IMG/VR virus record: IMGVR_UViG_3300033985_000077
Location: 1-22,806 of that record
Direction: 5' to 3' (one strand)
DNA: 22,806 nt
From: a virus
The notes below the pieces were generated by a model. That model was not told where the DNA came from. It was given only the letters and a program-made list of their open reading frames with translations, and did no database searches. Both the position numbers and the translations under genes were made by a program. How positions within the stretch are numbered: the stretch's first letter is position 1; each line of letters begins with the position of its first letter. Positions 1 through 22,806 of this stretch are shown here, one piece after another.

Positions 1-252
1 AGACGGGTCTTCCATCTCCGGGTCGCGACTGAAGACTTGTCCCGTGAGGTAGTTCAAGGTGCGGATATATGCGTCGATGAGGAACGTGTGCGCCAGCCGG
101 TAATCGTAATCCGCCTGCGCCTCGGCCCGGCCCTTCGGGAGATACCGCGTCCCCGCCTGCCTCATGGCCTGCGTACCGCCGATCAGCGTTTTTGGCAGCG
201 CGAACAGGGCGGCATGTTGCGCGAACTCCGGCCCTCTGGTGTCAATGCTCAT
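1..252 (-). CDS. Portal-like DUF4055 protein, N-terminal part only
   Basis: This open frame runs off the left edge of the window, so only the first 84 codons are present. The peptide begins MSIDTRGPEFAQHA and contains AGTRYLPKGRAEAQADYDYR followed by a Tyr/Leu-rich helix ending in TGQVFSRDPE. The spacing of GTxYLPK, a YxxR stretch and a following TGxVFxR resembles the start of DUF4055 proteins, which sit in the portal position of many tailed phages. A GGAGG ribosome site lies a few bases before the ATG. It follows the DUF1353 gene by 15 bases and is the last visible gene of the leftward structural transcript. The family call rests on the N-terminus alone. Confidence 0.6.
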   Translation of the reverse strand, partial: MSIDTRGPEFAQHAALFALPKTLIGGTQAMRQAGTRYLPKGRAEAQADYDYRLAHTFLIDAYIRTLNYLTGQVFSRDPEMEDPS

Positions 253-267
253 TTGCGCCTCCGAAAT

Positions 268-678
268 TTAGTCCAACTCTCCCTCTTCGGCCATGAATTT
301 ACGCTGTCTCGCGTAACCATTCCAGGCGCACCAGCCACCAGCCCGGACCCCTGCGTACATGGCCCATCGCGTCACGAAACCCACGCCCAGTTCCTTCATG
401 GCCTCAAGGAAAACCCAATCCGCTTGGGCGCGGGTCATCGTGCCAAACTGATACAGGTAGTCATGGAGCAGGGCAGCCTTGTTGTACTTGCCGAAGGGGG
501 GAAACAGGTTCCACAGTCCACGCGGCACGCTCGCGCCGTCAGTCACGAACCCGGCGGGGATGACATACGGCTGGCCGTTGATGAGCACCGTCACGTCATT
601 GATGAGCTTCCGGGCGCGGCCCGTGGGCAGGTCGTGGTAGTACGGCTCAACCGGAAATTTGATGCTCCATGTGGTCAT
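268..678 (-). CDS. DUF1353 phage protein
   Basis: This 136-aa protein has the DUF1353 signature: GFVTDGASVPRGLWN near residues 43-57, then FPPFGKYNKAALLHDYLY near 59-76. The conserved HD in LLHDYLY could bind a metal, but the family has no settled function. A Trp/Gly-rich C-terminal stretch (WAMYAGVRAGGWCAWNGYAR) follows. The start is supported by GGAGG upstream and by a four-base ATGA overlap with the stop of the lipoprotein gene. DUF1353 genes often sit between lysis and head genes in phages, as here. The family is clear and the role is unknown. Confidence 0.85.
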   Translation of the reverse strand: MTTWSIKFPVEPYYHDLPTGRARKLINDVTVLINGQPYVIPAGFVTDGASVPRGLWNLFPPFGKYNKAALLHDYLYQFGTMTRAQADWVFLEAMKELGVGFVTRWAMYAGVRAGGWCAWNGYARQRKFMAEEGELD

Positions 679-902
679 TGCGCCTCCAACAACAGACGCA
701 CCGCGTCAATGATACGGCTGTCCGTCTTTTGCTTATCCAGCCCTATGAGCGTGGAGTTGCCATCCCGTGAGTACGTGAGCCCGGAGATGTCCTGCGAGCC
801 GATGCGCGTGTAGCTGGCCTGGTAGCCATCTGGCGTTGAGATGGAGATAGTAGAGCATCCAGCTAGGGCGATGCAGAGTAATACGATGATGCTACGAGCC
901 AC
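675..902 (-). CDS. Small lipoprotein of the lysis block, possible outer spanin
   Basis: This 75-aa protein starts at GTG behind a GGGAGG site. Residues 1-18 form a short basic-hydrophobic signal with a lipobox (LLCIALAGCS), so the Cys is the likely lipidation site. The mature part is short and polar (ISTPDGYQASYTRIGSQDIS and onward). The gene overlaps the endolysin 3' end by 11 bases. A lipoprotein directly after holin and endolysin is the usual place for an outer-membrane spanin, but no inner-membrane partner with a coiled coil is visible, so spanin function is inferred only. The lipobox is the main evidence for a Gram-negative host. Confidence 0.65.
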   Translation of the reverse strand: MARSIIVLLCIALAGCSTISISTPDGYQASYTRIGSQDISGLTYSRDGNSTLIGLDKQKTDSRIIDAVRLLLEAQ

Positions 903-1365
903 TGACCACCTCCCAAGCCTGCGTGTAGAAATCTGCCCACGTTTCCGGGTGCGGTTTGCCCGGCCTCCACGCTGCAATGTACTGGTCCCACGCGCCTTGC
1001 ACATCATCCCTGTCCGGGAGAGCGCCGGGCAACGTCCAAAGGAGCAGTCTGGCGAAACATGCCGCGAGCACGTCATCGCTGGCGAGCTGATGGTAAACAC
1101 TGTCCACGGTCCCGGCGTTGCCGAGCCTCCAGCACACGCCTTTGGCCCAATGACTCGTCCTGGGATGCCAAAGCACGCCAGCCACTCCTCCGCCCCTCTC
1201 AAACTGCCAGAGCCCCATCGCGGGGCCACCGATTTGCTTGCGGTGCGTAAGTCTAGATTCCTGCATCCCGATGGCCAAGAGCATGGCCCTGGCCGCATCG
1301 CTGTCCATCATGGGCGGGAGGATGCGCAGGGCGGGTCCGATAATGTTGGCGAGCGTTGTTTTCAT
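892..1365 (-). CDS. Endolysin, lysozyme/transglycosylase-like
   Basis: This 157-aa protein should cleave peptidoglycan at lysis. The visible signature is MLLAIGMQESRLTHR, whose Glu (about residue 36) fits the catalytic Glu of the SLT/lysozyme-like fold. It is followed by GGPAMGLWQFE at about 46-56, the Gly-rich segment typical of this fold. The C-terminal half is Trp-rich (WRLGNAGTVDSVYHQLA, WDQYIAAWRPGKP). No signal peptide is evident, which agrees with release through a holin. The ATG is chosen because it overlaps the holin-like stop codon (ATGA); an upstream GTG three codons earlier is the alternative. The exact glycosidase class is not certain. Confidence 0.75.
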   Translation of the reverse strand: MKTTLANIIGPALRILPPMMDSDAARAMLLAIGMQESRLTHRKQIGGPAMGLWQFERGGGVAGVLWHPRTSHWAKGVCWRLGNAGTVDSVYHQLASDDVLAACFARLLLWTLPGALPDRDDVQGAWDQYIAAWRPGKPHPETWADFYTQAWEVVSGS

Positions 1366-1586
1366 TCCTTCCACCTTCCAATGCCCATGTAGAAGAGCAC
1401 GCCGAGGAGCAGAATGAACCCGTAAATCACCACATTGCCTATCGCTTTCTTCAGCTTCCGCATCCAGGCTGCGAACTCACACAACTCCGCCGCGTCCTCG
1501 CGTGAGATACCGATTGAGCATGAGTTTTGACGCACTGCGAGGGCTATGGCGTCGATGTCGGCTTTGGTCAGGGTTCGTTCGTCCAT
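1362..1586 (-). CDS. Holin-like single-span membrane protein
   Basis: This 74-aa protein has a polar N-terminal half (DERTLTKADIDAIALAVRQN) and one clear membrane segment near residues 52-70 (IGNVVIYGFILLLGVLFYMG), ending in a short charged tail RWKE. Size, topology and position directly before the endolysin fit a small phage holin or an XhlA-like accessory protein. The ATG at 1586 is preferred because GGAG lies six bases upstream, whereas the ATG five codons earlier has no ribosome site. Its stop overlaps the endolysin ATG, so the two are probably translationally coupled. No sequence family is recognised with certainty. Confidence 0.6.
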   Translation of the reverse strand: MDERTLTKADIDAIALAVRQNSCSIGISREDAAELCEFAAWMRKLKKAIGNVVIYGFILLLGVLFYMGIGRWKE

Positions 1587-1625
1587 CGTCACTCCGTCCA
1601 TCGCTGAAGGGCCGTGTTCGTTCCA

Positions 1626-2933
1626 TTAATAAGCAGATAAAGGGGCCATTGTAACAGACCTATGTACAACGGGGTATTCAAACGAAATAAAATAACCGCC
1701 GGCATCATTGATGTGGTCATGGCCAGTTTTTTTGTCCGGCTCCCCATTCTCTGCCCATGCCTGCTGTTCAAGAGAATCGGCATAGGTTGGGCATTTCGCA
1801 TCATTGACCAAATACCTGCGCTGGCCTGCAGCATTGCAAAACATAGCATTCATGGCATTAACTCGGTCTTTGATTGGGGGGTTTGAATTGGGGGCAATAA
1901 CTGTGAAACCCGCTTGGCGCAACAGGGCGAGATCCGTTTTGCTGGCATCAACACTCTTTCGGCTGTCACCACTTGCATCAGGATAAATGCGGATCTGGCA
2001 TGACCGGCGGTAGTCACCCCCCACATAATCCCAATATCTTTCTTTTATGCGTCTTATCATGTCCGGGGTATCGTATCCGCCAATGATTTCGTCTACTGCA
2101 CACGGTAAACCCTGTCTTTTAACGTGGGTAACTGCGGCCATTTTCCCCACGTTGAAGTCCATACCGATAAAAAGGGGCTCACCTCTGTTGATTTCATAAT
2201 CGCAACGGTTCAGTTTGCGGTCATAAGCGGCATAAACTGTGCCAGTTTGAAGGTTCACAAATTGACCGTTGATATACGCTTCAACCAAGTGCGGAGGATA
2301 AGACGAAAGCAGGGCCGGAATATAATCGTCCGGCAGATTTACAGCATTGTCATATGTGCTGGCCTGAATAAACCCATATATTTCGGCCATCTCTGGCTTT
2401 TCGCGGACGGACTTCACAAATTGGTTATATACAAACCTAAAGCCTTCCGGCGTGGTTGTAATATCAATACCGTTGCGCAGCCCATCCACTTTATAACGCA
2501 TTCGGGCGATGATCTTGCGCCAGGCATTTTCAGCCTTGGCCTTGGCCATAGTGTCAATTTCGTCCACCATAGCATGGCCAATCTTAAAACCTACTATCGA
2601 TCCGGGGTTGTCCATAGACCGGCAGAGCACTGTGCCCATATACTTGGACCCGCGATATGTGTGAACTTCATGATTTCCGGTATTGATCTTGGCACGGAGC
2701 CCCCAATCAAAAAACACCTCTTCAATAGTAGGATAAAAAATGTCCCGGATCTGGGGATATGATGGCGCAAAATACCCGGCATTCACCCGGGGGAATTCGT
2801 AAATATGCTTGGCAATTCCAGCACAACCAGACCAAGTTTTCCCCGATCCAAACCCAGCAACATACGCCCTGTATTTATGGGGCATGCTCAAAAATTTGGC
2901 TTGGGGAATATTAAGGGTTGGCGTGAGGATCAA
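1626..2933 (-). CDS. terL: Terminase large subunit
   Basis: This is the packaging motor ATPase and nuclease, 435 aa, a full normal length. The Walker A motif is GFGSGKT at residues 27-33. The Walker B region is GHAMVDEID around 119-127, with D124-E125 as the acidic pair. The C-terminal RNase H-like nuclease shows IGMDFNVG (D259), YPDASGD (D319, D323) and a late HDHINDAGGY. Translation appears to start at TTG, because the small-subunit stop TGA overlaps it (TTGA), indicating coupling. About 40 bases separate its stop from the holin-like gene. Packaging type (cos, pac or other) cannot be assigned by eye. Confidence 0.93.
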   Translation of the reverse strand: MILTPTLNIPQAKFLSMPHKYRAYVAGFGSGKTWSGCAGIAKHIYEFPRVNAGYFAPSYPQIRDIFYPTIEEVFFDWGLRAKINTGNHEVHTYRGSKYMGTVLCRSMDNPGSIVGFKIGHAMVDEIDTMAKAKAENAWRKIIARMRYKVDGLRNGIDITTTPEGFRFVYNQFVKSVREKPEMAEIYGFIQASTYDNAVNLPDDYIPALLSSYPPHLVEAYINGQFVNLQTGTVYAAYDRKLNRCDYEINRGEPLFIGMDFNVGKMAAVTHVKRQGLPCAVDEIIGGYDTPDMIRRIKERYWDYVGGDYRRSCQIRIYPDASGDSRKSVDASKTDLALLRQAGFTVIAPNSNPPIKDRVNAMNAMFCNAAGQRRYLVNDAKCPTYADSLEQQAWAENGEPDKKTGHDHINDAGGYFISFEYPVVHRSVTMAPLSAY

Positions 2934-3349
2934 TCTGCTTTTCTCCCATCAACGACTTGAATATGTACGGCAACCGGGGCCGGGGCATCATCCACCTCAA
3001 CGCGGTTTACATAATATCCCTTAACTTTACCCCGGGCCACCTCTGCATTGATCGCGGCCCCAATATTTTTTGCTTCTTTGGCCATCTCGCGTAACCGCTC
3101 CAGTTCTTCTAAATGACTTTCAAGGGTCAAAACAGCTTTTTCCATGGATTTCCTTTCCAATTCCTCTTGAACTTCACGTATTTTTGCCTTGATGTGCTCT
3201 TTGGACATCATTTTGTGGGCCGCAATTTGTACCGCCGCTGTCCCCTTCCAATTCCTCGAATACGGACGGGCCACCCGATATGCTTCGGTGGCATTTCCAT
3301 ATTTGAAGTAGGCCTCTACAAAGGCGAGTTCATCGGGTTTCAGTCTCAT
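2930..3349 (-). CDS. terS: Terminase small subunit
   Basis: This protein of about 139 aa should recognise the packaging site on phage DNA and feed it to TerL. The N-terminus has the small-terminase helix-turn-helix pattern LKPDELAFVEAYFKYGNATEAYRVA. A long charged helix (IKAKIREVQEELERKSMEK, then ESHLEELERLREMAKEAK) fits the oligomerisation coiled coil. It lies directly upstream of terL with a coupled start. The ATG at 3349 is used; a GTG at 3364 is possible, and neither has a good ribosome site. The start lies inside a 31-bp sequence repeated at 3916-3946, so the natural leader has probably been disrupted by the cassette inserted upstream. Confidence 0.85.
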   Translation of the reverse strand: MRLKPDELAFVEAYFKYGNATEAYRVARPYSRNWKGTAAVQIAAHKMMSKEHIKAKIREVQEELERKSMEKAVLTLESHLEELERLREMAKEAKNIGAAINAEVARGKVKGYYVNRVEVDDAPAPVAVHIQVVDGRKAD

Positions 3350-3370
3350 AATTTCTAATATCACACTTGG
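3340..3370. repeat. 31-bp direct repeat, copy 1 (start of terS)
   Basis: This stretch matches 3916-3946 at 29 of 31 positions in the same orientation. It covers the start of terS and a -10-like box. The two copies flank the zinc-finger/HTH cassette, as expected if that segment was inserted or rearranged with duplication of the promoter-proximal sequence. Confidence 0.8.
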
Positions 3371-3520
3371 TGCCGGATGGTCTCGGCCACGTCCTGACCA
3401 TCACCCCAGCCCTCGGTCTTGGCACACTTCTGGATGGCCTGGTGCGATTTCGGGAAACGACACCCCGGCCTCCCGCTCGGCGCGGACGGTCTCCCACTGA
3501 TCGGCGCTCAGGCGGGGCAT
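3361..3520 (-). pseudogene. Broken helix-turn-helix gene (remnant of a small DNA-binding or TerS-like protein)
   Basis: From an ATG with a good GGAGGTG site, the frame reads MPRLSADQWETVRAEREAGV then SFPEIA. It then loses frame and ends 14 codons later. In another frame the sequence continues SHQAIQKCAKTEGWGDGQ then DVAETIRHQV and a stop. Together these read like a normal helix-turn-helix protein of the type EIA-x-GVSHQAIQKRAKxEGW from which a short piece of the turn is missing. The total span is 160 bases, not a multiple of three. The final codons run into the 31-bp repeat before terS. Such HTH starts occur in small terminases and phage regulators; which one this was cannot be told. A sequencing error is the alternative explanation. 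Confidence 0.6.
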
Positions 3521-3633
3521 TACGACCACACCTCCGTTACTTGCGCATAGCAGGATTGTGCGACGTGTGCCGATTGTTTGGGGTCGTCGAGCATCCGAGC
3601 CACCGCGAAGAGTTTGTCGGCTATGCTTCCCAT
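3520..3633 (-). CDS. Small unknown protein (37 aa)
   Basis: This small frame reads MGSIADKLFAVARMLDDPKQ then SAHVAQSCYAQVTEVWS. Its stop and the start of the broken HTH gene share a base (TAATG), the pattern of coupled genes, and it begins nine bases after the zinc-finger gene stop. A GAGGT lies immediately before the ATG, closer than ideal. It is mostly helical and has no recognisable domain. GC content is high, as in the rest of this cassette and unlike terS and terL. Function is unknown. Confidence 0.5.
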   Translation of the reverse strand: MGSIADKLFAVARMLDDPKQSAHVAQSCYAQVTEVWS

Positions 3634-3641
3634 ACCTCACC

Positions 3642-3899
3642 TCAAAACCCTAGCCACGGGTCAACGCCTAGGCACTCCGGAGCGGTGATTGAGCCGGAGG
3701 CCCAAGGGCAGTGGAATCGGTGTTCCTGTTGTTGGCCGTGTGCCAAGGCCTTTTTCTCTGTATATTTGCGCTTGGCGAACTCGCGGTTGCGTTGGAGGCG
3801 CCGCGCGTGCGCACATTCCTGGGAGCAGGTCTTGGCTGCGGGTTTTGGCGGCGCAGGGATGAAGGTGCGGCCGCAGACGACACACTGCTTCACTCTCAT
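3642..3899 (-). CDS. Zinc-finger-like small phage protein
   Basis: This 85-aa protein carries two Cys pairs, CVVCGRTF near residues 6-13 and CSQECAHARR near 25-34, a CxxC...CxxxC arrangement likely to hold one zinc ion. A basic stretch follows (RRLQRNREFAKRKYTEKK), then a tail with one more Cys. Small proteins of this shape are common in phages and resemble the zinc ribbon of HNH endonucleases, but no HNH catalytic core is present. A GGAGG site precedes the ATG. Its GC-rich composition differs from the AT-richer terminase genes downstream, suggesting a separate origin. It may bind DNA; nothing more can be said. Confidence 0.65.
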   Translation of the reverse strand: MRVKQCVVCGRTFIPAPPKPAAKTCSQECAHARRLQRNREFAKRKYTEKKALAHGQQQEHRFHCPWASGSITAPECLGVDPWLGF

Positions 3900-3915
3900 T
3901 TTTTCCTCCGTTCCG

Positions 3916-3946
3916 TCAGACTCATAATTTCTAGTATCACACTTGG
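3916..3946. repeat. 31-bp direct repeat, copy 2 (before the zinc-finger gene)
   Basis: This is the partner of 3340-3370. Here it overlaps the -10 region of a leftward promoter whose -35 box lies in the neighbouring 26-bp tandem repeat. Confidence 0.8.
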
Positions 3947-3991
3947 CACCACCTTGTCAACCCAGCACTTGGCACCACCTTGTCAACCCAG
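3931..3991 (-). promoter_or_regulatory. Leftward promoter region with 26-bp tandem repeat
   Basis: Two exact tandem copies of a 26-bp unit occupy 3940-3965 and 3966-3991, each carrying TTGACA when read on the minus strand. The copy nearer the genes places TTGACA (3955-3960) 18 bases from TACTAG (3931-3936), a plausible sigma70-type pair. The farther copy has no -10 at a proper distance, so the duplication may instead supply a second regulator site. The promoter would drive the zinc-finger cassette, the terminase pair and the lysis genes. Base-pair evidence is direct; function is inferred. Confidence 0.55.
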
Positions 3992-4014
3992 CACTTTCTC
4001 CGACCCTCTCTTTT

Positions 4015-4180
4015 TTATAAGGGGAAGAAAATTGTAGGGAGAGACAATATGGAGGGGCTACGGCAATCCCTACGTTCTGATTCCCGTTCTTCTTCGTTTC
4101 CCCGTTTATGTAGGTATTGTAGTCCCCGTAGGTATCTATTGAAAATATTGTCCGTCTTGTTTATTTTTCCCGGCTTATAA
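4015..4180 (-). repeat. 166-bp TTATAA-bounded element, copy A
   Basis: This element is bounded by TTATAA at both ends (4015-4020 and 4175-4180), with imperfect inverted ends of the form TTATAAG followed by a G/A-rich run. Positions 4054-4153 are identical over 100 bases to the reverse complement of 20198-20297. The outer parts have diverged. It lies in a gene-free stretch upstream of the leftward structural promoter. Short open frames across it lack ribosome sites and are not called as genes. It could be a MITE-like mobile element, a shared enhancer or operator, an origin, or a structured RNA. Confidence 0.8.
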
Positions 4181-4206
4181 AAAAAGGAATTACAAGTGCC
4201 GGGAGT

Positions 4207-4221
4207 GCCCGTCCCACGGGC
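4207..4221 (-). other. Small perfect hairpin
   Basis: GCCCGT and ACGGGC pair perfectly around a three-base loop. Read leftward, a T-rich run (4181-4187 in reverse) follows about 20 bases later. This could assist termination or structure the leader of the transcript from the promoter at 4337-4365. Confidence 0.4.
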
Positions 4222-4246
4222 GTCGAAACGTTCTGACATATATAAC

Positions 4247-4274
4247 AACGAGGCCCCTACGCGGGGCCTACGTT
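4247..4274 (-). terminator. Strong hairpin, possible terminator of the replication transcript
   Basis: AGGCCCC (4251-4257) and GGGGCCT (4263-4269) pair around a five-base loop, extended by AACG/CGTT with one bulged base. It lies beyond the last leftward gene of the replication block. The following bases in leftward direction (GTTGTTATATATG) are only moderately T-rich, so intrinsic termination is likely but not certain. Together with 3900-4361 it forms a gene-free control region. Confidence 0.5.
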
Positions 4275-4336
4275 ATCTACGGCCTGTATGGAATTGGAGG
4301 AATAGAAAGGCGGGTTCCTGAACGGGTGGCAACTCT

Positions 4337-4365
4337 TCTATATCACAGCCCGGTGCTGGTGTCAA
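4337..4365 (-). promoter_or_regulatory. Leftward sigma70-type promoter
   Basis: On the minus strand TTGACA (4360-4365) and TATAGA (4337-4342) are separated by 17 bases, close to consensus. It overlaps the last codons of the 105-aa gene and points into the gene-free region holding the hairpins and element copy A. Its transcript would have a leader of over 400 bases before the zinc-finger gene, or would be a non-coding RNA. Confidence 0.55.
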
Positions 4366-4679
4366 TCCCCCCATATCAGGTCATCAATCATCCAATTCAG
4401 GTCCCGGTTCGCAACACAAGGCTTGCTTAAGCGTTGCATGGTTTTAATTCCCCACCCGACAAAATTTGCAACGACCACGATCTGAATCACAGGATGCCCC
4501 TTATATGTCGTTAATTCGCAAATGTGGACTGTGATATCTACTTCGCCGTCCTCGGATCTGATTGTGTGGCAACTTGGGGTGTCGTCCTGTGATTCAACTA
4601 AATAATACCCTGAGCTTTCAACTTCCAAACCCAGATAGGGCACCCCATCCTTTTCCTTGGTGACCAAGCTGACTACCAT
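4362..4679 (-). CDS. Hypothetical protein (105 aa)
   Basis: I do not recognise this protein. It reads MVVSLVTKEKDGVPYLGLEV and has alternating beta-type segments (EVDITVHICEL, HPVIQIVVVANFVG), ending in an acidic-aromatic tail LNWMIDDLIWGD. There is no signal peptide or clear membrane span. It is the last leftward gene of the replication block, about 75 bases after the clamp-like gene. The ribosome site (AGGT) is weak. Codon use and direction fit its neighbours, so it is probably real. Confidence 0.65.
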   Translation of the reverse strand: MVVSLVTKEKDGVPYLGLEVESSGYYLVESQDDTPSCHTIRSEDGEVDITVHICELTTYKGHPVIQIVVVANFVGWGIKTMQRLSKPCVANRDLNWMIDDLIWGD

Positions 4680-4753
4680 AATATACCTACTTTGGTTGAA
4701 TTTCTGAGTTTCCAGGGGCTATTCTAGCCGTTCTGTCAGACTTACTTCCTGCT

Positions 4754-5392
4754 TTAGTCGTGGACCCAGGAAGGGGGGGATGTCGGGGTTACAATGGCGT
4801 GCGGGTGCAGCGGCATGATTACCCCGACAAAGTTCTCGTCCGCCAGGTTTATCAATGCGCCATCGTTGCCGTTGAATCCGATGCCAACACAGTGCGGGCC
4901 CTTGCCGCCGTGCAAGATTGACCATGCTTTCGCCAGGGTGGCGATAAGGCGGAGGTCAAACTGAGCAGGCTGGCCCGACACTTTTGACGGAATCACACGC
5001 CGAAAATCGGGGAACTCGCCGTCCAGGGTTTTGCCGCTTATGGACAAACCCGCGTAGGTAAGCGTCACCGGGCGGGCGTTGGACGGCACCTTTTTGCCCC
5101 CCTGCTCCTTGAGCTCCCGTTCTCCGATGGTGATTTCCACCAGGCCGGTTGACTTGATCGGCTTGAGCAGATCGTTGGGGATGATGATGTTCGTCAGCGG
5201 TGCGTCAACGTCCGGTTGCTCGCTCTCGACGCGGAAGCATCCGAGCATCGCGCCATTGGAGGCCACTAGGCGGGTTTCCTTGCGGCCGATTTCCAAAATG
5301 ACGCCGTTCAGGCAGTGGCGCACGTCCTTGTCGGCAGCGAACAGCTTGAGCACGGCAATGTAACTGGCTGGGACGGTCAGTTTGATTTCCAT
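4754..5392 (-). CDS. Sliding-clamp-like protein (DnaN family, short)
   Basis: This 212-aa protein resembles the beta clamp that tethers DNA polymerase to DNA. Supporting segments are RLVASNGAMLGCFRVE (residues about 40-55), PNDLLKPIKSTGLVEITIGE, and SISGKTLDGEFPDFRRVIP at about 118-136. The last matches the (L/V)(D/E)G-x-(F/Y)PD(F/Y)RRVIP signature of clamp domains. The C-terminal FVGVIMPLHP is the usual last strand. Bacterial clamps are about 370 aa with three domains, so this one has roughly two and would need to form a higher oligomer. AAGGAG precedes the ATG at 5392. Which polymerase it serves is not shown by the sequence. Confidence 0.7.
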   Translation of the reverse strand: MEIKLTVPASYIAVLKLFAADKDVRHCLNGVILEIGRKETRLVASNGAMLGCFRVESEQPDVDAPLTNIIIPNDLLKPIKSTGLVEITIGERELKEQGGKKVPSNARPVTLTYAGLSISGKTLDGEFPDFRRVIPSKVSGQPAQFDLRLIATLAKAWSILHGGKGPHCVGIGFNGNDGALINLADENFVGVIMPLHPHAIVTPTSPPSWVHD

Positions 5393-5446
5393 GGTGGTTT
5401 CTCCTTTATCTGTTTTCGGGGTATTCAAAACAGCTCAGGTTGGCGG

Positions 5447-5800
5447 TCAGTCATTGCCCCGGCAATCCTTGAGTCGATACACAGTTTCGTTCCAGTACCC
5501 GCCGCCCAGAGTCGCCCAAGCGTTGCCTATCCCGCGCACCGGCTCCTCGGTGATCTGATAGCCAAGTGCCCGCGCCTTACGGACCACCTCGTTCCAAGCG
5601 CGGTATACGTGCATCGTCGGGTCAGTCCCGCCGCACGTCGAGCGGCAGCCGACAGTCACCTCGCCTTTCTTCAGCAACTGCACAAAGAGATCCCGGATAT
5701 GCGTCCTGTCGTATGGTCTATATTTGCTGATGCGCTTATCCCGTGTCGCGATGTAGGTTTCAAGCTTCGGATGGATGACATTCTTGCGGTCATTGCTCAT
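5447..5800 (-). CDS. Hypothetical protein (117 aa)
   Basis: I do not recognise this basic protein. It begins MSNDRKNVIHPKLETYIATR and has a helical middle (THIRDLFVQLLKKGEVTVG) and a Gly/Trp-rich end (GIGNAWATLGGGYWNETVYR). One Cys pair (GCRSTCGG) is present, too little for a zinc site. The ATG at 5800 is preferred because AGGAG lies just upstream; the reading frame opens further left of that start without a ribosome site. It overlaps the preceding 58-aa gene by 11 bases. Function unknown. Confidence 0.65.
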   Translation of the reverse strand: MSNDRKNVIHPKLETYIATRDKRISKYRPYDRTHIRDLFVQLLKKGEVTVGCRSTCGGTDPTMHVYRAWNEVVRKARALGYQITEEPVRGIGNAWATLGGGYWNETVYRLKDCRGND

Positions 5801-5966
5801 TGTCTTTCTCCTGTTTGCATCGCTCAGTGCGCTTTGGCGGAATGCTGCCGTCATAAATCAGCTTCTCGTTAGTTAGCCTGCATAGCGACAGCACAGGCCC
5901 GTCCATGTAGTACGGGCAGCGGTATGAACACCTTTCGTTGCTCAAGGGTATGGGTTTAGGCGTCAT
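5790..5966 (-). CDS. Small Cys-rich protein (58 aa)
   Basis: This small frame starts MTPKPIPLSNERCSYRCPYY and carries four cysteines at residues 13, 17, 29 and 50 (CxxxC, then spaced Cys), a possible small zinc or metal site. A purine-rich ribosome site (GGAGAAGGGGGAGTG) lies directly before the ATG. The stop overlaps the next gene start by 11 bases, and its own start overlaps the end of the 54-aa gene upstream. Tight overlap on both sides argues that it is translated. Function unknown. Confidence 0.6.
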   Translation of the reverse strand: MTPKPIPLSNERCSYRCPYYMDGPVLSLCRLTNEKLIYDGSIPPKRTERCKQEKDNEQ

Positions 5967-6120
5967 CACTCCCCCTTCTCCTGTTTAAGCGCGGCGTCAT
6001 GTAACGGCCAGTAGCAGGGCTGAACGAGGCGCCGATGATGTTGGCACCCTGCGCCTCCAGCTCGTCAGCGAGTTGGGCCATCTGGTATAGTATGTTGGCA
6101 GTTGATTTGGCGTCAGTCAT
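5956..6120 (-). CDS. Small protein (54 aa)
   Basis: The protein reads MTDAKSTANILYQMAQLADE and continues ELEAQGANIIGASFSPATGR, ending in a basic tail RLNRRRGSDDA. A GGAGGG site sits seven bases before the ATG. It begins three bases after the stop of the 211-aa gene and overlaps the next gene by 11 bases, as expected in this compact operon. The N-terminal helix is amphipathic. No domain is recognised. Confidence 0.6.
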   Translation of the reverse strand: MTDAKSTANILYQMAQLADELEAQGANIIGASFSPATGRYMTPRLNRRRGSDDA

Positions 6121-6123
6121 GAC

Positions 6124-6759
6124 TTAGCCCTCCTGTCCTGTGTCGCGTGCGATTTCTAGGGTGTCGATACCCGCTCTGGCCATTGCGCCACGGAGCTTGT
6201 TGCCAAGATTCATACGCTGCATGCCGGGGTTTAGGTGACCGTATTTGGCCCGGAGCTTGTCGACGGTATCCAGTGTTTCCAGATCCTTGGCGTCAGTGGC
6301 GGTCTCATTGATTGCGCGGATGTATCTGGCCACAGTGCCATAGGCGTCGTCGAGGTTCAATCCGCGCAGGATTCCAGCCACATAGTCGTTGATATCGATC
6401 ACGGTCTTGCCGGACTGAGTGGTGATCCCAGTGTGGCGGGTGTATCTGCTCCAATCGGGGCGGATGCGGACACGCTGGGTTTCCTCCAATTCGGGTTCTT
6501 CAATCTCTTCCATTTCGACCTCCTCAGGCTCGTTGTTCATCGCCTTCTCAAATGCCTCACGGGTCAGCTTGTAGGCGCGGTTCTTGGGGATGACAAATCC
6601 TCCAGTGATGCCCAGGCCTCCGGCCACCTTGTCAATGATCCGGCCAATGCGCCATTCGCCGGTGTCGGAATCGGGACCCTGCACGTAATCGCCCTTTCTC
6701 TGGCGGATAGCGGGGGCCAGGGTGTCGATGGCGGGGGTGGTGATGATCTGGGTCTTCAT
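6124..6759 (-). CDS. Hypothetical phage protein with acidic linker (211 aa)
   Basis: I do not recognise a family. The N-terminal part contains a compact basic/aromatic segment (RQRKGDYVQGPDSDTGEWRI) and a Gly-rich strand region up to about residue 60. A strongly acidic linker (NNEPEEVEMEEIEEPELEE) follows near 76-94. The C-terminal half is helical (GKTVIDINDYVAGILRGLNL, VARYIRAINETATDAKDLE). The C-terminal end, LRAKYGHLNPGMQRMNLGNK, resembles a basic DNA-facing helix, so DNA binding is possible but unproven. The ATG at 6759 follows AAGGAG in a leader shared with two other genes. It is preceded by its own promoter at 6806-6836. Confidence 0.7.
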   Translation of the reverse strand: MKTQIITTPAIDTLAPAIRQRKGDYVQGPDSDTGEWRIGRIIDKVAGGLGITGGFVIPKNRAYKLTREAFEKAMNNEPEEVEMEEIEEPELEETQRVRIRPDWSRYTRHTGITTQSGKTVIDINDYVAGILRGLNLDDAYGTVARYIRAINETATDAKDLETLDTVDKLRAKYGHLNPGMQRMNLGNKLRGAMARAGIDTLEIARDTGQEG

Positions 6760-6805
6760 GGTGTCTATCTCCTTTATGGGGTTATCTCTCAATCTCGTTA
6801 ACTTT

Positions 6806-6836
6806 GTTATAACACGGGAAACCCATTGTTGTCAAT
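6806..6836 (-). promoter_or_regulatory. Leftward promoter with ATTG-N4-CAAT site over the -35 box
   Basis: On the minus strand TTGACA (6830-6835) and TATAAC (6806-6811) are separated by 18 bases. The -35 box lies in the inverted repeat ATTG-N4-CAAT (6825-6836), and GGGTTTCC fills the spacer. The same arrangement recurs at 7782-7812 and 16349-16379 and in weaker form at 11696-11725, suggesting a shared regulator. It should drive the 211-aa gene. Confidence 0.7.
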
Positions 6837-6872
6837 TATTCCCGTTAATAAGCCCGCACATCGGCATTTGAT

Positions 6873-7010
6873 TCATACCAACCCCCAAAGGACACAAAAT
6901 ATGAAATATACAACAGCAATCCCGGCCAAGGCCAGGGCTATCACCAGTGTTGCGCAGGTCAAAGCAACCAAAGCAACCAAAGCGTCAATAATCAAAGGGG
7001 AAGTATTCAT
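6873..7010 (-). CDS. Small membrane protein (about 45 aa)
   Basis: From MNTSPLIIDALVALVALTCA the protein continues into an unbroken hydrophobic segment (TLVIALALAGIAVVYFIFCV), giving one long or two short membrane spans and almost no soluble part. ACAGG lies seven bases before the ATG at 7010, the last of three ATGs in a row. The first 26 bases overlap a different frame encoding a 31-aa acidic protein. Possible roles are a membrane anchor or superinfection-type protein, but nothing identifies it. A longer frame from 7073 has a basic lead-in and is less likely. Confidence 0.45.
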   Translation of the reverse strand: MNTSPLIIDALVALVALTCATLVIALALAGIAVVYFIFCVLWGLV

Positions 7011-7080
7011 CATCATACCTGTCCCCAGCCTCTTGTTCCTCTGCTTCAGCAATCCATTCTTTAAATTCTTCATCTGTCAC
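6985..7080 (-). CDS. Small acidic protein (31 aa), tentative
   Basis: A GTG start opens a short frame reading MTDEEFKEWIAEAEEQEAGD and ending RYDDEYFPFDY. The composition is very acidic and looks like a real amphipathic helix rather than noise, while the overlapping frame from 7073 is basic. The AAAAGAG before the GTG is too close to be an ideal ribosome site. It overlaps the start of the small membrane protein by 26 bases. Gene status is uncertain. Confidence 0.4.
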   Translation of the reverse strand: MTDEEFKEWIAEAEEQEAGDRYDDEYFPFDY

Positions 7081-7120
7081 CTCTTTTCATATGGACAACC
7101 AGAATAACACATTATGCCTC

Positions 7121-7441
7121 CTACCAATAGCCAATGCTTACATTGTTCAGGGCCTTGCGGCCACATAACATCTTCTTTTTGTTGTGATCATAGGACATTA
7201 TAGCCCCGCGCCGGGATATAAACCCCTGATAATTGTATCCGATGGGGTAAGGTTTATCCGTACTGCAGACCTCAATGATCACTTCAGTGGTGCTCAAATT
7301 TTCCATTTGGTTTACTTCCAGCCGGGTTAATTCCCACTCTTTGCCTGATCCGATCCGGGCAAATCTCAATGTGCTGAGTATACATGCCTCGATCTTGCGG
7401 GTCTGAATGGGAGTCAGGTTCATTTCGGCGGTGGTCTTCAT
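7121..7441 (-). CDS. Hypothetical protein (106 aa)
   Basis: The protein begins MKTTAEMNLTPIQTRKIEAC, a helical start, then shows beta-type segments (WELTRLEVNQMENLSTTEVI, YPIGYNYQGFISRRGAIMSY) and a basic end. No domain is recognised. Its leader (AAGGAG, then GACACC before ATGAAGAC) is nearly identical to those of the genes starting at 6759 and 7737, so the 5' ends look duplicated or co-regulated. A GAAA-loop hairpin lies just upstream. Function unknown. Confidence 0.65.
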   Translation of the reverse strand: MKTTAEMNLTPIQTRKIEACILSTLRFARIGSGKEWELTRLEVNQMENLSTTEVIIEVCSTDKPYPIGYNYQGFISRRGAIMSYDHNKKKMLCGRKALNNVSIGYW

Positions 7442-7468
7442 GGTGTCTATCTCCTTTATGCTTTATGG

Positions 7469-7484
7469 GGGGCCTTTCGGCCCC
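7469..7484 (-). terminator. GAAA-loop hairpin between small genes
   Basis: On the minus-strand RNA, GGGGCC and GGCCCC pair perfectly around a GAAA tetraloop. No T-run follows; instead the ribosome site of the 106-aa gene comes next. It could be a weak terminator, an attenuator or an mRNA-stabilising stem. A longer stem of similar sequence occurs at 15062-15085. Confidence 0.45.
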
Positions 7485-7515
7485 GTGGGTTATTGATCAA
7501 TCTCTTCGCTTCCCT

Positions 7516-7737
7516 TTACATTGTGTTAAATATCTTTGATCCGAACACCGGGTAACAGGTCCCAAGACCAAATTTTTTACGATAATTCCTGATTTTACGC
7601 CACATGTTTTGCTGGTATAAAGTGAACACATAATCAACAAACCAAAGCGCAGATGTCGGGTCCAACTGTTCAATACAGACACCAAACTGGCTGAGGCAAA
7701 CGCTCTGAAGTTCGTGGATTGAAGGCTGGGTCTTCAT
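7516..7737 (-). CDS. Hypothetical protein (73 aa)
   Basis: The protein begins MKTQPSIHELQSVCLSQFGV and continues with an aromatic helical middle (ALWFVDYVFTLYQQNMWRKI) and a basic end (RNYRKKFGLG). The middle is amphipathic rather than a plain membrane span. No family is recognised. AAGGAG precedes the ATG in the same leader type as the genes at 6759 and 7441, and a promoter of the shared type lies at 7782-7812, so it probably heads its own short transcript. Confidence 0.6.
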   Translation of the reverse strand: MKTQPSIHELQSVCLSQFGVCIEQLDPTSALWFVDYVFTLYQQNMWRKIRNYRKKFGLGTCYPVFGSKIFNTM

Positions 7738-7781
7738 GGTGTTACTCCTTTATGGGGTTATCTCTCAATCTCGTTAACTTT

Positions 7782-7812
7782 GTTATAATATAGGAAGCCC
7801 ATTGTTGTCAAT
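7782..7812 (-). promoter_or_regulatory. Leftward promoter with ATTG-N4-CAAT site, second copy
   Basis: TTGACA (7806-7811) and TATAAC (7782-7787) are 18 bases apart on the minus strand, with the same ATTG-N4-CAAT repeat (7801-7812) over the -35 box. The region from here to the start of the 73-aa gene is a near copy of 6760-6836, so promoter and leader were probably duplicated together. Confidence 0.7.
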
Positions 7813-8237
7813 TATTCAAGTAAAATTTGGTTTAACCTCGTTGTCCATTGATCTTTGGTCAGGCCCCGGCTGGTCAGAATATGACAGGCCCCTGGGCCGT
7901 CAACTGGAATACCAATCTTCAAGGCCCGACCTTGGTGATGCCGGTACAAGAATTCATCACCCCCAAACAAAACAAGAATATAAACCTTTCCAGCCAAGTC
8001 CCCCCGGGTTTTTAGCCAGTTGGCTTGGACTGGTGTCATGGTCGGGGTGCATAACCTATCACCCTTTACGTGTCCAATTTTTAATTCTATCCAACCATGA
8101 CCAGACGGGCAGGAATAGGACAAATCCGGGATACCCCCGCTGGTGGTCCCGGATTCGATTCTGTTGTACAATATGTTTTCCATGGCGTCCAGAGCCGGTT
8201 TGACTCTGGTACGCCAATATCTGGTTTCGGGCTTCAT
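7812..8237 (-). CDS. VRR-NUC-type nuclease
   Basis: This 141-aa protein has the PD-(D/E)xK nuclease core of the VRR-NUC family: SGGIPDLSY with D38, then GWIELKIG with E51 and K53. The TPTMTPVQANWLKTRG segment near 64-79 holds the Gln and aromatic residues typical of the next helix. Stand-alone VRR-NUC proteins are phage structure-specific DNA nucleases, probably used on branched replication or recombination intermediates. The start overlaps the datZ stop by four bases (ATGA), so it is the last member of the coupled purZ string. The family call is firm; the substrate is inferred. Confidence 0.85.
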   Translation of the reverse strand: MKPETRYWRTRVKPALDAMENILYNRIESGTTSGGIPDLSYSCPSGHGWIELKIGHVKGDRLCTPTMTPVQANWLKTRGDLAGKVYILVLFGGDEFLYRHHQGRALKIGIPVDGPGACHILTSRGLTKDQWTTRLNQILLE

Positions 8238-8788
8238 GGCATCAGGTTGTCGATGTATGTTTGTTCACCATGGATATATTCAAGCAAGCAGGAATAACTC
8301 CTGTTCCAATCATACTCCGGCAAAGCATGAGACAGTTGGGCGATGAAGGTGGACATATTATTGCTCAGTTTTTCTCGGATTACTTTTGACTGATCATTGA
8401 TGCCCTCCTCGTGCAGGAATTTTACGGCATCGATATAATCAGCCAACTTGACCACGGCACTAGCTAATGCGGATAGGCCCGATGCGAATGACCACCTGCC
8501 CGGATCAATTCTGGCTTCAAGCTCGTCGAATTTGTCCCTTGCAATATTCTTTATTTGGGATACCGGGTCACCCATAACCACCTCAGGCAAATCGTGTACC
8601 AGAGCCCATAGGATGGCTTCATGGGTTTCCTTCTCGGGGATACCGATTCTCTCGCACAAATCCAAGACCAGCATGCACACCAAATACGAATGCTCGGCCA
8701 CGGTTTGTTGTCTTGGGGTGTTAAGAATGTGCCAACGCTTGACGAATTGGGTCCGGTATATGTCGGATAACTTCAAAGATGTGATCAT
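8234..8788 (-). CDS. datZ: HD-domain dATP triphosphohydrolase, DatZ-type
   Basis: This 184-aa protein is in the YfbR/DatZ branch of the HD superfamily. Metal and catalytic residues visible are H20 in KRWH, H33 in AEHSY, H65-D66 in LVHDLPEV with E69, and D117 in VKLADYID. DatZ hydrolyses dATP to deoxyadenosine and triphosphate, emptying the pool of the base that Z replaces. YfbR itself is a 5'-deoxynucleotidase of the same fold, so sequence alone does not settle the substrate. The presence of PurZ and MazZ in the same overlapping string makes DatZ the best call. The start overlaps the methyltransferase stop (ATGA). Confidence 0.85.
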   Translation of the reverse strand: MITSLKLSDIYRTQFVKRWHILNTPRQQTVAEHSYLVCMLVLDLCERIGIPEKETHEAILWALVHDLPEVVMGDPVSQIKNIARDKFDELEARIDPGRWSFASGLSALASAVVKLADYIDAVKFLHEEGINDQSKVIREKLSNNMSTFIAQLSHALPEYDWNRSYSCLLEYIHGEQTYIDNLMP

Positions 8789-9501
8789 ATCTGGCTCCGA
8801 TGCATAAAAATTGATTCACAAGTTCCATCTTTTGGCTTCCCCGCATAGTGTCCAACCACGGTGTTGCCAAAGTTAAAAACCCTAACCCAATCATCCGGGG
8901 CATCGAACTCGGTTAAAAATACCTGGTTACCCTCGGCCACCAACCCCCTGGCGTATTCCCAGAAAGTTTGATGGTCGAAACTCACACCATAAGCATTTGT
9001 TCTCCCGTTATACGGGGGGTCGAGGTATATTGTGGCCCCGATTGGTTTTACATCCAAATAATCACAACAAACTAACTTAAATTTTGATTTTAGCAGCATG
9101 CTCGCTTTTAGCAGCGTGCTTCTTTTGGCGATAATGGCAAAATTGCAGCCGGTACTATTCCTAGCATAACCCCCCCACCACTTGCCCCCAAAGGACATAC
9201 CAAATCCGCAATACGCCGTCATTGGGTCTTCCGGGTTGCGGGTGTTTTTATAGTACTGGTATGTTTCTTCTGTTATAACATCAGGCGGAACCCACCCCCC
9301 AATGACGGCTCTCCACATGTTAATCAAGGGCTCGTTCAAATCGCTTAGTTGGATAAAACCTTTGAGATGAGGCACAATCCTTGAAGCCACCCCCATAGCC
9401 CCGCAGAAGGGTTCATAATATGGTGTTTCCGGGTCAACCCTTTTCAATATGAAATCGGCTATTTTTGGCCCCTGCCGATATTTACCGCCCATATAATTCA
9501 T
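8785..9501 (-). CDS. D12-class N6-adenine DNA methyltransferase (Dam-like)
   Basis: This 238-aa protein begins MNYMGGKYRQGPKIADFIL and shows the AdoMet-binding motif I YYEPFCGAMGVAS at residues 28-40, then the catalytic DPPY at 161-164 (IYLDPPYNGRTN). Motif order FxGxxG before DPPY is that of the alpha (D12, Dam-like) class, which methylates the exocyclic N6 of adenine. The region between the motifs, rich in Gly/Trp/Tyr (CGFGMSFGGKWWGGYARN), would hold target recognition. It overlaps mazZ and datZ by four bases each. In a genome where A is replaced by Z, its substrate is unclear: N6 is also present on 2-aminoadenine. It may act on Z, on residual A, or on host DNA. Confidence 0.9.
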   Translation of the reverse strand: MNYMGGKYRQGPKIADFILKRVDPETPYYEPFCGAMGVASRIVPHLKGFIQLSDLNEPLINMWRAVIGGWVPPDVITEETYQYYKNTRNPEDPMTAYCGFGMSFGGKWWGGYARNSTGCNFAIIAKRSTLLKASMLLKSKFKLVCCDYLDVKPIGATIYLDPPYNGRTNAYGVSFDHQTFWEYARGLVAEGNQVFLTEFDAPDDWVRVFNFGNTVVGHYAGKPKDGTCESIFMHRSQI

Positions 9502-10238
9502 TCTGGTTCCTCCGTTTCACCCTGGTATTGCGATTTGACATGTTGAAACAGGCCGGAAATCGGGTTTTTCCTCCACCGTCTGGTTTTGTTTATAGCCATC
9601 TTTTCGGTGACTGCCTTTTCCGCATCAACCCCAACCAAATAAGCCAAGTCAAGCACCAAAATCAAAATGTCCGCGTATTCCATGGGGTCATGCACACCGC
9701 CATTAACAAGTTCGGGGATCTCCTCAAACACTAATTTGTTGAATGTTCCTTGGTATGTCCGATCTGGGAAAGTTTTGTTTGCCCAATCGGTGATGTCTTT
9801 TTGGATTTCCGCAATCGTACTGCCTTCTTGTACACGAGGTTCAACTTGGCGCAACAGACCCGGCATATCCAATCCCGCCTGAGGATTCGGCTCGGGTAGA
9901 ATTTGTCCACACTCTTCATTTCTTTGCACACCCGGCATCTCTTTTCTATCATCAAAACCCCCTCCATTTATTTCAAAGTGTCTGAGGACTATAAGTCCCC
10001 AAGTCGCATGGGAAAGATGGGGAAGACCCGATTCCGGGTCAAGATCCTCCCCTTCAAACCATGCCATCATATGTCTGTATACGGCGTCCAAAAGTCTGGA
10101 ATAGGCAAAGCCTTTTTTCCAATTTCCTTTGCCATATTTTTTGGCCCCAAACATAAAAACTTGGGCCAGATCCTTCAATGGTCCAGATGGTATCATAGTG
10201 ATACTAGGCTTGCCGGTGTCGGCCTTCTTCGCTTTCAT
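9498..10238 (-). CDS. mazZ: Two-domain dATP/dGTP diphosphohydrolase, MazZ-type
   Basis: This 246-aa protein has two parts. Residues 1-95 (KPSITMIPSGPLKDLAQVFM, GAKKYGKGNWKKGF, SGLPHLSHATWGLIVLRHFE) match the N-terminal domain of phage dATP/dGTP diphosphohydrolases (DUF5664). Residues 142-225 are a MazG-like all-alpha domain (DUF550) with FEEIPELV (E172, E173, E176) and PMEYADILILVLD (E187, D190) as the metal-binding EExxE...ExxD set. In Z phages MazZ hydrolyses dGTP to dGMP, the substrate of PurZ. A Pro/Gly-rich linker joins the parts. It overlaps purZ by four bases. The C-terminal assignment is strong; the nucleotide choice is inferred from context. Confidence 0.85.
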   Translation of the reverse strand: MKAKKADTGKPSITMIPSGPLKDLAQVFMFGAKKYGKGNWKKGFAYSRLLDAVYRHMMAWFEGEDLDPESGLPHLSHATWGLIVLRHFEINGGGFDDRKEMPGVQRNEECGQILPEPNPQAGLDMPGLLRQVEPRVQEGSTIAEIQKDITDWANKTFPDRTYQGTFNKLVFEEIPELVNGGVHDPMEYADILILVLDLAYLVGVDAEKAVTEKMAINKTRRWRKNPISGLFQHVKSQYQGETEEPE

Positions 10239-11317
10239 ATTCTTGACCCCATACTCCGTACATCATCGATACTCGGACCCCACGCCATGTACTTCACTTG
10301 GGAATACGGTCCAATATATCTTTCAGCCATCGAATTGATCCTCCTCGCCAACTGGTAGGCCGCATCAATAGGCAGGTAATCACAAAAGCTCAAAAAGATT
10401 TCATCCGGGGCACATACCTGCATAGCCTGTATGGTTTGTTCCTTGGAAAAGGTGAAAACCCGCCTTTTCAGTTTGGTCACGGTGGTTATTTCTGGTGTCT
10501 TACCCAAGTTTTCCCATGAAATCTCTTTCTGATCGGGGTAACAGGGCCCAGACCAACCTATCATTTCCCCCTTTTCGTTGTACCGGTTGGCCACCCTGAT
10601 GGGAAATGTCCGCATGACACCCACCACTTTTGCCACCCGTTGAAATGGCACCAAACAATCCGACAGGATCTGGGCGGGGGTGCACTCCCGGGATGTGCAG
10701 TACGGATAGAACCCGGAGTTTACCCCCAGGCTGAAACCCTGTGCCCCCTCAATCTGGATCATGTCAGCTTTGTTGACCATCGACGCCCAATCTTTGGTGT
10801 CGACAATGTGAACATCCTTGACAAGGCCTTCGCCCAGGAGTGTACTGTAAATGGTCCCTGCGTTTACCCCGGCAGTGATCTTGTTGTTGGTGGACCTGCG
10901 GAGCTTTTCGATGAGAGCGGCCCCGGAACCCTTCTTGGTCGACCCGATACCCGTCATGGTTGCTTCTTCTTCGTCCCGGTGGTCCTGTCTCACGATAGCG
11001 GCGTTTTCGTGGATGAAAATCACCTTGTCGTGCATGATATCCCGGCACTCCTTCAGTTCCTTGACCAGAGTGTCCAGATTGAGCACGGAGCCAGGAGCGA
11101 TAGCCACAGCGCGGAGCGCGGGGCTTACAATACCATTTGCCAGTGCGCAGTGAATGAATTTCCGGCCATTGGTGTCAATAAAAGTGTGCCCTGCATTGGG
11201 GCTCCAAGCGGTGATGCACAAATCCGGTTCGTGTTTCATGGCCAAGTACCCAGCCGCTGAGCCCTTACCGGTGGAGCCGAACTGAAGATCACAAATCACA
11301 TAGGCATTCTTTCTCAT
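10235..11317 (-). CDS. purZ: PurZ, succino-2-amino-2'-deoxyadenylate synthase
   Basis: This 360-aa enzyme is an adenylosuccinate synthetase homologue that joins dGMP and aspartate on the way to dZMP. The P-loop region reads CDLQFGSTGKGS (residues 9-20). In cellular PurA this is QWGDEGKGK, so the catalytic Asp is Ser here, the replacement that marks PurZ. Other conserved parts remain: SPNAGHTFID (His of NAGHT), TMTGIGSTKKGSG, EGAQGFSLG, TRECTPAQ. It is shorter than bacterial PurA (about 430 aa), as PurZ enzymes are. The ATG at 11317 follows GAGGAG; an in-frame ATG five codons upstream lacks a ribosome site. It heads the purZ-mazZ-methylase-datZ-nuclease string joined by ATGA overlaps. Confidence 0.93.
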   Translation of the reverse strand: MRKNAYVICDLQFGSTGKGSAAGYLAMKHEPDLCITAWSPNAGHTFIDTNGRKFIHCALANGIVSPALRAVAIAPGSVLNLDTLVKELKECRDIMHDKVIFIHENAAIVRQDHRDEEEATMTGIGSTKKGSGAALIEKLRRSTNNKITAGVNAGTIYSTLLGEGLVKDVHIVDTKDWASMVNKADMIQIEGAQGFSLGVNSGFYPYCTSRECTPAQILSDCLVPFQRVAKVVGVMRTFPIRVANRYNEKGEMIGWSGPCYPDQKEISWENLGKTPEITTVTKLKRRVFTFSKEQTIQAMQVCAPDEIFLSFCDYLPIDAAYQLARRINSMAERYIGPYSQVKYMAWGPSIDDVRSMGSRI

Positions 11318-11335
11318 AAAATTGCTCCTCATGTT

Positions 11336-11587
11336 TCAGAAAGGGAGATCATCCATTTCATCGTTGGCGTTGTATTTTGTTTTTTCTGCCTTTTCTTCTA
11401 TTGGGGTGACGGATAACTGCAGGTATTTTTCCCCGTCATTACGCTTGTATGCGGTCCACCCGGATAGCCAATATTCCTTACCCTCAATATTGATTTTGCC
11501 AGTCATGTCTGGGTGCCTGTCCGTGTTCTTCCGGTTGTTCCGGAAGAGGACGCCTCTGTTGCGATCGTCAAATTCTTTTGCTGCCAT
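11336..11587 (-). CDS. Small single-stranded-DNA-binding-like protein
   Basis: This 83-aa protein (MAAKEFDDRNRGVLFRNNRK) has a run of beta-type segments, TGKINIEGKEYWLSGWTAYK then EKYLQLSVTPIEE, of the size of a minimal OB fold. It ends in the acidic tip NDEMDDLPF, very like the DDDIPF tail that bacterial SSBs use to recruit partner proteins. Similar small proteins accompany phage replication genes. It lies between the polymerase/zinc-ribbon genes and purZ. The ATG at 11587 has AGAGG upstream. The tail motif is clear; SSB function is inferred. Confidence 0.6.
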   Translation of the reverse strand: MAAKEFDDRNRGVLFRNNRKNTDRHPDMTGKINIEGKEYWLSGWTAYKRNDGEKYLQLSVTPIEEKAEKTKYNANDEMDDLPF

Positions 11588-11588
11588 G

Positions 11589-11687
11589 TTAACCTCTTTC
11601 TTCGGTATGTCTACACTGTTCATTCTGACACACCCATGTGCCGGGTGCCACCTCTGCCATTTCTTCTTCACAACTCGGACAATTCAT
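11589..11687 (-). CDS. 32-aa zinc-ribbon protein
   Basis: A very short frame reads MNCPSCEEEMAEVAPGTWVC then QNEQCRHTEERG. Its four cysteines form CPxC and CxxxxC pairs typical of a minimal zinc ribbon. The ATG overlaps the polymerase stop codon (ATGA), a strong GAGGAGGG site precedes it, and its stop is immediately followed by the SSB-like start. These three features together argue that it is translated. It could bind nucleic acid or a replication protein. It is easily missed by length cut-offs. Confidence 0.7.
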   Translation of the reverse strand: MNCPSCEEEMAEVAPGTWVCQNEQCRHTEERG

Positions 11688-13615
11688 GTGCCCTCCTCAT
11701 AACATACGACACCCATTGATGTCAAGTAATCTTTGGAATGTGACCAACCCTTACCCGTTATTTTTTCGGCTTGTGTGGCCTCCCACCAATTTTTACCGGG
11801 TATAGAAAAATCAATCCTAAGTGGGATCCTTAATTCGGGTCGGTCCTCGATAAGATATTTGATTCTTTCCAAGTGTTTTTTTGCATTGTCACAAGACAGA
11901 CTGATTGAATATTCATCGTGAATCGAAAGCAGCAGCCGACCCCCGCTCTCCGCCTCCAAGTATTCACATATCCGGCAGATGTTTTCTTTGTTGAGATCCG
12001 CACTTGAACCCTGATATATCAAACCAGATGCCTTGTGTGTGAATTTCCCACCGGGAAAGCGAATATGCCGACCTTTCAAGGTGCGAACATAACCCCGGGA
12101 CTTAGCCACGGCGGAAGCGTTTTTTGCCATCTCCTTGACACCAGGAACAGCATCATAGTACTTGGCCATGACAGCGAGGGTTTCCTCCCCCGGCTTCAAA
12201 ATCTCCCGCTCTTCAGTGTCGTCCTTAAATTTGACTTTTTCGATGGTAAAGGGGAGGCCCATCTTTTCAGCTAATCTCCCTCCGCCCATATTAAATACCA
12301 TGGCAAGGTTGATTTGCTTGGCGTTCGCCTGTCCGGATCTGGTGGCGTTCCGGGGCAAGCCGGTCATATCTGCCACAACCTGGTGAATGTCGAGATCAGG
12401 ATTTTCCCGATAAGCTTGATTCAGGGAAGGTGCATTGACATAATGTGCAAAGATACGGAATTCATGCTGGTCTAGGTCCCCGTACGCCCAACCCTGGCCA
12501 TCATCAGGTAAAAATATCGGACGCACCAGCGAGGCGATCTCCTTATCCCTGCTGGGTATTTGCTGGAGAGCCGGATTGGAATATGAAAGCCTTCCCGTAC
12601 CAGTGCCCTCAACCCCGCCGCTGCTTTCGGACTTGGTTTGGTTGATGTTGGGGTGTACCCTACCATTGTGGGTGTGTTCAATCACGTGCTTGGCCAGAAA
12701 TGTGTCCCGGGTCTTCATGTACTTGCGGCATCTTAAGATTAACTTGGCCGCAGGATGTGTCATAGCCAGAAGCTGGTCTGCTCCTATGGATGGTTGATCT
12801 CCACTGGTGGCCGGGAGAGGTGTACCGTCACATGCTATCCATACACCATCTTTATTCTTCTTCGGGTTGAACAGTTTTTTGATTGACCCAGATGGGTTTG
12901 GGTTCACATGAAACCCGGCCACCTTATCCAATTCTTTCTGGATTTGGTCAATCTTGACAGTCAATTTATCTATGGTTTTGTGGGCCAAATCCACATCAAC
13001 TCTTATACCACGCCTTTCCATGTCAAAAATAAAAGGAAAAAGCCTCATCTCAAGGGCGTGAACCTGTTGTAGACACTGCCTTTTTATTTCCTTTTGCTGC
13101 CACATCCACAATTCCATGGCAACCCTGCTGTCCATCTTGGCGTATTCTTCAACCACGCTTTTTGGTGCCCTGCTGATATTTTTCATCTGGGCGGTACGTG
13201 TTGGTTGCCCACCAAATAATCCGGCCAACTTTTCATATATGGTTGAATCTTTTCGTTTACCGATATATTTTTGGGCCAGTGAATCAAGATCGTATTTGAA
13301 CAAATGTTCATCAATCAAAGCGGCATTGATCATAGTGCACTCAACCCGCCGGGGGTCAATCACAATGCCCTCATTTAGGAGCATGTGCATATCAAATTTG
13401 ACATTGTGATTGACAACCTTGTTTATTTTGGGGGCTTGGTCCCTGAGCCATGCAAAAAGGCCCTCATCCACCCGGCTGTCGAAATAATAATCCCGGATCT
13501 CACCCCCATCAAAGGTAGACACTGCAACACCAAAAACCTTGTCTCTGTACCACTCCACACCTGTGGTTTCTACGTCTATTGAAACCACTTCATATCTGTC
13601 TAGATTCGGGTACAT
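11684..13615 (-). CDS. Family A DNA polymerase with 3'-5' exonuclease, DpoZ candidate
   Basis: This 643-aa polymerase is Klenow-like, with no 5'-3' exonuclease domain. Exonuclease motifs are SIDVETTG (D14, E16), NHNVKFDMHML and YAKMDSRVA. Polymerase motif A is YGDLDQHEFRIFAHY, motif B spans RSGQANAKQINLAMVFNMGG, and motif C is LSIHDEYSI. In the O helix the usual NFGxxYG is changed to NLAMVFN, so the Phe, Tyr and Gly positions that shape the nucleotide site are Leu, Phe and Asn. Known Z phages of the phiVC8 type use a family A polymerase (DpoZ) that prefers dZTP; the neighbouring purZ cluster makes that likely here. ATG at 13615 has GAGGTG upstream; a GTG two codons earlier is possible. Confidence 0.9.
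   Translation of the reverse strand: MYPNLDRYEVVSIDVETTGVEWYRDKVFGVAVSTFDGGEIRDYYFDSRVDEGLFAWLRDQAPKINKVVNHNVKFDMHMLLNEGIVIDPRRVECTMINAALIDEHLFKYDLDSLAQKYIGKRKDSTIYEKLAGLFGGQPTRTAQMKNISRAPKSVVEEYAKMDSRVAMELWMWQQKEIKRQCLQQVHALEMRLFPFIFDMERRGIRVDVDLAHKTIDKLTVKIDQIQKELDKVAGFHVNPNPSGSIKKLFNPKKNKDGVWIACDGTPLPATSGDQPSIGADQLLAMTHPAAKLILRCRKYMKTRDTFLAKHVIEHTHNGRVHPNINQTKSESSGGVEGTGTGRLSYSNPALQQIPSRDKEIASLVRPIFLPDDGQGWAYGDLDQHEFRIFAHYVNAPSLNQAYRENPDLDIHQVVADMTGLPRNATRSGQANAKQINLAMVFNMGGGRLAEKMGLPFTIEKVKFKDDTEEREILKPGEETLAVMAKYYDAVPGVKEMAKNASAVAKSRGYVRTLKGRHIRFPGGKFTHKASGLIYQGSSADLNKENICRICEYLEAESGGRLLLSIHDEYSISLSCDNAKKHLERIKYLIEDRPELRIPLRIDFSIPGKNWWEATQAEKITGKGWSHSKDYLTSMGVVCYEEGT
11696..11725 (-). 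promoter_or_regulatory. Possible internal promoter before the zinc ribbon, ssb and purZ string
   Basis: TTGACA (11720-11725) and TATGAG (11696-11701) are 18 bases apart on the minus strand, inside the last codons of the polymerase gene. The -35 is followed by TCAATGGG, matching the promoter family at 6806, 7782 and 16349 (TTG-N4-CAA is kept). The -10 is weak, and a start here would fall almost at the zinc-ribbon ATG, so it would chiefly serve ssb and the purZ string. Confidence 0.4.
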
Positions 13616-13617
13616 AT

Positions 13618-15045
13618 TCACCTCAACATGGGGAGAGGGTTATCATCAAAGACAATATCCAGGGTATGTTTAGCCCGGGTCACGCCAACATAGAAAACCC
13701 GGATTTCCCCATCCGGGTTGTTGTGTAAGGCCTCGGCACTCCGGGCATTCATGGCATTTATCAGGATAACCCTTTCAGCTTCCCGGCCCTTACTACCATG
13801 AATCGATGACAGGTGAATTGTGGGTCTGACATTCAGACCATACCGGGTTTCAACCTCAGCCAAGTAATTGATATCAGCATACCTACCCACGGCGATATCT
13901 GTCCAGTGTTTTTTGTTTAAGAATGAAAAATCATCAGCATCGATTTCCCGGGACTGCCCCGGAAACACTCTTTTCATGGCCCTGCGCTCGGCCTCTGTTG
14001 CCATGCTGCAGTGCATTGCGTTGAAATTCTTCCCACAGGCCACCAAAGCTTTTACGGCCCTGGCCAGATAAGATTGCATCACCCCAGGTTTTCCGGAGTC
14101 AGTGATGTATGGTGTGTTCGACTCAATCAATTTTTGCTCGATGTCATTCCTCAAAGAATGGTTACGGTACAAAATCAAGACGTCCTCACCGTGCGTGATC
14201 GGGTTTAGATTCCACACTGTGTCAAATTTCCGGACCCGTCCGCTTTCCGTTCTTGGTTTGTATATCTTTTCCTGTCGTTTGGATATTTGGTTTATGAGAT
14301 CGGTTGCCAGTGTATGTACGCTGGCTGGGATTCTATACGACTGATCCAAGATTTTGATTCCAGAGGCATACCTTTCAGCGAATTTGTTCATACCGGCGGG
14401 GTCGGCACCCCCAAACACATATATGGACTGGTCATCATCTCCAGCCACAAACACTCTTTTCATATTTGCTGCCCAAGATTCGACCAACTTCCACTGCAGG
14501 GGTGATAAATCTTGGGCCTCATCAATAAAGAGGTTTTCATAATTAATCGTGGTCCCGTATGCCAACTCCAACATATCTGTGAAGTCCACCAGACCGTAGG
14601 CCTTCTTAAATTCTTCATACTTCTGAACAAAAAATCTGAATTCTTCCGGGGATCCGTCCCGGACGGTATGATCATAGGTTTCGCCAAGTTCGCTGCGCAG
14701 TTTGTTTCTATGCATTGAATACAAAGCTAGATAAAAATCGCCAATCTGGGGTAATTCACCTTCTTCCGGATTTGAGCCCGTAATTTCAAACCCGGTCAAA
14801 CTGGCGAACTTCTTGAAATCGTCGCGACCGATGACCTGGTCCTTTGTAATCCCGGCACTCCGGAAGGCCAGGCTGTGGATGGTGGAAATATCAAAATCCA
14901 TACCCTTGCATCTGGAGGTCATTTCCGCCGCTGCCGCCCGGGTGAATGACACAAAACAAGATTTGCCCTTGGTGCTTTTCATAATATCGATCAAGGTGGT
15001 TGATTTGCCACAGCCGGGAGGCCCAAATATTACGGTGCTTTCCAT
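13618..15045 (-). CDS. UvrD/Rep-type superfamily 1 DNA helicase
   Basis: This 475-aa protein is a short UvrD-like helicase. Motif I is GPPGCGKST (residues 8-16), motif II is FIDEAQDLSP, motif III is VAGDDDQSIYVFGG, motif V includes LSSIHGSKGREAERVIL and motif VI is VFYVGVTRAKHTLD. It should unwind DNA 3'-5' during replication or repair. Cellular UvrD/Rep proteins are about 670-720 aa; the inserted 1B/2B domains look shortened here. AGAGG lies upstream of the ATG, after a perfect hairpin in the intergenic gap. Its stop lies just before the polymerase ATG, placing the two in one transcript. Confidence 0.9.
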   Translation of the reverse strand: MESTVIFGPPGCGKSTTLIDIMKSTKGKSCFVSFTRAAAAEMTSRCKGMDFDISTIHSLAFRSAGITKDQVIGRDDFKKFASLTGFEITGSNPEEGELPQIGDFYLALYSMHRNKLRSELGETYDHTVRDGSPEEFRFFVQKYEEFKKAYGLVDFTDMLELAYGTTINYENLFIDEAQDLSPLQWKLVESWAANMKRVFVAGDDDQSIYVFGGADPAGMNKFAERYASGIKILDQSYRIPASVHTLATDLINQISKRQEKIYKPRTESGRVRKFDTVWNLNPITHGEDVLILYRNHSLRNDIEQKLIESNTPYITDSGKPGVMQSYLARAVKALVACGKNFNAMHCSMATEAERRAMKRVFPGQSREIDADDFSFLNKKHWTDIAVGRYADINYLAEVETRYGLNVRPTIHLSSIHGSKGREAERVILINAMNARSAEALHNNPDGEIRVFYVGVTRAKHTLDIVFDDNPLPMLR

Positions 15046-15061
15046 CGTTATCCTCTCTTAT

Positions 15062-15085
15062 AATGGGGGCCGAAAGGCCCCCATT
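15062..15085 (-). terminator. 10-bp perfect stem between replication genes
   Basis: AATGGGGGCC (15062-15071) pairs completely with GGCCCCCATT (15076-15085) around a four-base loop, in the gap between the 243-aa gene and the uvrD-type gene. No T-run follows in leftward direction, and the downstream genes appear to belong to the same block. It is therefore more likely an attenuator, RNA-processing site or stabilising stem than a full terminator. Confidence 0.5.
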
Positions 15086-15090
15086 GTGAC

Positions 15091-15822
15091 TTAGAATTCC
15101 GGGCCTTCTTCGGTGTCGGTGTCCATGCCGTCATAACTGCGGTCGGCAGTCGCCGCGCCGGCCATAATAAGTTTATACACTCCCTCGGCCTTCCTGTATG
15201 TGGGTTCATCCACATACCCCAGATTTATAACCTTAAAAGTGTAAAACTCCTGGCCATTCTTGTTTTCGGTCAGCACACCGGTCAGCTTGTACCGGCGGGA
15301 GAATCTGTCGCCGCCATTGATACGGACCAAAGAATTGAAAATCTTGGATACCTTGAGTTTCGATTTAGCCATCGAGATGACCGCTTCCCCCCATGTGTTT
15401 TCTTCCTTGACCAAGCAGAAATGCTGATGGGTCAACACGGCCTCCCACTCTTCCGGCTTTTCCAGGGTGGCCCTGACTTCCTCAGCTTCTTCCATGGACG
15501 GGAAAGCGCCACCGAATCCGCCGCCGAGCTTCTGATCCCGCCATAGAATGTACTCCCGCTTGAATACCACCGGCACAATCTCAATGCTGGTGCCGTAATT
15601 TTTGCGGGTGACGGAATTGTACAGCATACCCTCTTCGATCCCTTCGATATATTCGGGGGCATTTTTCTTGCGGACCTTGGACAGGCTCTGCACAATCTCG
15701 ATGCGGGGGATGATGAGATCTTCATGCGCTACATCCTCGGAACCCCGGTTGCCTTTCATGTTCCGCAGGAATTCGGGGACGTTGGTGTTGACTTCCATAA
15801 TTTTGTCTTCTTTCTTACTCAT
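15091..15822 (-). CDS. Unknown replication-block protein with acidic tail (243 aa)
   Basis: I do not recognise a named family with certainty. The protein has an N-terminal lead (MSKKEDKIMEVNTNVPEFLR), a central part with HEDLIIPRIEIVQSLSKVRK and GMLYNSVTRKNYGTSIEIVP, a Gly-rich loop (LGGGFGGAFPSMEEAEEVRA), and an OB-like beta region (RRYKLTGVLTENKNGQEFYT). It ends in an acidic tip with a final Phe (DTDTEEGPEF). Acidic tails ending in Phe are seen on phage and bacterial ssDNA-binding proteins such as T7 gp2.5, so a second SSB is a reasonable guess. AAGGAG precedes the ATG. It lies between a 157-aa unknown and the UvrD-type helicase. Confidence 0.7.
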   Translation of the reverse strand: MSKKEDKIMEVNTNVPEFLRNMKGNRGSEDVAHEDLIIPRIEIVQSLSKVRKKNAPEYIEGIEEGMLYNSVTRKNYGTSIEIVPVVFKREYILWRDQKLGGGFGGAFPSMEEAEEVRATLEKPEEWEAVLTHQHFCLVKEENTWGEAVISMAKSKLKVSKIFNSLVRINGGDRFSRRYKLTGVLTENKNGQEFYTFKVINLGYVDEPTYRKAEGVYKLIMAGAATADRSYDGMDTDTEEGPEF

Positions 15823-15833
15823 TTTCTTGCTCC

Positions 15834-16307
15834 TTACTTTTTAATTTGCGCTCTGGTGAAAGGGTTTACATTGAACACACCTTCGGGTAATTCTTCGCCC
15901 GCTGCCAAATGCTTTTTAATTATACTCTTCAACGTGCTGGAATTGACCGTCTCAATGATGGCATCTTCATGACCATTTTCCGTTAACCAGTCATAGGCAA
16001 CCTCCTTTTGATCTTTTACGATTGAAACATTGTAGTCAGATGTGAGGTACACTGTGCCAACACCCTCAACCCTGATATTTTCAATTTCAGCCTTGTCCAT
16101 GGCTTCGGGGGTGGCCACATACCGTATGAAATCAAAACACTTCTGCAATTCCTTTTTCAACCGGTCTGCCGCTTCCAACGCTTCGCCTACTGCGTATTGG
16201 ATCTTGACGATATCCACAACGGATTTTTGGTTGAGGATATCCTTCTGATCGTCCGTGAAAGTGTACCCTATCCCCTCGATGGTCTTGGTGATTTCTTCGA
16301 TTTTCAC
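15834..16307 (-). CDS. Hypothetical replication-block protein (157 aa)
   Basis: The protein starts at GTG behind AGGAGAAGG and reads MKIEEITKTIEGIGYTFTDD. It is largely helical in its first half (AVGEALEAADRLKKELQKCF), then has a short beta region (VEGVGTVYLTSDYNVSIVKD) and a conserved-looking end (SSTLKSIIKKHLAAGEELPE followed by GVFNVNPFTRAQIKK). The pattern suggests a phage family often placed beside SSB-type genes, but I cannot name it. It lies 11 bases before the 243-aa gene and just after a strong promoter, so the two are probably co-expressed early. Confidence 0.65.
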   Translation of the reverse strand: MKIEEITKTIEGIGYTFTDDQKDILNQKSVVDIVKIQYAVGEALEAADRLKKELQKCFDFIRYVATPEAMDKAEIENIRVEGVGTVYLTSDYNVSIVKDQKEVAYDWLTENGHEDAIIETVNSSTLKSIIKKHLAAGEELPEGVFNVNPFTRAQIKK

Positions 16308-16321
16308 GCCTTCTCCTTTCT

Positions 16322-16379
16322 AGTATATATATATATATGTTATGCCTTATTATAGCACGGGAAGCCCATTGCTGTCAAT
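16322..16379 (-). promoter_or_regulatory. Strong leftward promoter with ATTG-N4-CAAT site and TA-repeat leader
   Basis: TTGACA (16373-16378) and a perfect TATAAT (16349-16354) are 18 bases apart on the minus strand. The -35 lies in ATTG-N4-CAAT (16368-16379), and GGGCTTCC fills the spacer, as in the promoters at 6806 and 7782. Downstream, an alternating TA run (about 16324-16338) forms the leader before the 157-aa gene. This is the best promoter in the replication block and probably drives the helicase, polymerase and purZ genes. Confidence 0.75.
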
Positions 16380-16700
16380 ATGTTCGTCGGGCCGGAATCG
16401 AATCGGCAGATATGATTGTCTATATCCGTCCCACTGCAGGATATGTATATACCCCTTTTTGGCCATGGCCAAGTGGAAGGCATACCCAAGCAAAATCGGG
16501 CTTCCGGTCAAAAGTAAAAAATCGACATCCGGGTCAAAATTCATCATACCGGTGGCAATGTCGGACAAAACTTGTTTGTTGATCAGACTGTTTTTCATAG
16601 GTGAATAATCTTTGGCGGTCATAAACACCACCTCACCATAGTTTTCGGCGTCCGTGTAATTGAGCCGGGGGTTTTCCTGAACTACAAATACCTTGGCCAT
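16350..16700 (-). CDS. Conserved-type phage protein of unknown function (116 aa)
   Basis: From the ATG at 16700 (AAGGAG just upstream) the protein reads MAKVFVVQENPRLNYTDAEN. It continues with GEVVFMTAKDYSPM, a helix, then VDFLLLTGSPILLGYAFHLA and HILQWDGYRQSYLPIRF. The strand-helix-strand order with DFLLLTGSP and the LxWDxxxxxYxP end is a pattern I associate with a widespread phage protein near replication genes, but its function is not known. The frame extends upstream to 16772 without a ribosome site. Its 3' end overlaps the strong promoter at 16349-16379. Confidence 0.65.
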   Translation of the reverse strand: MAKVFVVQENPRLNYTDAENYGEVVFMTAKDYSPMKNSLINKQVLSDIATGMMNFDPDVDFLLLTGSPILLGYAFHLAMAKKGYIHILQWDGYRQSYLPIRFRPDEHIDSNGLPVL

Positions 16701-16762
16701 GTTTTCTCCTTCTTCACTGTTGTCATTTGCGGTCGGGTCGTTACCATCCCGGCCACATCTGT

Positions 16763-16791
16763 ATATCACCACATACGGCCCACCCTGTCAA
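16763..16791 (-). promoter_or_regulatory. Weak leftward promoter candidate
   Basis: TTGACA (16786-16791) is perfect and followed 17 bases later by TGATAT (16763-16768), a poor -10. It lies in the 98-base gap between the SNF2-type helicase stop and the 116-aa gene start, so it may add transcription for that gene. Confidence 0.4.
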
Positions 16792-16798
16792 TGGGTAT

Positions 16799-18559
16799 TT
16801 AGACCATATCCATCACCATGTCCCGGAAAGACGAGGCCTTCGAGGGGATGTCGGACAATCTCTCCTTCACATATGTTGCCAGATCCTTCTTTTCTTTCAA
16901 GGCGGCAAGCACCAACTCTTCAACAGAATCCTTCATAATAACATCCGTGTATGTCACTTTCTGGGTGGTCCCCTTGCGGTGGTTCCGGTCTTCGCTCTGC
17001 GCCCGGTTCCCAAAACTGAAACTGTTGCTGAGGTATATTACATCGGAGCAGTTAGTGAAGGTGAAACCCGTCCCGCCAGCCTCTTGTGTTGACACCATAC
17101 ACCTACTTTGCTTTGATGTGAACAGTTCCAGGGCCTGTGTCCTTTCTCTCTGGTTCATACCACCAAAAATCTTGACGGCACTAATATTTGCTGCTTTAAG
17201 ATTGTCATATGTGGCATGCAACTCTAACAAGTGCCGGGTCCATATATTAAATTGTTTTTTGCCATATTCTGATATCATATCCATCAAGAAAATTTGTTTC
17301 GGATCTTTTGTTGGGTCCGTGATCCGGGTGAAGACCCGATTTTTCTTTTCACCATGGGATATGAAACCAGAGCAAACCTGCTGCAAGGCCAAGTATACTG
17401 CCAATATATTTTCGAGTACGATGGTTGTGGGTCCGCCAACCGCCAACACTTCCGCCAGCCTTTCCTTTTTTAGGCTGTCGTATATTTTCCGCTGTTCTTT
17501 TGTCATGTCCAACCGCACCGGATCCATATACACTTTCGGCGGCAGATCCATCATTTCTTCTTTGGATATCTGAATTGTCCACGGGGAAATGGAGGCTGTC
17601 AGTTCCTCGATATTATCATACCCAATTACCTCTTTGTTTTTATACCCACCCCTGATTGTGTACCGGTTTTTGAATGAGTAATAGTCCCCGATACCTATGA
17701 TGTCCGGGTCCAAGAATTCGTATTGGGAATAGAGGTCAAGAATGGAATTCAATATCATGGTGCCGGTGCCAATATACCGGTATTCAGCCAGTCGCCCCAA
17801 GCTGATCACATTTTTGGTTCTGTTGCTTTCTGGGTTTTTTATCAGATGGGATTCATCCACCACCATGGCGCATCTGTTGGCACTCAAAAACTTCACAAGC
17901 CATTCGAACAGGTGCCCTCCCCCCAGCCTTTGGCTGAGAGACTCGATACCCACAGCCACGAATCTCATATTGCCCGACTTCTTAATCAAAGTGTAGGCCT
18001 TCTTTCTTTTGGCCTCCGTGCTGAGATCCGGCTTGAATACGTCATAAACCTCAAGGGGGGTGTGCTTCCTCACCTCATTTTGGATGTTATCACACAAAGA
18101 AACCTTTGTCATGATCACCATGGCATCTATAATACCCTGCTGAAACATGGCCGACCCAAGATCGGTATATATTTTTGATTTTCCGGTGCCCATCTCCATC
18201 GAGAAGCAAAAAACCTTTTTACCCCAGGCCATATTAAGGGCCTCCATCTGCTTCTGCATTGGCGGCATACCCGGACGAAAAGAATATGACAGGGGGAAGG
18301 GTGTGATTTTTACTTCACTTTTCTTCTGGATGTTTTTTATTAGAGCCTTGGCCTTGTCATCAATAATCATCCTCCCGGCCTGGCTCTCAATATACTCAGC
18401 GTTCATCCTAAACCCGCGCAGGAACCATGCTTTTTTGGATTTCATGAATCTCCGGCTCGGTGCTTTTTGGGCTAAACCATTCAGATGAAAAGGTACGTAA
18501 AGAAGAAAGTTTTCTCCCTTATCATCCGTTGTGACCATTGCTTTAGAATTCGGGTTCAA
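16799..18559 (-). CDS. SNF2-type superfamily 2 helicase
   Basis: This protein of about 586 aa has SNF2-like helicase motifs: motif I MEMGTGKS, motif II VVDESHLIKN (DESH box), motif III YIGTGTMILN, motif V QEAGGTGFTFTNCSDVIYLS and motif VI NRAQSEDRNHRKG. Phage SNF2 proteins are ATP-driven DNA translocases linked to replication or recombination. The start is uncertain. TTG at 18559 has the best ribosome site (GGGGGAG, four bases away). ATG at 18538, just after the primase stop, has none, and TTG at 18589 is a third choice. With the chosen start it overlaps the primase-polymerase gene by 17 bases, suggesting coupling. Confidence 0.9.
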   Translation of the reverse strand: MNPNSKAMVTTDDKGENFLLYVPFHLNGLAQKAPSRRFMKSKKAWFLRGFRMNAEYIESQAGRMIIDDKAKALIKNIQKKSEVKITPFPLSYSFRPGMPPMQKQMEALNMAWGKKVFCFSMEMGTGKSKIYTDLGSAMFQQGIIDAMVIMTKVSLCDNIQNEVRKHTPLEVYDVFKPDLSTEAKRKKAYTLIKKSGNMRFVAVGIESLSQRLGGGHLFEWLVKFLSANRCAMVVDESHLIKNPESNRTKNVISLGRLAEYRYIGTGTMILNSILDLYSQYEFLDPDIIGIGDYYSFKNRYTIRGGYKNKEVIGYDNIEELTASISPWTIQISKEEMMDLPPKVYMDPVRLDMTKEQRKIYDSLKKERLAEVLAVGGPTTIVLENILAVYLALQQVCSGFISHGEKKNRVFTRITDPTKDPKQIFLMDMISEYGKKQFNIWTRHLLELHATYDNLKAANISAVKIFGGMNQRERTQALELFTSKQSRCMVSTQEAGGTGFTFTNCSDVIYLSNSFSFGNRAQSEDRNHRKGTTQKVTYTDVIMKDSVEELVLAALKEKKDLATYVKERLSDIPSKASSFRDMVMDMV

Positions 18560-20096
18560 TTTTCTCCCCCTCCATTTTTGGTTGTTCAATCCTGTCCATC
18601 TCTACCGCCCACACATCCCTGACCACTGACCCGATACGTAAAGAAGTGTGCGTCACCTCGTGCCGCCTGAGTGCAAACCAAAGATTTGGCCCCCGCAATT
18701 CCTCAGCCCGATTTTTCCTCAAATAACTCACAAAATCAGACCCACGGAAATATATCAACTTCTTTCCATTCTTAAGCTGTACCACCGGGATACCACGCAA
18801 CAGCATTTTTCTGTCTTCGGTACTCTCGCCGGTCGATGTCATGTCGGCACGTTGCAGGAATGTTCGCAGGTGGGACCAAATCAGGCCGTGGCTGGAGGCA
18901 TCATCCGGGGCATCAACTAATACTGCTTCATTCATCAAGGTTTGCAGAATGGCCAACCATTTGTCCGCCTTCATGGGGGGAATTATCCGGGTCAATTTCT
19001 CTGCCACTGCCTCCCTGACCTTTTTGTAGTCCATAATATCTTGGGTGGTCAGATTCAATTCAAAGCCACCGTCCATTTCGAGCCCCCACCTGACTGGATC
19101 TGTCAAATACTTCTTCAACCCGGTGAATTTTGGGTGCTCACCCAGATTCATTGTGGTGTGTTCTTCTTTGGTGATACCAAACTTTCTATTAACACAAACA
19201 GAAGAATTACACAGGGATCTGCAAGGTTCCTCCCCGCATTTGTATCTATACGTTCTTCTTCCTACTGAAGTTATTGTCTTTTTTGCTTCACTGTACGGCA
19301 GAGGTGTGCTAAATATCTTGGCGTTCAAATCAAAAGCCTTGTCTTTCCATGTTTCCGGGTAGGCCTGTTTCAAATATATGCAAATATTGTACAGAGCTTC
19401 GTTCCTATACCCGGATGCCACACCATTCGATATCATCGCGCATATGCACGGCGGGGCTCCGTCATGGTTCCCCTCGCTCTTCTCGACCAGAACTTGGGCT
19501 GTGACCCGTCTGGACTCAGCAATCTCGACAAAGTATTCTATTGATATTCTCTTCCCACCCTCAACACACCACCTCAAAGCTCCCTCTGAGTATGCATCAA
19601 AATTACATATGTTGATCCAGTTCCCAAGTTGCTGACCTTCCTTGTCCTTGAGCAACTTATCCTGCTTGGGGAATACCTCCGCCCCGGTGAAGTACAATTC
19701 GCTGGCCCACTTCGCCAACACTTTCCTGACCAGCCTGGCGGGCACGGCCTCAGAACAAAACAAATATAAATGAGCCCCGCCGGATTTTGACCTACAAACC
19801 ATGAGAGGCAGATCCTTTGATCTTACTTCCTTTTCAAGTTCGTATAGGTCAATTTCCTTGGCATCCCCATGACAATCGATATCTATGGCACCCCACCAAC
19901 ATGTGTCATCATCGAGTATTGGTACAAGCCCGATTCCCCTCTTGCCGGAAATGTGATCCTCAAAATCCGTTTTTTCATATTTCGAGTGAAGGGTGTACAT
20001 ATTTTTGCCCGGGGTTTTTTGCCTGGGGTCAAACACACCCTTGCTCCTCTCATTGGAGATAAACAAATTCATAAACCTATCAACTATATCGGCCAT
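18543..20096 (-). CDS. Primase-polymerase (archaeo-eukaryotic primase type)
   Basis: This 517-aa protein has the AEP/PrimPol catalytic set: GAIDIDCHGD with D72 and D74, CRSKSGGAHLYLF with S103 and H109, and GAEVFPKQ with E140. A helical middle follows (GVASGYRNEALYNICIYLKQ, a PriCT-like region). A Cys cluster at C287, C292, C296 and C301 (CGEEPCRSLC, SSVC) probably holds zinc. The C-terminal 200 residues have no clear helicase motif. It would prime or start DNA synthesis. Z phage S-2L also encodes a PrimPol, whereas phiVC8-type phages carry DpoZ; here both a PrimPol and a family A polymerase are present. GAGGAGG precedes the ATG. It is the first leftward gene of the block. Confidence 0.88.
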   Translation of the reverse strand: MADIVDRFMNLFISNERSKGVFDPRQKTPGKNMYTLHSKYEKTDFEDHISGKRGIGLVPILDDDTCWWGAIDIDCHGDAKEIDLYELEKEVRSKDLPLMVCRSKSGGAHLYLFCSEAVPARLVRKVLAKWASELYFTGAEVFPKQDKLLKDKEGQQLGNWINICNFDAYSEGALRWCVEGGKRISIEYFVEIAESRRVTAQVLVEKSEGNHDGAPPCICAMISNGVASGYRNEALYNICIYLKQAYPETWKDKAFDLNAKIFSTPLPYSEAKKTITSVGRRTYRYKCGEEPCRSLCNSSVCVNRKFGITKEEHTTMNLGEHPKFTGLKKYLTDPVRWGLEMDGGFELNLTTQDIMDYKKVREAVAEKLTRIIPPMKADKWLAILQTLMNEAVLVDAPDDASSHGLIWSHLRTFLQRADMTSTGESTEDRKMLLRGIPVVQLKNGKKLIYFRGSDFVSYLRKNRAEELRGPNLWFALRRHEVTHTSLRIGSVVRDVWAVEMDRIEQPKMEGEKIEPEF

Positions 20097-20104
20097 ACGT
20101 CCTC

Positions 20105-20151
20105 CTCTATATTATATAGCCCCTTCTACCACACCGGGCACACCGCGTCAA
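20105..20151 (-). promoter_or_regulatory. Promoter region of the leftward replication block
   Basis: TTGACG (20146-20151) is followed by TAGAAG at 17 bases (20123-20128). A perfect TATAAT (20111-20116) lies nearer the gene but has no -35 at normal distance. TGTGGTA in the spacer also occurs in the rightward promoter at 20360. The true -10 cannot be chosen by eye; an activator-dependent start at TATAAT is possible. Confidence 0.5.
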
Positions 20152-20170
20152 CTAGTGTTGTTCCTTCTTT

Positions 20171-20336
20171 TTATAAGAGGGAGAAGTTGTCCACGGTGGA
20201 CAATATTTTCAATAGATACCTACGGGGACTACAATACCTACATAAACGGGGAAACGAAGAAGAACGGGAATCAGAACGTAGGGATTGCCGTAGCCCCCAC
20301 ACACTGTCTCCCCCTACAATCTCTCCCCTCTTATAA
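20171..20336 (+). repeat. 166-bp TTATAA-bounded element, copy B
   Basis: This is the inverted partner of 4015-4180, of the same 166-bp length with TTATAA at both ends. Positions 20198-20297 are identical to the reverse complement of 4054-4153. A perfect 17-bp palindrome (20187-20203, TTGTCCAC-G-GTGGACAA) lies in its left part and is absent from copy A. It fills most of the 318-base gene-free region between the diverging primase and exonuclease genes. The rightward promoter begins 24 bases beyond it, matching the position of copy A relative to the leftward structural promoter. Confidence 0.8.
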
Positions 20337-20359
20337 AAAAGAAGCAGGATAAATTCCCA

Positions 20360-20388
20360 TTGACCTGTGTATCGGAGTGTGGTATGGT
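20360..20388 (+). promoter_or_regulatory. Rightward sigma70-type promoter for the exonuclease-thyX operon
   Basis: TTGACC (20360-20365) and TATGGT (20383-20388) are 17 bases apart, each matching the consensus at most positions. The exonuclease GTG start lies 27 bases further on, behind GGAGG. This is the only plus-strand promoter seen. Confidence 0.6.
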
Positions 20389-20414
20389 ATTCTCATACAT
20401 TATATGGAGGCAAC

Positions 20415-21008
20415 GTGAAAATTCTTTTCTTTGACACGGAAACAACAGGCCTTGATTTTGAAAGGTCGGCAATTATTCAATTTGGTGCCATTCTAGATGA
20501 TTTCAAGCTCAAACTGACTACAAAACTAAACATCAAAATAAAACCCCACGAAGATGCCTTGATTGAAGACACTGCTCTGGAGGTAAACAAAACATCCAGA
20601 GAAGATTTGTTGTCTCCGGATAGGGTTGATCACAAAGCCGCATACAAGGAAATCATAGATATGTGTGGTTTCCCCCGCCGGGTGCACCCGATTAACAGAG
20701 TTTTCTTGTGCGGCTATAACATACTCAGTTTTGATATTCCAATGTTCTATAAGATGGCCCACCGTAGCGGGGACCAATACCCCCATGGGAAATTCCACTG
20801 GCCCGGCATAGATATAGCACCTCTCGCTGCTTTTTACTTGGGCAAGAAAAGAATGGATCTCCCGAATTTCAAACTCATGACAGTAGCGGAGGCTTTAGGT
20901 ATCAAAATTGATCCAAATGAGGCCCATGATGCTTTATACGATGTTGAAATTACTCGGAAGATGTATTATAAACTTTGTAAGTATATGGGTTGTGGTGTGC
21001 ACATATGA
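20415..21008 (+). CDS. DnaQ-like 3'-5' exonuclease
   Basis: This 197-aa protein has the DEDDh exonuclease motifs: ILFFDTETTGLDF near the start (D7, E9), GYNILSFDIPMF in the middle (third acidic residue), and EAHDALYDVEIT near the end (His and last Asp). Stand-alone phage proteins of this type proofread, trim or recycle DNA ends. The start is GTG at 20415, with GGAGG five bases upstream; the frame reaches back to 20367, but that part overlaps the promoter. It ends in a four-base ATGA overlap with thyX. As the family A polymerase already has its own exonuclease domain, this enzyme may have another job. Confidence 0.88.
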   Translation: MKILFFDTETTGLDFERSAIIQFGAILDDFKLKLTTKLNIKIKPHEDALIEDTALEVNKTSREDLLSPDRVDHKAAYKEIIDMCGFPRRVHPINRVFLCGYNILSFDIPMFYKMAHRSGDQYPHGKFHWPGIDIAPLAAFYLGKKRMDLPNFKLMTVAEALGIKIDPNEAHDALYDVEITRKMYYKLCKYMGCGVHI

Positions 21009-21619
21009 AAATAATCAAACCTAAAGTCTTACCAGAATTTTTGCCAGATTATTTTGTTCTGACCACGTTGATAGAACGTGCCGCCCGGACTTGTTACAAA
21101 TCGGAAGGTAAAATCAAACCAGGATCGGCTGAAGAATTGATAAAGTCTTGTATTCGAAGGGGTCATGGGTCTGTACTTGAACACGGGTCAATCACATTAA
21201 GATTTATCACAGACAGGGGTGTTACCCACGAAATCGTCAGACATCGTGTTGGGGTGGCTTATAGTCAAGAGAGTACCCGTTATTGCGATTATAAAGATGG
21301 GGAAATCAATTTCATAGAGCCTTGGTGGTATGAAGAAGGCACCAACACTCAAAGAAAAGGTTTTGATTCTATGTGTCACTCTGCTGAGGCAGAATACAAA
21401 CACATGAGACATAGCCTCGGTTTATCACCCCAAGCAGCACGGGCGGCACTTCCCTGTGCCGTAAAAACAGAAATTGTTATGACTGCTAACATCCGGGAAT
21501 GGAGACATATACTTAGGTTGAGATGTGATCCTGCTGCACACCCGGATATGGTCCGTATCATGAACATGGCCAAACATATATTACAAACTAAATACCCAAT
21601 CTTTTTTGAGGATCTGTGA
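21005..21619 (+). CDS. thyX: Flavin-dependent thymidylate synthase ThyX
   Basis: This 204-aa protein makes dTMP from dUMP using methylene-tetrahydrofolate and FAD/NADPH. The ThyX motif is RHRVGVAYSQESTRY (residues 79-93), matching the usual RHR-x7-S-x-RY region. Upstream RRGHGSVLEHGSITLRF (51-67) is the folate/FAD-contacting segment, with HGSVLEH well conserved. Downstream, AARAALPCAVKTEIVMTANI and REWRHILRLRCDPAAHPDM are the typical C-terminal substrate regions. The start is the ATG overlapping the exonuclease stop. In a Z phage it would keep dTTP available to pair with Z. Confidence 0.95.
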   Translation: MKIIKPKVLPEFLPDYFVLTTLIERAARTCYKSEGKIKPGSAEELIKSCIRRGHGSVLEHGSITLRFITDRGVTHEIVRHRVGVAYSQESTRYCDYKDGEINFIEPWWYEEGTNTQRKGFDSMCHSAEAEYKHMRHSLGLSPQAARAALPCAVKTEIVMTANIREWRHILRLRCDPAAHPDMVRIMNMAKHILQTKYPIFFEDL

Positions 21620-21647
21620 TGGCCGTATTATCTTCCTCCAAAATGGC

Positions 21648-21809
21648 ATGGAATTGGCCAAGGGGAGAAAATCAACGTTTGGGTGGCCGAAAGACACAAT
21701 AAACGACCTCCTCCAAACAGTGGAGGAGATCAGAAAACAGAAAAAGAGATGGCAAAGATTGGAGAAGATATCCAATATGGTTGGGTTGGGTACAATGTCT
21801 GAAGATTAA
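21648..21809 (+). CDS. Small basic protein (53 aa), start uncertain
   Basis: The frame reads MELAKGRKSTFGWPKDTIND then LLQTVEEIRKQKKRWQRLEK, a basic amphipathic helix. The frame opens at TTG 21606 inside thyX, but neither that nor the ATG at 21648 has a clear ribosome site. An ATG at 21619, coupled to the thyX stop, opens a different 27-codon frame. This may indicate a frameshift joining the two or merely a weak start. The helical pattern DTINDLLQTVEEI is similar in style to that of the next gene (LVTDLIDTIRHIATEKKKW), so the two may be distant duplicates. Confidence 0.45.
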   Translation: MELAKGRKSTFGWPKDTINDLLQTVEEIRKQKKRWQRLEKISNMVGLGTMSED

Positions 21810-21850
21810 ATCACACGCCTCGATTGCGGGGCGGAATGGGAGGTGGAAGA

Positions 21851-22081
21851 TTGGCGGTAATTCACAGAGAAAAACTGGCGCGGCTTGAGGCCGATATTCA
21901 AGGCTGGAAAGCAAGAGGAAAAATTCCGCATGGCTATCCTATAGCCCTAGTAACGGACCTGATTGACACTATCCGCCACATAGCAACGGAGAAAAAGAAG
22001 TGGAAAGCCGTTGCGGAGAAACGGGCCGCAGCGTTGGTGGCCATACAAGCGGAAATAGAAAAAGCCGTTGCCCGCATATAA
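21851..22081 (+). CDS. Small helical protein (76 aa)
   Basis: From TTG at 21851 the protein reads MAVIHREKLARLEADIQGWK. It is almost entirely helical and charged (TDLIDTIRHIATEKKKWKAV, AALVAIQAEIEKAVARI), so a coiled coil is likely. GGGAGGTGG ends four bases before the TTG; the frame opens at 21824 without a ribosome site. It is the last gene of the rightward operon, seven bases before a strong terminator. No family is recognised. Confidence 0.6.
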   Translation: MAVIHREKLARLEADIQGWKARGKIPHGYPIALVTDLIDTIRHIATEKKKWKAVAEKRAAALVAIQAEIEKAVARI

Positions 22082-22087
22082 GCGAGT

Positions 22088-22116
22088 GTCCCCGGGTTGT
22101 CCCCGGGGACTTTTAT
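22088..22116 (+). terminator. Strong rho-independent terminator
   Basis: GTCCCCGG (22088-22095) pairs with CCGGGGAC (22103-22110) around a seven-base loop, followed at once by TTTTATT. It closes the rightward exonuclease-thyX operon. The rest of the gap up to 22284 holds a small GCGCC-TAAA-GGCGC hairpin (22144-22157) and no gene I can support. Confidence 0.85.
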
Positions 22117-22284
22117 TATCCGTGCGACCGCGCCATCGTCATGCGCCTAAAGGCGCGGGTGGCGAACCCAGCCACGAAGGGCGCGCCAGTGTCCACCGAC
22201 CATGCGGACTGGGAGTTCGCATAGGTAGATTTTGAGGGATAACGGCCATCTTTTTTTGTGGGCAGTGGCGTATCAAATCATTGA

Positions 22285-22674
22285 CTAAATCCTCGCCGCC
22301 GCCTGGAACAATTCATCCACCTGTTCGGCTGTCAGCCCTATGGCAGCCGCGACATCGTTCAGCAGCGGCCAGTCCCGCCTGACCTCCTGCGCATACTCCC
22401 ATTCGACTTGGGCAATGCGGCGTGTTGTTTCGTCCGGTATCGCCGCGATACCCGCCTCCACGTCGTCCAAGAGACCAGCTTGGAGGAGGGCTATCTTTGC
22501 TTGCCTGGGCGTAATGACCTCGGGCACAGGCTCGACAAGTTCCCCGCCCTGCACGATGTATCGCCCCATGTCGTCAGCCGTAAACCCTTCGGGTGCGGCG
22601 ATGTGCGCGTCAGGGCCAGTGTAGGCGTCCGTGGCTGTAGCGGCGATGCGGTCACCTTGAATGATGAGTTTCAT
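22285..22674 (-). CDS. Phage tail-region protein (129 aa), function unknown
   Basis: The protein starts MKLIIQGDRIAATATDAYTG, with a beta-rich N-terminal part (residues 1-50, YIVQGGELVEPVPEVITPR). A helical C-terminal part follows (QAKIALLQAGLLDDVEAGIA, DETTRRIAQVEWEYAQEVRR, IGLTAEQVDELFQAAARI). The last section is a repeated pattern in small phage proteins encoded after tail-fibre genes, possibly fibre-assembly proteins, but no role is established. The ATG at 22674 has AAGGGGG upstream; a GTG three codons earlier is possible. It is GC-rich like the left end of the window and converges on the thyX operon. Confidence 0.65.
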   Translation of the reverse strand: MKLIIQGDRIAATATDAYTGPDAHIAAPEGFTADDMGRYIVQGGELVEPVPEVITPRQAKIALLQAGLLDDVEAGIAAIPDETTRRIAQVEWEYAQEVRRDWPLLNDVAAAIGLTAEQVDELFQAAARI

Positions 22675-22687
22675 GGCGGTCACCCCC

Positions 22688-22806
22688 TTAAGCCGCCAGA
22701 TAGGCGATTTCGTAGCTGTTGTACAGGTAGTACTGGATCGTGGTGTTATTCACCGGTCGCAGCGCGTTGTCGTAGACGTGCGGCAGCGTGGTTCTGTTGA
22801 TAAGGT
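22688..22806 (-). CDS. C-terminal end of an unknown gene, probably tail-related
   Basis: Only the last 39 codons are inside the window, reading LINRTTLPHVYDNALRPVNN then TTIQYYLYNSYEIAYLAA before the stop. It lies 13 bases upstream of the 129-aa gene with the ribosome site between, so the two form one operon. The aromatic-rich end has no recognisable motif. A tail or fibre protein is suggested by position only. Confidence 0.45.
   Translation of the reverse strand, partial: LINRTTLPHVYDNALRPVNNTTIQYYLYNSYEIAYLAA

Follow-up and report, generated by a model that had tools for sequence, protein, structure and literature searches.

Paired iteron-and-hairpin elements are probable replication start sites of a PurZ-type phage

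Two copies of one element, placed at the two ends of the replication module of IMG/VR virus record IMGVR_UViG_3300033985_000077 (positions 1 to 22,806, the whole stretch analyzed, here called the window), are probably the previously undescribed replication start sites of this virus, as judged from sequence comparison. It appears fairly probable to us that they are cis-acting replication sites, namely, iteron origins, one active beside the primase gene and a paired site at the far end of the module, since the same pair, with its spacing rules kept and its letters changed, is found in relatives carrying 2-aminoadenine genes. Origins were among several roles suggested in an earlier note on this DNA, and they best fit a conserved iteron-plus-hairpin anatomy that always lies next to the primase gene and always comes in two copies. 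A literature search that covered few subscription journals returned no description of these elements.

Two inverted elements bracket the replication module

The virus record that makes up the window (22.8 kb) is classified as linear; such records are often fragments, and no whole genome is therefore available. Its left element (L, 4015-4180) and right element (R, 20171-20336) are both 166 bp long and have TTATAA at either end (4015-4020 and 4175-4180 for L, 20171-20176 and 20331-20336 for R). They are inverted relative to each other, their 175-nt arms being 87% complementary with 15,984 nt in between, and 4054-4153 is the exact reverse complement of 20198-20297, this 100-bp tract being the window's only inverted exact match of at least 30 nt. 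The earlier description of two inverted, TTATAA-ended 166-bp elements was therefore confirmed in all its coordinates, as was the exact 100-bp core in opposite orientation some 16 kb apart. Compared by BLAST with each other, L and R scored 216 bits, while for random 230-bp segments the median was 24.7 and the 95th percentile 48; one random segment scored 222 bits and presumably overlaps an element.

The perfect core between diverged flanks had been taken as a sign of selection or of a recent copy, but homogenization of the iteron-bearing part explains it better. Most relatives' within-genome copies share 70 to 80% and each phage has its own iteron letters, so that the 100-bp identity is most simply a recent gene-conversion tract over the iteron part. 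The flanks do differ in sequence, as had been noted, yet they are not random, since together they make up the arms of an imperfect, element-long hairpin.

The genes of the window are typical of PurZ phages, that is, phages with 2-aminoadenine genes. They comprise terminase, dATP/dGTP pyrophosphohydrolase, HD dATP triphosphohydrolase, PurZ, SSB, PolA, a UvrD-type helicase, proteins like Pam3 gp32, gp33, and gp34, an SNF2-type helicase, and an AEP primase, followed in the opposite direction by a DnaQ-type exonuclease and ThyX; AEP primase, both helicases, and PolA are the replication genes. R occupies the divergent region between primase and exonuclease, and L has on one side the terminator-like hairpin that closes the leftward replication operon and on the other the terminase-operon promoters. 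The neighboring features are as follows.

1626..3364, minus strand: terminase large and small subunits, late block beyond L
3933..3960, minus strand: sigma70-like promoter TTGACA..GATACT in the terminase direction; a 26-bp unit is tandemly duplicated at 3940-3991
4251..4269, minus strand: terminator-like hairpin closing the leftward replication operon
18543..20096, minus strand: AEP primase carrying PriCT-1 and, at its C terminus, a winged-helix-like domain; candidate initiator (phrog_21866, E 2e-164)
20360..20388, plus strand: weak sigma70-like promoter TTGACC..TATGGT in the exonuclease-thyX direction, of a class about as frequent in shuffles

Promoter-like sites thus adjoin both elements, in line with the outward promoters proposed earlier, but the R-side site is weak and at shuffle level.

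Other features of the window were recorded alongside. A promoter-like unit occurs three times upstream of the terminase genes (3340-3370 and 3916-3991), two of the occurrences forming an exact tandem duplication of 26 bp. The leftward replication operon itself contains four occurrences (6769-6848, 7745-7824, 11694-11726, and 16347-16379) of a promoter-like stretch that reads ATTGACAACAATGGGCTTCC...TATAA on the minus strand; two of the four are 80 nt long and 91% alike, and the set probably represents reiterated internal promoters. Among the PurZ and dATP-removal genes lies one for a D12-class (N6-adenine) DNA methyltransferase (8785-9501, minus strand), in a phage whose adenine is predicted to be replaced by 2-aminoadenine; the enzyme is also present in relative L003 (65% identity) and was not seen in the other PurZ loci examined. 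The product of 4754-5428 (minus strand) received conflicting labels, a beta-clamp central domain from Pfam (E 2e-5, below cutoff) and a RusA-like resolvase from PHROG (E 6e-24).

Anatomy of the elements

Read in order, the general anatomy is as follows: outer inverted repeat; hairpin of the form TGTC-N7-GACA; three direct iterons spaced by 8 to 9 bp; center of about 41 bp; two inverted iterons 12 bp apart; and one further direct iteron.

20165..20342, plus strand: R, the primase-side copy, a full hairpin/iteron element whose position and anatomy match the elements upstream of primase in close relatives
20164..20190, plus strand: R outer inverted repeat, left arm, CTTCTTTTTATAAGAGGGAGAAGTTGT (score reached in 0/200 shuffles)
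20316..20344, minus strand: R outer inverted repeat, right arm, pairing with the left arm
20188..20202, no strand assigned: TGTC-N7-GACA hairpin, TGTCCACGGTGGACA, the window's only such motif, degenerate in the L copy
20198..20297, plus strand: R 100-bp core, holding iterons 1 to 5, identical to the reverse complement of 4054-4153
20219..20224, plus strand: R iteron 1, CCTACG
20228..20233, plus strand: R iteron 2, ACTACA
20237..20242, plus strand: R iteron 3, CCTACA
20277..20282, minus strand: R iteron 4, inverted, CCTACG
20289..20294, minus strand: R iteron 5, inverted, GCTACG
20313..20318, plus strand: R iteron 6, CCTACA
4009..4186, minus strand: L, the late-side copy, counterpart of the second copies in G001, SH-Ab 15497, 53, Barton, PMBT28, Kokobel2, K21lambda1, PSA28, and VLCpiS6a
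4054..4153, minus strand: L 100-bp core, identical to the R core
4109..4132, minus strand: L iterons 1 to 3, gaps 9 and 9
4057..4074, plus strand: L iterons 4 and 5, inverted relative to 1 to 3, gap 12
4033..4038, minus strand: L iteron 6

The six iterons of a window element, beside the primase gene, form a short-repeat cluster in cis next to replication genes. Six NCTACR sites within a segment of element length were found in the window only at L and R; the iterons themselves are short and weak, their top 6-mer count being matched by 39 of 1,000 random segment pairs. The T/A tracts that flank the elements belong to the inverted repeat.

The pair recurs in relatives of the phage

The earlier note had proposed a similarity search for copies of the core, and this search yielded none: no close DNA copy of the element was present in 50,697 phage and 72,556 plasmid records, nor was there a further copy of an exact 33-mer in IMG/VR. 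Related elements were traced via the primase gene and not by direct DNA similarity. The relatives with long records were eight named phages (SH-Ab 15497, 53, Barton, PMBT28, K21lambda1, PSA28, VLCpiS6a, and Kokobel2) and IMG/VR contig G001. All nine carried two elements, one just upstream of the AEP-primase gene and the other 14 to 25 kb away at the far end of the replication module; IMG/VR contigs being fragments, the count of two applies to the records seen. In the eight named phages, which are cultured and whose primases are 53 to 56% identical to that of the window, an intergenic element precedes the primase gene, and one second copy lies 21 to 25 kb away. In relative L003 (64% primase identity), a homologous element immediately precedes the primase gene and a second one lies 14 kb away on the same contig in the same orientation. 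Phage JeffCo has the primase-side element, which in Barton lies at about 20.6-20.8 kb. Several of the named phages are closely related, which lowers the number of independent lineages; these are, roughly, the window with L003, the Acinetobacter phages (Barton/JeffCo apart), the enterobacterial phages, Kokobel2, L099/L102, and an intermediate clade.

The similarity between the two copies of one genome was strong in the Acinetobacter phages (97.8 to 113 bits by self-BLAST in SH-Ab and 53) and modest in the enterobacterial phages and Kokobel2 (40 to 55 bits, matched by 7 to 9 of 200 random segments), for which the case therefore rests on layout and not on overall similarity. In the intermediate clade (about 41% primase identity), contigs G006, G009, G012, G013, G014, and G016 have two GTTCCNNNGTTCC clusters 20 to 22 kb apart, this iteron word giving 56 matches over 13 records versus 2 for the reversed control pattern. 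Upstream of distant marine primases (30 to 33% identity), the eight loci examined showed no enrichment of iterons or repeats, the stretch being in several cases the end of a coding gene, and no relative of PurZ, gp32, or gp33 was found in the stretch examined.

The orientation of the copies varied. They are direct in PMBT28, Kokobel2, K21lambda1, PSA28, VLCpiS6a, and G001, and the second copy is inverted in the Acinetobacter phages and the window. Relative to the primase gene, the element is flipped in window R and in L004 compared with L003, SH-Ab, PMBT28, and Kokobel2. Such tolerance fits an origin or a symmetric binding site better than a promoter, a leader RNA, or an inversion site. Half-genome spacing of the copies was rejected as a rule, the distance being 45 to 51% in complete phages but about 37% in the intermediate-clade contigs, with the contig taken as the whole genome.

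Layout is conserved while the iteron letters change

Layouts were compared after orienting each element by its TGTC-N7-GACA hairpin. Both window copies have three direct, two inverted, and one direct iteron (>>> << >) of sequence NCTACR with gaps of 9, 9, 40, 12, and 24 bp. The same order is found in copy 1 of PMBT28, K21lambda1, and VLCpiS6a, where the iteron is GGAACG and the gaps are 8, 8, 41, 12, and 23, and copy 1 of Kokobel2 has GGAACC with gaps of 9, 8, 42, 12, and 23. Second copies of the enterobacterial phages and Kokobel2 keep the 8, 8, and 12 with a center of 86 to 87 bp. The Acinetobacter phages have >>> < >> or a close arrangement of GCAACC/RAACC, with one inverted iteron and not two; L099 and L102 use TATCAC, and L004 and L101 fit the layout in part. 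Order and spacing hence recur closely or with variants, while the letters change from CTAC to GGAACG, GGAACC, GCAACC, and TATCAC.

If iterons were placed at random in 100 bp, the probability that the five gaps all agree to within 1 bp would be 3e-6, or about 1e-7 when orientation is included; as this calculation ignores common descent, it speaks for conservation of the layout and not for independent origin. For SH-Ab, 53, Barton, PMBT28, K21lambda1, and PSA28, none of 1,000 random pairs drawn from the genome in question reached the top 6-mer count of the element pair; for Kokobel2 and VLCpiS6a, 1 of 1,000 did.

In nearly all primase-side copies, the TGTC-N7-GACA motif precedes iteron 1 by about 28 to 37 bp; it is rare elsewhere, with one site in the window and two in SH-Ab, both at elements. 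In the late-side copy it is lost in the window and G001 and kept in the other phages tested except 53. Outer inverted repeats beat nearly all shuffles in most primase-side copies. The 16 bp after the hairpin are 88% AT in the window, and AT content is not above that of the genome in Kokobel2 copy 1, 53, L099, and L102, so that no AT-rich melting region conserved across the elements was found.

Two further occurrences of the motif were noted. Contig JAHRWG010000370.1 of a Cycloclasticus MAG (L183), probably a phage contig binned with its host, has at about 8410-8530 a TGTC-N7-GACA hairpin and GGGATC-like repeats upstream of a 53%-identical primase. Phage phiVC8 (L182), a Z phage without the primase family found in the window, has an intergenic TGTC-N7-GACA palindrome, TGTCGACCGTCGACA, at 37165-37179, about the number expected by chance; no iterons were seen around it.

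Folding of the elements

Folded over its full length, each element gives an imperfect hairpin. The minus strand of R reached -62.5 kcal/mol (z -4.7), the other folds having z values of -2.2 to -2.5 (-2.3 for L). The arms of L retain 29 of the 34 arm pairs of R, where an equal number of random changes would leave 22.8 ± 2.1 (17/5000 trials), and RNAalifold on the window pair and the two L003 copies predicted 34 pairs, 9 with two-sided change; with four sequences in the alignment, these counts are modest evidence. A sliding 180-nt scan of folding energy across the window did not single out the elements. The strongest-folding 180-nt stretch in that scan was 14981-15160, which holds a terminator-like hairpin, GGGGGCC...GGCCCCC (about 15065-15085), between two replication genes.

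Weighing the alternatives

Like the origins of the SPP1 type, the elements are paired sites with shared repeats in one genome. They sit at operon boundaries beside promoter-like sites, a placement that does not separate origins from operators because operators would show it equally. Nor did the cumulative GC skew suggested earlier for locating origins help: the minimum in the window, near 20 kb, is at R but tracks the direction of the genes, and no consistent GC-skew extreme was found at the elements of complete relatives. AT-skew extremes lie near elements in SH-Ab, Barton, and PMBT28 and are confounded with module boundaries.

The enhancers or operators of the earlier note are rated below origins. 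A phage regulator could bind the iterons at both operon boundaries and coordinate replication-module and late promoters; the elements do lie 20 to 30 bp from promoter-like sites and mark the boundaries of the early and late blocks, and iteron arrays can be operators. However, their orientation to the flanking genes is not conserved, with window R and L004 flipped and second copies direct or inverted, and a simple operator needs no near genome-unique hairpin, central hairpin, or outer inverted repeat, which makes shared transcriptional control an unlikely account of the pair. An operator role, alone or added to another function as autoregulation, is possible. A site for packaging (pac) or for partition/segregation close to the terminase genes, its second copy having arisen by duplication, is less likely still: the late-side copy is near these genes in the window, SH-Ab, and Barton, but it is 2 to 4 kb from them in PMBT28, K21lambda1, and Kokobel2, the invariant copy is the primase-side one, and no partition gene was present among the window open reading frames scanned.

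That each element is transcribed into a structured RNA, a riboswitch or a noncoding RNA, would agree with whole-element hairpins folding better than shuffles (z -2.2 to -4.7). The search for RNA structure proposed earlier nonetheless gave no Rfam match and, beyond that, only the four-sequence RNAalifold prediction; moreover, folding is seen on both strands, the elements have no conserved orientation to promoters, and iterons and hairpins are also explained as DNA sites, so that we consider this reading very improbable. Terminal inverted repeats, TTATAA ends, and two inverted copies had also suggested a MITE-like mobile element or sites for inverting the 16-kb block, which we judge the least probable reading of all. 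The MITE reading is not supported, given the equivalent positions of the two copies in phages that have diverged to about 52 to 65% primase identity and have different sequences there, the lack of further copies in the collections searched, and the absence of a transposase or recombinase from the window open reading frames tested. An inversion switch is likewise unsupported, as the copies are direct in six relatives.

A candidate initiator and a possible mechanism

The primase is a plausible iteron binder through its predicted C-terminal winged-helix-like domain. An AlphaFold2 model of the protein had a mean pLDDT of 82 and a pTM of 0.45, the latter leaving the domain arrangement uncertain. 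The modeled AEP domain matched the CAPP prim-pol (Z 20.6), the S-2L PrimPol (Z 10.2), and RSF1010 RepB' (Z 8.0), and the modeled C terminus (about residues 395-509) best matched winged helices, among them the one in the TcpK-oriT complex (Z 8.1) and one from an ORC subunit (Z 6.1); a winged-helix Z score of about 8 can arise from common arrangement alone. The primases of SH-Ab and 53 are 97% identical and their iterons differ at one position, and protein divergence among SH-Ab, 53, and Barton singled out no candidate binder. The SNF2-type protein or another phage protein could bind the iterons instead. The gp33-like protein, with a high-confidence model lacking a PDB match, and the gp34-like protein, lacking a PDB sequence match, were rejected as initiators. 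Plasmid relatives of the primase match its AEP domain only, and thus no plasmid origin can be used as evidence.

If the elements are origins, a phage initiator, most likely the primase via its winged-helix-like domain, would bind the short iterons and fold or bend the palindromic element, which would then open. The TGTC-N7-GACA and central hairpins would be exposed as single strands, on which the AEP domain would lay primers for the phage PolA polymerase. The late-side copy may be a second origin; alternatively, where its hairpin has decayed (window and G001), it may be an initiator-bound site at which forks stall, promoting a switch to concatemer replication, as proposed for SPP1 oriR.

Comparison with known systems

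By analogy, SPP1 would be the closest functional precedent; for the combination of an AEP primase with hairpins, the nearest would be pRN1 and RSF1010. In Bacillus phage SPP1, about 13 kb separate two origins that carry direct repeats, and the stalling of forks at oriR has been proposed as the concatemer switch (PMC6316719). Its oriL/oriR pair resembles that of the window in comprising two sites with shared short direct repeats, one of them at a replication gene, the 13 kb applying to the circularized map and no homology being implied. SPP1 differs in its AT-rich unwinding element, G38P/G39P/G40P, and DnaB-type helicase, while the window has an AEP primase, a large palindrome plus hairpin, no conserved AT-rich stretch, and the gene set of PurZ-type phages.

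In the plasmids, RSF1010 combines iterons with ssi hairpins, and pRN1 an AEP protein with a 100-nt stem-loop origin (PMC4234260). The RSF1010 oriV (RepC/RepA/RepB', ssiA/ssiB) shares with the window iterons next to hairpins and an AEP-fold primase, RepB' matching the modeled N-terminal domain structurally; unlike the window, it is a single origin with separate initiator and helicase, and it lacks the two copies, the short iterons spaced by 8 to 9 bp, and the outer inverted repeat. The origin-size stem-loop of pRN1 lies next to the AEP prim-pol ORF904, which has a C-terminal winged helix, and its structure is kept while the sequence diverges (PMC4234260). Unlike the window, pRN1 lacks iterons, its stem-loop is present once and lies downstream of the gene, and its primase is fused to an SF3 helicase. 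The ori/crr of satellite phage P4 likewise consists of two distant cis regions with short iterons. In P4 alpha, compared by description and not by sequence, a winged helix of the primase protein binds iterons, as suggested here for the candidate. P4 alpha differs in being a TOPRIM-type primase fused to a helicase (PMC4234260).

Implications for 2-aminoadenine phages

As pointed out in PMC8342488, Z:T pairs are more stable than A:T pairs, and an origin usually requires AT-rich DNA that melts readily. We tentatively suggest, as a possibility that we still hold to be doubtful, that the pairs represent a distinct class of phage origins in 2-aminoadenine (Z) phages, in which a self-contained AEP-primase/winged-helix initiator reads a fixed layout whose letters are rewritten in each phage, a primase-recognized hairpin in place of AT-rich melting opens the extra-stable Z:T DNA, and the partner serves in some lineages as a fork-arrest site. 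For replication start in 2-aminoadenine phages, the elements offer short, concrete, and testable candidate origins in cultured phages, among them SH-Ab 15497, whose 2-aminoadenine genes have been characterized, and their naturally swapped iterons provide a set for working out the specificity of the initiator.

Follow-up and report, generated by a model that had tools for sequence, protein, structure and literature searches.

The Acinetobacter phage SH-Ab 15497 is a known carrier of 2-aminoadenine (Z), and its group includes Klebsiella phage VLCpiS6a, Pseudomonas phage PSA28, Salmonella phage PMBT28, and Providencia phage Kokobel2. Members of this group share the gene order SF2 helicase, UvrD helicase, DpoZ, SSB, PurZ, a DUF5664-DUF550 fusion, DatZ, and VRR-NUC. 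In SH-Ab 15497 the fusion protein is the MazZ enzyme, which hydrolyses both dGTP and dATP (PMC12884076). The locus examined here lies in IMG/VR record IMGVR_UViG_3300033985_000077, a 22.8 kb fragment (22,806 nucleotides; hereafter, the window), whereas the genomes of its cultured relatives measure 43-48 kb. An earlier note on this DNA had named S-2L and phiVC8-like phages as those for which the Z components are described; the nearest cultured phages proved to be SH-Ab 15497 and its relatives. Cyanophage S-2L has purZ, mazZ, and datZ in the same order as the window and shares their specificity residues, but it carries PrimPol instead of DpoZ, its MazZ has one domain, and it lacks a D12 methylase, whereas the window has DpoZ, a fused MazZ, and a D12 methylase. 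Phage phiVC8 uses the same pathway (purZ, datZ, and dpoZ) and shares the DpoZ signature residues; it differs in its gene order, in having a MazZ-2 type protein rather than MazZ-1, and in lacking a D12 methylase.

The genes of the Z cluster are all on the minus strand, and every reading frame is intact. Reading downstream, dpoZ (11684..13615), encoding a family A DNA polymerase with 3'-5' exonuclease, is followed after 12 bases by a single-strand DNA binding protein gene (SSB, 11336..11671; phrog_7364), which is collinear with the SSB of SH-Ab 15497-like phages and whose true start may lie further in than 11671. After a further 18 bases come purZ (succino-2-amino-deoxyadenylate synthase, 10235..11317), mazZ (9498..10238), a D12-class amino-methyltransferase gene (8785..9501), datZ (an HD-domain dATP triphosphohydrolase gene, 8234..8788; phrog_7076), and, last in the overlapping string, a VRR-NUC-like nuclease gene (7812..8237). 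At each of the four junctions between purZ and the VRR-NUC gene, adjacent genes share exactly the four bases ATGA (10235-10238, 9498-9501, 8785-8788, and 8234-8237), while dpoZ belongs to the same string without overlapping its SSB neighbor. The earlier note had described such a string at 8234-13615, with purZ to the VRR-NUC gene joined by these overlaps; all of the genes that it named are present on the minus strand at the positions given, and all four overlaps hold to the base.

The VRR-NUC-like gene matched a single family, phrog_2165, and no Pfam family, and has collinear counterparts in SH-Ab 15497, VLCpiS6a, PSA28, and Kokobel2 at 32-36% identity. Upstream of dpoZ, the same string includes a UvrD/PcrA-type helicase (13618..15045, minus strand; PF00580; 41-43% identity to collinear Z-phage helicases). 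Next comes a conserved replication-module protein that adjoins the helicase in Z phages (15091..15822, minus strand); its collinear counterparts in SH-Ab 15497, VLCpiS6a, and PSA28 are 55-57% identical, and it also occurs in phiVC8, BUCT555, and Bm1. Further along the minus strand are an SF2 helicase of the Z-phage replication module (16799..18589), which is 35-36% identical to its collinear counterparts in SH-Ab 15497, PSA28, and VLCpiS6a, and an archaeo-eukaryotic-type primase (18543..20096; PF22548, phrog_21866 primase), which is 51% identical to its counterparts in VLCpiS6a and PSA28. Because this gene order recurs in cultured phages and in IMG/VR contigs, the cluster is not a chance arrangement. 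Relative to the SH-Ab 15497 group, DpoZ is 56-60% identical and PurZ 50-53%, whereas mazZ and datZ are just 30-39% identical. A search of SH-Ab 15497, VLCpiS6a, PSA28, and Kokobel2 gave no D12 methylase, whereas the window has one between mazZ and datZ.

For each enzyme, we mapped the residues named in structural papers (PMC8342488, PMC8065100, PMC8599892). PurZ of the window keeps the dGMP pocket and the TTVT loop, with only Q308 changed (to D), and its closest solved structures are the PurZ proteins of phiVC8 (6FM1) and S-2L (7ODX). It is 50-53% identical to the proteins of SH-Ab 15497, VLCpiS6a, PSA28, and Kokobel2 and 41-45% identical to those of phiVC8, S-2L, and others. In a tree of 41 rows, the window PurZ pairs with that of its closest relative, IMG/VR contig 3300035542_000028 (L011; support 100/100), and the pair falls within the SH-Ab 15497 group (99/98). 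The earlier note had held that grouping inside cellular PurA would count against its reading; the tree places the protein with phage PurZ and apart from the single cellular PurA included, that of E. coli, which sits on a long branch. That the protein is instead a host-type adenylosuccinate synthetase (PurA) raising the ATP supply is highly improbable, since, although it also matches PF00709, it scores 369.5 bits against the NCBI PurZ model NF038379 (cut-off 300) and 98 bits against the purA model, far under the purA cut-off of 395, it has Ser in place of the catalytic Asp13 of PurA, and it takes the tree position just described. When viral contigs were scanned with a single PurZ sequence, no matches were returned; alignment queries did give matches.

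The other three enzymes are similarly well preserved. MazZ, a predicted dGTP/dATP pyrophosphohydrolase, consists of PF18909 (DUF5664, residues 3-98) and PF04447 (DUF550, residues 147-237) and retains E35, E38, E50, D53, I56, D60, K76, N80, R83, and W85, which include the metal ligands and the guanine-binding I56 and D60; N20 is replaced by F, a change that most relatives carrying the fusion share. We had considered this fusion as a possible novelty, and set it aside as already described for SH-Ab 15497 (PMC12884076). DatZ has all of the S-2L residues R19, W20, I22, H34, H66, D67, E70, D75, K81, K116, and D119, so that the metal and phosphate ligands and the W20 and I22 specificity residues are kept, and only P79 differs (Q). 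The polymerase scores 883 bits against NF038380 (DpoZ_1; cut-off 500) and 28.8 bits against DpoZ_2, is 59% identical to the SH-Ab 15497 polymerase, and keeps the phiVC8 DpoZ residues L455, F459, G548, and R440. F459 is the one residue common to both DpoZ clades.

Taken together, the curated PurZ and DpoZ cut-offs passed, the almost complete retention of mapped residues, the SH-Ab 15497 gene order, and the grouping of PurZ make the prediction of a Z genome well supported. Every published component of the purZ-type pathway (PurZ, DatZ, MazZ, and DpoZ) is present with its specificity residues, which bears out the completeness of the gene set claimed in the earlier note, and its prediction that the phage carries Z instead of A is likewise sustained by the family models, residues, gene order, and tree. 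Judged from sequence, we regard it as highly probable that Z replaces A in the DNA of this phage, a phenotype strongly expected from what biochemistry has established for SH-Ab 15497, S-2L, and phiVC8, and the string is very probably the nucleotide-pool and replication module of a Z-DNA-building phage. As judged from homologues with measured activity and from the kept active-site residues, MazZ would convert dGTP (and dATP, as the SH-Ab 15497 homologue does) to monophosphates, PurZ would join dGMP to aspartate, host enzymes would finish dZTP, DatZ would destroy dATP, and DpoZ would insert Z opposite T. It is quite improbable that these enzymes are a relic or have been reused, such that the phage has DNA with both A and Z, or produces dZTP while replacing A incompletely. 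Replacement was indeed only partial in E. coli supplied with the S-2L genes (PMC8342488), yet the frames in the window are intact, none of the four enzymes has lost its active-site residues, and the DpoZ signature residues occur together with DatZ, which would jointly remove A. The Z kit is a diverged new member of an already known group, and its fused MazZ is a known form too.

The methylase is the part of the string that falls outside known Z biology; the earlier note had correctly listed it and gave no reading of it. The protein matches PF02086, and its AlphaFold2 model (pLDDT 88.9, pTM 0.87) has a Dam-type fold, with T4Dam and E. coli Dam as the best PDB matches. It shares the fold, the PF02086 domain, and the DPPY motif with these enzymes but falls in a separate, PurZ-linked clade. 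Four residues adjoining the catalytic motif (C160, Y170, S197, and Y199, window numbering), almost invariant among the other phage D12 proteins, are changed in this clade. L011 carries the D12 gene at the same location, between mazZ and datZ, and with the same overlap with datZ. The methylases of the window and L011 share 65-67% identity, compared with 64-65% for DpoZ, 61% for PurZ, 43-44% for DatZ, and 41% for MazZ, and the dN of the methylase, 0.27, is the lowest among the six genes compared (its dS is saturated), indicating strong purifying selection. Counts of palindromic tetramers in the window and L011 showed none that was strongly depleted, so no recognition site can be proposed on this basis.

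The occurrence of the methylase in Z-type phages was surveyed in 135 records retrieved through their similarity to PurZ or DpoZ, at least one of which is a second copy of the cultured phage phiVC8. A whole-record search found PF02086 in three of the 135 (L011, L025, and L036). In L025 the D12 gene lies 646 bases after datZ and encodes 375 amino acids; its product is extended at the C-terminus by a segment that resembles phrog_6802, a family of small Z-cluster proteins. In L036 the D12 gene lies between dpoZ and purZ. PF01555, another amino-methylase family, was present in one of 100 records (L021), between purZ and mazZ. Thus, although whole records were searched, all four amino-methylases lie in or adjoin the Z cluster. 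With three carriers in 135 records we rejected the idea that D12 is a core part of the Z kit; present in about 2% of Z-type records, it is an optional one.

In the reverse direction, IMG/VR was queried with the methylase, and whole records were then examined for PurZ. Beyond the cases already known, homologues sharing a record with a PurZ-type synthetase were L172 (51% identity), L173 (53%), L186 (41%; the methylase is truncated and adjoins a transposase gene), and L237 (a broken gene). The synthetases of these four score 163-243 bits, under the PurZ cut-off of 300, and have Ser at the Asp13 position within the motif GSEGKG or GSEAKG. The PurZ0-type protein of Arthrobacter phage Litotes has the same feature, and the four synthetases may be PurZ0 or another diverged type. 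A second scan added one new homologue with at least 40% identity, L263, whose record contains a truncated PurZ-type synthetase, again with Ser at the Asp13 position (GSEGKG, 119 bits); records with more distant D12 genes were checked alongside it, and one of these, 413 kb long, matched weakly at 21.6 bits. A further homologue, L174, has no PurZ in its 40 kb record.

In a tree of 47 D12 proteins, from which the broken gene of L237 was left out, all seven PurZ-linked sequences and L174 form one clade (100/99), while none of the 39 proteins outside it is linked to PurZ. The PurZ label requires two changes on this tree compared with 6.7 for shuffled labels, and none of 500 shuffles was as low. L263, when added, joins the clade (100/98), such that the records of eight of its nine members also hold a PurZ-type synthetase; three of these (L011, L025, and L036) were chosen because they adjoin purZ, whereas L172, L173, L186, and L263 were found through D12 similarity alone. 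For L172, L173, and L186, the rows of the tree not chosen via PurZ, the probability that all would fall in the clade is about 3e-4. The branch leading to L036 is long. An AU test of the Z-linked rows as an exact clade did not reject it (p 0.187), but neither is such a clade shown, since L174 lies among them. On the PurZ tree, by contrast, the D12 carriers are scattered, with seven changes (six forced by well supported branches), the same as for shuffled labels. A single D12 clade whose carriers are scattered among PurZ lineages suggests, from these phylogenies, that one methylase subfamily has been acquired repeatedly, by several separate lineages of Z-type phages.

The simplest reading of this repeated uptake is that the subfamily suits Z-DNA. 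The exocyclic N6 amino group, which is where Dam-type enzymes add their methyl group, is retained in Z. We see an even chance that the D12 protein methylates Z, most likely at the N6 amino group within a specific short site, which would yield N6-methyl-2-aminoadenine; such a mark might protect against nucleases able to cleave Z-DNA despite the base replacement, or might label newly made DNA. The broader reading, that a distinct D12 subfamily is specialised on Z-DNA and makes N6-methyl-2-aminoadenine in several unrelated Z-type lineages, is a tentative interpretation, with a probability of roughly 0.45. In vitro, Z is a substrate for E. coli Dam and M.EcoRI, although both act on it at least ten-fold less well than on A, and DNA with 6-methyl-2-aminoadenine resists the EcoRI endonuclease (PMC8342488). 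A dedicated D12 subfamily could have overcome the poorer activity of Dam-type enzymes on Z. In the openly licensed literature, we found no report of N6-methyl-2-aminoadenine as a natural base, and for methylated Z or methyltransferases in Z phages only a discussion paragraph in PMC8342488 was relevant; the main 2026 paper on these phages makes no mention of methyltransferases. Points that weigh against Z methylation are the optional status of D12 (3/135), the weaker activity of Dam and M.EcoRI on Z, the member of the clade without PurZ (L174), and the choice of three linked rows by their purZ neighbors.

A substantial possibility, somewhat short of even odds, is that the Z kit works as predicted and the D12 protein is an ordinary orphan adenine methylase, acting on host DNA or residual adenine and located in the cluster by accident. 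Phages commonly carry D12 genes (227 phage records listed), and these genes are mobile; most Z phages lack one, and enzymes of the Dam type favor A (PMC8342488). Random gain, however, would be expected to sample the whole D12 family, whereas the Z-linked copies belong to one clade while their PurZ partners are unrelated. Moreover, the mazZ-datZ location and the ATGA overlap are kept in two contigs in which the flanking mazZ and datZ genes have diverged to about 41-44% identity, compared with 65-67% for the methylase.

That this methylase subfamily is nearly confined to phages bearing Z-type genes suggests methylation of Z in some of them. In the 2021 paper, the authors expected methylation of Z-DNA to have little effect in these phages (PMC8342488); a methylase that is repeatedly acquired and strongly conserved in Z phages argues against that expectation. 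The D12 protein provides a specific enzyme for testing, and could be put to use in placing methyl marks on Z-DNA. If specialisation on Z is correct, Z-phage genomes would bear a second, sequence-specific layer of modification atop complete base replacement. The linked methylase raises the question of whether full replacement of A by Z is insufficient against some defences, such that Z is methylated too.

Homologues of the D12 (PF02086-type) DNA methylase encoded between mazZ and datZ in the window were observed in other contigs of the 2-aminoadenine (Z) type. The D12 methylase of one such record, L025 (10530-11657), carries a C-terminal extension similar to a small protein of unknown function, phrog_6802, which is itself encoded close to the Z cluster in several Z-type contigs other than L025. 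In a second record, L036, a Z cluster that already contains a D12 gene has nearby a second methyltransferase-like gene (phrog_799, 8761-9285), which encodes an NPPY motif and adjoins the VRR-NUC gene. Finally, in L186, a record found by D12 similarity, the region 6915-8555 contains a D12 gene missing its N-terminal part, with a transposase gene immediately upstream, and this contig also holds PurZ-, DatZ- and DpoZ-like genes.

Strong depletion of short sites was seen in two cultured Z phages without D12: GATC in Klebsiella phage VLCpiS6a (10 observed vs 85 expected) and CCGG in Acinetobacter phage SH-Ab 15497 (0 observed vs 45 expected). When observed and expected site counts were compared for the window and for its closest relative, L011, neither GATC nor CCGG depletion was found. 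The MazZ proteins of these two contigs differ in architecture, that of L011 (9070-9546, 158 aa) consisting of a DUF550 domain only, while the window protein is a DUF5664-DUF550 fusion.

Within the window, the replication and Z genes are flanked by the copies of a 175-nt inverted repeat (4009-4183 and 20168-20342; 87% match), which lie 16 kb apart. On the plus strand, opposite to the Z genes, the genes for a DnaQ-like exonuclease and for the thymidylate synthase ThyX lie at 20367-21619. Additionally, the copies of an 80-nt direct repeat (6769-6848 and 7745-7824; 91%) are located immediately 5' of two minus-strand genes, and this element is possibly a repeated promoter or leader.

PurZ-like proteins with the GSTGKG motif and ~32% identity to the window PurZ are encoded in two Proteobacteria MAG contigs (L167 and L168), one of them 994 kb, where their genes adjoin housekeeping-like genes. 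These proteins are possibly cellular relatives of PurZ.

Follow-up and report, generated by a model that had tools for sequence, protein, structure and literature searches.

A Dam-like DNA methyltransferase gene within a viral Z cluster belongs to a lineage concentrated in Z phages and may act on 2-aminoadenine

Introduction

What could a DNA methylase of the N6-adenine type do in an operon that removes dATP and makes 2-aminoadenine (Z)? The question is raised by a gene at 8785-9501 of the window, by which we mean the whole stretch of DNA analysed here (22,806 nucleotides; IMG/VR record IMGVR_UViG_3300033985_000077), a 22.8-kb virus record that is probably a fragment. An earlier note on this DNA, made from its letters, had assumed that phage DNA in which A is fully replaced by Z offers a classical adenine methylase nothing to act on. 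This assumption is wrong, since Z retains the N6 amino group. E. coli methylases reportedly methylate Z weakly, favouring A over Z at least 10-fold, and 6-methyl-Z is reported to give resistance to endonucleases (the short discussion in PMC8342488, the only literature on Z and methylation that we found).

Results

The Z cluster of the window looks complete

The operon lies on the minus strand in the order helicase, PolA, SSB-like protein, purZ, mazZ, methylase, datZ and small nuclease-like protein, with the following features:

7812-8237, minus strand: small nuclease-like protein, 3′ of datZ (phrog_2165; synteny)
8234-8788, minus strand: datZ, dATP triphosphohydrolase, HD domain (phrog_7076, 90 bits; HD_3/YfbR-like)
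8785-9501, minus strand: D12 (Dam-like) DNA methyltransferase, 238 aa, intact (PF02086, phrog_56, structure model)
9498-10238, minus strand: mazZ, DUF5664 fused to dATP/dGTP pyrophosphohydrolase (PF18909, 103.5 bits; PF04447, 43.2 bits)
10235-11332, minus strand: purZ, Ser-type, QFGSTGKG (phrog_1211, 301 bits; PF00709; Ser at the PurA Asp13 position)
11336-11671, minus strand: SSB-like protein (homologue of a gene annotated as ssDNA-binding in Z phages)
11684-13621, minus strand: PolA-family polymerase, probable DpoZ (PF00476, 158 bits; Phe in motif B, VFNMGGG)

TCAT is found on the plus strand at 8785-8788, 9498-9501 and 10235-10238, which reads ATGA on the coding strand. These three 4-nt overlaps chain the four genes purZ, mazZ, methylase and datZ, bearing out the ATGA coupling of the methylase gene to mazZ and datZ described in the earlier note.

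The window PurZ has a serine at residue 20 (QFGSTGKG), where PurA has its catalytic Asp13; PMC12884076 gives a serine in 100% of 147 phage PurZ proteins and an Asp13 conservation of 99% in PurA. Both mazZ and datZ adjoin purZ (MazZ with PF18909 and PF04447, DatZ with phrog_7076), and the window polymerase is closest, among the polymerases compared, to the PolA of Z phages, with 815-824 bits to four of five phages of the SH-Ab/PMBT28 type and 758 to the fifth. According to the passages of PMC8599892 on DpoZ, Tyr to Phe in motif B is the single change common to both DpoZ clades; the phenylalanine of the window PolA (VFNMGGG) was equated with F459 by motif, not by structure. The gene order helicase, PolA, SSB, purZ, fused mazZ, datZ and small nuclease-like gene is identical in Acinetobacter phage SH-Ab 15497 and Salmonella phage PMBT28; unlike these two phages, which have no D12 gene anywhere, the window has a methylase between mazZ and datZ. 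In summary, the Z cluster looks complete as judged from its genes, and this, with the Ser-type PurZ, the MazZ and DatZ domains and the DpoZ-like polymerase, makes it likely that the virion DNA contains Z.

The neighbour at 7812-8237 was considered as a restriction partner of the methylase and, within this probable fragment of 22.8 kb, set aside as unlikely, since it is also found 3′ of datZ in methylase-free Z phages. An 80-nt repeat (6769-6848 and 7745-7824, 91% identical) has promoter-like sequence on the minus strand and lies 5′ of two ORFs downstream of the Z operon, and a ThyX-type thymidylate synthase gene (PF02511; 20990-21619, plus strand, opposite to the Z operon) follows an exonuclease gene.

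The methylase is a Dam-like D12 enzyme by fold and motifs

The methylase ORF (8785-9501, minus strand) is uninterrupted, starts with ATG and encodes 238 aa, with FCGAMG (SAM-binding motif I) at residues 32-37 and the catalytic DPPY at residues 161-164. The protein matches PF02086 (MethyltransfD12) at 42.3 bits, compared to a curated cut-off of 22, and phrog_56 ('DNA methyltransferase') at 99.7 bits, so that the D12 assignment made in the earlier note holds. Residues F32, G34, D161, P163 and Y164 are invariant in a 47-row alignment (A6), and the structure model from the 47-row alignment has a mean pLDDT of 91.5 and a pTM of 0.89. Foldseek ranks 1-23 are all chains of T4 Dam, E. coli Dam, DpnM and McbE1, with a VIA-align Z of 14.3-18.3 to Dam-type enzymes. 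These best solved relatives and the intact DPPY point to the fold of a DNA N6-adenine methylase; by modelled fold and motifs the window methylase is thus a Dam-like D12 enzyme, and N6 transfer itself is predicted.

The window enzyme shares with T4 Dam, E. coli Dam, DpnM and McbE1 the fold over 203-218 aligned residues, motif I, DPPY and a PF02086-type domain, but it is 15-23% identical to them and sits in a Z cluster. Its lineage also differs from the Dam enzymes in having Gln10, Leu160, Arg167, Thr197 and a C-terminal G[DN]TVVxHxAGK stretch. With the phrog_56 methylases of phages such as Vibrio phage F27 and Curtobacterium phage Sooty it forms one family (31-38% identity to ten aligned isolates); unlike the window, none of the 10 isolate records scanned has a PF00709 gene.

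Between the methylase genes of the window and of L018, a metagenomic PurZ record described below, the differences at the three codon positions are 0.25, 0.22 and 0.57, and the greater divergence at the third position implies purifying selection on the methylase. No 4-bp palindrome was clearly avoided and no motif could be inferred, which counts against methylation of Z; restriction-site avoidance was dropped as a clue to the motif, the signal not being clear.

D12 genes are rare in Z phages

We looked for D12 genes in isolate Z phages chosen from 200 PurZ-bearing phage records and found none anywhere in the 17 examined (12, and 5 with more distant PurZ); PF01555 methylases were likewise absent from the 12. 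Among the 13 records of the scan that covered the 12, the sole D12 match was in the L003 record, which has no PF00709 gene. Three of 80 metagenomic PurZ records (the best 80 of 375) carry a D12 gene, with 3/50 in a first set and 0/30 in a second. D12 genes are hence rare in Z phages, and this counts against methylation of Z.

In all three of these metagenomic records the gene is at the Z cluster: between mazZ and datZ in L018, as in the window, with 65% identity (158/243); about 0.65 kb after datZ in L033; and between polA and purZ in L044. The 65% identical relative in the same mazZ-datZ slot of L018, together with purifying selection, argues that the placement of the methylase is not due to chance.

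Several D12-bearing records have further features. The L033 methylase (L033:8530-9657) is fused to a C-terminal domain with the family annotation 'unknown function' (phrog_6802), and this domain is found by itself close to the L044 Z cluster (L044:7826-8353). A second DNA methylase family, phrog_799, was matched in 1/50 (L044) and 1/46 (L127) records scanned, in both cases in a D12-bearing Z phage (L044:8761-9285; L127 record G094:C1:9117-10022). The Z-phage D12 gene of L127 (L127:4090-6555) is split by an IS1595-type transposase gene, which suggests that the methylase is dispensable there, and the D12 gene of L184, also from a PurZ record, is split over two frames; both disruptions weigh against methylation of Z.

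The window methylase belongs to a lineage concentrated in Z phages

As single-protein queries of viral contigs, the window methylase matched only L003, from a record without a PF00709 gene, and the window PurZ gave no match. Single-protein searches were replaced by alignment searches, with the non-homologous second ORF of L103 taken out of the methylase profile. The search of viral contigs, with a query that partly consisted of Z-phage methylases, was followed for the best 80 of 216 loci, and PF00709 was then sought across the full length of these 80 records and of 10 phage isolate records that carry a related methylase. A PF00709 gene was found in 8 of these 90 records. It has the PurZ-type serine in six (L018, L033, L114, L115, L127 and L184); the other two, in jumbo-phage records (G133 and G154), have the Asp of the PurA type and were left out of the PurZ count.

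In a 79-row tree without near-duplicate loci, the window methylase pairs with L018 (97%) inside a clade of nine rows with 97% SH-aLRT, namely the window, L018, L033, L044, L114, L115, L127, L116 and L117, and 7/9 rows come from PurZ records. In a careful tree of 35 selected rows, the methylase clade has a support of 98/92, and a single clade of the seven PurZ-record members was not rejected (p-AU 0.165). L116 and L117 belong to the clade, but PF00709 is absent from their records of 50 kb and 40 kb, which may be incomplete. The clade thus appears not to be exclusive to PurZ phages, and this counts against methylation of Z, as does the D12 gene of the PurZ record L184, which falls outside the clade.

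Whole-record scans gave PurZ in 5/8 clade records, compared to 1/82 outside the clade; the eight include both L117 and L118, whose methylases score alike. The Fisher p-value is 7e-6, or 4e-4 when the query rows and the near-duplicate are removed, and serves only as a guide, given the common ancestry of the rows and the use of two clade records in the search query. A second sample, used solely as a sample of outside methylases, came from a query alignment whose single PurZ-record row was that of the window; the sample does not contain L018 and comprises 69 new methylase loci among the matches listed, 50 of them scanned whole and the other 19 within their flanks. PurZ was absent from the 50 records scanned whole and from the flanks (up to 6 kb per side) of all 69 loci, and none of the 69 has the clade marker patterns. 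The combined count is PurZ in 5/8 clade records and 1/132 outside.

In summary, by these sequence comparisons the window methylase belongs to a lineage concentrated in Z phages, with a co-occurrence beyond chance. This enrichment lends some support to methylation of the N6 of Z, and the finding that the close relatives are mostly in other Z viruses suggests that Z itself may be methylated.

A mobile bacterial restriction gene was rejected as the origin of the methylase: there was no plasmid match, and among 28 bacterial/archaeal loci only L193 went beyond E 1e-40 (39% identity), the others being at 8e-7 or weaker. No PurZ match was found at these 28 loci.

Two clade records deserve separate mention. 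In L116 the clade is represented by a pair of D12 methylase genes (5932-6723 and 8151-9185) that lie about 2 kb from each other. The L115 record has a Ser-type PurZ and a PF00206 lyase, adenylosuccinate lyase-like (L228:2048-3250, minus strand; L228:7410-8498, plus strand), and a DUF5664-type gene adjoins its purZ; adenylosuccinate lyase carries out the next step of Z synthesis and is normally supplied by the host.

Residue 197 differs between PurZ-record members and other methylases

Thr197 is present in 7/7 clade members from PurZ records and in 0/138 outside rows, where position 197 is Ser in 136, Asn in one and a gap in one; L116, L117 and L184 likewise have Ser. Most clade members carry Leu160 immediately N-terminal to DPPY and Arg167 closely C-terminal to it; in the 138 outside rows position 160 is Cys in 124 and position 167 is Thr in 116. 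L116 and L117 have the clade residues Gln10, Leu160 and Arg167, and hence Leu160 and Arg167 track the lineage and not Z. From one residue comparison L192, L176, L185 and L184 were excluded. In the structure model, residue 197 lies near the end of strand 193-198 and DPPY follows strand 157-160; these two strands are neighbours in the Dam-type fold.

Methylase and PurZ differ in their relatedness

The identities of the two proteins do not run in parallel. PurZ identity between the window and L114 is 26%, compared to 54% for the methylase; the corresponding values are 34% and 54% for the window and L115, and 60% and 28% for L033 and L044. This mismatch implies that the methylase has not merely been co-inherited with PurZ. 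Moreover, the position of the gene varies, from inside the Z cluster to beside it or about 9 kb away (L114). The simplest reading of these comparisons is that the methylase moved among Z phages or was gained repeatedly, a pattern expected from a Z-linked function; alternatively, the mismatch could stem from some PurZ proteins having evolved faster.

Discussion

We prefer, with a probability of about 0.5, to read the gene product as an orphan N6 methylase whose substrate is Z in the phage DNA and which probably serves to counter restriction. DNA synthesised with the help of the Z operon would be the expected target of an enzyme retained in that operon, which favours N6 methylation of Z. The methylase would be co-produced with the enzymes of Z synthesis, and its substrate would be the phage's own Z-containing DNA. 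Once DpoZ had copied the genome with dZTP, the enzyme would bind a short putative motif and flip out 2-aminoadenine, the N6 amino group would be held in the DPPY pocket, and a methyl group would be transferred from S-adenosylmethionine, giving N6-methyl-2-aminoadenine at specific sites. The likely benefit would be to shield restriction sites at which Z by itself gives no resistance, or to label the phage's own DNA. We infer, besides the presence of Z in the genome, that Z and not A or C is the target, that the enzyme is sequence-specific and that its role is anti-restriction.

The same fold and DPPY site, being those of N6-adenine enzymes, would also suit an ordinary adenine methylase that acts on A and not on Z, either in host DNA or in phage DNA with residual A (incomplete replacement or early infection). 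The at least 10-fold preference of E. coli methylases for A (PMC8342488, in its short discussion) and the clade relatives L116 and L117, from phages without a PF00709 gene in the record, are in line with this explanation. Nevertheless, we consider it rather unlikely, since the gene is kept in an operon that removes dATP (through datZ) and makes Z, and an enzyme restricted to A would not account for the enrichment of the clade in PurZ phages. Related methylases are common in phages (227/50,697 records) and the majority of Z phages have no D12 methylase, and with one copy interrupted by a transposase gene (L127) and one split over two frames (L184), the gene might be a common phage anti-restriction methylase that landed in Z clusters without any Z-related role. 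Such a passenger would hardly be expected to occupy the same slot in L018 at 65% identity under purifying selection, or to be enriched in, and exchanged among, PurZ records, and we regard this explanation as more unlikely still. A cytosine-N4 methylase could guard restriction sites made of G+C only, which the replacement of A by Z cannot protect, and would thus cover the gap left by Z; N4-cytosine and N6-adenine enzymes also have a common fold class. This is the least probable of the explanations considered, as every DNA methylase among the close structural matches is a Dam-type adenine enzyme, DPPY rather than SPPY or TPPY speaks against an N4-cytosine methylase, and no G+C-only 4-bp palindrome is clearly avoided.

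In the literature searched, with most subscription papers and all preprints lying outside the search, we found neither a Z-cluster methylase nor methylated Z in natural DNA described, consistent with the earlier note, which was not aware of any characterisation of the combination. In PMC12884076, the latest Z-phage survey that we found, no word of the main text begins with 'methyl', which fits novelty and rarity alike. The kind of enzyme is known, and what is likely to be new is its setting in a Z cluster and its probable substrate; new here, from the sequence comparisons, is also the membership of the methylase in a lineage concentrated in Z phages.

Returning to N6 methylation of Z, we tentatively extend it to the family, as a proposal that falls a little short of even odds: a pool of Dam-like methylases may have adapted to 2-aminoadenine and passed between Z phages without being tied to PurZ; some Z genomes would then carry N6-methyl-2-aminoadenine, a doubly modified base of natural origin, in a sequence-specific manner as a second protective layer, with Thr197 and the residues flanking DPPY as part of the adaptation. 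If Z phages do methylate Z, methyl marking would exist on a non-standard genome, some hosts would have to possess restriction that defeats Z alone, and an enzyme would be available to write methyl marks on Z-containing synthetic DNA.

Follow-up and report, generated by a model that had tools for sequence, protein, structure and literature searches.

A probable phage PurZ with a Ser/Asp pair at its donor site, encoded in a Z cluster together with a Dam-like methyltransferase

Is a phage protein with the PurA fold, in which serine stands where adenylosuccinate synthetases have a catalytic aspartate, an active PurZ, and if so, which substrate and which phosphate donor does it take? The question is raised by a minus-strand gene in the IMG/VR virus record IMGVR_UViG_3300033985_000077, positions 1 to 22,806 of which were analysed here as a whole (the window). 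An initial annotation, made from the sequence alone, proposed that the gene encodes a PurZ that has lost the catalytic aspartate, a loss that would fit the use of dGMP.

Identity and setting of the purZ gene

The minus strand at this site reads ...YVICDLQFGSTGKGSAAGYLA... and belongs to an open frame of 365 codons (10235-11332, minus strand). The motif FGSTGKG occupies residues 13-19 if counting starts at the second ATG (11317), and 18-24 if it starts at the first (11332). The residue numbers of the initial annotation are thus correct for the second ATG, which is used throughout this work, and the motif lies inside the interval 11260-11295 that had been quoted for it.

The product is almost certainly the phage enzyme PurZ. 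It reaches 369.5 bits with the curated PurZ model NF038379 (cut-off 300, E-value 1.1e-110), matches PHROG 1211 at 2.1e-89 and, by phmmer, phiVC8 PurZ (6FM1) at 2.3e-86; the scores for NF038379 and 6FM1 exclude a chance resemblance. Of 50,697 phage records searched by tblastn, 200 matched, the top hit having 53% identity. The AF2 model, based on 39 aligned sequences, has a mean pLDDT of 92.7 and resembles phiVC8 PurZ (6tnh, Z 49.6; 6fm1, which contains ATP and dGMP, Z 49.5, rmsd 1.7 over 340 aligned residues) and S-2L PurZ (7odx, Z 45.9), with lower scores for Pyrococcus PurA (5k7x, Z 40.5), PurZ0 (7vf6, 39.1) and E. coli PurA (1cg1, 36.6). Identity to the phiVC8 and S-2L (7ODX) enzymes is about 45% and 43%, respectively, and the serine, the dGMP-pocket residues and the fold are the same: the S-2L substrate contacts G22, S23, N49, A50, T132, Q190, V241 and T273-T276 are identical in the window protein, and R280 maps to R285. 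In a tree of 58 proteins the window protein pairs with that of viral contig L017 (100/100) inside the PurZ clade (nodes 96/94 and 97/98).

Three other identities were considered. A divergent PurA, acting on IMP for the phage or its host, would account for the PF00709 match and the PurA fold, but it is very improbable, as the aspartate of WGDEGKG is replaced by serine, the score with the purA model TIGR00184 is only 98.3 bits, far under its cut-off of 395.55 and well below that with the PurZ model, the PurZ-specific TTVT loop is present, and the neighbours are Z-cluster genes. Equally improbable is a decayed, inactive purZ copy: the frame is open and preceded by a ribosome-binding site, the structure model is confident, the operon is overlapping, and 57 of 57 near-invariant columns (at least 97% in 93 other PurZ) are retained, so that the gene is not decayed and the protein, as had been proposed, looks active by its sequence. 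A PurZ0-type enzyme of the Arthrobacter/Gordonia branch would share the serine and the Ser/Thr plus Asp donor pair (7VF6; Arthrobacter phage Wayne, Gordonia phage Frizzle), yet it is the least probable of the three, given 30% identity to 7VF6, a separate PurZ0 clade (100/99) without the window protein, a P-loop GSTGKG rather than GSEAKG, DatZ and MazZ as neighbours, and no dUTPase-type gene seen among the scanned window proteins.

The window PurZ is surrounded by a complete Z cluster, with purZ, mazZ, datZ and dpoZ all together (Table 1), in the order helicase-DpoZ-SSB-PurZ-MazZ-methyltransferase-DatZ-PHROG2165. As ATGA overlaps are found at all four junctions from purZ/mazZ through mazZ/methyltransferase and methyltransferase/datZ to datZ/next gene, the genes from purZ to the PHROG 2165 gene are likely to be carried on one transcript. 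By analogy with published relatives, PurZ would join L-aspartate to dGMP while a nucleoside triphosphate phosphorylates the 6-oxygen; the product, N6-succino-2-amino-2'-deoxyadenylate, would be converted to dZTP by host enzymes. MazZ would supply dGMP, DatZ would remove dATP, and DpoZ, from the same operon, would insert Z into the phage DNA.

Table 1. Features of the Z cluster and of the purZ gene (window coordinates)
Feature	Position	Strand	Remarks
PHROG 2165 family gene (labelled DNA helicase, but small)	7812..8237	-	ATGA overlap with datZ
datZ, HD-domain dATP triphosphohydrolase	8234..8788	-	PHROG 7076, 2.5e-25; HD_3
Dam/D12-type DNA adenine methyltransferase, 238 aa	8785..9501	-	PF02086, PHROG 56; ATGA overlaps on both sides
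mazZ-type fusion, PF18909 (dGTP_diPhyd_N) + PF04447 (dATP/dGTP pyrophosphohydrolase)	9498..10238	-	4-base ATGA overlap with purZ
purZ, 2-amino-2'-deoxyadenylosuccinate synthase	10235..11317	-	360 aa, ATG at 11317
Donor-base loop SFCDY, residues 310-314	10376..10390	-	Ser310 + Asp313, compared with Asn + Asn/Gln in ATP-type PurZ
NAGHT with catalytic His44 retained	11183..11197	-	residues 41-45
FGSTGKG P-loop, Ser15 at PurA Asp13 position	11261..11281	-	alignments
AGGAG ribosome-binding site for start 11317	11325..11329	-	7 bases upstream of start
Single-strand DNA-binding protein (SSB)	11336..11671	-	PHROG 7364
dpoZ, aminoadenine-incorporating DNA polymerase	11684..13621	-	NF038380, 883.1 bits (cut-off 500)
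UvrD-type helicase	13618..15045	-	same order as SH-Ab 15497 and PMBT28

It is useful to compare this arrangement to Acinetobacter phage SH-Ab 15497 and Salmonella phage PMBT28, whose PurZ proteins are 52% identical to the window PurZ. Both have the order helicase-DpoZ-SSB-PurZ-MazZ-DatZ-PHROG2165, and in SH-Ab 15497, as in the window, the PHROG2165 gene lies downstream of datZ and MazZ is a fusion of two pyrophosphohydrolase domains (PMC12884076). They differ from the window in two respects: their records are without the D12 methyltransferase, and their donor-base positions are Asn/Asn.

Some features of the window outside the cluster are recorded here as well. A 175-nt inverted repeat (4009-4183 and 20168-20342, 87% complementary, 16 kb apart) lies at the ends of the minus-strand replication block, and an 80-nt direct repeat (6769-6848 and 7745-7824, 91% identical), possibly a pair of shared regulatory sites, lies upstream of minus-strand genes. 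A 224-aa protein (4754-5428, minus strand) gives a partial match to the DnaN clamp (TIGR00663 positions 121-253; 39.8 bits, below the cut-off). A ThyX thymidylate synthase (20990-21619, plus strand; 122.5 bits, cut-off 87.9) is encoded on the opposite strand and adjoins a DnaQ-like exonuclease. A tRNA scan of the window found none.

Serine at the catalytic aspartate position

Ser15 (with M at 11317 as residue 1) shares a gap-free column with Ser23 of S-2L PurZ, Ser14 of phiVC8 PurZ and Asp13 of E. coli PurA (Asp14 when the numbering includes the initiator Met), and the phmmer alignments to 6FM1, 7ODX and 7VF6 support the same column. The proposed replacement of the catalytic aspartate by serine is thereby confirmed. 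The structural comparison with the S-2L and phiVC8 enzymes (Z 45.9 and 49.5) agrees in fold; note that the residues themselves, Ser15 included, were mapped by sequence alignment, the fold comparison yielding ranges, not residue pairs. The histidine of NAGHT is H in 93/93 PurZ, 3/3 PurZ0 and E. coli PurA, and it is retained in the window protein, as had been noted.

The related loci were collected with an alignment query, a search with the single PurZ protein having given none, and 80 viral PurZ contigs were kept from 374 matching ones. For 80 of the 93 PurZ loci the search pattern required GSTGKG, and six bacterial contigs were likewise fetched by Ser-favouring patterns, so none of these is an independent test of the serine. 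Independent are the 11 phage PurZ records retrieved following the tblastn search, the three PurZ0 records and the published count. Serine occupies the Asp13 position in 11/11 and 3/3 of these records, and also in one Flavobacterium phage protein. In the literature, it is given for 147/147 phage PurZ/PurZ0 sequences, with Ser or Gly in four archaeal ones (PMC12884076), and the ZP6 paper describes it in every PurZ that it compares (PMC8515928). Serine at this position is an already known hallmark of the PurZ family and is nothing new by itself. As a marker, the loss of the aspartate separates PurZ from PurA, as had been suggested, but the serine alone fails to separate PurZ from PurZ0, or the phage enzymes from two Ser-type proteins encoded in a bacterial chromosomal context.

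The two proteins are encoded in two proteobacterial MAGs, L099 (7252-11656) and L100 (7275-11618). They are PurZ-like proteins of the Ser type with GSTGKG and score 206.5 and 209.4, respectively, with the PurZ model, under its cut-off of 300. The gene order, cmk - purZ-like - RdgB/HAM1-like - rpsA, is a housekeeping setting in which a cellular PurZ relative adjoins a relative of purine NTP pyrophosphatases. The search for PF00709 showed no second such gene in either genome, while one is present in 21 of the 29 other genomes retrieved as relatives (8 are without).

The loss of the aspartate had further been said to fit the use of dGMP through the 6-oxo and 2-amino groups. dGMP differs from IMP only by the 2-amino group and by the absent 2'-OH, the 6-oxo group being common to both; the 2-amino part of that argument stands and the 6-oxo part does not. 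In the S-2L structure the serine hydroxyl and the 2-amino nitrogen of dGMP are 3.7 A apart, a distance too long for the hydrogen bond that had earlier been proposed (PMC8342488). Because of this distance, the role of the serine in specificity is indirect. The initial annotation mentioned neither the donor site nor the neighbouring methyltransferase, to which the next two sections turn.

The phosphate-donor site

Tong 2023 reportedly found that PurZ0 uses GTP and that the donor changed in one direction only, from the GTP of PurZ0 to the ATP of PurZ. The donor of PurA is GTP (PMC12884076); one sentence of that paper (section 24) appears to reverse the donor preference of PurZ0 and PurZ, contradicting its own introduction. 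In S-2L PurZ, the donor adenine is held at its 6-amino group by oxygens of N305 and Q308 and of the backbone at G335, and the amide of Q308 (N297 in phiVC8) would clash with a 2-amino group (PMC8342488). Guanine is often recognised by an Asp that binds its N1 and N2 hydrogens (PMC11594714), and the substitution Asp333Asn is reported to switch E. coli PurA to XTP in place of GTP (Kang 1994, cited in PMC7952092).

The counterparts of the three S-2L residues in the window protein are S310, D313 and G347 (phiVC8 has N294/N297). We also considered a change in the third adenine contact, with Ala345 nearby, and rejected it; as G335 corresponds to Gly347 and is unchanged, only the two side-chain contacts are claimed to be changed. 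A comparison was made with 99 other PurZ (93 distinct; 14 phage records, 83 viral contigs and 2 MAG contigs). Position 310 is N in 96, G in two (L023 and L026) and S in one, and position 313 is N in 96, Q in two and D in one; L017 alone has both Ser310 and Asp313. The corresponding pair is T/D in E. coli PurA and T/D, S/D and T/D in the PurZ0 of Wayne, Frizzle and Hiyaa, respectively. Because both adenine-recognising side chains are replaced by the pair of the GTP-using PurA and PurZ0, we lean slightly towards the view that the window PurZ and its sister in L017 use GTP, not (d)ATP, as phosphate donor.

The rival reading is that this is an ordinary ATP-using PurZ in which Ser310 and Asp313 are tolerated substitutions that leave the donor unaffected. 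We give it somewhat less than an even chance. Sequence and fold are overall nearest to ATP-using PurZ; F311 and P348, which stack on the donor, are retained along with the backbone-contact residue G347 as in the ATP enzymes; position 310 varies, to Gly, in two of the 99 other PurZ; and the 6-amino group of adenine could still donate hydrogen bonds to the oxygens of Ser and Asp. Within the PurZ clade proper the change is seen in two sequences only. Against this reading, both contacts are changed together, to just the Ser/Thr plus Asp pair of the GTP enzymes, and the pair has stayed the same in two enzymes whose sequence identity is only 61%. In a tree of 50 proteins, which includes three further Ser-type relatives, the D/N state needs 4 changes, of which the branches starred in that tree force at least 3, and the window and L017 proteins are nested among Asn/Gln rows of the ATP-type clade. 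For GTP use, then, the donor pocket would represent a return to the GTP type inside an ATP-using clade, a reading that we favour by the same small measure of confidence.

A further D-state case outside the window and L017 is found in the same tree. It is L218, the PurZ-like protein of L147 (9740-10795), with a GSEGKG P-loop and the loop LTFCDY, i.e. a donor pair of the GTP type; its gene adjoins a DatZ-like gene and a methyltransferase of the clade described in the next section.

If the donor has indeed changed, the switch would be a reversal in the one-way GTP-to-ATP picture, and two residues would explain the choice of donor.

The methyltransferase of the Z cluster

The methyltransferase between mazZ and datZ scores 42.3 bits with PF02086 (cut-off 22; 9.7e-11), matches PHROG 56 DNA methyltransferase and has DPPY at residues 161-164. 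A PDB sequence search gave no match at E 0.01, so the assignment of the fold to Dam comes from fold comparison: the AF2 model, with a pLDDT of 90.0, adopts the Dam fold and gives Z 16.8 against the E. coli enzyme. DPPY and this fold are common to Dam of E. coli, T4 Dam and DpnM (Z 15.3-16.8), but these are only 16-20% identical to the window enzyme, which falls in a clade of its own and is encoded within a Z cluster.

PF02086 occurs in the window and in 3/80 PurZ viral contigs (L017, L031 and L042), and in 0/18 named phage records and 0/3 further contigs. From a search with an alignment of the window and L017 enzymes, 80 of at least 223 relatives were taken. A PF00709 scan of these 80 records, together with 8 phage records, gave 7/88 matches, six with Ser at the Asp13 position and one, a 413-kb contig, with Asp. 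Contig G137, a PF00709 match with Asp (GDEGKG), was rejected as a PurZ.

A quick tree was made of 57 methyltransferases (88 collected, 78 after removal of near-copies). One clade (SH-aLRT 100) holds nine rows, eight of which, the window among them, come from records with a Ser-type PurZ; the ninth, L137, is a 40-kb record without such a gene. Among the matches listed, none of the other 48 rows comes from a PurZ-bearing record. The PurZ label needs 2 changes on this tree, compared with a mean of 7.7 after shuffling, and 0/500 shuffles were as low. The eight PurZ-linked rows are the window, L134, L135, L136, L139, L140, L147 and L042. Of these, L135, L136, L139 and L147 were found independently of PurZ; L042, which has a long branch, was found via PurZ only; and L134 and L140 represent the same contigs as L017 and L031. 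In L135, L136, L139 and L147 the Ser-type proteins, that of L139 being partial, reach 182, 170, 114 and 198, respectively, and since this is below the NF038379 cut-off of 300 they are to be called PurZ-like, not proven PurZ. In an alignment of 31 sequences, R167, beside the catalytic DPPY, is found in six of the eight PurZ-linked rows and in L137, and T in 17 of the 22 others; elsewhere the clade has Q10, A96, K132, T197 and F199.

A methyltransferase dedicated to Z-DNA has a plausible use, since Z-containing DNA is a poor substrate for the methyltransferases of E. coli and 6-methyl-2-aminoadenine confers endonuclease resistance (PMC8342488). We found no paper on a methyltransferase of Z-phages in the open-licence literature. 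It is possible, and we suggest it only tentatively, that this subfamily is dedicated to Z-DNA and is a candidate for the N6 methylation of 2-aminoadenine at a specific site, which would be a second layer of protection. If so, some phages with Z genomes would carry a modification of a modification, and their methyltransferase would serve to mark Z-DNA at chosen sites in the laboratory.
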